Positions 1-64,000 of a stretch of 64,000 bases of DNA are shown here, piece after piece (position 1 is the stretch's first letter; each line of letters begins with the position of its first letter). The notes below the pieces were generated by a model that was not told where the DNA came from, did not search any database, and saw nothing but the letters and a program-made list of their open reading frames with translations. Location of the stretch: the NCBI GenBank assembly GCA_023935145.1, contig CM043705.1:16892501-16956500 (forward strand). The letters run 5' to 3'. The DNA is from Bretschneidera sinensis. Taxonomy: Eukaryota > Streptophyta > Magnoliopsida > Brassicales > Akaniaceae. Position numbers and translations under genes: made by a program.

Positions 1-1616
1 AGTGAGAAAGGTGTAAATTCATCGACAATTTAAGAATTTTTATCAATAGATTTTGTGATCAAAAGCTAAAAAACTCAAAATTTAAATTTTAGACCTAAAT
101 CAATTTTTTTTTTAATTTTCAATTACTAATTCATAAAAACAGCAACGAATGTTTCGCTTAGTTTATGTTTTTAACAGTAAAAACTGTGGAAAAATTAGTG
201 CGCTAGGCTTTCAACATGTTATTAGATGTGGTCTCTAGAAAAGAGATTATAAGATACGGGTCTCACATTGTGTGCTAATTTTTTTCTTACGTACTTTTCT
301 CTTGAGTTTACGTTTGGACTTATGATATTAGGATTTAAAATTAAAATTGAGGTAAAATTATATTTTTTTAATATAAAAATAATTAAAAAAAATCATAATT
401 TTTTTAAAATTTTAATTTCAAATCTCTAAAGTAAAAATATTTGTAAAATAGTTTTTTTTTTCTTCAAACAATCATAAAATTAAAATTCCACGTAGTATGG
501 TCACAACATGTTAAGGGGAGGGAGCCTTGCTTGCTCTTTGTTTAGGGGAGGGACCCTTTAGCAAATTCCTGGCAAATATTAGTATATTAATGCAAATTGG
601 CAATAATCCGACGGTCAAGATTGAAGCATGAAAAGAGTCGAATGATTTGGACAGTCATGATAATCCCACACTACTCGTAAACCGTTGAGGAGACATGTTA
701 TGATTAAGGGTCTGTGTTCCAACCATGATCATTTCTATAATAATTTATTAGAAATTTCCATAGTTGACGGTTATTGATCAGATCAGACCACAAAACATGC
801 CAGATTTGTTCAGAGTTAATTAACATCACAATTATCTTACGGTCCTGATCTATTTTAAATAGTGGGGCCCAAGTACGATACCTGGTTAATGTGCACGACC
901 TGTAAGCGCAGTTCAGTTCTTCTCTGCCAAGCCATTTTTGTTAAAAGTGATATGAGAAATTGGAGCGATAAATTAGCGGTAAATTGACATGTGAACTTCG
1001 TAGAGGAAGTAGCCGTTTGTCAGTGAGCTAAAGCTCGAGGTGAACCCCACTTAGCACTGGTCCAGTCACTTTGGAGCTTTATTACTTTTACTAGTCTAGA
1101 CTCTAGTGGTCGTAGAGATAGATTAAAGAATTGTAGGGTCCTTGGGGTGCCCCGGTACAAGTCTTTCAAGTTCCATCTCTCGAAGTTTAGACTCAATTGT
1201 CTGCCCGTGTTCTAGAAAGACCAAGTGGTCTTTTTCATAAATATTTTTTTAGGAAAAAATGAATAGTATATGAAGTTTATAGAAGTAATAAAATTTAATT
1301 CGATTCGAAAATTAAATTCGATTCAATCCAAACTCAATCTGAACATAAAAATTATTAAAATAATATTATTCGAATCTGATCCAAATCAAATATGAGTTAT
1401 TCGAAAAAATCTAAATCCAAAATGATCGAATTCGAACCAATTCAAAATTCGAAACGATCTTGACTCGAAATGACCCAAACTTGAAGCGATAGTTTTTTTT
1501 AAGAGAAATATTAATTTATTTATTAAACTGAAGTAAAAATTAATTATCAAACAAAACAAATTATATTATAATAAATTAATTATTGTCTCAATCTTTTTTT
1601 CTTTTGTGACTCAATA
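1..1616. other. Intergenic sequence, no gene seen
   Basis: No open frame, RNA gene or complete repeat is recognised here. Bases 1296-1480 are enriched in TTCGA/TCGAA words, which looks like degenerate simple repeat. A short hairpin AAGACCA-AG-TGGTCTT followed by T-rich sequence lies near 1219-1234. Two GGGGAGGGA words lie near 515 and 545. None of these supports a functional call. Confidence 0.5.
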
Positions 1617-1621
1617 ATACT

Positions 1622-1798
1622 CGTAAATGTATATACTCCTAATGTAAATAAGAAATCTTAGTCTTATTAGAACACTCTGATATAGATTAGTCCTATTAAG
1701 ACACTTTTCTGTAAACATCTTATAAATATGAGTTTTTAATACTGTAATATTAAGCAGTCAGAACATACAAACCCTAAATTTCTATTTCAATCTCTTTA
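1622..1798 (+). repeat. 5' LTR of C1
   Basis: A 177-bp repeat matching 6688-6893. It begins CG where the other copy has the canonical TG, and is followed immediately by the primer-binding site. The adjacent ATACT matches the target duplication after the 3' LTR. Confidence 0.92.
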
Positions 1799-1810
1799 TA
1801 GTATCAGAGC
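1799..1810 (+). other. Primer-binding site of C1
   Basis: The 12 bases after the LTR read TAGTATCAGAGC. This differs by one base from TGGTATCAGAGC, which pairs with the 3' end of plant initiator methionine tRNA and is the usual primer site of copia elements. Confidence 0.9.
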
Positions 1811-1864
1811 AGTAAGATCTAAAAATCCCTAAACACTTGTTTCTTTCCCTCTAAATCCAAAATC

Positions 1865-3345
1865 ATGGAAAATACTGCTCAAATTACCTCTTTGTTCACT
1901 GAAATCCCCTACCATGTTGTGGTCCCCAGTAGTATCACGACTAACATCACCCATGTACCTAGCGCCGCACATGACTCCTCAATCCCCTTTGTTCCATCAG
2001 CTAGTCCTATCATAATTATGCCTACACCTACAGCCGATTATTCACTAGTTACTATAACCGGTCCTTCACTTGGTTCCCCACTCTCCCTCTTACCTACGAA
2101 CTTTCCTACTCTCCCTACAACACCTGGTCCCACACCCATCACCTCCCATCAACACACACTCTCTCTCACCCGGTCACTCTCCCTCTAGCACTCGGTTCCT
2201 CACTCTCCCTCTCACACGTCACTTATTCTCCAAAGACCCATCAATTTCCTACAGCACCCGATCCTACACACTTCCTTCCCTACGGTGCCACACTACCACA
2301 TATACCATAATTTCCTATTTTCCCACCCCGCCGACCATTACAATGCCCAATACACAATTAATTCCTCCATCAGGGTCTGTACCCTCCCTCATTAATTCCC
2401 CAAATCATCCACATTTCCCTAATCTCCCTCTGTTCTCCGCTCTTAGTATCACCCACCTAGTTAATATTAAACTCGATAATTCTAAATATATTCTTTGACA
2501 CTCTCAATTTCTCCCAATCCTTATAAGTTACGACCTGATCGGGTACGTTGATGGTACTTTCTCCATTCCCACCCAGTATTATTATTTTAGTGATGGCACC
2601 ACAACCCTTAATCTTGCTTTCTCACCCTGGCTTCGTACGGACCAATGCCTTCGCTTTTGGATTAATGCAACCCTTACTTCAGACATACTCCAAGACGTCC
2701 ATGATCTTCATAATTCTCGAGATGTCTGACTGGCCTTGGAATAAAGTTACATTGATCAGTCTAATGCAAATGAGTTTTACCTTCGCCTGAAGCTTTATTA
2801 GCATACTAAAGCTTGCAAATCTATAGAACAATATCTTCGGGACCTCAAAGCCATAGTTGATGCTCTTGTTGCCATCAATTCACCTCTCTCTAGCAAAGAC
2901 CTAATCTTTTATGCCTTAGTAGGTCTACCTACCGAGTATGAAAGCTTCATTACCACAATCACCAACACCAATATCACTCTTATCTTTAATAGTCTACGCA
3001 CTAAGCTGCTCCTTTAGGAACAACGCCTGAAACATCTTCAGGTTAATTCTTAGCTTTTTGACCCTCATACAGCCATTGCCACCACCGCCACCTCTGGTGC
3101 TTCTTGTGGTCGTGGCATGGGTCGTTCTCGTTATCGGGATCATGGGTGCAATACTGGTCGTGGTGCCTCCTCACAGCATGGTTGAAGTACTAATCAGTCC
3201 TCTCAATTCTCTCTTATATTTAATCGATCTGTTAGTATTTCCCCTTACAGTCATGAAGGTTTATTGGGACTGCATCCTGACTCATCTTCCATGTCATGTC
3301 AAATTTGTCACACCACCGATCTCCTTGCCTTAACTAGTCTTTATC
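1865..3345 (+). pseudogene. C1 gag remnant
   Basis: The first ATG after the primer site opens a 107-codon frame rich in Ser, Thr and Pro. Further gag segments follow in shifted frames: a KLDNSKYIL motif ending at 2498 that continues past a stop, and the core of the copia Gag domain to about 3050. A Gly/Arg-rich stretch comes near 3115-3190, and a degenerate zinc knuckle (CQIC with a later His) near 3297-3345. Gag would form the capsid of the replication particle. Several stops and frameshifts make this a fossil. Confidence 0.8.
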
Positions 3346-6300
3346 GGTTCAATCATGCTGTTATCTCTCATGACTTGCCAAAATCTTTTGCTACCATGTC
3401 ACTTGGTGAGTCTAATGCCACTCAATGGTACCCTGTCCACTTATATGACTCCTCAGTCAAATATACTTACTAACTTTACACTTTCTTTTGGAAAAACCAA
3501 AATTTTGGTTATTAATGGACAATTGCTTGATATTAATAATGTTGGTTCTACTTTTTTACGCACTTCCACCAAACCACTTCACCTTAAAAATGTCCTGCAT
3601 GTCCCACAATTATCTCACAATTTATTTTCTGTTAAACGTTTATGTTCTGATAACAACTGTTCACCTAACTTTGATGCATCTTATGTTATTATTAAGAACA
3701 ATAATACAATGAGAACTCTTTTCAAATCCTCTAGTCATGGTGACCTCTACCCTCTTCCACCCAACTCAGTCACTCTCTCTGCTTTGGTATTAGTTTCTTG
3801 TCAAGTCTCTGGTGATGTTTGGCATCGTCGACTTGGTCATTTAGGTCCCCGTATATTTTTTCTTTTACAAACTCGCATGAATATTTTATTGTATTCTAAA
3901 TATTATGGTTTTTGTTTGAAGTGTCAATTAGGCAATTCTAAACATTTACCTTTTGATTATGTTCAGCATTATACTGACAAACCTTTGGCTTTAATACATT
4001 CTAATGTTTGGCAATCTCCTATTTTATCAAATTTGGGTTATTGATATTATGTTATTTTTGTGGATGATTTTTCTCGTTATTCTTGGATTTTTCATATGCG
4101 TAAAAAATCTAAAATCTTTCAACACTTTTGTACTTTTAAAGCTCTTGTTGAAAATCAATTTTCTACAAAAATAAAAACTTTTCAAAGTGATGATGGTAAA
4201 AAATTTAATCAAATGCCTTTCAAATAATTTTTTGCTCAACATGGTATTCCTTTTTGCATGTCTTGTCTGAACACTCTTCAACAAAATGGTGTAGCTGAAC
4301 GTAAGCATAAACACATTAGTGAAATGGCACACATCCTCTTAATTCACTCATATCTTCCTAAGTCATTTTGGGTCGATGCTACATACACTGCACTTTACAT
4401 CATCAATCGTCTCTCTACTTCTGTTTTGCAAAATCAAGCTCCTTATACAAAATTATTGTCTAAAATTCCTAATTGCTAATATTTCGTGTCTTCAGGTGTG
4501 CCTACTATCCTAATCTCACTGCCAATGCACCCCACAAGCTTGCACATTGATCCAAACATTTTGTCTTCTTAGGTTATGCTTAAAATTACAAAGGATATAG
4601 GTGTTTAGATCCCACTACTGGTTGTGTCTATACCAACCGTCATGTTGTCTTCCATGAACTATGTTTTCCTTATCCTACTCTCACTGCACCTGTCCCCTTC
4701 TTTACACCTAACCACTCATCCATTCCTCCACTTGTTCTTACTACAATCGAACTCCTGCTTCAATCTTCTCATTCTCTATGTCTCCAGTAACTCCTGTTTC
4801 TAGTCTCATTGTTCCTAATCTTTATTCTCCACCACCAGCTCTCATTGCCTCACTGGCTCCACCTTCAATCTCAACCCTTAAACCCCTAATTTTCTCTCAC
4901 ATCACTCAACCTGCCCCACCAATGTCTTTCCCCTTACCATCTTCTTTATCCATCTCTTTAGCCTCAACCTCAGCTTCTTCCACTCCCATTGTCATTCCCT
5001 CTCCTGAACCAACCGCTAATTCTACCTCCACTTTTCTGCCACCATCCAATCCTACCCCTTGTCACCCCATGATCACTCATTCTAAAACTAGAATTCACAA
5101 ACCCAAACAATTACTCTCTCTTTCCACTACTACCCAGCAAACTAAACCAACTTGTTTTTCTCACGCAACTAAAGATCCCGAGTGGCGCTCAGCTATGTCT
5201 AACGAATTTAATACACTTTTAACTAACCACACTTGAGATCTAGTTCCATATGATCCAATGAAAAATTTATTTGGATGTAAGTGGATTTACAAGATTAAAT
5301 ATTGGGCGAATAGGTCTGTGGAGCGCTACAAAGCGAGGTTGGTCACTCAGGGATTCCATCAGCAACTAGGTATTGATTATCATGAAACTTTTAGTCCTGT
5401 TGTTAAACCTAATACTATACACACTGTTTTATCCTTGGCAATTTTTTGTTCGTGGGTGATTCGATAACTTGATGTTAAAAATGCATTTCTTCATGGTTAT
5501 CTTAATGAAGTGGTGTACATGAAACAACCTCCTGGTTTTATTGATACCCTTCGTCCCACTCATGTCTGTAAATTACGCAAAGCCATTTATGGTTTGAAAT
5601 AAGCTCATCGGGTTTGGTTTCACAGCTTCAGTTCTGTCCTTATTACTCTTGATTTTTATTGTAGTCAGGCAGACACTTCAATGTTTGTTCTTGTGTCATC
5701 CCATGGTCTTTTTATTTTACTACAGTATGTTGATGACATTATTCTCACCGGTAATAATTCTAGTCTTTTTTTTTTGTTTTATTCATACTTTATCTAATTA
5801 ATTTGCTATGAATAATCTTGGTGATCTTCATTATTTCCTTAGCATTGAAGCTGTTCGTCGTACCACTGGTTTGTTTCTCTCTCAAACTAAATACTCAACA
5901 ACCTTATGCTTAAATTTTCTATGTCTTCAGCCAAACCAATTAAAACTCCTCTACTTTCCCCGACCGCACCTTCACTACACGATGATGACCTACTAGCAGA
6001 TCTTTCAGAATTTAAGAGTATGGTTAGAGGTCTTCAGTACTTAACCATGACCCGAACTGATATTGCATATGTTGTTAATCTAGCTAGTCAGTTTTTGCAT
6101 GTTCCCCGCATATCTCACTTTCAGCTTGTTAAATGCATTTTTTGTTATTTATGTGGTACTACTAATCATGGGTTACTTTTTGCTTCTGCAAAAGATTTTT
6201 CTCTTTCATGCTATGCAGATGCTGACTGGGCCAGCTGCCCTAACAGTCATCGATCCACCACAGGTTATGCTGTCTTCCTTGGACCAAATATTATTTCTTG

Positions 6301-6660
6301 GAAAGCAAAGAAACAACCCAATGTGTCTCGTTCCAGCACTGAATCTGAATATTGATCCCTTGCCTATGCTGTAGCTTAGACCTACTGGATTCGCCAGCTT
6401 TCTATATGACTTACATGTGTTCTTAACTCGTCAAGTTCGAGTGTATTGTGATAACATTGGTGCCACTTATCTTGCTACTAATCCAGTGTTCCATGCTCGT
6501 ACTAAGCATATTGAGATAGATTTTCACTTTGTTCGTGAAAAAGTAGCCCAAGGAGATGTCCAGATCCGGTATATTCCTATTAATGCCTAACTTGCAGATA
6601 TCTTCACAAAAGGATTATCATCAACTCGGTTTCTTCAACATAAAAGCAATCTCTCTGTGG
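3346..6660 (+). pseudogene. C1 pol remnant (integrase, RT, RNase H)
   Basis: Pol fragments run in order. The protease region near 3420 is unrecognisable. The GAG-pre-integrase segment is at about 3480-4043, with the HRRLGHL zinc-binding motif near 3822. The integrase core is at 4044-4480 (VDDFSRYSW, then QQNGVAERK near 4280). The reverse transcriptase is at about 5170-5900 (KNAFLHGYL, and the YVDDIIL catalytic motif near 5725). RNase H is at 5906-6600 (YADADWASC, then SSTESEY). At least eight stops or frameshifts interrupt it. The short reverse-strand open frame at 4027-4332 is a shadow. Confidence 0.9.
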
Positions 6661-6674
6661 TTTCACTTCATTCG

Positions 6675-6687
6675 GATTGAGGGGGCG
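6675..6687 (+). other. Polypurine tract of C1
   Basis: GATTGAGGGGGCG directly before the 3' LTR is the expected primer for plus-strand DNA synthesis. Confidence 0.85.
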
Positions 6688-6893
6688 TGCAAATGTATAT
6701 ATTCCTAATGTAAATAATATTAAGAATCTATAGTCTATTGTAAATAGAAAACCTTAGTCCTATTAGAACACTTTGATATACCATAATCCTATTAGGACAC
6801 TCTTTTGTAAACACCAAATAAATATGAGTTTCTAATAATGTAATATTAAGAGTCAGAATATACAAACTCTAAATTTCTATTTCAATCTTTTCA
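6688..6893 (+). repeat. 3' LTR of C1
   Basis: A 206-bp LTR with TG...CA ends, followed by the target duplication ATACT. It carries about 29 bp near its start that the 5' LTR lacks; the extra bases partly duplicate the neighbouring AATGTAAATA sequence. Confidence 0.93.
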
Positions 6894-6898
6894 ATACT

Positions 6899-7669
6899 CA
6901 CTACTTGTGAAAGGAGACGTTAACTTAATATATTGTGTACGCAAGAAAACCTCGGCACTTAAGACCTCTAAAGTTGGCTATCAATCCAATAATAGAAGTG
7001 AAATAAAGGATTTAAGGGGTTTTGCGGGCACATCCATTAATTGTGCATAGCAAAAGTCACTAATCGCACGATCGGACTTTGATAGTTACGCTAAAAACTC
7101 ATCACAGGATTTTGATGAAGCAAATGTTGCATGCAAAAATGATATTGATTTACCAAGAGGAAATCTATTAAACTTTCAATCACAATCCACATAATATGCA
7201 GTGAGACAAAGAAATCTTGAATTGTGCATGATATCCACAAATCAAATGCTAAACATATCTTATTAGGAACACTCTTTAAAGCATGTTTGGGGTTTTATTT
7301 AAGCTTTGCATGCATTTTCAAACAACAGGTCTTAGTACTGTTCCTAGATATGCTTTTGACACTATCATCCAAATAAATATAAATACCTATTTTCTTTTTA
7401 CGTTCAACCCAAGTGAATGTATAATCATGTTGAATAATGACTTTAGCTTCTAATTAATGATAAGTTTGTTGCTTAATTTTTTTAGCACATCTTTTTTCTT
7501 TGGAATATGTCATTTGCTTCTTCGAAGGATGAGGATCGTTAGAGTAATTTCCTCAATTTCAAAAACATAATCATCCTTACACTCAAATCTACTGGATCGA
7601 TGGCTGCAAATATGAAAAAAAGAATGTCAAAATGAAAACATTGACTTTTTTTTCTTTCTTCATGTTTAT
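6899..7669. other. Unassigned sequence
   Basis: No open frame above background and no recognised repeat. This is AT-rich plant intergenic sequence between C1 and the MITE-like element. Confidence 0.45.
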
Positions 7670-8813
7670 ACAGTTTTGGTTTGCTGGGTAGTGTTGGGCT
7701 ATAGGCATTCTGTCGCTAAAAGTCAATGTAGTGCTTGGTAGTGTTGGGCTGTAGGCTGTAGGCTGTAGGCATGCTGTCGCTAAAAGTCAATGTAGTGCTT
7801 GGTAAACTATCTTGCAAAAGCAGATCAATATTAGTATTTGATAATTGTAATTTTAAAAGTTCTGTGAAACTGTTAAATTATCAAAATAGACATGGTGCAA
7901 AAATACACATTTTAATGAATTATTTTATTCAATAAAAAAATACTGTTGATATTAGCAAATAAAGCAAAAGTAACAACCAAAATTTTTTTACCAATAAAAT
8001 CATTTATTAATAAATAATTAATAATAAATTAAAATGTACTCAAAATTGTGATTAACATATCAACAAAATTAAGTTTATGTAATTTGAAATTTTCATTTAT
8101 ATCAAACAAACTAACTGCAATATTATTTTTTAACATATTTTTTGTCTTCATCAAAATGCCTAAGAATTTAAGATAACGATGAAGCAATATAGTTGCGACA
8201 CCAAATTATATTTATGAAATAATTTAATCATGGAAGTTATAAATGAACTACAAAACTAATAAAAAAAGATCAATTTCACTTTCATCGGAATCAATATCAA
8301 AAGTCTGAATATTATTGCTATGACATTTACAGAAACAATTTGACTTAAAGCCGCCATTGGTTCTTGAAGTTTTGTTATTTTCTTAAGCAACCTAATTAAG
8401 TTGATTGTACTTTTTCAATTTCTCATGAGAAAATTTGCTACAACCAAGAGAGAGGGTTGAGTTCGTCACTTTGAAAAAAAAGTGAGAGAGACGGACACAA
8501 GAGAGAGAAATGAAGATCAAGGTTTTGATAATTTGAATATATAAGGAGTTAAGTGGAAATTGGTGAAATATAGAAAAGATAGTTTCAATTTTGCCTAAAA
8601 TTCATTAAAGTTTTACGTGCTACCCAATCAAGCATATTTTAAAAGCACATCCATCATTGCTTCTCCAAAAATGATATTTTTAGCTGTCTTTAACAACTCT
8701 TTTGAAAAAATTTGTTACATTGAAATTTTACCAAACACTAAAATTCGAAAAAACTCCCTCATCTATTACCAATAGCTATTTTTCCTTGAGCAAAAGCTTT
8801 CTCGAAGACATCC
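7670..8813 (-). mobile_element. MITE-like element, long copy
   Basis: This segment aligns by eye, in reverse orientation, with 63271-63992. Shared stretches include TGCTTGGTAAACTATCTTGCAA near 7796-7816 (one mismatch in the other copy), the sequences around 7840-7900, and the right end GCAAAAGCTTTC with a degraded CCTAA terminus near 8813. Near the left end a unit of about 55 bp is duplicated (about 7687-7803). Ends are approximate and no target duplication is clear. It has no coding capacity. Confidence 0.65.
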
Positions 8814-11800
8814 TAAAAGGTACTAGACTTTAGAGAGATTGAGAGATTGAGAGACCGAGGAAGAAAGAAATAATTAAAGAGGGAAAGAGATATATTTTCT
8901 TTTTCTATTCCCTTGGTGCCAACCCTTTTTTTTTAATATACAGTAGAATTTAGGTCAACATTAAAAGGCAGAATTGGGGCTCGTCCAGTGCGGGTGATCC
9001 TAAAACCCCTCGAGGCTTTAAAAAACGTAATTCTTCAAAGGCGTATGTTCTTTTTGTCGAGCATACGCCCATCTTATAGGCTTATGTTTTTTTATACCCA
9101 GGTGTATGAGGCACACACCACGTTGGATTTTTCTAAAAGGTTGTAGAGTATCAAAACGATATTGTTTTGATGATTTATTATAAAAATAAAAATAATAATA
9201 AGAATAAAAGTTTATTTGGATATAATATTCATTTTTAAATCTCAAAGTATTAAAGTTTTTTGAGAGTAATTAATTTAAATTTATTTGGATATTAATTATT
9301 TTGTATTATTATTTAGATTAATTAATTATTAATTTTTTTAAAACGCTCCACCGTCCCAAAAGAGATAGGCACCAATAATGTCTCGAAGCTTATACCTTGC
9401 CTTACTGAGACAAAATGACTCACCCAACACTCTTGCCTCGTCAACATCGTTTAGTTTCTTGAATAAATATTTATTTATCAATCAATTATAAAATTGAACT
9501 AGTTTTTATAAAAATCAAACTTATTAAAAGTAAGATAAATTTGTAAATAAATTTTTAATCTTAATACTACTTTTATCATGGTCTCAGTATTTCCATATAT
9601 ATAATAATTGATCAAATACATTAAATTAAGTATAGAGTTTGAAGCATACTAATTAAATAATACAATATCAAATTTTATTTTATTTATTTAATTTGTTTTT
9701 CATTTTGATCGATCCAGCAACTCTATAAAAGCTTAATTTTACACGAAAAAAGTGATATTGGCTAAATAAACTATTTTTGATTTACGCTAAATATGTGAGA
9801 TAAGTGTTTCTCTACTTGGAATACTGTCGTTGAATAATTGAGAATTTTGAGATTGAAAAATCAAACACTTTTAATATCATATTGTATTTACATATAGACG
9901 AAATGAGAAAATGAAACTATTATTGTCAAATATAATGGTTATATACTTTTATAGATGTTACGGTCCTTGCACCCAAAATTACACTTTTTTAAACCATATA
10001 GTGGTATTATTGGCTAGTTTATGTGCATTGTATTAAATCCAATTTTTTTGATGAGTCAAAGACATATTATCCACGTCCGACCTAAGAATTCATAAAAAAA
10101 ATTCTTATGAACTAACATTTGTAGTTATGAAAATTGAAACCAATGACCATGTGGTTATTCCACACAGAACTATAAAGATTACCACAAAGGTCCTCAAAGT
10201 TTCATTGTTTTATAAGTTAATTTTTTTTTATTGAAAGCAGTGAAGTACAAACACAATTATTTGATCATGACTAAATAGACAACAACCCATCACTATAATA
10301 GCCCACACAAACCCACAAACAGTGAGAGAAATAATCCACATATAAATTGAAAAAATAATCCACATTTAGAATCAATAAGAAGCAAATCTAAGACTCATAT
10401 TCTCAAGACTTCAACATTGACCACTAATACACTACAACACATTAAGGTTTTTTTTTAAAGGAGCTCACTTAGATTTTATTTACCGTAAAAGATTATATAT
10501 ATATATTACGGAAAATTACATTTGCACTATTGGGGTATAACGTATTCTATATTTGTATTACCATGTTTTTAAAACATATATTTACATTACTAGATATTGT
10601 CCGACTGTCTTTTGATTGTTAACTCTCGATAGAAAAACTAAAATTATGAAATTGTTCGTATATATATAAAACTCATTCACCCAGAGTAATTTCTCTCTCC
10701 TCTCACTCTCTCTTTTTTCTCCTCCCTTCATCTTCTTCTTAATATCGTGCAGATCGAAATGAGATCTTGAACTTCTTACTTACTCTCTTGAATCGAAAGA
10801 TCTTTATTTCCAAGGTAATAATGGCTTCATAAACTTGCTGAAGGAAATATATCCAAGATTTGAACCAAGTTTTTCTTTTCTTTTTTGGATAAAACAAATG
10901 GATCAACAGTGAAACCCAAATTTTGATACAACGTTATTGAGAACAGTGGTGCGACGAGGATGACCAAGCGTTGCAACTGGTGGAGCACGATTTTGTGGCA
11001 GTGGTTCACGACGGTATTGAAGGAGATGAACTCAGATAATTTTAGATTTCGAAGAAGGATTTGTGTTTGGTTAGAAGGAAAGTAAAAGGAAAAGAAAAAT
11101 CTCTACCAATTCTCTCTCTGTAAAAATCAAGAATGAGCTCCCTGTGTGTTTTTTTTTAATTACTTCTGGTTCGCTAGGGATTCAATGGAGAAAAAGGAAT
11201 GGATATGGGAATATTTGGCAAAAACTTCAAAGAAAAATGTTGTTTGGAGCCCATGAAAAAAGAGAAAATTTTCTCAGTCTAATTTTAAATAATTTATGGA
11301 AGGTATAATCCATCAACAATGCTTCTCTTTAGTTTAGTGCGCAAACATTAACAGATTAAAAGAAAAACTAGAATCAGTGCAGTCAATTTGTTTTATCAAG
11401 AATTTATTCAAGGTCCACATATGAATGTACAGACTAGGGCCACTAACTTCTTAACCTAATGGAAACAAGGATCCAATCTATTTAATTGTACTTTGTGATC
11501 CAATCAACGTATATAATTGAACTTGTATAACATAATTATAATAGATGGAGTGTCCGTAGCAAATTCACGATTGGTTCAAGCATGACTACTAGACAGTTTC
11601 ACTCCTTGGAGCCCACAGGGCCACCACCACCGTGCTTTACAGCTGAATATAATAGTGAATATGCTACTAGTCTGGTACTGTATTTCATTTTGCTTTTTAT
11701 AAAAAGCTACCTAGTTTTTTTTGTCTACTCATCGGTTGCAAGAGGTTATTTTTGTTGGCAACTCAGATTGACATCCTCAACTGTGCCACTGTGGTCACGC

Positions 11801-12072
11801 TACTAGTCCTAAAGCTTTATAAATAAGCTCCCCAATTATCAATTTTGTCTAATAAAATTTCTCAGTTAAATCTCTCGGACTTCGTTAGTGTTTTTGCCGG
11901 ATAAAAAGTATAAAAATTTAACCACACGGTTTACTGATGCTACAAAACAGTACAACTAATATCTTATCAATATTGTAAAACCCTTGTAAAGCAATATTAA
12001 ACAATTCTCTAAGAGAATAAGTGAATTATACAAATCCAAGTAAGATAATTCTCGCCATTAGTATGATAGAAT
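8814..12072. other. Intergenic sequence, no gene supported
   Basis: No convincing coding region. Features seen: an 8-bp perfect inverted repeat GGCGTATG...CATACGCC at 9040-9069 with a related word near 9108; a CT-rich leader-like stretch at about 10685-10740; and GA-rich sequence near 8820-8890. The reverse-strand open frames at 9018-9245 and 10827-11009 lack any recognisable domain. The region may contain old repeats that cannot be identified without a library. Confidence 0.4.
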
Positions 12073-12540
12073 TGTTAAAAATTATAAGAATATATTACAT
12101 GCATTCAATATGATCTATTTAATATCACATATCTGATGTTTACTACATATTGTTATTCTGGTAATACTACAGGGATTTCAACACACTAATACGTGTAAGC
12201 CGTCTAGTTAGGGTTCTCCTCTCCTTACTCTCACTGTTTAATATGAAAGCTTTATAATGGAAAAAACTCACATAGGTTAAGAGGGGAGAGGGACCTAGCT
12301 CATATTTATAATAAACTCAATAGGCCGCCCATTATAGCCCATTAGGTTTGTCAAGTCTCACACCATGGCCCAATCACATCTAAATCAATTAGGTGTATCT
12401 GGCCCACCCACAAGATCAAATGGATGTCAGGCCCACAAAGTCCATCTCAGGAACTCAATCCAGTCTGTTTTATAAATACAAATCCCTATAAACTAATGGA
12501 AGCCCATGAGTAATATTAGAACATTTTATATAATCTAACA
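12073..12540 (-). repeat. 3' LTR of H (left copy)
   Basis: A 468-bp LTR with ends TGTTAAAAA and CTAACA on the plus strand. It is related to 59059-59550 but clearly diverged by substitutions and indels. The minus-strand polypurine tract follows at 12541. Confidence 0.88.
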
Positions 12541-12551
12541 TTCTCCCACTT
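12541..12551 (-). other. Polypurine tract of H
   Basis: Read on the minus strand, AAGTGGGAGAA lies directly before the LTR end TGTTAG. This is the usual copia arrangement. Confidence 0.75.
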
Positions 12552-12886
12552 GGGCAAACATTAGTTGTAGTTTTTTTTAGATGTTTTAAAAAAAAAAACA
12601 TTTTAGAAAATGACTCTCGAACTGAATTACTGATTTTAAATGTGGCCACAATTTTTTTGGAAAACAAGTTCATGAGACAACACCTAAACATGATCCAGTC
12701 CAATAAAGTCATCAACATAGGACCATGTAAGCCATTATATCTCAATTGACATAAGACTAATCCATAATCACAAACACTAATAACTTCACCGACTTAAATC
12801 CATATATGAGAGTGTGGCAATGAAATAGCATCAACATGTGATCTCAAAAATGCCATTCCATTGTCGATCCTCAATTTTTCTATAAA

Positions 12887-13110
12887 CTGCTTCACCAAGA
12901 AGCTAGAGAAATCCAGGGTTTCTCTATTACCTGCTTCACCTAGAAGCTAAAGAAAACCATATTGGGTTCTCGATTTCTCTATTAACTGCTTCACTCAGAA
13001 GCTAGAGAAATCTCAGGGTTTTCTATTAACCTGTTTCACCCAGAAGCTAGAAAAAATGTAGGACTTCACCTAGAAGCTTGAGTAACCCCACAACTTCACG
13101 TTGAAGCCAA
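12887..13110 (-). repeat. Degenerate tandem repeats in H 3' region
   Basis: About five units of a CTGCTTCACCTAGAAGCT core, each followed by AGAGAAA and TCTCTATTA words, start near 12887, 12931, 12986, 13031 and 13064. Spacing is 33-55 bp. They lie between the pol end and the 3' LTR of H and do not encode protein. Confidence 0.7.
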
Positions 13111-13233
13111 TATGTCTCAGTTAATAAGACTCAAGTTTGCAATATGGTGTTACGAGACATACTCAATAATGAAATAAAAGTCATTCTTAAGACATCAACA
13201 ATTCTTAAAATTTTAATGCATCATGACATGTCA

Positions 13234-13236
<3 letters not shown>

Positions 13237-13277
<41 letters not shown>
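13237..13277. repeat. (TA)n microsatellite
   Basis: About 40 bases of alternating AT inside the 3' noncoding part of H. Confidence 0.95.
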
Positions 13278-13279
<2 letters not shown>

Positions 13280-13418
13280 GTGCACAAAATACTCATAATA
13301 TGATATCAATCAAAGAAAACAATGATCATAAATAATATTTTATTACATATCAAAAGATGTCCAAAGTAAAACAACATATAAACTGACATAAAAGTCTCAA
13401 TATAAAATCATACTCCAA

Positions 13419-13646
13419 CTAATAAAATACATCAAAAGAACTAACAATACTCATGTTGTTTATATATTTGACAAAATCTGAAGGCCCAAGACCCTTGGTC
13501 ATAGGATTAGCAAGCATAGCTCCAGTATCAATATGCTCAAAAAACATATCACCATTGTCAACCCATTCTCTAATCTTGAAGTATTTTGGTTCTATGTATT
13601 TTGCACCGCCGGAATTTTTAGCGTTCTTCACAAAGAATATTGCAGC
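13419..13646 (-). pseudogene. H pol, C-terminal RNase H piece
   Basis: Reads AAIFFVKNAKNSGGAKYIEP and later NPMTKGL, the conserved tail of copia RNase H (the SAVFFSKN...GAKHID and ADPLTKGL types). It ends about 880 bp from the LTR. The start of this piece is cut exactly at the G insertion. Its upstream half lies at 53518-53978 and joins in frame through the target duplication CATGT. Confidence 0.9.
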
Positions 13647-13651
13647 CATGT

Positions 13652-14947
13652 TGTTGTGCAAGAATCTACCTAAATTAATAAGCAAATAATTGAACGGTTT
13701 TACTTGCAAGTGCACAAGGTCAACATAGTAGTATAGTGTGCAAAACGAGATCATCTCCACAGGGATTGGTAAATTTTGATTTAGAATTAAATTCGCAATA
13801 TAAAACGAGAGAATAAATATTGAGTTTGAATCGATAATGATAAAAGTGTAAGGACTTGATATCCACCACTAATCATGCTACCACAACAAAACAATATGCC
13901 AATGCTTTAATCACGTTATGAATACCTAATGTTTGTTAACCTAAGGGCATGATGTATACTCCTTAAGCTATTGATTTCCCTAAGCAACAAATTAGGTATG
14001 GTGTATACTCTAACTCTTTTCTTTCTTAAAGGATTTAGCATGGTGTATACTAAGTTGTTCTCTAAGAAAGCATAATATCTGTGGAAATCGACAAACACAC
14101 GAGACCTAGGGCATGGTGTATACTCCCGATTTCCCATGTTGATTAACCTAAGAACCCGACATGGATTTCTTTTGTTACTATTGTTAAACCCAAGACTCGG
14201 TTATCCAAATTGATTTAACTAACTAGTCCATACCACATGCATATGTTGATTAGGCAAACATATATGAGGAATTTCAAGAAAACAAGCATTAATCAAGTTA
14301 AGCATCAAAATATAACTATCACAAAGGCGCCAATACTAAATTATTGAGTAAACATAATCAGGGCTTCAATCAAGCCCTTACTAGCAAATTAGTTACACGT
14401 GGTTTTGATGCTAAACATCTTCATAAAATAAAATAAAGAAAAAGAATAAAACCGAAAATACTATGGAGAAGAGTCGTCAGTTCGTCTCCAAAATCTCCTT
14501 TCGAATTCTACCATTTCTGTGTTTACAAGCCTATTTATAAGGTTTAGGGACATCTGGAAACCCTAAACTCATAAAACAAAACCCTACTCCTACTTTCCAA
14601 AATAGGTTCTGCCATTTTGATGTTTCACTGATGCTCGTGTGCGCTCGATCACAGACTGGTGCGCTCGAGCCTTCTTCTTGTGCCCACGAGCGTAGGTGCG
14701 CTCGATCCTGGCTTGGGTGCTTGAGCATTGTTATGCTCGATCGCAGGTCTCCTGCACTCGATCGCACTAGGCAGACTCCAAATTTTACTCTTTAAGTCCG
14801 ACAGTTCCAAAATGCTTCATTTTTTCCAAAAACCTATAAAAACACAGAAAACACAGAAAGAAAATAAAATAGCATGAAATAACACAAACTAAGAGATTAA
14901 CAAATGTAAATTAAGGGGTTTAAATATGAATATTTAAGCACTTATCA
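13652..14947 (-). repeat. 3' LTR of G
   Basis: A 1296-bp LTR followed by a minus-strand polypurine tract (GGGGGTG at 14948-14954). It carries about 60 bp, near 14717-14776, that the 5' LTR lacks; this stretch includes two copies of the CTCGATCG motif. Confidence 0.92.
14530..14776 (-). promoter_or_regulatory. G LTR promoter: motif cluster and TATA box
   Basis: On the minus strand, about five related words (TGCGATCGAG, GATCGAGCGCAC and similar) fall between 14776 and 14636. About 100 bp further on comes CCTTATAAATAGG (14530-14542), a good plant TATA box. The core CTCGATCGAG-like word is close to palindromic. The same words occur upstream of G's third ORF (48490-49107) and near the 5' leader (52079-52112). 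Promoter function is inferred from position. Confidence 0.6.
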
Positions 14948-14954
14948 CACCCCC

Positions 14955-15489
14955 AAACTTACATATTGCTAGTCCCTTAGCAATACGAAACTAAAAACTA
15001 AATGAAAAACAAATAACACGAAGATAAATCCATCATTCATGGTGTCCAAAAATTTAAGTCGCACACAAAACCATGATATCTATTTATGAGCAAGCTTAAA
15101 ATACACACTCATCTTCGCAATGAATAGGAGTTTTAAAATCTAATTACTTACAAGAGGCTGGCTAAGGTATCACAAGTCCGACTCAATGTAAAGTGAACTA
15201 GCACATAAAAATGAAGCTTTCAAATAACTCCAATGTGTAATGTCTCCATGTATCAAGATTCACCGAATTTCTCATCAAAATGATAAAAACTGGCATAGTT
15301 TTATTTCCTTCTTTCTTTATTATGAGACTTTGTCATGTTTAGTTCTCTTAAGTTTTTTAATTGACCTATGTAGCGAGTGTTGAGTCAATGACTCTCAAAC
15401 CAGATGGTTTTAGGGCATTAGGTGTAAAGACACCCCTAAGGACTTACTAACTCGAGTAAAAAATGCTATGAAACTAAACTGGCCTTAAT
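14955..15489 (-). other. G 3' noncoding region, left part
   Basis: No coding capacity. It continues at 46463 after E2 is removed. It was cut by E2 at the target ACTAC (15490-15494), which is GCTAC on the other side. Confidence 0.7.
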
Positions 15490-15494
15490 ACTAC

Positions 15495-16479
15495 TGTAGC
15501 TCGAGGTTTCAACCCAAGAGGGGGGGTGAATTGGGTTTTTAAAAACTTTTGCGGAATTTATACAAGTTTATAAAAACTGATAAGCAACAAATAATTAATA
15601 CAAGTAATAAGCTGTAAATAAAGAGTTTAAGGAAAGAGGATGCAAACACAGTTATAGTGGTTCGGCAATATCAGATTCGTTCCGACCCTACCTCCACTCT
15701 TTTCAAGGAACTCCTTGAAGTAATCCACTAAGAAAACTTAGTCGCACAACTTAGCCGGGTGTTGTACAAACCGTACACAAGCAATTTACAGGAATTGCTT
15801 AAACCGAAAAATTCCCATCATTTCGGAAGTTTCCCCGTCCTCTCGGAAGTAATCCCTTTACAAAGATGGTGTAAAGTAAAAGGTAGAGAGACAGCAAATG
15901 AAAGCTTTTTACAACAGAAATGTCTCTCTTTCAAAGTAAAGCTTGAAGAAATGGCTCAACAAGATTATTTCAAAGCTTTTTATGTTTCAAGAGTATAAAA
16001 ACTTGATTATATGAGATCAACTCTTTTTGAATATGTGCTGCTTGTTTTTGAATGCTTTGCTGAATGGGTTTATATAGCAATCAATTAATATGGCCGTTTT
16101 GGACTTTAATTTGAAAAAGATTTACTTTAAAACGTTCTGATTTAGAGTCCAACGGTCATATTTTTGAATTACCAGTCGATTGGGTCGAGATACCAGTCGA
16201 CTGGGTTCACTCGAAAAATACTCATTTTCAGACATTCTGGGTATCCAGTCGACTGGTATATATCATCCAATCGACTGGGGACTTTCTGTCCATTTTACCA
16301 GTCGACTGGGTTGATTCATCCAGTCGACTGGAAACTTACTGGTCAAAGTACCAGTCGACTGGGTTGTTTTATCCAGTCGACTGGGTACCTTCTGACCTAT
16401 ATACCAGTCGACTGGTATATGTACCCAGTCGACTGGGTTGTTTTCCAACCCAGTTTTTCTTCTGTTTTTGATTAAAAAC
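15495..16479 (-). repeat. E2 3' LTR, first part
   Basis: 985 bp of the LTR, beginning TGTAGCTCGAGG on the plus strand. It includes the palindrome array at 16172-16436. It stops at the E1 insertion site AAAAC and resumes at 26789; together the parts make 1249 bp, the same length as the intact E2 5' LTR. Confidence 0.93.
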
Positions 16480-17729
16480 TGTAGCTCGAGGTTTCAACCC
16501 AAGAGGGGGGTGAATTGGGTTTTTAAAAACTTTTGCGGAATTTATACAAGTTTATAAAAACTGATAAGCAACAAATAATTAATACAAGTAAAAGGCTGTA
16601 AATAAAGAGTTTAAGGAAAGAGGATGCAAACACAGTTATAGTGGTTTGGCAATATCGGATTCGTTCCGACCCTGCGTCCACTCTCTTCAAGGAACTCCTT
16701 GAAGTAATCCACTAAGAAAACTTAGTCGCACAACTTAGCCGGGTGTTGCACAAACCGTACACAAGCAATTTACAGGAATTGCTTAAACCGAAAAATCCCC
16801 TTCCTTTCGGAAGTTTCCCCTTCCTCTCGGAAGTAATCCCTTTACAAAGATGGTGTAAAGTAAAAGGTAGAGAGACAACAAATGAAAGCTTATTACAACA
16901 GAAATGTCTCTCTTTCAAATTAAAGCTTGAAGAAATGGCTCAATAAGATTATTTCAAAGCTTTTTGTGTTTCAAGAGTATAAAAACTTGATTATATGAGA
17001 TCAACTCTTTTGGAATATGTGCTTCATGTTTTTGAAAGCTTTGCTGAATGGGTTTATATAGCAATCAATTAATATGGCCATTTTGGACTTTAATTTGAAA
17101 AAGATTTACTTTAAAACGTTCAGATTTGGAGTCCAACGGTCATATTTTTGAATTACCAGTCGACTGGGTCGAGATACCAGTCGACTGGGTTCACTTGAAA
17201 AATACTCGTTTTCAGACCTTCTGGGTATCCAGTCGACTGATATATATCACCCAGTCGACTGGGGACTTTCTGTCCATTTTACCAGTCGACTGGGTTGATT
17301 CATCCAGTCGACTGGGAAATTACTGGTCAAAGTACCAGTCGACTGGGTTAATTCATCCAGTCGACTGGGTACCTTCTGACCCATATACCAGTCGACTGGT
17401 ATATGTACCCAGTCGACTGGGTTATCTTCCAACCCAGTTTTTTTTTTCTGTTTTTCATCAAAAACATTTAAAAATAATGGTTTTAGAAAAACCTTTTGTG
17501 TTTGAGCCATTGAACAAGCTAATACAATGTATGAGTGAGACTTACATTGGTTCTAAACCTTAAGACCTATTCTAGATCTTCAGTCTTCACTTGATACTTG
17601 ATTTGGTTCGAGTTTTTGCACTTTGTTCCTTGGTTGAATGTGTTTGATCCTTAATACAACTTAGTTTAAACATGTTAGTTAAATAACAGTTGTGTTTTGC
17701 CATCATTAAAATACGGGCGAGGGTCAACA
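16480..17729 (-). repeat. E1 3' LTR
   Basis: A 1250-bp LTR with TG...CA ends. The palindrome array is at 17156-17420, and the minus-strand TATA box (TATATAAA) is at 17053-17060. The polypurine tract AAAAAGGGGGAGAT follows on the minus strand. Confidence 0.94.
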
Positions 17730-18040
17730 ATCTCCCCCTTTTTGATGATGACAAAACTAATAATGTAAAAACAATTTTAAAAACTAAGTGTTAAGATTTT
17801 ACAAAAATTCGGACAGAGTCTCCTCTGTTTTTCGAGTAAAACCACCTTGTAAACAAGCAAACACAGTTTATATTTCTTTCAACCAATCCAGAATTAAACT
17901 CAACCAATCAAAAAACAGTTTTACAAAGATATGGAGCAATGCTCCCCCTAAATCTATGCATTGGTTGCGTTTTACTTAGATTTTCTCGTTTTTCTCATTT
18001 TTCTCCCCCGTTTTGACAACAGCAACCAAAGGGGGCAGAA
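17730..18040 (-). other. E1 polypurine tract region
   Basis: The tract next to the LTR (17730-17743 region, AAAAAGGGGGAGAT on the minus strand) is followed by two more purine tracts, at about 17940-17948 and 18003-18009. Multiple polypurine tracts are a reported trait of Sireviruses. E2 repeats the pattern at 27053, 27264 and 27325, and E3 at 34256, 34468 and 34531. Confidence 0.7.
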
Positions 18041-18400
18041 CATAAAAAATAAGCTACTTAGCCAATACAATCAAATAGATTATAAGAATACAAAGAAGTA
18101 CACGAAGATTTGGCTTCATTCGAATTTCAGAAGCCTTCCCGAGAAGAACCGGAAGTTTTTCAAGCATATAAGTATTTTATAGCAGTTTTAGTGACCAAAC
18201 AGATATTTAAAACAGTTCTAACATATCACAAATAGCGTAAATAAATGCAATAAATATGGCTAATAGTATTACATCATCATAGAGAAAAATTCAATACAAG
18301 CAGGGCCTCATAGAGCCATAACTAAGAAAAACAAACATGAGATGTCCGTGCTATGTGACAAAAACTGGAAAAGCGCTAAGAACTGATAAAAGAAAGAGAC

Positions 18401-19657
18401 TCATGGTGCGGGAGAGTCCGAGCTGTCACGAAGAAGTTCCCTAATCTCAGCTAGGGAACCCTCGGTATGCTCTCTATGTAACTCAAAATCGTCCCGTAGG
18501 TGGTCTATGGAGGAGCTCAGCCTCTGGTAATCGGACTGCATGGACTGAAAACCGGACTCCATCGTCATCTGAAGACTCGTGATAGCTCGTAGGATGTTAC
18601 CATAACCAGTCTGACCAGTACTCGAGTCATCAATGGGAGGTGCTCGGATATCCGTCTCCATCTCAGCAGCCGTATCAGCATCCTCATCACTGTCACTCGC
18701 ATCCTCTCGGATCCTTAGGCGCTTTCCGGCCTTTGGATAGAGAAACCCTTCACGAACAGTACATCCCATCTTCTTCAGAGATGAGATGTTGACGATATCC
18801 GTCAATCCGATATCCTGAGCCTCGGAGGCAGGCAAAGGTACCCGGAAGTGCTGGAGGATGAATGTAATGAGCATCCCATAAGGAAGACACCCGGAGTCGT
18901 TTGCTTCGCCGTTTATCATGTTGGCGAGCAGCAGAGGATATATATTGAAGTGGTGCCCAGATTTTAGGCACCAAATCAATACCGTATCTATTTTAGATAG
19001 ATACCCTCGACTCCCGAGTCTCGGGTGGATGGTCCAACTGACAATCAATTGAAACATCTTTGAGTCGAGGGGCAAGTCACTACATGTGTGAAATGTAGTG
19101 GGTCTGTACACATAGTTAGGGTCGCCCCTGACTATCCGACAGGCCTCCTCAACTTCAAAGTTGTCTGGCCATCCATCCAGACTCCATTGAACCCCCCTTA
19201 TAGGGATTCTCAGAATGCTCATCAAGAGGTCAGTGTTGACCTCAAACTCCACAACACTAACTCTGGTTCTGAATCTCAGAGCCAGAGGACTGGGTTTCAC
19301 CAAGTTCGCATAGAACTGGTGAATCAGTCGCGGGTAATATTTTTCATGAATTCTGACCAGTGGGGTCAGATTTATTGCCTCAAAGGCTGGTAGAATATCG
19401 AAATTACCATGACGAATGGAGTCGAAATCAACGACTCTACCCGTCATGATTTTCTTGTGACGGATTATAGAGTTATACCTCTTATGAGCCGCTGGGATGT
19501 AAAATAGAGTCTGCTCCAACTCTGTTCTGGGCTCCTTGCTGGATGACCCTGCTGTTCCCTTCCCTTTTGACTCCGAGGCCGAAGGTTTTGAAGACCTTGG
19601 CTTTTTGGGCGCATTAGGTCCACTAGTTGTGAGTTTTAAACGGATTTTGTCACTCAT
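18401..19657 (-). CDS. E1 ORF3, putative element-encoded nuclear protein
   Basis: A 418-residue protein with no signal peptide or membrane segment. Residues 1-45 are basic and Ser/Pro/Lys-rich. Residues about 50-305 form one globular domain with PRLIHQFYANL at 109-119 and LPYGMLI near 258, resembling the plant retroelement family known as the putative plant transposon protein domain. Residues 309-318 (KAGKRLRIRE) look like a nuclear localisation signal. Residues 319-346 are acidic, and 355-410 probably form a coiled coil. The ORF lies downstream of pol in the same strand, where SIRE1 and Athila carry their so-called env-like ORF. It has its own TATA box and an ATG-free leader. No catalytic motif is visible, and its function is unknown; a DNA-binding or anti-silencing role is my inference. 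Confidence 0.8.
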   Translation of the reverse strand: MSDKIRLKLTTSGPNAPKKPRSSKPSASESKGKGTAGSSSKEPRTELEQTLFYIPAAHKRYNSIIRHKKIMTGRVVDFDSIRHGNFDILPAFEAINLTPLVRIHEKYYPRLIHQFYANLVKPSPLALRFRTRVSVVEFEVNTDLLMSILRIPIRGVQWSLDGWPDNFEVEEACRIVRGDPNYVYRPTTFHTCSDLPLDSKMFQLIVSWTIHPRLGSRGYLSKIDTVLIWCLKSGHHFNIYPLLLANMINGEANDSGCLPYGMLITFILQHFRVPLPASEAQDIGLTDIVNISSLKKMGCTVREGFLYPKAGKRLRIREDASDSDEDADTAAEMETDIRAPPIDDSSTGQTGYGNILRAITSLQMTMESGFQSMQSDYQRLSSSIDHLRDDFELHREHTEGSLAEIRELLRDSSDSPAP

Positions 19658-19865
19658 TTTGGAGAAATTTGAAGTTTCTGGAGAGAGAAAATTTGGTAAA
19701 AATGAGAGATTTTAATCGTAAAAAGTTAAAAATCTCTTTAGGAATGAGTAGATCGGTGTGTTTAGAAGGGATTTGGATGGTTTTTAGATCAAAAAGATGA
19801 ATTTTTCTAGAGAGAGAAAGCTTGGGCTCTTTGAAAATGGCGTAAAAATGGCGAAAATGAACAGT

Positions 19866-19875
19866 CCCTTTTATA
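19866..19875 (-). promoter_or_regulatory. E1 internal TATA box before ORF3
   Basis: The minus strand reads TATAAAAGGG, a strong plant TATA box, 209 bp before the ORF3 ATG. The intervening leader has a CT-rich patch and no upstream ATG. The palindrome array lies immediately upstream. It is conserved at the same distance in E2 (29050-29059) and E3 (36386-36395). Confidence 0.6.
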
Positions 19876-19886
19876 GAATCGCGATA

Positions 19887-20159
19887 CCAGTTGACTGGGT
19901 AAACGTACCAGTCGACTGGGTGATCTGGCAGAGAGTTACCAGTCGACTAGACTATTTTTACCAGTAGACTGGAGGACAATGGTTTTTCAAAAAGATGGCT
20001 CCAAACAGGATTTAATCTTATAGACGACTGGAGAAGACTTACCAGTCGTCTGGTTAAATTGGCAGAAAGTTACCAGTCGACTGGGTCAAAATTATCAGTC
20101 GACTGGAATATCTGGCAGAGACTTACCAGTCGACTGGATCACATGTACCAGTCGACTGG
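19887..20159 (-). repeat. E1 internal palindrome array
   Basis: About ten copies of CCAGTCGACTGG or one-base variants, including CCAGTTGACTGG and CCAGTAGACTGG. In the middle lies a 10-bp inverted pair AGACGACTGG...CCAGTCGTCT (20022-20051). The array is between the pol stop and the ORF3 TATA box. It has lost about 60 bp at its ORF3 end compared with E2 and E3. Confidence 0.93.
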
Positions 20160-20299
20160 ACCCTTAGCAAAATTTTCAGTCTGGTATTTTAAGCACGAAT
20201 TTGTTTATCTATGACATTTTTGAGTGAGGGAAATAATTAAACAATGATTAATACTCTTTCACTCAATGTCAAATATGCAACTGATGAAATGAGATGCAA

Positions 20300-23200
20300 T
20301 CAAACATTCAATTTATCAAAATCAAGCAATCCCATCAACATTCTAATCTTACAAAAACTAGCTTCACTTAAGGGTTTTGTAAGAATATAAGCTATTTGAT
20401 CTTCTGAAGGTATAAATTCTAATCTTATATCACCTTTTTGAGCATGATCTCTTAGGAAATGATGTCTAATCTCTATATGCTTGGTTCTAGAGTGCTGAAT
20501 AGGATTTTTGGTTAGGTTGATGGCACTAGTATTATCACAAAATATAGGAATATTTTTGAGACTCATGCCATAGTCTTCTAGTTGTTGTATCATCCATAGT
20601 ACTTGGGCACAACAACTGCCAGCTGCTACATATTCCGCCTCAGCGGTTGATAGCGCAACTGAATTCTGCTTCTTGGAAAACCAAGAAGTTAACATAGCAC
20701 CTAAGAATTGGCATGTTCCACTTGTGCCTTTTTTATCTAACCTACATCCAGCAAAATCAACATCCGAATATCCTACTAGCTCAAAAGATGATTCTCTAGA
20801 ATACCATAATCCTATGGTTTGGGTTCCTTGCAGATATCTAAGGATTCTTTTTACTGCAACTACATGTGATTCCTTAGGATTAGATTGAAATCTAGCACAC
20901 ATGCATACACTGAACATTATATCAGGTCTACTTGCAGTCAAGTACAGTAAAGCACCTATCATGCTTCTATAATATTTGGAATCTACAATTTTACCTTCTT
21001 CATCAAGATCAAGTTTGGTGGTTGTGCTCATAGGCGTTCCAATTGGCTTTGAGTTTTCCATCCCGAACCTCTTTAGTAGATCTTTGACATACTTTTGTTG
21101 ATTGATGAAGATACCTCCTTTTAGTTGCTTGATTTGCAGTCCAAGGAAGTAGGTAAGTTCTCCCATCATGCTCATTTCAAATTCACCTTGCATGCACTTT
21201 GCAAACTCTTGACACATAGATTCATTAGTAGCACCAAATATAATATCATCAACATATATTTGAACTATCAAAGTGTCATTTTTGTGAGTTTTTGTGAAGA
21301 AAGTTGTATCTATTCTACCTCTTGCAAAATCATTATCAATCAAAAATTTACTTAGTCTTTCATACCATGCCCTTGGAGCTTTCTTCAACCCATATAGAGC
21401 TTTAGAAAGTTTATAGACATGATTTGGAAGACTTGGATTTACGAATCCAAGAGGTTGTTCAACATAAACCTCTTCTTCTATAAAGCCATTTAAAAAGGCA
21501 CTTTTCACATCCATTTGAAATAGTTTAAATTTATTAAAGCATGCAAAGGCTAATAACATTCGAATAGCCTCTAATCTAGCTACGGGAGCATAGGTTTCAT
21601 CAAAATCTATTCCTTCCTCTTGGTTATATCCCTTAGCAACTAGTCTAGCCTTATTTCTCGTTACTATACCATTTTCATCCATTTTATTTCTATATACCCA
21701 TTTAGTTCCAATAAATGAATGATCTTTAGGTCTTGGAACTAGTTCCCAAACATTGTTTCTCTTAAATTGATTTATCTCTTCCTGCATTGCAATTATCCAA
21801 TCATTATCTTTTTCAGCTTCTATAAATGTCTTAGGTTCTACTTGAGACAAATAAGCTACAAAATTGCAAATATTTCTAATGGAAGAGCGAGTTCTTACCC
21901 CTTGTGAAGGATCACCAATTACTTGATCAATTGGATGATGATTTACATACCTCCAATCCTTGGGTAGATTTTCCTCTTGTTGACTTGAGGATGGTTGGTC
22001 CAAATTTGGAGTTGTCATCCCTTCATTTGTTTGAGTAGAACTCACTTTTGGGTCAACAATGGAAGTAGGAGTTTCCATTCTTGGAATAAAATCTGCATCA
22101 TTTTTAAAGGAAACTTCTCCACTACTCATTGGGTTAGATTCATCAATAGTTACATGCACAGATTCTTCTACTACTAGAGTTCTCTTATTAAAAACTCTAT
22201 AAGCCTTACTAGTAGTTGAATATCCTAAAAATATCCCTTCATCAGTCTTGGAATCAAATTTACCAAAGTTAGTTTTATTGTTATTTAAGATGAAGCACTT
22301 ACTACCAAAGGCACGAAAATAGGAAATATTGGGCTTTCTCCCTTTCCATAATTCATATGGTGTTTTATCAAGTAAGGGCCTTATCAAAATTCTATTTAAA
22401 ATATAGCAAGAAGTATTCACGGCTTCAGCCCAAAAATATTTTGGTAAATTATTTTCACAAAGCATTGTTCTTGAAAATTCTTCTAGAACTCTATTTTTCC
22501 TCTCAACAACTCTATTTTGTTGAGGAGTTCTAGGAGCTGAAAAGTTGTGATTAATTCCATTTTCATCACAAAATTTTGAAAAGCTTTGATTTTCAAATTC
22601 TTTGCCATGATCAGTTCTTATGCTTGAAATACAAATTCCTTTTTCATTTTGTACCTTTTTGCAAAACTTTTCAAATCCTTTGAAAGCTTCATCCTTATAA
22701 GCAATAAAAATAACAAAGGTATATCTTGAATAGTCATCAACAATAACAAGAGCATATTGATGGCCACCTAGACTAATGGTACTAATTGGACCAAATAAGT
22801 CCATATGCAAAAGTTCCAAAGGTCTAGTAGTTGAGACTACATTTTTTGCTTTAAAAGATATCCTAGATTGTTTTCTCATTTGACAAGCATTGCAAATTTT
22901 ATTTTTCTCAAAATTGATTTTAGGAAGTCCAATAACTAAATCTTTTCTTGAAACAATTTTTAGCAAGTTCATGTTTACATGACCAAGCCTTCTATGCCAT
23001 AGCCATTGATTTTCACTAAAGGCAGGAAAACATTTTTCATTAACGGAATGCAAAGATTTCAAATCAACTATATAGACATTTTCATGTCTATGGCCAATGA
23101 ATTTGATCTTGTTGCTCTTGATGTCTATAACTAGACAATGAGAGGTCTCAAATGTGACTTTATATCCTTTGTCACATAATTGACTAATGCTAAGTAAATT

Positions 23201-23422
23201 TGGCTTAAGGCCTTGCACTAGCAAAACATTATCTAGGGTTGAGAAATCATTACCGACTTTTCCATGCCCGATGATCTTTATTTTAGTATTGTCTCCAATG
23301 GTCACAAGTCCACCATCTCTTAGAGTTAGCTCCTTGAATACGCTTTTATCACCGGTCATATGCTTCGAGCAATCGCTATCAAGGTACCAACAGTTACCTT
23401 TCTCTTTGGTGTGAAGACAAAT
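20300..23422 (-). CDS. E1 Pro-Pol (protease mutated), open frame after gag UAG
   Basis: A 1040-codon frame starting directly after the gag UAG; the first Met is 21 codons in. Before that Met is the copia protease site, which reads DSDC instead of DSGC (23372-23380), so the protease is probably dead. Counted from the Met: HRRLGH 122-127 and CxxC 156-159 (integrase zinc site); catalytic D186, D250 and E286; the RT domain from about 520 with YVDDIIFG near 690; RNase H from about 820 with SDVDFAG, ending in the TKPL tail. The residue before the integrase VVERK motif is Arg where E2 and E3 have Gly. No frameshift or stop interrupts it. It would have replicated and integrated the element. Confidence 0.9.
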
Positions 23423-25479
23423 CTACATCACACAAGGATATACGATAGCACTTTTAGGTACCCAAAATTTCTTGGGTCCTTTGGGGTTAGTCCTGGAAAA
23501 TACGGTTCCTTTTGGGACCCATACTTTCTTAATATGTGGTACTCTATGAACAAGTTGATGATGTACAATCCTAGCATTATAGTCATAGAAATTTCTAGGA
23601 AATCTTACATGTGCATTCCTATAATCCTTAGGATGATAGTTCCTAGGATTCATGTTTCTATGGTAAGGGGTATGAAAATGCATGTCATTTCCAGAAAATG
23701 AACGATGATGCATTCTAGGATACATGCTAGCATATGTATGCAAGTTATTTCTAGAATAGCCATGATGGTGATTCCTAGGATGAGCATGAGCAGAATGCAT
23801 TCTTTGATTATACACATTGTTCCTAGAATGAGCATGATGATTATTTCTAGGGTGTGTATGAGCATTTCTAGAATGAGCATACAAATAAGCATGAGTATTT
23901 TTAGGATGCTTCAATTTAGTATGATCATTTAAGTTTCTAGACTTCCTCGGATTTATCAAGGGAGTGCTTTTAACAAGGTTAGGAGCTTTTGAAGTAGAAG
24001 CTCCATCTACACAAGAGGCTTTCATGAATAAGCTCTCTTTTGTTTTTTGTTTTCCTAATGGAGAATATCCTACACAAGATTTTCTCCACTTAATCTTTGG
24101 GAAGAAAGCACTTCATCAAGTTTTTCTTTACCGAGCATAAGTCTAGATATAGTGCTGTTTAATTCAGAAATTTTATTTTTCAAATTCTCATTTTCATCTT
24201 TAAGAAAATCTTGAGACGAATTATACAGTAAAGATGATAATTTTTCTTTTTCTTCTCTAAGAACTATCATTTCTTTAGAAAGAGATGATACTTCTTTCTT
24301 AAGAACAGAATTTCTAGAATCAAATTTCTTTAATTCTTCATGCATTTCATTTATGACTTCTAGCAGTTCTTCACTACTAGTAACAATATTATTTTTTGAA
24401 GAGGGAGAAGAAGTTACCTCACTTTCATCATCGATTGCCATCAAACAAAGGTTGGCAATTTCTTCGTATCCGATTTCTTTGTCTGATGACTCATCTTCTT
24501 CGTTATCGCTCCAGGTAGTTGCTACCATAGCTTTCTTCTTGAAGCCCTTGTATGGTTTGCTTGAAACCGGACAGTCAGCTTATATATGTCCTGGCTTCTT
24601 GCAGCCATAGCACATAAGTGGTTCCCTTTTTGAGATGGGATCCTTTGAGTAAGGTTTCTTGCTTTTCTTCAAGAACCTATGGAATCGTCTGGTGATTAAA
24701 GCCATTTCACCATCCTCTTCACTGCTCTCTGTTTCTTGTTCTAATTCCTTTTCTTTGTTGCTCGTAGAAGCTTTGAGAGCAATTTGCTTTTTCTTCTTCT
24801 CATCATCATTGACGATGGGAGTCATTTCTTCCATCTCGTATGTCAATAATGACCCAAGCAGCGTCTCAACATCAAGCTTGTCAAGATTTTTGGCCTCCTG
24901 AATGGCTGTCCTCTTTGGTTTCCATTCTGGTGGCAGAGATCTTAAGATTTTTCTGGTTAGTTCAACTTCCTCAATATTCTTGCCAAGCAATTTTAAACCA
25001 TTTATAATAGTAGTGAATCGTGAGTGCATTTCGGAAATGGTTTCGTTAGGAGACATCTTAAAAGATTCATACTCAGAAATTAGCATGTAAATTTTAGATT
25101 TTTTTACTTCACTTGTTCCTTCATATGTGACTTGCAATTTATCCCATATTTCTTTAGCAGAAACACATGCAGATATTTTGTTATATTCAGAAATATCTAA
25201 TGCACAATGTAGCATGCTTGTTGCTATGCTATTAAGAGACATCGTTCTACAATCCTCGTCAGTAAACTCAGTTTTGAGTTTAGGCATTGTATGAAGAGTC
25301 TCTCCAATAACTATTTCTTTTGAGGGAATTTTAGGTCCCTCTTCTATAATTCTCCATAGATTGTAATCTTGTCCTTCGACGAAGATTTTCATTCTATTTT
25401 TCCAGTAGTTATAATTTGATCCATTGAACAATGGTGGTCTAGTATAAGAGTGTCCCTCAGAGTAGCTATTTGCTACCAT
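23423..25479 (-). pseudogene. E1 gag, broken
   Basis: Starts at MVANSYSEG after the 5' leader. The Gag domain (YWKNRMKIF, then the retro-gag core) spans about residues 1-200. The frame stops at 24580-24582, inside the zinc knuckle CYGCKKPGHI, by a Lys to stop change. It is shifted again near 24085 by loss of one base compared with E3. Beyond lie the coiled coil and a His/Arg/Asn-rich tail ending in PCVM and the conserved UAG (23423-23425). Gag cannot be made full length from this copy. Confidence 0.92.
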
Positions 25480-25520
25480 TGGATCAACTCTAGGAATTTA
25501 AGCCTTATAAAGAGAACGAG

Positions 25521-25532
25521 GCTCTGATACCA
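25521..25532 (-). other. E1 primer-binding site
   Basis: The minus strand reads TGGTATCAGAGC, an exact match to the tRNA-iMet primer site, two bases from the LTR. Confidence 0.95.
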
Positions 25533-25534
25533 AT

Positions 25535-26783
25535 TGTAGCTCGAGGTTTCAACCCAAAATGGGGGGTGAATTGGGTTTTTAAAAACTTTTGCGGAATTTA
25601 TACAAGTTTATAAAAACTGATAAGCAACAAATAATTAATACAAGTAAAAAGCTGTAAATAAAGAGTTTAAGGAAAGAGGATGCAAACACAGTTATAGTGG
25701 TTCGGCAATATCAGATTCGTTCCGACCCTACATCCACTCTCTTCAAGGAACTCCTTGAAGTAATCCACTAAGAAAACTTAGTCGCACAACTTAGCCGGGT
25801 GTTGCACAAACCGTACACAAGCAATTTACAGGAATTGCTTAAACCGAAAAATCCCATTCCTTTCGGAAGTTTCCCCTTCCTCTCGGAAGTAATCCCTTTA
25901 CAAAGATGGTGTAAAGTAAAAGGTAGAGAGACAACAAATGAAAGCTTATTACAACAGAAATGTCTCTCTTTCAAAGTAAAGCTTGAAGAAATGGCTCAAT
26001 AAGATTATTTCAAAGCTTTTTGTGTTTCAAGAGTATAAAAACTTGATTATATGAGATCAACTCTTTTTGAATACGTGCTTCATGTTTTTGAAAGCTTTGC
26101 TGAATGGGTTTATATAGCAATCAACTAATATGACCGTTTTGGACTTTAATTTGAAAAAGATTTACTTTAAAACGTTCAGATTTGGAGTCCAACGGTCATA
26201 TTTTTGAATTACCAGTCGACTGGGTCGAGATACCAGTCGACTGGGTTCACTTGAAAAATACTCGTTTTCAGACTTTCTGGGTATCCAGTCGACTGATATA
26301 TATCACCCAGTCGACTGGGGACTTTCTGTCCATTTTACCAGTCGACTGGGTTGATTCATCCAGTCGACTGGGAAATTACTGGTCAAAGTACCAGTCGACT
26401 GGGTTAATTCATCCAGTCGACTGGGTACCTTCTGACCCATATACCAGTCGACTGGTATATGTACCCAGTCGACTGGGTTGTCTTCCAACCCAATTTTTCT
26501 TCTGTTTTTCATCAAAAACATTTAAAAATAATGGTTTTAGAAAAACCTTTTGTGTTTGAGCCATTGAACAAGCTAATACAAAGTATGAGTGAGACTTACA
26601 TTGGTTCTAAACCTTAAGACCTATTCTAGATCTTCAGTCTTCACTTGATACTTGATTTGGTTCGAGTTTTTGCACTTTGTTCCTTGGTTGAATGTGTTTG
26701 ATCCTTAATACAACTTAGTTTAAACATGTTAGTTAAATAACAGTTGTGTTTTGCCATCATTAAAATACGGGCGAGGGTCAACA
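25535..26783 (-). repeat. E1 5' LTR with promoter
   Basis: A 1249-bp LTR. On the minus strand the order is the palindrome array (26476-26212; 10 sites, 9 exact), then about 95 bp, then the TATA box TATATAAA (26109-26116), then a transcribed region. The palindromes therefore sit where upstream activating or silencing elements would. Confidence 0.93.
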
Positions 26784-26788
26784 AAAAC

Positions 26789-27052
26789 ATTTAAAAATAA
26801 TAGTTTTAGAAAAACCTTTTGTGTTTGAGCCATTGAACAAGCTAATACAATGTATGAGTGAGACTTACATTGGTTCTAAACCTTAAGACCTATACTAGAT
26901 CTTCAGTCTTCACTTGATACTTGATTTGGTTCGAGTTTTTGCACTTTGTTCCTTGGTTGAATGTGTTTGATCCTTAATACAACTTAGTTTAAACATGTTA
27001 GTTAAATAACAGTTGTGTTTTGCCATCATTAAAATACGGGCGAGGGTCAACA
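26789..27052 (-). repeat. E2 3' LTR, second part
   Basis: The missing 264 bp of the E2 3' LTR, displaced by E1. It is followed by the polypurine tract of E2 at 27053. Confidence 0.94.
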
Positions 27053-27631
27053 ATCTCCCCCTTTTTGATGATGAAAAAACTAATAATGTAAAAACAGTTT
27101 TAAAAACCAAGTGTTAAGATTTTACAAAAATTTGGACAGAGTCTCCTCTGTTTTTCGAGTAAAACCACCTTGTAAACAAGCAAACACAGTTTATATTTCT
27201 TTCAACCAATCCAGAATTAAACTCAACCAATCAATAAACATTTTTACAAAGATATGGAGCAATGCTCCCCCTAAATCTATGCATTGGTTGCGTTTTACTT
27301 AGATTTTCTCGTTTTTCTCATTTTTCTCCCCCGTTTTGACAACAGCAACCAAAGGGGGCATAACATAAAAAATAAGCTAGTTAGCTAATACAGTCAAATA
27401 GATTATAAGAAAAAAAGTTTCATACGAAGATTTGGCTTCATTCGAATTTCGGAAGCCTTCCCGAGAAGTACCGGAAGTTTTCAAGCGTATAAGCATTTTA
27501 TAGCAGTTTTAGTGACCAAACAGAGTTTTAAAACAGTACTAACATATCACAAATGGCGTAAATAAATGCAAGAAATATGGCTAAATAGTAATATATCATC
27601 ATAGAGAAAAATTCAATACAATCAGGGCTTC

Positions 27632-28840
27632 TCAGAGCCATCCCTCGGTGTGCTCTCGATGTAACTCGAAGTCGTCCCGTAGGTGGTCTATGGAGGAGCT
27701 CAGTCTCTGGTAATCAGACTGCATGGACTGAAAACCGGACTCCATCGTCATCTGGAGACTCGTGATAGCTCGTAGGATGTCACCGTAATCAGTCTGACCA
27801 GTACTCAAGTTACCAATGGGAGGTGCTAGGGTATCCGTCTCCATCTCAGCAGCCGTATCAGCATCCTCATCATTGTCGCTCACATCCTTTTGGATCCTTA
27901 GGCGCTTTCCGGCCTTCGGATAGAGGAATCCGTCACGAACAGTACATCCCATCTTCTTCAGAGATGAGATGTTGATGATGTCTGTCAATCCGATATCCTG
28001 AGCCTCGGAGGCAGGCAAAGGTACCCGGAAGTGCTGGAGGATGAGTGTAATGAGCATCCCATAAGGAAGACACCCGGAGTCATTTGCTTCACCGTTTATC
28101 ATGTTGGCAAGCAGCAGAGGATATATATTGAAGTGGTGCCCAGATTTTAGGCACCAAATCAATACCGTATCTATTTTAGATAGATACCCTCGACTCCCGA
28201 GTCTCGGGTGGATGGTCCAACTGACAATCAACTGAAATATCTTTGAGTCGAGGGGCAAGTCACTACATGTGTGAAATATAGTGGGTCTGTACACATAGTT
28301 AGGGTCGCCCCTGACTATCCGACAGGCCTCTTCAACTTCAAAGTTGTCTGGCCATCCATCCAGACTCCATTGAACCCCCCTTATAGGGATTCTCAGAATG
28401 CTCATCAAGAGGTCAGTGTTGACTTCAAACTCCACCCCGCTAACTCTGGTTCTGAATCTCAGAGCCAGAGGACTGGGTTTCACCAAGTTCGCATAGAACT
28501 GGTGAATCAGTCGCGGGTAATATTTTTCATGAATTCTGACCAATGGGGTCAGATTTATTGCCTCAAAGGCTGGTAGAATATCGAAATTACCATGGCGAAT
28601 AGAGTCGAAATCAACGACTCTACCCGTCATGATTTTCTTGTGACGGATTATAGAATTATACCTCTTGTGAGCCGCTGGGCTGTAAAACAGAGTCTGTTCC
28701 AACTCTGTTCTGGGCTCCTTGCTGGATGACCCTGCTGCTCCCTTCCCTTTCGACTCCGAAACCGAAGGTTTTGAAGTCCTTGGATTTTTAGACGCATTAG
28801 GTCCACTTGTTGTGAGTTTAATACGGATTTTGTCACTCAT
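27632..28840 (-). CDS. E2 ORF3, C-terminus altered
   Basis: 402 residues, the same protein as E1 ORF3, with an intact globular domain, acidic patch and most of the coiled coil. A deletion of about 140 bp relative to E1 removes the natural C-terminus and stop. The last residues are now EGWL, and about 16 residues are lost. The frame is otherwise open although both gag and pol of E2 contain stops. Confidence 0.8.
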   Translation of the reverse strand: MSDKIRIKLTTSGPNASKNPRTSKPSVSESKGKGAAGSSSKEPRTELEQTLFYSPAAHKRYNSIIRHKKIMTGRVVDFDSIRHGNFDILPAFEAINLTPLVRIHEKYYPRLIHQFYANLVKPSPLALRFRTRVSGVEFEVNTDLLMSILRIPIRGVQWSLDGWPDNFEVEEACRIVRGDPNYVYRPTIFHTCSDLPLDSKIFQLIVSWTIHPRLGSRGYLSKIDTVLIWCLKSGHHFNIYPLLLANMINGEANDSGCLPYGMLITLILQHFRVPLPASEAQDIGLTDIINISSLKKMGCTVRDGFLYPKAGKRLRIQKDVSDNDEDADTAAEMETDTLAPPIGNLSTGQTDYGDILRAITSLQMTMESGFQSMQSDYQRLSSSIDHLRDDFELHREHTEGWL

Positions 28841-29049
28841 TTTGGAGAAATCTGGAGTTTTTGAAAAAAAATGATTTTGGTGAAAATGAGAGATTTTAAC
28901 CGTAGAAAGTTAAAAATCTCTTTAGGAATGTGTAGATCGGTGTGTTTAGAAGGGATTTAGATGGTTTTTGGATCAAAAAAATGAATTTTTCTAGAGAGAG
29001 AAAGCTTGGGCTCTTTGAAAATGGCGTAAAAATGGCGAAAATGAACAGT

Positions 29050-29059
29050 CCCTTTTATA
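29050..29059 (-). promoter_or_regulatory. E2 internal TATA box before ORF3
   Basis: TATAAAAGGG on the minus strand, 210 bp before the ORF3 start and just downstream of the internal palindrome array. Confidence 0.6.
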
Positions 29060-29070
29060 GAATCGCGATA

Positions 29071-29408
29071 CCAGTCGACTGGGGTCGATATACCAGTCGA
29101 CTGGGTCCCTTTGAAAAGATGAACAGTTTCTTTACCAGTCAACTGGGTAAACGTACCAGTCGACTGGGTAAACTGACAGTGAGTTACTAGTCGACTGGGC
29201 TATCTTTACCAGTCGACTAGGAGGACAAGGGGTATTCAAAAAATTGGCTCCAAATAGGATTTGATCTTATAGACGACTGGAGAAGACTTACCAGTCGTCT
29301 GGAAGTTTTGACAGAGAGTTACCAGTCGACTGGGTCAAAATTACCAGTCGACTGGAAGATCAGGCAGAGACTTACCAGTCGACTGGAGCACATTTACCAC
29401 TCGACTGG
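29071..29408 (-). repeat. E2 internal palindrome array
   Basis: About twelve CCAGTCGACTGG sites or single-base variants, with the perfect 10-bp inverted pair AGACGACTGG / CCAGTCGTCT at 29271-29300 and a 10-base loop. Confidence 0.93.
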
Positions 29409-29550
29409 ACCCTTAGTAAAATTTTCAGTCCTGAATTTTTTTAGCACGATTTTGTTTATCTATGACATTTTTGAGTGAGGGGAATAATTAAACATGGATT
29501 AATACTCTATCACTCAATGTCAAACATGCAAATGATGAAATGAGATGCAA

Positions 29551-32500
29551 TCAAACATTCAGTTTATCAAAATCAAGCAATCCCATCAACATTCTAATAT
29601 TACAAAAACTAGCTTCACTTAAGGGTTTTGTAAGAATATCAGCTATTTGATCTTCTGAAGGTATGAATTCTAATCTTATATCACCTTTTTGAGTGTGATC
29701 TCTTAGGAAATGATGTCTAATCTCTATATGCTTGGTTCTAGAGTGCTGAATAGGATTTTTGGTTAGGTTGATGGCACTAGTATTATCACAAAATATAGGA
29801 ATATTTTTGAGACTCATGCCATAGTCTTCTAGTTGTTGTTTCATCCATAGTACTTGGGCATAACAACTGCCAGCTGCTACATATTCCGCCTCAGCGGTTG
29901 ATAGTGCAACTGAATTCTGTTTCTTGGAGAACCAAGAAGTTAACATAGCACCTAAGAATTGGCATGTTCCACTTATACTTTTTCTATCTAACCTACATCC
30001 AGCAAAATCAGCATCCGAATATCCTATTAGCTCAAAAGATGATTCTCTAGAATACCATAATCCTATGGTCTGGGTCCCTTGTAGATATCTAAGGATTCTT
30101 TTTACTGCAGCTACATGTGATTCCTTAGGATTAGATTGAAATCTAGCACACATGCATACACTGAACATTATATCAGGTCTACTTGTAGTCAAGTACAGTA
30201 AAGCACCTATCATGCTTCTATAATATTTAGAATCTACAGTTTTACCTCCTTCATCAAGATCAAGTTTGGTGGTTGTGCTCATAGACGTTCCAATTGGCTT
30301 TGAGCTTTCCATCCCGAATCTTTTTAGTAGATCTTTGATGTACTTTTGTTGATTGATGAAGATACCTCTTTTTACTTGCTTGAAATGCAGTCCAAGGAAG
30401 TAGGTAAGTTCTCCCATCATGCTCATTTCAAATTCACCTTGCATGCACTTTGCAAATTCTTGACACATAGATTCATTAGTAGCACCAAATATAATATCAT
30501 CAACATATATTTGAACTATCAAAGTGTCATTTTTGTGAGTTTTTGTGAAGAGAGTTGTATCTATTCTACCTCTTACAAAATTATTATCAATCAAAAATTT
30601 ACTTAGTCTTTCATACCATGCCCTTTGAGCTTGCTTCAACCCATAGAGAGCTTTAGAAAGTTTATAGACATGATTTGGAAGACTTGGATTTTCAAATCCA
30701 AGAGGTTGTTCAACATAAACCTCTTCTTCTATAAAGCCATTTAAAAAGGCACTTTTCACATCCATTTGAAATAGCTTGAATTTATTAAAGCATGCAAAGG
30801 CTAATAACATTTGAATAGCTTCTAATCTAGCTACGGGAGCATAGGTTTCATCAAAATCTATTCCTTCCTCTTGGTTATATCCCTTAGCAACTAGTCTAGC
30901 CTTATTTCTAGTTACTATACCATTTTCATCCATTTTATTTCTATATACCCATTTAGTTCCAATAATTGAATGATCTTTAGGTCTTGGAACTAGTTCCCAA
31001 ACATTGTTTCTCTCAAATTGATTTATCTCTTCCTGCATTGCAATTATCCAATCATTATCTTTTTCAGCTTCTATAAATGTCTTAGGTTCTACTTAAGACA
31101 AATAAGCTACAAAATTGCAAATATTTCTAATGGAAGAGCGAGTTCTTACCCCTTGTGAAGGATCACCAATTATTTGATCAATTGGATGATGATTTATATA
31201 CCTCAAATCCTTGGGTAGATTTTCCTCTTGTTGACTTGAGGATGGTTGGTCCAAATTTGGAGTTGCCATCCCTTCATTTGTTTGAGAAGAACTCACTTTT
31301 GGGTCAACAATGGAAGTAGGAGTTTCCATTCTTGGAATAAAATCTGCATCATCTTTAAAGGAAACTTCTCCATTACTCATTGGGTTAGATTCATCAATAG
31401 TTACATGCACAGATTCTTCTACTACTAGAGTTCTCTTATTGAAAACTCTATAAGCCTTACTAGTAGTTGAATATCCTAAAAATATTTCTTCATCGGTCTT
31501 GGAATCAAATTTACCAAAGTTAGTTTTATTGTTATTTAAGATGAAGTACTTACTACCAAAGGCACGAAAATAGGAAATATTGGGCTTTCTCCCTTTCCAT
31601 AGTTCATATGGTGTTTTATCAAGCAAGGGCCTTATCAAAATTCTATTTAAAATATAGCAAGAAGTATTCACGGCTTCAGCCCAAAAATATTTTGGTAAAT
31701 TATTTTCGTAAAGCATTGTTCTTGAAAATTCTTCTAGAACTCTATTTTTCCTCTCAACAACTCCATTTTGTTGAGGAGTTCTAGGAGCTGAAAATTTGTG
31801 ATTAATTCCATTTTCATCACAAAATTTTGAAAAGCTTTGATTTTCAAATTCTTTGCCATGATCAGTTCTTATGCTTGAAATACAAATTCCTTTTTCATTT
31901 TGTACCTTTTTGCAAAACTTTTCAAATCCTTTGAAAGCTTCATCCTTATAAGCAATAAAAATAACAAAGGTATATCTTGAATAGTCATCAACAATAACAA
32001 GAGCATATTGATGGCCACCTAGACTAATAGTACTAATTGGACCAAATAAGTCCATATGCAAAAGTTCCAAAGGTCTAGTAGTTGAGACTACATTTTTTGC
32101 TTTAAAAGATATCCTAGATTGTTTTCCCATTTGACAAGCATTGCAAATTTTGTCTTTCTCAAAATTGATTTTAGGAAGACCAATAACTAAATCTTTTCTT
32201 GAAACAATTTTTAGCAAATTCATGTTTACATGACCAAGCCTTCTATGCCATAGCCATTGATTTTCACTAAAAGCAGGAAAACATTTTTCATTATTGGAAT
32301 GCAAGGATTTCAAATCCACTATATAGACATTTTCATGTCTATGGCCAATGAATTTGATCTTGTTGCTCTTGATGTCTATAACTAGACAATGAGAGATCTC
32401 AAATGTGACTTTATATCCTTTTTCACATAACTGACTAATGCTAAGTAAATTTGGCTTAAGGCCTTGTACTAGCAATACATTATCTAAAGTTGAGAAATCA

Positions 32501-32673
32501 TTACCAACTTTTCCATGCCCGATGATCTTTATTTTAGTATTGTCTCCAATGGTCATAAGTCCACCATCTCTTAGAGTTAGCTCCTTGAATACACTTTTAT
32601 CACCGGTCATATGCTTCGAGCAACCGCTATCAAGGTACCAACAGTTACCTTTCTCTTTGGTGTGAAGACAAAT
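29551..32673 (-). pseudogene. E2 Pro-Pol with one nonsense codon
   Basis: Full-length frame after the gag UAG with protease site DSGC intact. One in-frame stop at 31093-31095 (CAA to TAA, between integrase and RT) splits it. Integrase motifs HRRLGH, D, D and VVERK lie in the upstream half. [10 protein letters not shown] and RNase H SDADFAG lie in the downstream half (29551-31038). No frameshift is seen. Confidence 0.93.
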
Positions 32674-32970
32674 CTACATCACACAAGGATATACGATAGC
32701 ACTTTTAGGTACCCAAAATTTCTTGGGTCCTTTGGGGTTAATCCTGGAAAATACGGTTCCTTTTGGGACCCATACTTTCTTAAGATGAGGTGCTCTATGA
32801 ACAAGTTGATGATGCACAGTCCTAGCATGATAGTCATAGAAATTTCTAGGATGTCTTACATGTGAATTCCTATAAACCTTAGGATAATAGTTCATAGGAT
32901 ACATGTTTCTATGGTAAGGAGTATGAAAATTCATGTCATTTCTATAAAGAGTATGATGATGCATTCTAGG
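32674..32970 (-). pseudogene. E2 gag, C-terminal piece
   Basis: The last part of Gag: a His/Arg/Asn-rich segment, then KKVWVPKGTVFS and PCVM before the conserved UAG (32674-32676). Its start is cut by E3 at CTAGG. The remainder is at 43429-45153. Confidence 0.92.
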
Positions 32971-34255
32971 TGTAGCTCGAGGTTTCAACCCAAGAGGGGG
33001 GGTGAATTGGGTTTTTACAAACTTTTGCGGAATTAATACAAGTTTATAAAAACTAACTAGCAGCAAACAATTAAAGCAAGTAATGTGCTGAATAATAAAG
33101 AGTTTAAGGAAAGAGGATGCAAACACAGTTTATAGTGGTTCGGCAATATCGGATTCGTTCCGACCCTACGTCCACTCTCTTCAAGGAACTCCTTGAAGTA
33201 ATCCACTAAGAAAACTTAGCCGTACAACTTAGCCGGGTGTTGCACAAACCGTACACAAGCAGACTTACGGGTGTTTGCCCAAACCGTCCAAACAACTTAC
33301 AGGTGTTGCTTAAACCAACAATCCCCTTCCTCTCGGAAGTTTCCCCTTCCTTTCGGAAGTAAACCCTTTACAATGAAGATGTAAAGTAACAGGTAGAGAG
33401 ATAGCAAATAACAGCTTATTACAACAAAAATATCTCTCTTTCAAAGTAAAGCTTGAAGAAATGGCTCAATAGGATTATTTCAAAGCTTTTTGTGTTTCAA
33501 GAGTATAAAAACTTGATTATATGAGATCAACTCTTTTTGAATATTTGCTTCTTCTTATTGAATGCTTTGCTGAGTGGGTTTATATAGCAAACAATTAATA
33601 TGGCCGTTTTGGACTTTAATTTGAAAAAGATTTACTTTAAAACGTTCAGATTTGGAGTCCAACGGTCATATTTTTGAACCACCAGTCGACTGGGTCGAGA
33701 TACCAGTCGACTGGGTTCACTTGAAAAATACATGTTTTCAGACCTTCTGGGTATCCAGTCGACTGGTATATATCATCCAGTCGACTGGGGACTTTCTGTC
33801 CATTTTACCAGTCGACTGGTATATATCATCCAGTCGACTGGATACTTACTGGTCAAAGTACCAGTCGACTGGGTTGTTTGATCCAGTCGACTGGGTTCCT
33901 TCTGACCTTTATACCAGTCGACTGGTATATGTACCCAGTCGACTGGGTTGTCTTCCAACTCAGTTTTTCTTCTGTTTTTCATTTAAAAACATTTTAAAAT
34001 TAATGGTTTTAGAAAAACCATTTGTGTTTGAGCCATTGAACAAGCTAATACAATGTATGAGTGAGACTTACATTGGTTCTAAACCTTAAGACCTATACTA
34101 GATCTTCAGTCTTCACTTGATACTTGATTTGGTTCGAGTTTTTGCACTTTGTTCCTTGGTTGAATGTGTTTGATCCTTAATACAACTTAGTTTAAACATG
34201 TTAGTTAAATAACAGTTGTGTTTTGCCATCATTAAAATACGGGCGAGGGTCAACA
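32971..34255 (-). repeat. E3 3' LTR
   Basis: A 1285-bp LTR with the palindrome array at 33682-33946 (10 sites). The polypurine tract follows at 34256. Confidence 0.94.
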
Positions 34256-34919
34256 ATCTCCCCCTTTTTGATGATGACAAAACTAATAATGTAAAAACAG
34301 TTTTAAAAACTAAGTGTTAAGATTTTACAAAAATTTGGACAGAGTCTCCTCTGTTTTTCGAGTAAAACCACCCTGTAAACAAGCAAACACAGTTTATATT
34401 TCTTTCAACCAATCTAAAATTAAACTCAACCAATCAATAAACATTTTTACACAGATATGGAGCAATGCTCCCCCTAAATCTATGCATTGGTTGCGTTTTA
34501 CTTAGATTTTCTCGTTTTTCTCATTTTTCTCCCCCGTTTTGACAACAGCAACCAAAGGAGGCATAACATAAAAAAATAAGCTAATTAGCCAATACAGTCA
34601 AATAGGTTATAAGAACACAAATATGTACGCAAAGATGTGGCTTCATTTGAATTTCAGAAGCCTTCCCGGGAAGAACCGGAAGTTTTTCAAGCATATAAGT
34701 ATTTTATATCAGATTTAGTGACTAAACAGATATTTAAAACAGTTCTAACATATCACAAATAGCGTATTTAAATACAATAAATATGGTTCATAGTATTACA
34801 TCATCATAGAGAAAAAGTCAATACAAGTAGGGCCTCATAGAGCCATAGCTTAAGAAAAACAAACATGAGATGTCCGTGCTATGTGACAAAAACTGGAAAA
34901 GTGCTAAGAACTGAGAGAC

Positions 34920-36176
34920 TCATGGTGCGGGAGAGTCCGAGCTGTCACGAAGAAGTTCCCTAATCTCAGCTAGGGAACCCTCGGTGTGCTCTCGATGTAA
35001 CTCGAAGTCATCCCGTAGGTGGTCTATGGAGGAGCTCAGCCTCTGATAATCGGACTGCATGGACTGAAAACCGGACTCCATCGTCATCTGAAGACTCGTG
35101 ATAGCTCGTAGGATGTCACCATATCCAGTCTGACCAGTACTCGAGTCACCAATGGGAGGTGCTCGGGTATCTGTCTCCATCTCAGCAGCCGTATCAGCAT
35201 CCTCATCACTGTCACTCGCATCCTCTCGAATCCTTAGGCGCTTTCCGGCCTTAGGATAGAGAAACCCTTCACGAACAGTACATCCCATCTTCTTCAGAGA
35301 TGAGATGTTGATGATATCCGTCAATCCGATATCCTGAGCCTCGGAGGCAGGCAAAGGTACCCGGAAGTGCTGGAGGATGAGTGTAATGAGCATCCCATAA
35401 GGAAGACACCCGGAGTCGTTTGCTTCGCCATTTATCATGTTGGCGAGCAGCAGAGGATATATATTGAAGTGGTGCCCAGATTTTAGGCACCAAATCAATA
35501 CCGTATCTATTTTAGATAGATACCCTCGACTCCCGAGTCTCGGGTGGATGGTCCAACTGACAATCAATTGAAACATTTTTGAGTCGAGGGGCAAGTCACT
35601 ACATGTGTGAAATGTAGTGGGTCTATACACATAGTTAGGGTCGCCCCTGACTATCCGACAGGCCTCCTCAACTTCAAAGTTGTCTGGCCATCCATCCAGA
35701 CTCCATTGAACCCCCCTTATGGGGATTCTCAGAATGCTCATCAAGAGGTCAGTGTTGACCTCAAACTCCACACCGCTAACTCTGGTTCTGAATCTCAGAG
35801 CCAGAGGACTGGGTTTCACCAAGTTCGCATAGAACTGGTGAATCAGTCGCGGGTAATATTTTTCATGAATACTGACCAGTGGGGTCAGATTTATTGCCTC
35901 AAAGGCTGGTAGAATATCGAAATTACCATGACGAATGGAGTCGAAATCAACGACTCTACCCGTCATGATTTTCTTGTGACGGATTATAGAGTTATACCTC
36001 TTATGAGCAGCTGGGCTGAAAAACAGAGCCTGCTCCAACTCTGTTCTGGGCTCCTTGCTGGATGACCCTGCTACTCCCTTCCCTTTTGATTCCGAAGCCG
36101 AAGGTTTTGAAGACCTAGGCTTTTTGGGCGCATTAGGTCCACTTGTTGTGAGTTTTATACGGATTTTGTCACTCAT
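34920..36176 (-). CDS. E3 ORF3, putative element-encoded nuclear protein
   Basis: 418 residues, nearly identical to E1 ORF3, with the same start, domain and C-terminus (DSSDSPAP). There are no stops, frameshifts or membrane segments. The two full-length copies differ at few positions, for example V versus G in the TRVSxVEF segment near residue 135. The reading frame survives in a copy whose pol has two nonsense codons. Function unknown; see E1 ORF3. Confidence 0.82.
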   Translation of the reverse strand: MSDKIRIKLTTSGPNAPKKPRSSKPSASESKGKGVAGSSSKEPRTELEQALFFSPAAHKRYNSIIRHKKIMTGRVVDFDSIRHGNFDILPAFEAINLTPLVSIHEKYYPRLIHQFYANLVKPSPLALRFRTRVSGVEFEVNTDLLMSILRIPIRGVQWSLDGWPDNFEVEEACRIVRGDPNYVYRPTTFHTCSDLPLDSKMFQLIVSWTIHPRLGSRGYLSKIDTVLIWCLKSGHHFNIYPLLLANMINGEANDSGCLPYGMLITLILQHFRVPLPASEAQDIGLTDIINISSLKKMGCTVREGFLYPKAGKRLRIREDASDSDEDADTAAEMETDTRAPPIGDSSTGQTGYGDILRAITSLQMTMESGFQSMQSDYQRLSSSIDHLRDDFELHREHTEGSLAEIRELLRDSSDSPAP

Positions 36177-36385
36177 TTTCGAGAAATTTGAAGTTTTTTG
36201 GAAAAAGGAAATTTGGTAAAAATGAGAGATTTTAACCGTAGAAAGTTAAAAATCTCTTTAGGAATGAGTAGATCGGTGTGTTTAGAAGGGATTTGGATGG
36301 TTTTTAGATCAAAAAGATGAATTTTTCTAGAGAGAGAAAGCTTGGGCTCTTTGAAAATGGCGTAAGGAGGGCGAAAATGAACAGT

Positions 36386-36395
36386 CCCTTTTATA
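36386..36395 (-). promoter_or_regulatory. E3 internal TATA box before ORF3
   Basis: TATAAAAGGG on the minus strand, 210 bp before the ORF3 ATG and next to the palindrome array. Confidence 0.6.
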
Positions 36396-36406
36396 AAATC
36401 GCGATA

Positions 36407-36744
36407 CCAGTCCACTGGGGTATATATACCAGTCGACTGGGTCCCTTTGAAAAGAAGAATAGTTTCTTTTCCAGTCGACTGGGTAAACGTACCAGTCGAC
36501 TGGGTAAACTGGCAGTGAGTTACCAGTCGACTTGGCTATTTTTACCAGTCGACTGGAGGACACGGATTTTTCAAAAAAAATGGCTCCAAGCAGGATTTGA
36601 TCTTATAGACGACTGGAGAAGACTTAACAGTCGTCTGGAAGTTTTGACAGAGAGTTACCAGTCGACTGGGTCAAAATTACCAGTCGACTGGAAACACAAG
36701 CAGAGACTTACCAGTCGACTGGAGAACATTTACCAGTCGACTGG
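36407..36744 (-). repeat. E3 internal palindrome array
   Basis: About twelve CCAGTCGACTGG-type sites; the first is CCAGTCCACTGG. The inverted pair AGACGACTGG / ACAGTCGTCT (36607-36636) has one mismatch, unlike E1 and E2. Confidence 0.93.
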
Positions 36745-36884
36745 ATCATGAGTAAAATTTCCAGTCCTGAATTTTTTGCACGATTTTGTTTATCTATGAC
36801 ATTTTTGAGTGAAGGGAATAATTAAACATGGATTAATACTCTATCACTCAATGTCAAACTTACAAATGATGAAATGAGATGCAA

Positions 36885-39800
36885 TCAAACATTCAATTTA
36901 TCAAAATCAAGCAATCCCATTAACTTTCTAATCTTACAAAAACTAGCTTCACTTAAGGGTTTTGTAAGAATATCAGCTATTTGATCTTCTGAAGATATAA
37001 ATTCTAATCTTATATCACTTTTTTGAGCATGGTCTCTTAAGAAATGATGTCTAATCTCTATATGCTTGGTTCTAGAGTGCTGAATAGGATTTTTGGTTAG
37101 GTTGATGGCACTAGTATTATCACAAAATATAGGAATATTTTTGAGACTCATGCCATAGTCTTCTAGTTGTTGTTTCATCCATAGTACTTGGGCACAACAA
37201 CTGCCAGCTGCTACATATTACGCCTCAGCGGTTGATAGTGCAACTGAATTATGTTTCTTGGAGAACCAAGAAGTTAACATAGCACCTAAGAATTGGCATG
37301 TTCCACTTGTGCTTTTTCTATCTAACCTACATCCAGCAAAATCAGCAACCGAATATCCTACTAGCTCAAAAGATGATTCTCTAGAATACCATAATCCTAT
37401 GGTTTGGGTCCTTTGTAGATATCTAAGGATTCTTTTTACTGCAACTACATGTGATTCCTTAGGATTAGATTGAAATCTAGCACACATGCATACACTGAAC
37501 ATTATATCAGGTCTACTTGCAGTCAAGTACAGTAAAGCACCTATCATGCTTCTATAATATTTAGAATCTACAGTTTTACCTCCTTCATCAAGATCAAGTT
37601 TGGTGGTTGTGCTCATAGGTGTTCCAATTGGCTTTGAGCTTTCCATCCCGAACCTCTTTAGTAGATCTTTGACGTACTTTTGTTGATTGATGAAGATACC
37701 TCATTTTAGTTGCTTGATTTGCAGTCCAAGGAAGTAGGTAAGTTCTCCCATCATGCTCATTTCAAATTCACCTTGCATGCACTTTGCAAACTCTTGACAC
37801 ATAGATTCATTAGTAGCACCAAATATAATATCATCAACATATATTTGAACTATCAAAGTGTCATTTTTGTGAGTTTTTGTGAAGAGAGTTGTATCTATTC
37901 TTCCTCTTACAAAATCATTATTAATCAAAAATTTGCTTAGTCTTTCGTACCATGCCCTTGGAGCTTGCTTCATCCCATATAAAGCCTTAGAAAGCTTGTA
38001 GACATGATTTGGAAGACTAGGGTTTTCAAAACCAAGAGGTTGTTCAACATAAACCTCTTCTTCTATAAAGCCATTTAAAAATGCACTTTTCACATCCATT
38101 TGAAATAGCTTGAATTTATTAAAGCATGCAAAGGCTAATAACATTCGAATAGCCTCTAATCTAGCTACGGGAGCATAGGTTTCATCAAAATCTATTCCTT
38201 CCTCTTGGTTATATCCCTTAGCAACTAGCCTAGCCTTATTTCTAGTTACTATACCATTTTCATCCATTTTATTTCTATATACCCATTTAGTTCCAATAAT
38301 TGAATGATCTTTAGGTCTTGGAACTAGTTCCCAAACATTGTTTCTCTCAAATTGATTTATCTCTTCCTGCATTGCAATTATCCAATCATTATCTTTTTCA
38401 GCTTCTATAAATGTCTTAGGTTCTACTTGAGACAAATAAGCTACAAAATTGCAAATATATCTAATGGAAGAGCGAGTTCTTACCCCTTGTGAAGGATCAC
38501 CAATTACTTGATCAATTGGATGATGATTTATATACCTCCAATCCTTGGGTAGATTTTCCTCTTGTTGACTTGAGGATGGTTGGTCCAACTTTGGAGTTGC
38601 CATCCCTTCATTTGTTTGAGAAGAACTCACTTTTGGGTCAACAATGGAAGTAGAAGTTTCCATTCTTGGAATAAAATCTGCATCATCTTTAAAGGAAACT
38701 TCTCCACTACTCATTGGGTTAGATTCATCAATAGTTACATGCACAGATTCTTCTACTACTAGAGTTCTCTTATTGAAAACTCTATAAGCCTTACTAGTAG
38801 TAGAATATCCTAAAAATATCCCTTCATCGGTCTTGGAATCAAATTTACCCAAGTTAGTTTTATTGTTATTTAAGATGAAGCACTTACTACCAAAGGCACG
38901 AAAATAGGAAATATTGGGCTTTCTCCCTTTCCATAGTTCATAAGGAGTTTTATCAAGCAGGGGCCTTATCAAAATTCTATTTAAAATATAGCAAGAAGTA
39001 TTCACGGCTTCAGCCCAAAAATATTTTGGCAAATTATTTTCACAAAGCATTGTTCTTGAAAATTCTTCTAGAACTCTATTTTTCCTCTCAACAACTCCAT
39101 TTTGTTGAGGAGTTCTAGGAGCTGAAAATTTGTGATTAATTTCATTTTCATCACAAAATTTTGAAAAGCTTTGATTTTCAAATTCTTTGCCATGATCAGT
39201 TCTTATGCTTGAAATACAAATTCCTTTTTCATTTTGTACCTTTTTGCAAAACTTTTCAAATCCTTTGAAAGCTTCATCCTTATAAGCAATAAAAATAACA
39301 AAGGTATATCTTGAATAGTCATCAACAATAACAAGAGCATATTGATGGCCACCTAGACTAATGGTACTAATTGGACCAAATAAGTCCATATGCAAAAGTT
39401 CCAAAGGTCTAGTAGTTGAGACAACATTTTTTGCTTTGAAAGATATCCTAGATTGTTTTCCCATTTGACAAGCATTGCAAATTTTGTTTTTCTCAAAATT
39501 GATTTTAGGAAGACCAATAACTAAATCTTTTCTTGAAACAATTTTTAGCAAATTCATGTTTACATGACCAAGCCTTCTATGCCACAGCCATTGATTTTCA
39601 CTAAAAGCAGGAAAACATTTTTCATTATTGGAATGTAAGGATTTCAAATCAACTATATAGACATTTTCATGTCTATGGCCAATGAATTTGATCTTGTTGC
39701 TCTTGATGTCTATAACTAGACAATGAGAGGTTTCAAATGTGACTTTATATCCTTTGTCACATAATTGACTAATGCTAAGTAAATTTGGCTTTAAGCCTTG

Positions 39801-40007
39801 TACTAGCAATACATTATCTAAAGTTGAGAAATCATTACCGACTTTTCCATGCCCTATGATCTTTATTTTAGTATTGTCTCCAATGGTCACAAGTCCACCA
39901 TCTCTTAGAGTTAGCTCATTGAATACGCTTTTATCACCGGTCATATGTTTCGAGCAACCGCTATCAAGGTACCAAAGGTTACCTTTCTCCTTGGTGTGAA
40001 GGCAAAT
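36885..40007 (-). pseudogene. E3 Pro-Pol with two nonsense codons
   Basis: In frame after the gag UAG, with protease DSGC, integrase and RT motifs intact. The first stop, at 37701-37703 (GGA to TGA), lies after the RT catalytic motif. The second, at 37218-37220 (GAA to TAA), lies within RNase H. The same frame resumes after each. It would yield protease, integrase and most of RT but no complete RNase H. Confidence 0.94.
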
Positions 40008-42062
40008 CTACATCACACAAGGATATACGATAGCATTTTTAGGTACCCAAAATTTCTTGGGTCCTTTGGGGTTAGTCCTTGAAAATACGGTTCCTTTTGG
40101 GACCCATACTTTCTTAACAATATATGGTGCTCTATGAACATGTTGATGATGCACAAGCCTAGCATTATAGTCATAGAAATTTCTAGGACATTTTAAATGT
40201 GCATTCATATAATCCTTAGGATGATAGTTCCTAGGATACATGATTCTATGGTAAGGGGTATGAAAATGCATGTCATTTCCAGAAAATGAACGATGATGCA
40301 TTCTAGGATACATGCTAGCATATGTATGCAAGTTATTTCTAGAATAGCCATGATGGTGATTCCTAGGATGAGCAGAATGCATTCTTTGATTATACACATT
40401 GTTCCTAGAAAGAGCATGATGATTATTTCTAGGGTGTGTATGAGCATTTCTAGAATGAGCATACAAATAAGCATGAGTATTTTTAGGATGCTTCAATTTA
40501 GTATGATCATTTAAGTTTCTAGATTTCCTCGGATTTATCAAGGGAGTGCTTTCAACAAGGTTAGGAGCTTTTGAAGTAGAAGCTCCATCTACACAAGAGG
40601 CTTTCATGAATAAGCTCTCTTTTGTTTTTTGCTTTCCCAATGGAGAATATCCTACACCAGATTTTCCTCCACTTAATCTTTGGGAAGAAAGCACTTCATC
40701 AAGTTTTTCTTTACCAAGCATAAGTCTAGACACAGTGCTGTTTAATTCAGAAATTTTATTTTTCAAATTCTCATTTTCATCTTTAAGAAAATCTTGAGAC
40801 GAATTATACAGTAAAGATGATAATTTTTCTTTTTCTTCTCTAAGAACTATCATTTCTTTAGAAAGAGATGATACTTCTTTCTTAAGAACAGAATTTCTAG
40901 AATCAAATTTCTTTAATTCTTCATGCATTTCATTTATGACTTCTAGTAATTCTTCACTACTAGTAACAATATTATTTTTTGAAGAGGGAGAAGATGTTAC
41001 CTCACTTTCATCATCGATTGCCATTAAACAAAGGTTGGCAATTTCTTCGTATCCAATTTCTTTGTCTGATGACTCATCTTCTTTGTCATCACTCCAGGTA
41101 GTTGCTACCATAGCTTTCTTCTTGAAGCCCTTGTATGGTTTGCTTGAAACCGGACAGTCAGCTTTTATATGTCCTGGCTTCTTGCAGCCATAGCACATAA
41201 GTGGTTCCCTTTTTGAGGTGGGATCCTTTGAGTAAGGTTTCTTGCTTTTCTTCAAGAACCTATGGAATCGTCTGGTGATTAAAGCCATTTCACCATCTTC
41301 TTCACTGCTCTCTGCTTCTTGTTCTAATTCCTTTTCTTTGTTGCTCGTAGAAGCTTTGAGAGCAATTTGCTTTTTCTTCTTCTCATCATCATTGACGATG
41401 GGAGTCATTTCTTCCATCTCGTATGTCAATAATGACCCAAGCAGCGTCTCAACATCAAGCTTGTCAAGATTTTTGGCCTCTTGAATGGCTGTCCTCTTTG
41501 GTTTCCATTCTGGTGGCAGAGATCTCAAGATTTTTCTGGTTAGTTCAACTTCCTCAATATTCTTGCCAAGCAATTTTAAACCATTTATAATAGTAGTAAA
41601 TCGTGAGTGCATTTCAGAAATGGTTTCGTTAGGAGACATCTTAAAAGATTCATATTCAGAAATTAGCATGTAAATCTTAGACTTTTTTACTTCACTTGTT
41701 CCTTCATATGTGACTTGCAATTTGTCCCATATTTCTTTAGCAGAAACACATGCAGATATTTTGTTGTATTCAGAAATATCTAATGCACAATGTAGCATGC
41801 TTGTTGCTCTGCTATTGAGAGACATCGTTCTACAATCCTCGTCAGTAAACTCAGTTTTGAGTTTAGGCATTGTATGAAGAGTCTCTCCAATAACTATTTC
41901 TTTTGAGGGAATTTTAGGTCCCTCTTCTATAATTCTCCATAGATTGTAATCTTGTCCTTCGACGAATATTTTCATTCTATTTTTCCAATAGTTATAATTT
42001 GAGCCATTGAACAATGGTGGTCTAGTATAAGAGTGTCCTTCAGAGTAGCTATTTGCTGCCAT
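40008..42062 (-). CDS. E3 Gag, intact
   Basis: 684 residues from MAANSYSEG to PCVM. Residues about 1-200 are the copia Gag core (YWKNRMKIF; SKIYMLISEYE). A zinc knuckle CYGCKKPGHIKADC lies near 293-306, an acidic stretch around 330-345, and a long coiled coil at about 370-460. A His/Arg/Asn-rich repetitive tail spans about 530-650. The UAG stop (40008-40010) is followed in frame by Pro-Pol, as in E1 and E2. It assembles the virus-like particle and binds element RNA. This is the only unbroken gag in the window. Confidence 0.92.
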   Translation of the reverse strand: MAANSYSEGHSYTRPPLFNGSNYNYWKNRMKIFVEGQDYNLWRIIEEGPKIPSKEIVIGETLHTMPKLKTEFTDEDCRTMSLNSRATSMLHCALDISEYNKISACVSAKEIWDKLQVTYEGTSEVKKSKIYMLISEYESFKMSPNETISEMHSRFTTIINGLKLLGKNIEEVELTRKILRSLPPEWKPKRTAIQEAKNLDKLDVETLLGSLLTYEMEEMTPIVNDDEKKKKQIALKASTSNKEKELEQEAESSEEDGEMALITRRFHRFLKKSKKPYSKDPTSKREPLMCYGCKKPGHIKADCPVSSKPYKGFKKKAMVATTWSDDKEDESSDKEIGYEEIANLCLMAIDDESEVTSSPSSKNNIVTSSEELLEVINEMHEELKKFDSRNSVLKKEVSSLSKEMIVLREEKEKLSSLLYNSSQDFLKDENENLKNKISELNSTVSRLMLGKEKLDEVLSSQRLSGGKSGVGYSPLGKQKTKESLFMKASCVDGASTSKAPNLVESTPLINPRKSRNLNDHTKLKHPKNTHAYLYAHSRNAHTHPRNNHHALSRNNVYNQRMHSAHPRNHHHGYSRNNLHTYASMYPRMHHRSFSGNDMHFHTPYHRIMYPRNYHPKDYMNAHLKCPRNFYDYNARLVHHQHVHRAPYIVKKVWVPKGTVFSRTNPKGPKKFWVPKNAIVYPCVM

Positions 42063-42103
42063 TGGATCAACTCTAGGAATTTAAGCCTTTTAATGAGAAC
42101 GAA

Positions 42104-42115
42104 GCTCTGATACCA
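42104..42115 (-). other. E3 primer-binding site
   Basis: TGGTATCAGAGC on the minus strand, exact match to the tRNA-iMet primer site. Confidence 0.95.
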
Positions 42116-42117
42116 AT

Positions 42118-43423
42118 TGTAGCTCGAGGTTTCAACCCAAGAGGGGGGTGAATTGGGTTTTTACAAACTTTTGCGGAATTAATACAAGTTTATAAAAACT
42201 AACTAGCAGCAAACAATTAAAGCAAGTAATGTGCTGAATAATAAAGAGTTTAAGGAAAGAGGATGCAAACACAGTTTATAGTGGTTCGGCAATATCGGAT
42301 TCGTTCCGACCCTACGTCCACTCTCTTCAAGGAACTCCTTGAAGTAATCCACTAAGAAAACTTAGCCGTACAACTTAGCCGGGTGTTGCACAAACCGTAC
42401 ACAAGCAGACTTACGGGTGTTTGCCCAAACCGTCCAAACAACTTACAGGTGTTGCTTAAACCAACAATCCCCTTCCTCTCGGAAGTTTCCCCTTCCTTTC
42501 GGAAGTAAACCCTTTACAATGAAGATGTAAAGTAACAGGTAGAGAGATAGCAAATAACAGCTTATTACAATAGAAATATCTCTCTTTCAAAGTAAAGCTT
42601 GAAGAAATGGCTCAATAGGATTATTTCAAAGCTTTTTGTGTTTCAAGAGTATAAAAACTTGATTATATGAGATCAACTCTTTTTGAATATTTGCTTCTTC
42701 TTATTGAATGCTTTGCTGAGTGGGTTTATATAGCAAACAATTAATATGGCCGTTTTGGACTTTAATTTGAAAAAGATTTACTTTAAAACGTTCAGATTTG
42801 GAGTCCAACGGTCATATTTTTGAACCACCAGTCGACTGGGTCGAGATACCAGTCGACTGGGTTCACTTGAAAAATACATGTTTTCAGACCTTCTGGGTAT
42901 CCAGTCGACTGGTATATATCATCCAGTCGACTGGGGACTTTCTGTCCATTTTACCAGTCGACTGGTATATATCATCCAGTCGACTGGATACTTACTGGTC
43001 AAAGTACCAGTCGACTGGGTTGTTTGATCCAGTCGACTGGGTTGTTTGATCCAGTCGACTGGGTTCCTTCTGACCTTTATACCAGTCGACTGGTATATGT
43101 ACCCAGTCGACTGGGTTGTCTTCCAACCCAGTTTTTCTTCTGTTTTTCATTTAAAAACATTTTAAAATTAATGGTTTTAGAAAAACCATTTGTGTTTGAG
43201 CCATTGAACAAGCTAATACAATGTATGAGTGAGACTTACATTGGTTCTAAACCTTAAGACCTATACTAGATCTTCAGTCTTCACTTGATACTTGATTTGG
43301 TTCGAGTTTTTGCACTTTGTTCCTTGGTTGAATGTGTTTGATCCTTAATACAACTTAGTTTAAACATGTTAGTTAAATAACAGTTGTGTTTTGCCATCAT
43401 TAAAATACGGGCGAGGGTCAACA
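42118..43423 (-). repeat. E3 5' LTR with promoter
   Basis: A 1306-bp LTR. The palindrome array is at 42828-43114 with 11 sites, one more than the 3' LTR because a GTTGTTTGATCC-plus-palindrome unit is duplicated near 43020-43050. The TATA box is TATATAAA at 42725-42732 on the minus strand. Confidence 0.93.
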
Positions 43424-43428
43424 CTAGG

Positions 43429-45153
43429 ATACCCATGATGATAATTTCTAGGATGAGCATGAGCAAAATGCATTCTTTGATTATACACATTGTTCCTAGA
43501 ATGAGCATGATAACGATTTCTAGGATGTGTATTAGCATTTCTAGAATGAGCATACATATAAGCATGAGTATTTTTAGAATGCTTCAATTTAGTATGATCA
43601 TTTAAGTTTCTATACTTCCTAGCATTTATCGAGGGAGTGCTTTTAACAATGCTAGGAGCTTTTGAAGTAGAAGCTCCATCTACACAAGAGGCTTTCATGA
43701 ATAAGCTCTCTTTTGTTTTTTGTTTTCCCAATGGAGAATATCCTACACCAGATTTTCCTCCACTTAATCTTTGGGAAGAAAGCACTTCATCAAGTTTTTC
43801 TTTACCAAGCATAAGTCTAGATATAGTGCTGTTTAATTCAGAAATTTTATTTTTCGAATTCTCATTTTCATCTTTAAGAAAATCTTGAGACGAATTATAC
43901 AGTAAAGATGATAATTTTTCTTTTTCTTCTCTAAGAACTATCATTTCTTTAGAAAGAGATGATACTTCTTTCTTAAGAACAGAATTTCTAGAATTAAATT
44001 TCTTTAATTCTTCATGCATTTTATTTATGACTTCTAGCAGTTCTTCACTACTAGTAACAATATTATTTTTTGAAGAGGCAGAAGATGTTACCTCACTTTC
44101 ATCATCGATTGCCATCAAACAAAGGTTGGCAATTTCTTCGTATCCGATTTATTTGTCTGATGACTCATCTTCTTCGTTATCGCTCCAGGTAGTTGCTACC
44201 ATAGCTTTCTTCTTGAAGCCCTTGTATGGTTTGCTTGAAACCGGACAGTCAGCTTTTATATGTCCTGGCTTCTTGCAGCCATAGCATATAAGTGGTTCCC
44301 TTTTTGAGGTGGGATCCTTTGAGTAAGGTTTCTTGCTTTTCTTCAAGAACCTATGGAATCGTCTGGTGATTAAAGCCATTTCACCATCCTCTTCACTGCT
44401 CTCTGTTTCATGTTCTAATTCCTTTTCTTTGTTGTTCGTAGAAGCTTTGAGAGCAATCTGCTTTTTCTTCTTCTCATCATCATTGACGATGGGAGTCATT
44501 TCTTCCATCTCGTATGTCAATAATGACCCAAGCAGCGTCTCAACATCAAGCTTGTCAAGATTTTTGGCCTCCTGAATGGCTGTCCTCTTTGGTTTCCATT
44601 CTGGTGGCAGAGATCTTAAGATTTTTCTGGTTAGTTCAACTTCCTTAATATTTTTGCCAAGCAATTTTAAACCATTTATAATAGTAGTGAATCGTGAGTG
44701 CATTTCGGAAATGGTTTCATTAGGAGACATCTTAAAAGATTCATACTCAGAAATTAGAATGTAAATTTTAGACTTTTTTACTTCACTTGGTCCTTCATAT
44801 GTGACTTGCAATTTATCCCATATTTCTTTAGCAGAAACACATGCATATATTTTGTTATATTCAGAAATATCTAATGCACAATGTAGCATGCTTGTTGCTC
44901 TGCTATTGAGAGACATCGTTCTACAATCCTCGTCAGTAAACTCAGTTTTGAGTTTAGGCATTATATGAAGAGTCTCTCCAATAACTGTTTCTTTTGAGGG
45001 AATTTTAGGTCCCTCTTCTATAATTCTCCATAGATTGTAATCTTGTCCTTCAACGAAGATTTTCATTCTATTTTTCCAATAGTTATAATTTGAGCCATTG
45101 AACAATGGTGGTCTAGTATAAGAGTGTCCCTCAGAGTAGTTATTTGCTGCTAT
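43429..45153 (-). pseudogene. E2 gag, N-terminal piece with lost start
   Basis: The E2 Gag core, zinc knuckle and coiled coil are in one frame. The start codon is ATA at 45151-45153, where E1 and E3 have ATG. A GAA to TAA stop lies at 44149-44151. Downstream the frame continues into the His/Arg/Asn-rich tail until cut by E3 at CTAGG, and resumes at 32970. Confidence 0.92.
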
Positions 45154-45194
45154 TGGATCAACTCTAGGATTTTAAGCCTAATAAAGAGAACGAG

Positions 45195-45206
45195 GCTCTG
45201 ATACCA
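45195..45206 (-). other. E2 primer-binding site
   Basis: TGGTATCAGAGC on the minus strand, two bases from the 5' LTR. Confidence 0.95.
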
Positions 45207-45208
45207 AT

Positions 45209-46457
45209 TGTAGCTCGAGGTTTCAACCCAAGAGGGGGGGTGAATTGGGTTTTTAAAAACTTTTGCGGAATTTATACAAGTTTATAAAAACTGATAAGCA
45301 ACAAATAATTAATACAAGTAATAAGCTGTAAATAAAGAGTTTAAGGAAAGAGGATGCGAACACAGTTATAGTGGTTCGGCAATATCGGATTCGTTCCGAC
45401 CCTACGTCCACTCTCTTCAAGGAACTCCTTGAAGTAATCCACTAAGAAAACTTAGTCGCACAACTTAGCCGGGTGTTGTACAAACCGTACACAAGCAATT
45501 TACAGGAATTGCTTAAACCGAAAAATCCCCTTCCTTTCGAAAGTTTCCCCTTCCTCTCGGAAGTAATCCCTTTACAAAGATGGTGTAAAGTAAAAGGTAG
45601 AGAGACAGCAAATGAAAGCTTTTTACAACAGAAATGTCTCTCTTTCAAAGTAAAGCTTGAAGAAATGGCTCAACAAGATTATTTCAAAGCTTTTTGTGTT
45701 TCAAGAGTATAAAAACTTGATTATATGAGATCAACTCTTTTTGAATATGTGCTGCTTGTTTTTGAATGCTTTACTGAATGGGTTTATATAGCAATCAATT
45801 AATATGGCCGTTTTGGACTTTAATTTGAAAAAGATTTACTTTAAAACGTTCTGATTTGGAGTCCAACGGTCATATTTTTGAATTACCAGTCGACTGGGTC
45901 GAGATACCAGTCGACTGGGTTCACTTGAAAAATACTCGTTTTTAGACCTTCTGGGTATCCAGTCGACTGGTATATATCATCCAGTCGACTGGGGACTTTC
46001 TGTCCATTTTACCAGTTGACTGGGTTGATTCATCCAGTCGACTGGAAACTTACTGGTCAAAGTACCAGTCGACTGGGTTGTTTCATCCAGTCGACTGGGT
46101 ACCTTCTGACCTATATACCAGTCGACTGGTATATGTACCCAGCCGACTGGGTTGTTTTCCAACCCAGTTTTTCTTTTGTTTTTCATTAAAAACATTTAAA
46201 AATAATGGTTTTAGAAAAACCTTTTGTGTTTGAGCCATTGAACAAGCTAATACAATGTATGAGTGAGACTTACATTGGTTCTAAACCTTAAGACCTATAC
46301 TAGATCTTCAGTCTTCACTTGATACTTAATTTGGTTTGAGTTTTTGCACTTTGTTCCTTGGTTGAATGTGTTTGATCCTTAATACAACTTAGTTTAAACA
46401 TGTTAGTTAAATAACAGTTGTGTTTTGCCATCATTAAAATACGGGCAAGGGTCAACA
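45209..46457 (-). repeat. E2 5' LTR with promoter
   Basis: A 1249-bp LTR. The palindrome array is at 45886-46150 (10 sites; two have single changes, CCAGTTGACTGG and CCAGCCGACTGG). The TATA box is at 45783-45790 on the minus strand. The LTR end is followed by GCTAC, the E2 target duplication. Confidence 0.94.
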
Positions 46458-46464
46458 GCTACTA

Positions 46465-46648
46465 AGCAAAATTCTCACCTTTTGACGTGAACACTCACTG
46501 CTTACTGAGGCAAGAGGTCCAGTTACTCAATGAAAAGTTTATTAATGATCATCATGAGCAAAATTCCCACCTTTTGACGTGAACACTCATTGCTTACTAA
46601 GGCAAGAGGTCCAGTTACTAAGTGAAAAGTTTATTAATGATCATCATG
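46465..46648. repeat. 92-bp tandem duplication in G
   Basis: Two adjacent copies of a 92-bp unit (starts 46465 and 46557), differing at a few bases, in the noncoding 3' part of G next to the E2 insertion. Bases 46649-47420 hold no gene. Confidence 0.85.
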
Positions 46649-47429
46649 AGCATTTTTCTATTTTTGTGCAGAATTTTGTTTCTACTTTTCTATGCCATAG
46701 TGTTCATCCAACAAGTCATTCAGTTTCAGTTAAGCCATGGAAACATACACATTAAAATCATATGTCATACTTCACACAATTATGTGCTAATGTGCTCGTG
46801 TCAGATTAGATCAAACATGTGAATTCTTAAATGCCTAAAGTAAGTAACTAACTTTAAAAATTCTATTATCAGATCATGTGTTCAAGATTTTAAGTTTACT
46901 AATGAAATCATATCACAGTTTTTGTTTAGAACAACCAAAATTCAAAACAACATGACATGCGTTTATCTTCTCTTTTAAACAATAATAAATAAATAAATAA
47001 AACTGGGACAAAGTGTGTGTGAATGTGTCTCCCATTCCCCTAAATTTAATTTACACATTGTCTCCAATGTGTGAAAATTATGGAAAGATCTGACCTGGGA
47101 GATGAAGAACTAACTTGACTAGCATGGCTCATAGTATACCTCCAAACTTGAATTGATGCACACATTGTCCCTGAAAAAGAAATACTAAAGTAATACTGGA
47201 AAACAAAAAATAAATACCAAAAATAAATAGTAATAAAACAATAAAAACAAAAGGATATGCTGTGGGGTGCCTCCCATGAGTGCTAAGTTTTACGTCTTCA
47301 GCCAGACGGTGCACCTTTCTCTCACAGCTGGCTTCCATTTAGTGCTGAAGATGAGGCTCCAGAGGCGGGAGGAAATCGGTCTAGAATGGCTTGGAGTATT
47401 GCTTCTTGCCTTTTAAAGCGTGCTTCTAA

Positions 47430-48385
47430 ACCGTCTATGTGCTAATGAACTAGGCATGTAACCTCCCGATCCTCCCATCGAATATCAGCTAACTCATACC
47501 GGAAGGAGGACATCTCCTCAAGGATGTGCTGGTACTCTGTGGATCCCATATTAGCATGGTCCTCCTCCCAAGTCTGGCTAGCTGCTGGGTCTTCAGTCTC
47601 TATAGGGTCATCCTCTACCCTCTTAGCAGTAGGTGCAGGTCCTTGAAGTCCTCTCGACATGTGTGATTGACTTTGGGTCCACTGATTCTTGCCAAATAAT
47701 GGGTGCTCCCTAACCGGTCTATCTATGGAGGAGTACTTAATTCTCTTCTTCTTGAAAATGTAAGTGAGGAGGAATGGGAACAGGAGCCCCCATCCAGTAG
47801 CAGTGGTGACCTGACGTGCATGGATGTGGTCCTAAAACTTATGAATCTGGCTCTAGATGATCGCAGGTATGAAGTACCGGTGGCTTCTGTGAAAGACATA
47901 CAGTGATTGGAGAAATTAGTTACGCCTTTGAGTCTTATGTCCCAATAAGCACACATTGCGCTGTAGAATAGAATCACAAGTAAGAGTTATAGAGGCAACT
48001 TGGATCGACTGCCAGCATTGTTGTACCTATCTGCATACCGCACGGCACACATGTCTTCAATGATGGCAAAAATTGAAAAGGACTCCGGCTACTCGTCCAA
48101 CTAGGTGCCCTCAAGTGGATTTTCGTCATTGCATTTGGGGGCAATGGCTATATCTGATGATGTCAAGTCAATGTACTTGCCCTGAACAGATGAGGACAAG
48201 ACACTTGGTCTGCTGCAGTCGAAGAAAAGGTTCTCATAGAACTGAACAATGAATCTGGTGTAAGTAGTAGAGCTGACTAGCTTAAACAACCTTTTCAAAC
48301 CACGGCGTTTGAACTCTTGAACAACCCATTGAGTGGCTTCAAAGCTTTTGAAATCATCGTCTATGTTAAATGTGGTTTCGAACAA
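47430..48385 (-). pseudogene. G third ORF, decayed homologue of ORF3 family
   Basis: The clear N-terminal part (48101-48385) contains TRFIVQFYENL, which lines up with PRLIHQFYANL of the Sirevirus ORF3. After stops and frame changes, a segment near 47770 reads GLLFPFLLTYIFKKK, matching the LPYGMLITFILQHF region of ORF3. A C-terminal piece (47442-47660) resembles the acidic, helical tail. The relation to the putative plant transposon protein family is by eye and distant. It occupies the position of the Athila env-like ORF, but nothing resembling a signal peptide or membrane anchor is seen. Confidence 0.6.
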
Positions 48386-48489
48386 GATCTCTCGTTGTTA
48401 AAAAATAGGTCAGGAAGACTGTGCTTGGCTTCCCAAAGCGCAGGATGTGGAGACAGTGTGTTTAGGAATTCTGGACACAATCTACAACA

Positions 48490-49107
48490 GTGGTGCGTTC
48501 GATCACAGCAAAGTGTGATTAATCGCACTGGGCAAGTTGCGCTTGATCACAACTTTTTTTGTGCTCAATCGTGCCTTTTGGCAGGTCACTAAGGTCTTTT
48601 GTCGAACAGATGAGGGGGCGATGCCGAACCCAAGCAATGGGCGATAATCTTCGAAAGTGCCTAACCTCCTACAAATTCAAGCAAAATCAACCACAAAGAC
48701 AAAAAAGCATGTTGTATATGTAATTATTAGTAAAAAGGAATAATAAAAAACATGGGGATATGGGGAAAGGGTTAGTGACTGTGTGTGGTTGTGAAGGGTA
48801 AAACAGGGATACGAAATTACTTGGTGGTAGTGAGTGGTGGCGACGTGTGGTGGTGAGTGGTGGGAGCCTTGCTGTGAGAGATTGGGTGTGGGCAAGTGCC
48901 GTGGTGTGGTGAGCGCAAGAGAGTGCAAAGAGTGTAGCGAGTGAGGGTGTAAGTGAAGGAAAAATGAAATGACCTAAAATAGGCACGTGACTCTATGTCC
49001 TGAGTACGCTCGATCACACTGGTGCGCAGGCTATGCGTGTGGATGTGCTCGCTCACCATTAGACGCATGGCGAGATTGCACTCAAACGTACTATGAAGTG
49101 CGCTCGA
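48490..49107 (-). promoter_or_regulatory. G internal motif clusters and possible promoter before third ORF
   Basis: Two clusters of the LTR word lie upstream of the third ORF. One is at 48490-48590 (CGTTCGATCACA, GCGCTTGATCAC). The other is at 49003-49107 (CGCTCGATCACA, GCGCTCGATCGCA). Just downstream of the second, on the minus strand, is CCTATTTTAGG (48973-48983), a weak TATA-like sequence, then a CT-rich leader. A GTAATTT donor near 48820 and TTTGTAG acceptor near 48680 could bound a leader intron. All functional meaning is inferred. Confidence 0.4.
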
Positions 49108-49259
49108 TCGCAAGGATAGAATGCCACACCTATGTACTGACTCACTAAATTAACTGAAGAAAAGACAAAAAAAAGTTAAAAATAATGAAAAACAATAAAC
49201 AAAAATAAATCAAAGTGTACTATACGTAGTGGCCTCGGTACCACTGACCTCAATAGAGG

Positions 49260-50494
49260 CGCTTGAGCTTCATGTTTATCAAAGCCTGGACTGCTCAAAC
49301 CCTCTTTATAGTAGCTGCAATGCTACTCTTTAAAAGGGAGCTCTTAAAGTCCACCACATGTGGCTCAAGTGCTCTTAGTGCGGCTACATACTGGACAGAC
49401 TTGAGTGCCAAATCTTCATCTCTTGGTAGCAAATTGATTTCAAAGTATGGGTTTACTCTTTGTCCATTCACTGTAAATGTTCAATTGCTATCAGAACCAT
49501 GAACCTCCTTTTTAACCAGCTGTTTCTCATGATAGGCTTTGGTTCTTTCCTTGGTGTTCTCACATGCATCATGTCTTAATTCTCCCAGCTCATTCAAATG
49601 CAACTTTCTCTTATCACCCGATCTTGCATGCATTGGAGAGGCATCAGGGAGGTGCATAGCTTTAATGATGTCATCAGTAACATCCTTAGATTTAGGCTCT
49701 ACTTTCGCTCTTGGGAAACTATGGGTGAGGGTGGTCTCTAACAGATTAATGTGCTTGACCTGAAAAGCTTGCTCAATAATACCTCGCATCATACATATAT
49801 TAAAACATTCCATACCATCTTGGGGTAATTTTAATGCATCAAATATTTTGAATTCTATTTTCTCACCATTTACCTTCATACGTACTATACCCTTTTTCAC
49901 ACAAATTTTTGTATCAGTAGTTCTCATAAAGGGTCTTCCTAAGATGATGGGCAGAGATAATGGCATAAGACATTCTTCCATATCTAATACAATAAAATCA
50001 CCAAGTAAAATAAATTCACCTACCTTCACCAAGACATCATCAAGAATACCTCTTAGTTGTTTGATGCTCCTGTCTGCTAATTGCAAGGTGATGGAAGTTG
50101 GTTGAAGCTCCTCCAAACCGAGTGTCTCGAATACAATGTATGGCAGCAAATTGACACCAGCCCCTAGATCCAGTAGTGCACACTCAAAAAGTTGGTCACT
50201 TATCCTGCAAGGAATGGTAAAACTACCTGGATCTTTTAGCTTTGGTGGGAGTTTCCTTAACAATACCGCACTCACCTCTTCAGTTAAAGCCACTGTTTCA
50301 TGCTCTTGAAACTTCCTTTTATGAGTGCAATAATCTTTCCAAAATTTAGCATATGCAGGAATTTTTTGAATCGCATCTAATAAAGGAATATTAATCACTA
50401 CTTTTCTCAAAGTTTCAAAGATATCAAGCAATTTACTTTCTTTCTTTGGTTTTACTAACCTTTGAGGGAAGGGTGGGGCATTTACCTTCTCCAT
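49260..50494 (-). pseudogene. G protease joined to integrase tail
   Basis: An aspartic protease fold with LLDLGAGVNLLP (the usual D-S/T-G is D-L-G here, a changed active site) and ILGRPFM near its end. About 100 residues later the frame becomes LHLNELGELRHDACENTKER and then, after a stop at 49481-49483, TFTVNGQRVNPYFE. Both are typical of the C-terminal tail of Athila/Tat integrase. RT, RNase H and the integrase core are absent between them. This indicates an internal deletion that kept the pol tail in frame. Confidence 0.8.
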
Positions 50495-51913
50495 TTCACT
50501 TACCTTTGATGTGGATACTTTATCTGAAGATTCTTGTGCAGGCTCATCAACTTCTATGATCTTACCATTTCCAAGAGTTGTAACGGCCTTCAGTTACTGA
50601 TGTCCTCCTGGATTAGGTAGTGTTTGGGTTGGAAGCTCACCTTGCTTTCTTCCACTTAGCTCCTTAGCTAATTGCCCCACTTGTAGTTCCAGTCTTTGAA
50701 TAGCTTGTTCATGTTTTGCATTTGTTTGTCTTTGCTTAGTCCAAAATTTTCTTTCTTTTGCCATAAACTGGTCTTGTGAAGTCATCAGCTATTGTTGTTG
50801 AGTTACCAATTGCCTCACAATACTCTCTAGGTCACTCTTCTTTGATTCTGAAGTTGATTGGGCTACTGGTTGGGAATTCCTTTGCTGCCCTTGAAGGTTT
50901 AGGGCATTCTGATTGTTATTCCATGAGAAGTTGGGGTGATTTCGCCATCCAGGATTATAGGTATTTGCATATGGATTATTCTTGGGAGGATAGTTGTTCG
51001 GTCCCACATAGTTTGCTTGCTCTGGATCTGCAGATGAATACAAAGGGCAAGTTTCAGTAGTGTGATCAAAATGAGATCATATAGCACATACTTGGAATTG
51101 TGTAGCTTGTGGACTAGGTGAGATGTTCTGAGCATCCATGGCTTTTACAAGCATATCTAGCTTTCTTTCCACAGTAGCCATCTGGTTTGAAGATCCACCA
51201 TTTAAAGTCACCTCATACTTACCTTTTCTCTTAACTCCTTGTTTACCTCTAGATGAGAATTGTTGGGTGTGCTCTCTTAATGTCTCAAACAGCTCCATGG
51301 CTTCTTCACTTCTCTTTTCCATCAGCACACCTCCACAACTTGAATCCACAATACCTTTATTTATGTAACTCAAACCTTCGTAGAAAGCTTGTACCAGCTC
51401 ATCTTGAGGTAGATTGTGATGTGGGCATTTGAGTAGCAGCTCATTAAAGTGTCCCCATGCTTCAAAGAAAAGATCTCCATCCTTCTGTTGGAAAGATTGA
51501 ATCTTCTTCCTCATCTATCTTGTCTTTTATGCTGGGAAAAATTTCTTTAAAAACCTACTGGATAGCTCTTCCCAAGTATGGATGGACACTGCAGGCAATG
51601 AATTGAACCACAACTTAGCATTATCTTTTAATGAAAAAGGGAAAAGAATTAACCTAATTCCCTCTTGATCTAAGCCCCGGATGTGCAAGAACTTGCAGAG
51701 ATCAAAGAATTCCCTAAGGTTCAAGTGTGGATCCTCAGCAAGTGTACCCCTAAAATGAGTCAAAACACTAAGTACCTACGGAGCTATGTAATAATTGCCT
51801 TCTGTCTCAGGTTGATAAGCAATGCATGAGGGCTGGTTAAGGTTTTGTGGGATGAAGGATTGCTTTATGGGTCTTCGCTCTAGTGGTGGTTGGTTGTCAA
51901 GCTGTTCCGCCAT
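50495..51913 (-). pseudogene. G gag with nonsense codons
   Basis: Starts at MAEQLDNQPP (51911-51913). The retrotransposon Gag core spans 51527-51763 (FFDLCKFLHIRGL, then LFPFSLKDNAKLWFNSLP) and continues to 51077. A degenerate zinc knuckle is near 51070, followed by an Asn/Gln/Pro-rich segment and a coiled coil. All segments share one frame, the same as the protease. Only nonsense codons break it (for example at 51527, 51077, 50789 and 50594), with no frameshift. Confidence 0.88.
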
Positions 51914-52252
51914 TGGTGCTTCTCCCTCGAACTAGGCCTCTGTCGAATGGTCTACTCAATCTCTGTATCGAGTGGAAAGATGGTTGGATTCCTAGATCGA
52001 AGCCCTTGCATGAATCAGCTGAAACTCTTCAGTGCAGCAGCTTCAGTACTGCTGTTTGGGTAGTTTTTGGCCTTTTGCCCTCAATCGCACCAAGTACCGC
52101 GCTCGATCGCAATACCAGAAATTACTTTGCTGCAAACCTGAAACAAAAAAATAGAAAAAATAAATAAATTAGATATTTGATGAAACAAAAATAAAACATA
52201 ACAGAAAAATAAAACTGAACGAAAAATAATTCTAAACTGAAATTTTACGCAG

Positions 52253-52270
52253 TCCCCGACAACGGTGCCA
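52253..52270 (-). other. G primer-binding site
   Basis: TGGCACCGTTGTCGGGGA on the minus strand, six bases from the LTR. It differs by two bases from TGGCGCCGTTGCCGGGGA, the typical Athila-type site matching tRNA-Asp. Confidence 0.85.
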
Positions 52271-52276
52271 AAAACT

Positions 52277-53512
52277 TGTTATGCAAGAATCTACCTAAAT
52301 TAATAATCAGATAATTGAACGGTTTTTCTTGCAAGTGCATAAGGTCAACATATTAGTATAGTATGTAAATGCGAGATCATCTCCACAGGGATTGGTAAAT
52401 TTTGATTTAGAATTAAATTCACAATATAAAACGAGAGAAATAAATATTGAGTTTGAATCGATAATGATAAAAGCGTAGGGACTTGATATGCACCACTAAT
52501 CATGCTACCACAACAAAACAATATACTAATGCTTTAATCACGTCATGAATACCTAATGTTTGTCAACCTAAGGGTATGTTGTATACTCCTTAAGCTATTG
52601 ATTTCCCTAAGCAACGAATTAGGCGTGGTGTATACTTTAATTCTTTTCTTTCTTAAAGGATTTAGCATGGTGTATACTAAGTTGTTCTCTAAGAAAGCAT
52701 AATATCTGTGGAAATCAACAAACACACGAGACCTAGGGCATGGTGTATTCTCCCGATTTCCCATGTTGATTAACCCAAGAACCCGGCGTGGATTTCTTTT
52801 GTTACTATTGTTAAACCCAGGACTCGGTCATCCAAATTGATTTAACTAACTAGTTCATACCACATGCATATGTTGATCAGGCAAACACATATGAGGAATT
52901 TCAAGAAAACAGGCATTAATCAAGTTAAGCATTACAATATAACTATCGCAAAGGCGCCAATACTTATTGAGTAAACATAATCAGTGCTTCAATCAAGCCC
53001 TTACTAGCAAATTAGTTACACATGGTTTTGATGCTAAACATCTTCATAAAATAAAATAAAGAGAAAAAAATAAACCCGAAAATACTATGGAGAAGAGTCA
53101 TCAGTTCGTCTCCAAAATCTACTTTCGAATCCTCCCATTTCTATGTTTACAAGCCTATTTATAAGGTTTAGGGACATCAGGAAACCCTAAACTCGTAAAA
53201 CAAAACCCTACCCATACTTTCCAAAATAAGTTATGTCGTTTTAATGTTTCACTGATGATTGTGTGCACTCGATCACAGACTGGTGTGCTCGAGCCTTCTT
53301 CTTGTGCACGCGAGTGTAGGTACACTCGATCCTGGCTTACACTAAGCAGACTCCAGCTTTTACTCTTTAAGTCCGATAGTTCTAAAATGCTTCATTTTCT
53401 CCAAAAACACAGAAAACACAGAAAGAAAATAAAATAGCATGAAATGACACAAACTAAGAGCTTAACAAATGTAAATTAAGGGGCTTAAATATAAATATTT
53501 AAGCACTTATCA
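52277..53512 (-). repeat. 5' LTR of G
   Basis: A 1236-bp LTR. Its TATA box is CTTATAAATAGG on the minus strand (53154-53165). The CTCGATC cluster lies upstream at about 53265-53335 but has lost about 60 bp compared with the 3' LTR. Confidence 0.92.
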
Positions 53513-53517
53513 CATGT

Positions 53518-54289
53518 TATAACAGAAAAGGCTTAGTGGTCTAGAGATGAAATCTACAACTTTGAGCCTTGAGATGAAGTTCCTCAACCATTTAGCATGT
53601 GCACCAGCATCGAAATAAGCCACAACCTCAGTCTGCATAGTGGATGAGGTAACAAGTGACTGTTTGACACTTTTCCATGAGATAGCACCATTTGCTAACA
53701 CGAAAATATATCCCGTGGTGGATTTTTCGTCATCTGAAGTGCTCACCTTGCTAGCATCTGCATATCCAACAACCTCTAAGTGGTCGTCAGTATACTAACA
53801 TATAATCCTTGGTCTTTTGTAAATATCTCATAACTTTATTTGCACCTGTCCAATGATCATGACTAGGATTATCAGAAAATATGCCAAGTATATTCACTGC
53901 ATAAGAAATGTCCAGTCTCGTACAGACCTCATAATATATCAAACTCCTAACTACACTAGTATATGGAGTATTTTTCATAGACCTCTTCTTAAGATTATTA
54001 TTGGGACACTGGTCCTTACTTAATTTGTCTCCCTTACACGTAAATGTGGTGCTAGGGTTACAACTTTACACGTTGAACCTAGGAAAGGCTATTTGAAACA
54101 AAACCCAAAATATTTTTAGATCTATCCTTGTGAATCTCCATCTCAAGAATAAATACAACATCTCCAAGATCTTTAATATCAAATATCTCAGACAATATCC
54201 TCTTAGTCTCATGAAGCAAACCCAAGTCACTGTTGGCAAATAGAACATCATCAATATACAAGACCAGAAAGATAAATTTACTTTCACTG
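53518..54289 (-). pseudogene. H pol: RT end and RNase H start
   Basis: RT catalytic segment FIFLVLYIDDVLFANSDLG at 54290-54200, then RNase H pieces: the TSVVRSLIYY region at 53787-53978 and STTGYIFVLANGAISWKS at 53510-53746. Stops and frameshifts separate them. It joins 13646 across G and 56362 across S. Confidence 0.9.
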
Positions 54290-55066
54290 TGTAACGACCC
54301 ATCCCGGGTTGGCCACCCCCAAGATGGTGTTGTCATTTTTTGGAAATCATAGCAAGACACATATATGCAACAATAAAAAAAAACTGAATGATTTATATAC
54401 ATAAAACTTCAACCCTCAACAGGGGAGTTACATCATCCAGATCTCAATTGAACAGTATATACAACATATTATGCATGAATGTCAAATACATTTTTTTTCA
54501 TGTTTCTTTCTCATTAGTTTGAGGATGTGGACCATGTGGCTTACAGAAAATGATTTAGTTTGAATCTCCACTCATAATTCTATCTGTCCTACCCTCTACC
54601 TGAAATCATTGTACAATGAGGAGCTTCACAAGCTCAGTGAATTAAACTTACTAGAAGTATTAAATTTAAATAGTCTTCCAATATTTATTCATCTATATCT
54701 TATATATTTTGGTGATAACATTCTATTATCACTACTAATATCAAATCCCCATCCTTTATAAATCTCTTCTTCTCATATAGTTAATCATCATCTTGAGATT
54801 TTCAATTCTATCTCATAATTATCTCATTACGAGGTTCACTGCATATAGTCAGTCACCCAGATAATTCTCATCATTTCATATTTTCGTATTTCTTTTCAGC
54901 ATAATTGTCTTTCTGTGTGATTCATTCATCTATCAATTAATTTACAATCATGAATAGCACTTTAGCATCTCAAATAATAATAATCAATATTTAAGCAAAT
55001 GCAATGCATGAATTTAAATGTTATTATTATTGGGAACGTCTTCCCACATATCAACATGTTTTTATC

Positions 55067-55246
55067 TTAGACCGACTGCCTTCCTGGTTCTTTCATTCTC
55101 ATTTAGATCAGATGCATTTTCGGTTATTTTATTCTCATTTAGACCGGCTGCCCTCTCGGTTCTTTTATTTTTATTTAGATCGACTGTCTTCCCGGTTCTT
55201 TTATTTTTCATTTAGACCGGCTGTTTTTTTGGTTCTTTTATTTCAT
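55067..55246 (+). repeat. 36-bp tandem repeat in S
   Basis: Five units of about 36 bp starting at 55067, 55103, 55139, 55175 and 55212, each beginning TTAGACCGGCTG or a variant and ending CGGTTCTTTTATTCTCAT. The apparent open frames over it are products of the repeat. Confidence 0.93.
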
Positions 55247-56118
55247 GCATATGAATATGAATAATGATATGAAATATGCATATAAACAATAATATATAAA
55301 CAAACATGTATTCAAACATTCAAATTGGCTATCTTGATTATTCTCAAATTATTATTTGAAAATTTTCACTAAATTCATCTCCTCATAAATCATATCAAAT
55401 CATCAACCATAGCTTGTCAAGAATTTCACTTATCACATTTATTATTAAATCGACTCATTATTCCAATAATATTATTTCTCATAAAATAATTCTCTACACA
55501 TCCATTATTCCTATCATACCTATCAACCAACTTTCATCTATCACCAAATCATAAGTTAATGATTTATTCAAATACTATCGCTATATATTTCATATTTATC
55601 TTGATTACTTAAAGTAAATCTAAATCACCACGTAGCACTTAGGGCTACCAGTGGATCACCTCATTGTCTTTCCTGCTCTTTTCAGTAATTTTCCTTGGTT
55701 GCTGATCGTCAACACCTGACATAATATTTATATTAAATTTTTTAATTTATTCTTCAATTCCTTCATAATTTATACCCTTTAAAAATTCCCACATTAAATT
55801 CTAGGAAATTTCATGTATGCTAAATTTCAAAAATAAAATTCACATTATTACCTTTGGTTTTTCTCAGAGCTTTCCTCGACTCTCTTAGAATTTCTCTCGT
55901 AAAAATCTTCAAAATTTTACTCTTTCGATATTTCTTTTAGTCCCCAAGTATTTAAAGAAATAGAGTAGTTTTGGATTTGAGGAAATGAGAGAACCAAACA
56001 GGATTTGGTAAGTAATGAATAAATAAAAGAAAAACTATATATATATATATATAACCGTTTGCAATATTGCTGCATGTTAATGTTGCTATCAAACATGCAA
56101 CAATGCATTTGGTTTGTG

Positions 56119-56143
56119 ACAACACCTGGACTCCAGGTGTTGT
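56119..56143. repeat. 12-bp perfect inverted repeat in S
   Basis: ACAACACCTGGA and its exact complement, separated by a single C. It is followed by T-rich tracts and a partial copy (ACCAGGTGTCC) near 56236. Confidence 0.9.
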
Positions 56144-56361
56144 CCACCTTTTTTTTTTTTCCTTATCCTTCCACGCCATTTTTTTTCTTTTTTTCTTTGT
56201 ACCCTAGACACTTTTTTTTCTTTTTTGACACCAACTACCAGGTGTCCTGTCTTGTCCTATCTTTTTTTTAATAATAAATCTTTGATATATATTATTTTAA
56301 ATTTCATGTCATATTTATTAAATTACTTCTTTACCCTTACTTTACGAATACAAGTATTACA

Positions 56362-57512
56362 CACTAACCTTTGAGATATATATAAGAATCAATTGTATCT
56401 GAAATACCACTAACCAAAAGCTTGTTTAAGGCCACATAGGGATTTTTAAGTTTACACACTATGTGTTCTTTCCCAGCCTAAAAAAATCTCTTAGACTGGT
56501 TACGATGTCTTTGTGTATTTCCTTATCACGCAGCCTCGCCTTAAACCTCTCAATCTTACACTAAAAAAATCTCTCAATTTGGTTTTGTACACCCACCTAC
56601 AACCAGTGAGTTTGATACCCTTAGGAAACTTAACAAGATCTATACCTTATTATGAGACATAAACTGCATCTCATCAGTCATCACATCCATCTACACAGTA
56701 GACTATGGACTACTAACAACATTATGGAAAACAACTGGATCAACTACGTGACCAATATCAAAATCACTCTCATTTAGATAAACATAACAGCCTAAAATAA
56801 TAGATCTCTGTCTTATAGACATCCTCAAGAGTACCTCCACAACAATATCTCGTGGTTGAGTAACAACATCAGGAATAACAACTCCATCCACATGTTCCTA
56901 ATTCACAACAACTACTCCATCCACAGGTGCAGGTACAACAGTCTCATGTAAAACTAGTCTGCTCAACCTGATCAACTGGATGAGAATGGACAACAGCATT
57001 AGAAGTATCACCAACATCGTACTCTAGGAATTTAGCAGTTTGAGACTTCACAATTCTTGTACCACGTGTAGGACAATAGAACTTGTACCCGTTAGAGTTT
57101 TGTGGATACCCAATGAAAAAACTACGAGTAGATTTAGGGTTTATTTTCTTTTCAGAAGGGTTATAAATTCTAATCTCAATAAGACACCTCATACACAAAA
57201 GTGGTTTAGACTAGGTTTTCTCCCAATCTACAACTCAAAGTGTGTTTTAGGCACAAACTTATTGGATATTCAGTTAAGAATATAAAGAGTGGTTTTAATG
57301 GCCTCACCCCAAAGGTACTCTAGTAAGTTAGTTATACTTCTCATAATATCCTTAAGTGTGCGATTACGCCTTTCGAGCACACTATTTTGTTCAAAACTAC
57401 CAGACGCAATGTATTGGGCAACAATCCCACACTCTTGTAAGTATTTGGCAAAACAATCCCAATTTTTGACCAACATCACTATGTTTACCATAATACTCAC
57501 CACCACGATCAT
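56362..57512 (-). pseudogene. H pol: integrase and RT N-terminal part
   Basis: Integrase core end at 57270-57512 (SVLERRNRTLKDIMRS and WGEAIKTTLYILN). The linker follows at 56944-57198 (FFIGYPQNSNGYKFYCP), then YVYLNESDFDIGHVVDP at 56703-56891. Decayed RT start runs to 56362. Frames are broken repeatedly. Confidence 0.85.
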
Positions 57513-57607
57513 ATCTCATTATCTTAATGACTTTCCTTAATTGTTTTTTTTTTACTTTTATTTTTTGAATTGTTTTCCTCTTTTTTTTTTATCTTGGTCA
57601 GCTTACC

Positions 57608-57835
57608 TCAAATAAAATCGACACAAGTTTCTAAGTTTCCAAAATCAAAAGAAAGAAGTATATCAGCTTTGATTAATCTCTCTACCCTTTCCCTATAAAT
57701 GTGACTTAACCTTTTGTGCCACAGCATTGAAGACTTTTCCTTAAATAATGGCCTTTTGGAAACAACATTCTCGACATTCAAGGAGTTATAAATGTTCTTA
57801 GAATGCATTCTATACAAACCATCAGACAAAAACAT
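57608..57835 (-). pseudogene. H GAG-pre-integrase segment
   Basis: Contains LWHKRLSHI and YRMHSKNI, the copia segment that carries the integrase zinc-binding His residues. About 95 bp of low-complexity T-rich sequence separates it from the integrase core. Confidence 0.85.
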
Positions 57836-57949
57836 TTACCAATAATTTTAGAATTGAAAAGCAATTTATTTTTTTAATCTTCAAAATTAACTGAAAATAT
57901 AGATTTGTCTAACATTGAAACAAAAACTAAATTACATCTAAAGCATGGA

Positions 57950-58110
57950 TCATAAAACGAATTTTCCAAAACAAGTTTATCACTATGAAGAGCCAAGTCA
58001 ATATATACAATTCCCAAAGCAAACTTGATATCTTGTTTCCATTTCTTATAATTTGATCCCGTCAGGATCTCAATTATGACATTACCATTGCTAGCAGCAA
58101 ATGAAATTGA
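57950..58110 (-). pseudogene. H gag N-terminus, rest deleted
   Basis: Reads ASNGNVIIEILTGSNYKKWK, the start of copia Gag, for about 45 codons. It then passes directly to sequence near the pre-integrase segment. The Gag core, zinc knuckle and protease are missing, so H lost about 1.5 kb internally. Confidence 0.75.
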
Positions 58111-58833
58111 TTAGGGAAAAATATAAGGCAATCATGTTAATGAATTTGGGTAGTAAAACAACAGAATCCCAAGCGTATCATTACAAACTCCCATTTGGGC
58201 AGAGAATGTACATTTAGGATTTCCTATATGAACTAATAGCTGAATGTATACCAATTTTCGAAATGTCTAATACCTTTGGGTCGATAAGACACTTTAGACT
58301 AGTGTACATTCAAACAACAATTTCATGCTTATCAATAATTAACACACTCAATAACCAAATTTGGGCAGGCGATTGAATGTATTAATCTAACCCGAAAAAG
58401 TATGGAATAATCTTAAAAATTTAAAAAACATACCATTTTGGTAGCAACCATCCACTTCAACCCTTAAAATTATTTCAAACCGAGAATTAAAACAAAACTT
58501 ATGAGAGAGTATGATTTTTTTAATTTATTAAATAATTATTATTAATTTGAAATTTAGTAATTTGAAATTAAAAATAATGATTATTATATTTTTATTTTAA
58601 TCAAAGGTATGTTTGGTTCTACAATTCAGTCATGGGCTTGACCCCCTCGGCGTGGGCTTAAACTCAATTGTGGTTGAGTACTGTCTGTAGATGCCTTGTG
58701 GGCTGCCCTTGCTCTGAGCCGATTGTGGCGCACCTCTAATATTGTGGCCCAAGACTACTAACACTTATAATACGCATAACCTATATTTGTCCTTTATAAT
58801 GACAAGAGACAGTGGGTGTAATGATTGAATTCA

Positions 58834-58835
<2 letters not shown>

Positions 58836-58885
<50 letters not shown>
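58836..58885. repeat. (TA)n microsatellite
   Basis: About 50 bases of alternating TA in the 5' leader region of H. The rest of 58111-59043 has no coding signal. Confidence 0.95.
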
Positions 58886-58888
<3 letters not shown>

Positions 58889-59043
58889 ACAATTCAAAGC
58901 ATAACTCTATGCTAATAACAAAGGTTTTATAATAGTTGTTACAAGTAATATACATACAATCAAATATTACTTAAGAGTTGTTTACACATATACATATATG
59001 ACAAACATATGTGAGCAATAAATTTAAAAATATGTAAAGATCG

Positions 59044-59056
59044 GCTCTGATACTAA
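59044..59056 (-). other. H primer-binding site
   Basis: The minus strand reads TAGTATCAGAGC, one base different from the tRNA-iMet site. This sets the orientation of H. Confidence 0.85.
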
Positions 59057-59058
59057 CT

Positions 59059-59550
59059 ATTAAAAATTATAAGAATTTATTATACGTATTTAATATGATC
59101 TATTTAATATCACATACTTGATGTTTACGACATATTGTTATTCCGGTAACATCACAGAGATCTCAACACACTAATACGTGAAAGACTATCTAGCTAGGGT
59201 TCTTTATTTCCTTAAAACTCACACAGGTTAAGAGTTTTACTCTCTCTATTTAATACGATAGCTTTATAATAGGAAAAACTCACCTAGGTTAACATAGGAG
59301 AGGGACCTAACTCATATTTATAATAAACTTAATAAGCTATCATCATAGCCGATTAGATTTGTCAACTCCACACTACTGCCCAACTACATCTAAATCAATT
59401 AAGTGTATCCGGTCAACTCACATGATTAAGTGGATGTCAAGCCCACTAAATCTATCTCAGGAACTCATTCCAGTCCGTTTTATAAATATAAATCACTATA
59501 AACTAATGTAAACCCATCAATAATATTAGAACATTTTATATATTCTAACA
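59059..59550 (-). repeat. 5' LTR of H (right copy)
   Basis: A 492-bp LTR matching 12073-12540. Its inner end begins TATTAAAAA where the other copy has TGTTAAAAA. It ends CTAACA. Confidence 0.88.
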
Positions 59551-59569
59551 ATGTGACTAAATAATTTAA

Positions 59570-59760
59570 GGTTAAATTACATAAAAAAAAATTATGTAGT
59601 TTAGTTCAGTTTCATAACAAATTTTGAAGTTTATTTTTGTTCATACTAAACTATTTTGGTAAGCACTATTTGCACAAAAGGTTAACGGTGTTAATTTTAT
59701 CTTCAACTTCAGAGTTTGTTACGGAATTAAGCAAAATTACAAGATTTTCTATGTAATTTA
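59570..59760 (+). mobile_element. Foldback MITE F1
   Basis: About 191 bp with long imperfect terminal inverted repeats of about 60 bp; the outer ends are GGTTAAATTACATA and ATGTAATTTA. The asymmetric centre holds GGTTAACGGTGTTAATTTT. It is related to F2 in inverse orientation. No clear target duplication. Confidence 0.75.
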
Positions 59761-60053
59761 ATATTTTTAATAGAATTAAAAAAAATGTTTAGATGATGAA
59801 AAAACGAGAGAAAATATCATTTACTGATATAATTGTTATTTTTATACTAAATATCAATAAGTAGAATCATACTTGCAAGAAGGCAATGCAAAATTAATTA
59901 ATGACATAAACATAATTTGTTGCATTTGGTGTTACTTATCAAAAAAAATTTTTTTGTTGCATTTGGGGTCAGAGCTCCCAATTCTGTACATAATTCCGCA
60001 AAGAGTGAGCCAGCAAGCCGATAATAATCTCAGAATAAAAAAACATACTATAC

Positions 60054-60209
60054 CTTTGCAGTTTGGGTGTCAACAACTTCGTTCTCAGCTAAACCACATT
60101 TGTTCCCAACCAAAAGCTTGCATACAGTGTCATTGGCATATCTATCGATCTCATTCAATCACTGGTTGATATTGTTGAAGCTTTCCATCTCAGTAACATC
60201 ATAGATAAT
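60054..60209 (-). pseudogene. Rab GTPase exon fragment (RABD/Rab1-like)
   Basis: A 156-base segment encoding 52 codons with YDVT, ESFNN, EIDRYA and LLVGNKC motifs in the order found in plant Rab1/RABD proteins. GT and AG splice-like borders are present. Two lesions mark it as dead: the Trp of the usual KQW motif is a TGA stop, and the Asp of the NKxD guanine-binding motif is Gly. No neighbouring Rab exon is seen. Forward open frame 59873-60169 is antisense to it. Confidence 0.85.
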
Positions 60210-60369
60210 CTTTTGCAATCACGATCATACAGGTAAAGATGTGTAAAAATTTATTGACATTTAGAAGAGGAATAACAATTATACCTGTAAATAATATATA
60301 TATTTTTTTACTTTCTCATCATTCAAACAATCTTTTTTCTTTAAATTTTTCTATTGAACTTATCAAAAA

Positions 60370-60563
60370 GGTCAAATTATATTAAAAACCCCGTGGATTT
60401 TTTTTTTTTAATTTTATAACAAATTTTGAAGTTGAAGACAAAATTAACACCGTTAACCTTGATGTTAATGATGTCAATCACATGATTTAGTATTAACAAA
60501 AAAAAACCTCAGGGTTTGTTATAAAACTGAACCAAATCACAAAACTTTCTATGTAATTTAACC
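60370..60563 (-). mobile_element. Foldback MITE F2
   Basis: About 194 bp ending ATGTAATTTAACC. It contains AACACCGTTAACC and TTTTGAAGTTGAAGA, the reverse complement of the F1 centre. It therefore forms an inverted pair with F1 around the Rab fragment. Confidence 0.75.
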
Positions 60564-61669
60564 ATAATTTAATCAGGTAGTTAAATTGTTTTATCCTACA
60601 TGACAATAACATTGAATGAAAAGGAATTGATGGACCTAATTAGAAAAAAAATTGATAGTAAAGAAATTTATTTATCGCATTTGAAAGTATTAAGACCAAT
60701 TTAATCGAAAAGGTAAACTATGAAAGCTAATGGTGTTATTTAACCGATTCCTATTACATTTCCTGGGGGAAAAAAAATAGCAGTACATTTGCCTCTCTCG
60801 GCTGGGAGCATCACGGGCTTTTAATACATGGGCAAAACATAATTTTCTGGGCTAATAAGTATCATAATTCACGACTCATTCATGGCCTTCATGTGCTATT
60901 CTGAATATTCAAGGTCCTACTGACTAACTTTGTTTGGAAAAAAAGAACTAAAAAATGGTGAAAATGAGATTAAATAAAATGAAAAAAATTATGAAAAAAT
61001 TTATTTTTTTATGCCTTGTAAACGAATGATTAAGATATTCTTTTTATGCTTTTGTAAATCAATGGCTATTATGATACATTCAAAATGTAGCCAGCCTTGT
61101 TAAAATGGGTTTAAAATAAGGCTGACTGCATTTAGTAAATCACTGCACAACAATATCCGAACCCATTTTAAATAACACTTCAGATCCCCAGAACAAGCAC
61201 CTCAAACACAATATACATTCAGATTCTAATTGTAAAAAAAAAAAAAAAAACTCTTTACATCAGGAACTGTACTATCAAGGGAAATACCAGCATATTTTAC
61301 CTTGATGTCTCTACCTACTGATTATTTTGGCTTTTTTCCAGGATTAATACTACCTGCTAATATGTTTTAACAATAGAGGATGCTCATCAGAATCCAGAAA
61401 GGGTTAATGTTTAGCGAGAACGGTAGGAATCTAAGCCAAGATCTTGCTAACTTTGCTAAGGCTCTATCAAGTCTAACTGCAAATCCCTTCCTATTAAGCA
61501 TGCGCTTTCTACAAAAAAGCTTTCCATAGTCAGCATTACAAGAAAACCATTAGCAAAAGGGACCTTGGGTCTTGATACCGGGAAAAAATTGAGAACCCAC
61601 CATAGTGGAATAATTCCATATTCGCAAAGTTGCTCCTTAGCAGTCGGGCAAACATTCTCCACACAGAAA
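60564..61669. other. Intergenic and probable 3' UTR
   Basis: No gene. A 12-bp inverted repeat, TTAAAATGGGTT / AACCCATTTTAA, lies at about 61099-61170. The part next to 61669 is the 3' UTR of the following minus-strand gene; its end is not determined. Confidence 0.5.
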
Positions 61670-62834
61670 CTAATATGTGGGTTCGTCTGTAACATCAAAA
61701 GATAAAAGAATTAGCATTTACTACTAATTGAGAATTCACTTATTCCATGTGTCAACAACAGTAGTTTGAGATTCTGTATTCAAAGTCGAAGAAAATTCTA
61801 AAACGATAATAACAATTTATATTCTAAAGAAATGTGCATACCATCTCCACCGTCATCCATGTTAAAGTCATCTTCATCATCATCAAAATCAACATTCTGC
61901 AAAATTGTATAGAGCATTAAGAGCAGTTCTTTTGTTTCTATAAGTATATGATAAGCTTTCTATTTATCTACTACTCAAAATTTGTATGGAGATAACTTGT
62001 AAGAACATGTGACATTGGTCAGATATATGACTTTATATATAAACGACAAACATGTTCCAATAGAAAAGTTTCCTTCCATGTAATCCATTTACTGCTAAAG
62101 AAGTAAAGATGGGTCACCTCTACGAAGATATTCTTCAGTTGGAGTAAGTTAATATTGTAAACATCATTTATTACCACTCCAACATTTTGGGTGAACTCAG
62201 TAGTTTGAAAATTCTCTCTTCTTTTTGCCAACCCAATTCCAAAGGACGCATTTGTGCCTTTGTATCTTAATGTGAATATCCCACAGCATAAATAAAATAA
62301 CAATTATCATTTGCCATTAAGTATGAGGATGAACTAATGCTGATATAATGTTAAAAAACGTGGAGAAACAATGTAGCAAAACCAATAGAAATACACAGCA
62401 TCCAAAGTTTACTAAGAAAAACCTGATTATAATCTCCGTCATCACTGAATTCTTCATCAGCCTCTATCGCTCCATCGTCATCTCCGTCCCCATCTTCATC
62501 TTCCTTTTCCTTTCCATCTTTCTCCCCTTGGCCCTAGAGAACATATGAAATGATAATTATCAGGAATCCTAAAGAAGCGAAAAAAGGTCCAAATAGCAAT
62601 TCCTTTGAAAGAATTGCAAAGAATGAAGCAGAATAAATAATAATATTAATGTCAAAGGAAAAAAAAGATATAATTTACTGCCAAAAAAAGAGCATAAATA
62701 AATTTCATTAAATAAGGTTTTTCTCTCAAGTGTTGTGGGAGTAGGCTTTTGATTATATACGATTTATAACTACTAGAAATATTTTACCTGATACTTCTTT
62801 TCAAGCTTCTCAAAAAGATCTAACTTCTGCAGGT
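61670..62834 (-). CDS. RNA polymerase III subunit C31 (RPC31/RPC7-like), last four coding exons
   Basis: The host gene's C-terminal exons on the minus strand: 62788-62834 (DLQKLDLFEKLEKKYQ), 62423-62533 (acidic, ending EEFSDDGDYNQ), 61842-61896 (NVDFDDDEDDFNMDDG) and 61670-61686, which completes DDEPTY and the stop TAG. All introns have GT-AG ends and phases agree (47, 111, 55 and 17 bases). The acidic tail with the FSDDGDYNQN, DDEDDFNM and DDEPTY blocks is what I know from plant RPC31 proteins, which help Pol III initiation at tRNA and 5S genes. Upstream exons lie beyond 62834, probably outside the window; the first visible exon starts in phase 1. No lesion is seen. Confidence 0.82.
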
Positions 62835-62958
62835 CTGTCATAATAACATGAAACATCTAAATCAGTTTAATTAAATATATTGTATATGCCATAAAACATG
62901 AGTTCCTAGAGAGTAATCACATAGCTGATTCTAAAGCACAAAATGTCATTTCATTATT

Positions 62959-63192
62959 TTTTTGATAAGTAAAAAATTTATTATATCAAAAGCACTAATA
63001 AGGTGCAACTCTAAGTCAAAGGCTAATTACAAGAAAGAAACTCCACAAAATCTAAAAACTCCTCATTTACAAAAAAATTCCCTTTAAACCAAAAACTAAA
63101 AGTATTAAACCATTTATCCCTAACCACCTCTAGTGACCTCTCAAAACCCTCAAAAGCTACGGTTCCTTTCGTTCCACACTACCCAAAAAATA
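62959..63192 (-). mobile_element. 5'-truncated LINE fragment
   Basis: 234 bp flanked by the 13-bp duplication TCATTTCATTATT (62946-62958 and 63193-63205), as made by target-primed reverse transcription. On the minus strand it reads ERNRSFEGFERSLEVVRDKW in one reading with frame changes, like the C-terminal end of plant L1 proteins, and ends in TTATCAAAAAA. It lies upstream of the visible RPC31 exons, probably in an intron. Confidence 0.85.
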
Positions 63193-63270
63193 TCATTTCA
63201 TTATTGTGGTGAGCAAGCTCTCTGATCATAAACTAGTCATTCAAATTGGTGCACCGAGAAGTGAGACTTA

Positions 63271-63992
63271 GGGTGCGTTTGGGAAAGCTTTTGCCCACAG
63301 AAAAATAGCTAGTGGGAATAGATTTGGTAGCTTTTCCTAAAATTGTTGTTTGGTAAAATTTTACTACAACTTTTCCAAAAAGAGCTGTAAGGGAAAGCTA
63401 AAAATCATTTTTTTGGATAAGCAAGGGTGGATAAGCTTTTAGAATGTGCTTAACCGAGTAGCTCCTAAAATTTTAATGAATTTTTTATAAAACCAAAACT
63501 GCCCTTCCCACTTTTCACCAATTTTAATCAATTTTGATGAGGGCACTAAGTTAAATTAAATGAGAATTTCAAATTACATAAACTTGATATTGTTAAATAA
63601 TTTAATCACGGTTTTAGATGCTTTTTATTTTATTATTAACTAAAAATGATTTTTATTAGCATAAAGTTATTGATTATTATTAACTAATAAATGATTTTAT
63701 TTTTGTTGTTCATAAAAAAATACCTCTTTAGTTAATAAAATGATTTATTAAAATTGTATACCATTGAACTATGTTTATTCTGGTAATTTACAGTTTCATA
63801 GCATCATTAAGGTTACAATTACCAAACATTATTATTGATCACAACACACTTTCACAGTGCTTTTGCAAGATAGTTTACCAAACGCTCTATTGAGCTTTTA
63901 ACAGCAACACTTTCCACCGCTCTTTTGGTGCTAGTACTCTCACAACACTTTTGACACCAACACAGCTACCACACAACACTCCAAACGCACCC
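63271..63992 (+). mobile_element. MITE with TTA target duplication
   Basis: 722 bp with terminal inverted repeats GGGTGCGTTTGG and CCAAACGCACCC, flanked by TTA at 63268-63270 and 63993-63995. TIR and 3-bp TWA duplication fit PIF/Harbinger-type MITEs. No coding capacity. Related to 7670-8813. Confidence 0.87.
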
Positions 63993-64000
63993 TTAACAAA

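What the first reader, a model, noticed from the sequence alone, without database searches (positions are those of the whole stretch)
13652..53512. An unrelated gypsy element shows the same design with its own DNA word
Seen: G carries TGCGCTCGATCGCA-like words upstream of the LTR TATA box (14636-14776 before 14530-14542). They recur upstream of its third ORF (48490-48590 and 49003-49107, before a TATA-like CCTATTTTAGG), with two more near 52079-52112. Its third ORF resembles ORF3 of the copia copies (TRFIVQFYENL versus PRLIHQFYANL). Known: VANC proteins of VANDAL transposons bind short motifs repeated in their own element and remove silencing. Inference: copia and gypsy elements share a protein family, each member paired with a private target word, as an anti-silencing or copy-control system.
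Basis: partly seen in the sequence, partly recalled or inferred. Interest (0 to 1): 0.87.

Follow-up and report, generated by a model that had tools for sequence, protein, structure and literature searches.

The report
Private promoter words in nested retrotransposons
A decayed gypsy-type retrotransposon carries its own 14-letter DNA word in its main promoter, its leader and around the start of a broken third gene, as the unrelated copia elements nested inside it do with a different word, and these words are likely landing sites for a dedicated regulator, possibly the third gene's own protein, which is untested.

Summary
The words are real. All 11 sites within 3 mismatches of TGCGCTCGATCGCA lie in the gypsy element G, none in the other 55,102 bases; they sit in U3, leader and pre-ORF3 spacer, none in gag-protease, all in one orientation. 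Pieces of the word also top an unbiased k-mer count. G has no recognisable reverse transcriptase or integrase, and its ORF3 is broken. Its likeness to the copia ORF3 (Pfam PF20167) is suggestive but far below cut-off. One of the two pre-ORF3 clusters lies after, not before, the weak TATA-like box. The copia half is in print: the nested copies carry Sirevirus hallmarks, and element-specific palindromes in Sirevirus LTRs and before the envelope-like gene were described in 2010. What I did not find in print: the same layout in a gypsy element, and, in the copia copies, word spacings close to multiples of 10.5 bp, so that the words face one side of the helix. Copia words also vary less than their spacers. 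Best mechanism: word arrays are protein platforms that jointly drive the genomic and ORF3 promoters; that ORF3's product binds them is possible, not shown. No second copy of G could be examined: the own-genome search did not complete.

The parts
13652..14947 (-). 3' LTR of G (TG...CA)
   Evidence: LTR pair 93.3% identical in its main 1,067-column block; boundaries from TSD and end motifs
52277..53512 (-). 5' LTR of G
13647..13651 (.). target-site duplication CATGT, left; right copy at 53513-53517
14640..14766 (-). U3 word cluster of G in the 3' LTR: sites at 14640, 14660, 14681, 14697, 14732, 14753 (1, 4, 4, 3, 2, 1 mismatches)
53264..53334 (-). U3 word cluster in the 5' LTR: one site at 2 mismatches, three eroded to 5 mismatches, two absent
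14530..14542 (-). TATA box CCTTATAAATAGG in U3, about 100 bp downstream of the nearest word; second copy 53154-53166
52254..52270 (-). primer-binding site TGGCACCGTTGTCGGGG, seven bases inside the 5' LTR (tRNA type recalled as Asp, not tested)
52076..52111 (-). two words in the leader, 22 bp apart
50597..51931 (-). gag remnant (PF03732 in two pieces, E 2.7e-8 and 7.6e-7)
49484..50593 (-). protease-like region (PF13650 E 0.0058, below cut-off); no reverse transcriptase or integrase family in any of 25 sense pieces
49005..49112 (-). word cluster upstream of ORF3: sites at 49005, 49044, 49077, 49099 (2, 4, 4, 0 mismatches)
48973..48983 (-). weak TATA-like box CCTATTTTAGG, 24 bp after the nearest upstream word
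48494..48573 (-). second word cluster, downstream of the TATA-like box: sites at 48494, 48514, 48538, 48560 (2, 4, 2, 4 mismatches)
47445..48397 (-). broken ORF3 of G; piece 48104-48397 weakly like the start of PF20167
15495..46457 (-). nest of copia elements with Sirevirus hallmarks inside G; all 95 sites of its word CCAGTCGACTGG (2 mismatches or fewer) lie here
17156..17420 (-). one of six U3 arrays of the copia word (10 words); the others start at 16172, 26212, 33682, 42828, 45886
36407..36744 (-). one of three pre-ORF3 arrays of the copia word (11 words), 12 bp upstream of TATAAAAG; the others are 19887-20159 and 29071-29408
34920..36176 (-). open copia ORF3, 418 aa, PF20167 E 3.6e-15; other open copies 18401-19657 and 27632-28840

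Best explanation
G is a pol-less gypsy-type retrotransposon in which one near-palindromic, CpG-rich 14-bp word is repeated in the U3 promoter, the leader and around the start of a broken ORF3, and these repeats are likely binding sites for one sequence-specific protein that would switch the genomic promoter and a predicted internal ORF3 promoter together. The copia elements nested in it show the same layout with another word. There the words stand at close to whole helical turns from each other and are conserved while the DNA between them is not, which would fit a protein that binds cooperatively along one face of the helix. The most likely binder is the element's own ORF3 product or that of a full-length relative, acting as a VANC-like self-recognition factor that would keep or make its own promoters active and leave other families untouched. 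Shown: the words, their places, their privacy within this window, and in copia the spacing, conservation and open ORF3. Inferred: protein binding, promoter activity, the identity of the binder, anti-silencing.
For: 11 of 11 G-word sites (3 mismatches or fewer) in G, 0 in 55,102 other bases; pieces of the word top the unbiased 8-mer and 10-mer lists of G, while the flanks outside G and the nest show mainly AT, AG and A repeats at the top of their lists. Sites sit in U3, leader and pre-ORF3 spacer, 0 in 2,634 bp of gag-protease. Copia: 95 sites, none outside the nest; 61 in six U3 arrays, 31 in three pre-ORF3 arrays, 3 single weak ones inside ORF3; each of the three pre-ORF3 arrays ends 12 bp before TATAAAAG, and U3 arrays about 96 bp before TATATAAA. 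Spacings 21/22, 31, 42, 52, 81/82: vector strength 0.90-0.975 at best periods of 10.40-10.60 bp for the five arrays given; six distinct spacing lengths alone, random reach 0.00046. Spacers of equal length are 33% identical between U3 and pre-ORF3 (random 27%), words 94%. Variable columns, words against spacers: 5 of 120 against 24 of 155 in six U3 arrays (p 0.0026), 9 of 108 against 43 of 175 in three pre-ORF3 arrays (p 0.0005). ORF3 dN/dS 0.15-0.21 in 3 pairs, pol 0.15-0.38 in 4 comparisons. In print: envelope-like ORF promoter in Athila6A (PMC4977677, passages); PF20167 and a predicted nuclear signal in a sunflower Athila ORF (PMC11728184, passages).
Against: Only one copy of G; its ORF3 is dead, so this copy cannot make the protein. 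PF20167 in G is below cut-off, the 214-residue read-through with X at stops gave no PF20167 hit at E 10 or less, and ANAPC4 scored better than PF20167 wherever PF20167 appeared. No DNA-binding evidence for PF20167; the structure model is useless (pLDDT 36). The G TATA-like box is weak and one cluster lies after it. Helical phasing in G is marginal (p 0.03). 4 of 13 word-bearing Sireviruses lack the envelope-like gene (PMC2829016, Table 3), most maize Sireviruses lack it (PMC3414828, passage), and SIRE ORF3-position proteins fall into 19 groups with little or no mutual similarity (PMC6317226, passage). Both word arrays fold strongly as RNA, which favours a rival.
Confidence: 0.42

Rival explanations
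1. The words are sites for host transcription factors, recruited separately by each family; ORF3 has some other job (envelope-like, movement, chaperone).
For: Arrays stand upstream of TATA boxes in U3. Bousios et al. found mainly stress-type sites when they matched Sirevirus words to plant cis-element lists, and word-bearing Sireviruses without the envelope-like gene exist (PMC2829016, sections 9 and 15 part 1 read). Helical phasing fits any cooperative factor.
Against: The two families share neither word in this window, so one host factor would not explain both; the 2010 paper could not name a common binding site for a single factor.
Confidence: 0.32
2. The words work as RNA: palindromes in the transcript pair into hairpins that serve packaging or feed small-RNA production by the host.
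For: Copia U3 array z -15.2 against 200 shuffles; G arrays z -2.9, -2.3, -3.2. Palindromic clusters of maize Sirevirus LTRs collect an excess of small RNAs (Bousios et al. 2016, seen only as described in PMC10760457 passages).
Against: Any array of palindromes folds, so the z-scores do not separate the readings. RNA pairing gives no reason for spacing near 10.5-bp multiples or for placing arrays just upstream of TATA boxes.
Confidence: 0.13
3. The words are a neutral by-product of local tandem duplication in fast-evolving non-coding DNA.
For: Copia arrays contain repeats of a 53-bp two-word unit (spacings 22 + 31) and same-length spacers within one array are 55-57% identical, so duplication did build them; one orientation throughout in G fits duplication too; one LTR has an extra word with 22 bp.
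Against: Words vary less than spacers between copies; U3 and pre-ORF3 arrays share words and spacing but hardly any spacer sequence; words keep to promoter-like places.
Confidence: 0.1

Closest known systems
Sirevirus repeated motifs (RM boxes), Bousios et al. 2010, PMC2829016 (abstract, passages, sections 9, 15 part 1 and 4 part 1 read)
   Same: Element-specific CpG palindromes clustered in the LTR upstream of the TATA box and upstream of the envelope-like gene (9 of 9 RM elements with that gene); some have extra copies at the start of the gene, as in G. The window's copia copies fit directly.
   Different: RMs were reported in 13 of 21 Sireviruses and compared only with other copia elements; G is a gypsy element. 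The copia word CCAGTCGACTGG lacks the CGG-CCG signature of 12 of the 13. Helical spacing does not appear in the parts I read.
VANC anti-silencing system of VANDAL DNA transposons, Hosaka et al. 2017, PMC5735166 (abstract, sections 8 and 9 read)
   Same: Element-private short motif, dense, in one orientation, in non-coding DNA, next to an element gene; motif gain and loss by tandem repeats.
   Different: VANDALs are DNA transposons; VANC proteins carry DUF1985/DUF287, not PF20167; binding and demethylation are shown there and untested here.
Athila elements with an envelope-like ORF and its promoter: Athila6A (PMC4977677, passages) and sunflower Athila 14 (PMC11728184, passages)
   Same: Gypsy element, third ORF after pol with its own promoter (Athila6A) or with PF20167 (Athila 14). 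G's PBS and protease style recall Athila.
   Different: No repeated word is mentioned in the passages I saw; G has lost pol and an open ORF3.

Membership tests
Sirevirus (copia copies) | PPT AGGGGGAG followed by AT/TG at the 3' LTR | tested here: met
   AGGGGGAGATTG at 17732, 27055 and 34258, with further AGGGGGAG copies at 17942, 27265, 34468 (motif)
Sirevirus (copia copies) | tRNA-Met-type PBS and polyC-rich signal near the LTR end | tested here: met
   TGGTATCAGAGC at three LTR junctions; CACCCCCCTCTTGGG near the LTR end. The exact published signal sequence was not seen
Sirevirus (copia copies) | reverse-transcriptase phylogeny | not tested
   no reference sequences held; RVT_2 found
Sirevirus RM architecture (G) | private palindromic CpG word clustered in U3 before TATA | tested here: met
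   G's word is near-palindromic (one mismatched pair of seven)
Sirevirus RM architecture (G) | word cluster upstream of the third ORF | tested here: met
   49005-49112 and 48494-48573; the ORF itself is broken
Sirevirus RM architecture (G) | carried by a copia Sirevirus | tested here: not met
   G has gypsy-type gag PF03732 and a different PBS
Athila lineage (G) | RT/RH/IN phylogeny | not testable with these tools
   no RT or IN family in 25 of 25 sense pieces of 45 aa or more from 46460-52276
Athila lineage (G) | PF20167 / Athila ORF-1 type third ORF | tested here: inconclusive
   PF20167 E 0.097 and 0.16, no hit with the longest read-through; PF03078 not hit
VANC-type anti-silencing | element protein binds the element's word and removes methylation | not testable with these tools
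   needs binding and methylation assays
VANC-type anti-silencing | VANC domains DUF1985/DUF287 | tested here: not met
   copia ORF3 hits PF20167 alone at E 1 or less

The most novel reading that the evidence does not exclude
PF20167-type third ORFs are a family of self-recognition DNA-binding proteins shared by copia and gypsy retrotransposons; each protein is tuned to its family's private palindrome, laid out on one face of the helix in both U3 and the ORF's own promoter, so that an element activates and unsilences itself and no other.
Probability: 0.27. Interest if true: 0.88.

Novelty: new variant of a known kind. Interest (0 to 1): 0.56.

Why it matters
The job of the 'envelope-like' third genes of plant retrotransposons has been open for decades. 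If the layout (private word in U3 and before ORF3) holds in gypsy as well as copia elements, it argues that these genes are part of a self-regulation circuit and not an envelope, and it gives a direct test: does each ORF3 protein bind its own family's word? The helical register in the copia arrays makes a sharp prediction: half-turn shifts should break the array.

Tried and rejected
Relatives outside the window: protein search with copia ORF3 found none at E 0.001 or less among 5,046 candidates; viral contigs with copia ORF3, G protease, copia pol and a two-word pattern: none; genome contigs with G protease and a 25-bp U3/TATA pattern: none; plasmids with copia ORF3: none. These collections seem to hold no plant DNA of use, so the 'each lineage has its own word' test could not be run. 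Structure of copia ORF3: mean pLDDT 36.3, pTM 0.20, not used for fold search. A profile of the three copia ORF3 copies ranks the G piece second of 525, E 0.49: no proof of homology. Rejected: reading CCTATTTTAGG as a good TATA box; reading both pre-ORF3 clusters as upstream of it; claiming that CpG positions in words are specially protected (1 of 20 against 7 of 27 variable, p 0.11). CpG observed/expected is higher in the word-bearing parts of G (0.71-0.94) than in gag-protease (0.17), but masking words lowers it to 0.54-0.70, and the LTR pair shows 18 changes at 70 CpG positions against 58 at 1,163 others, so G has been methylated: no sign here of lasting protection.
Full report
What is there. 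G is a Ty3/gypsy-type element on the minus strand, 13652-53512, with LTRs 13652-14947 and 52277-53512 and the duplication CATGT on both sides. The LTRs are 93.3% identical over the main block. The internal part holds gag (PF03732) and a protease-like stretch (PF13650, below cut-off); none of the 25 sense pieces of 45 aa or more between 46460 and 52276 matches a reverse-transcriptase, RNase H or integrase family at E 1 or less (the 547 bp left of the nest and the other strand were not scanned by Pfam). G is interrupted by a nest of copia elements, 15495-46457.

The words. Eleven distinct sites lie within 3 mismatches of TGCGCTCGATCGCA, all in G, all in the same orientation; the 55,102 other bases have none, and 6 at 4 mismatches against 6 in G's 8,898 bases. 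At 4 mismatches or fewer, G's 17 sites fall as 6 in the 3' LTR, 1 in the 5' LTR, 2 in the leader, 8 in the pre-ORF3 spacer and 0 elsewhere; at 5 mismatches sites scatter over both strands. The word was chosen from this sequence, so the shuffles are after the fact; the k-mer count, which knew no word, gives GCGCTCGA (8-mers) and GATCGAGCGC (10-mers) as the most surprising words of G. At 10 letters the flanks outside G and the nest give mainly AT and A runs; their 8-mer lists also hold AG runs and a few weaker words such as CCTACAGC.

On the sense strand the cluster 49005-49112 precedes CCTATTTTAGG, but 48494-48573 follows it; the box is a poor TATA. ORF3 is broken. The piece 48104-48397 matches PF20167 at E 0.097 in the first 54 of 177 profile positions, with ANAPC4 scoring better at 0.025; with X at stops one reading gave E 0.16 and a longer one no PF20167 hit. 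If only PF20167 and the 25 pieces are counted, 0.097 corresponds to about 1e-4 (my arithmetic), which with the published PF20167 ORF of a sunflower Athila makes homology likely, not shown.

The copia side. The nested copies carry the Sirevirus PPT AGGGGGAGATTG and PBS TGGTATCAGAGC and an open ORF3 of PF20167 (E 4.6e-13 and 3.6e-15 for the two copies scanned). All 95 sites of CCAGTCGACTGG (2 mismatches or fewer) are in the nest: 61 in six U3 arrays, 31 in three pre-ORF3 arrays, 3 single ones in ORF3. Bousios et al. 2010 described this layout for Sireviruses (PMC2829016; abstract, passages, sections 9, 15 part 1, 4 part 1 read). In their Table 3 all nine word-bearing elements with the envelope-like gene have words before it and the four without have words in the LTR alone; two of those four (maize OPIE-2, PREM-2) have a word close to that of HOPIE, and rice Osr8 one close to that of Osr10, both of which have the gene. 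My inference: they could use a relative's protein. Tnd-1 has no such partner in the table.

Spacing and conservation. Copia word spacings are 21/22, 31, 42, 52 and 81/82 bp. In the five arrays given to (of nine; four more U3 arrays have the same spacing list as the first) vector strength peaks at 0.975, 0.958, 0.903, 0.930 and 0.930 at periods of 10.56, 10.60, 10.40, 10.46 and 10.46 bp; random spacings reached this 0, 0, 6, 0 and 1 times in 20,000 (the random runs used a coarser period grid, and array spacings are not independent because a 53-bp unit has been duplicated). Taking only the six distinct lengths (81 left out as a variant of 82), random sets reach the observed coherence in 0.00046 of trials; 82 is the worst fit, 2 bp off. 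Between one U3 array and one pre-ORF3 array, equal-length spacers are 102 of 309 identical (0.33, random 0.27) and words 260 of 276 (0.94; words were picked by likeness). Across copies words vary less than spacers, and U3 words less than the TATA-to-U5 part (5 of 120 against 56 of 485, p 0.017), while U3 spacers do not differ from it (p 0.21). ORF3 is under purifying selection like pol.

G's spacing. Seven of 11 spacings are 20-24 bp (random 3.5e-5); phase at 10.5 bp is marginal (p 0.03). I left the weak site 14681 out of that count; with it the U3 spacings would be 20, 21, 16, 35, 21. The nearest word stands about 100 bp from the U3 TATA in both elements (101 and 96), and 24 and 12 bp from the box before ORF3: a likeness from two cases.

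How it likely works. Arrays of a private word at two promoters, in register, suggest one dedicated protein that switches both. Athila6A has an envelope-ORF promoter whose presence steers silencing (PMC4977677, passages), so an internal promoter in G is plausible. I rank the element's own ORF3 product (VANC-like) slightly above a host factor: the words are private to each family, yet ORF3-less Sireviruses with words exist. RNA folding remains open.

Novelty. The copia part is known. For gypsy elements, my ten paper searches, read mostly as listings, showed no report of such words at U3 and a third ORF; subscription papers are mostly not held. Helical spacing was not in the passages I read and was not searched for by name.

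Noticed in passing
13948-14126 and 52666-52757: A second repeated word, GCATGGTGTATACT-like, stands downstream of the TATA box in both LTRs of G (three exact-pattern hits in one LTR, two in the other).
   Followed up: partly
46471-46660: Direct duplication of about 90 bp in the 3' non-coding part of G, next to the copia insertion point.
   Followed up: no
14715-14766 against 53336-53342: The two LTRs of G differ by a 49-bp stretch holding two words: word number has changed since insertion.
   Followed up: partly
42828-43114: One copia U3 array has an 11th word, added with a spacing of 22 bp.
   Followed up: no
12075-12540 and 59060-59550: An 81% identical direct repeat flanks G, perhaps the LTRs of an older element that received G; copia-type pol pieces (Pol_BBD, gag_pre-integrs) also lie at 3355-4044.
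   Followed up: no
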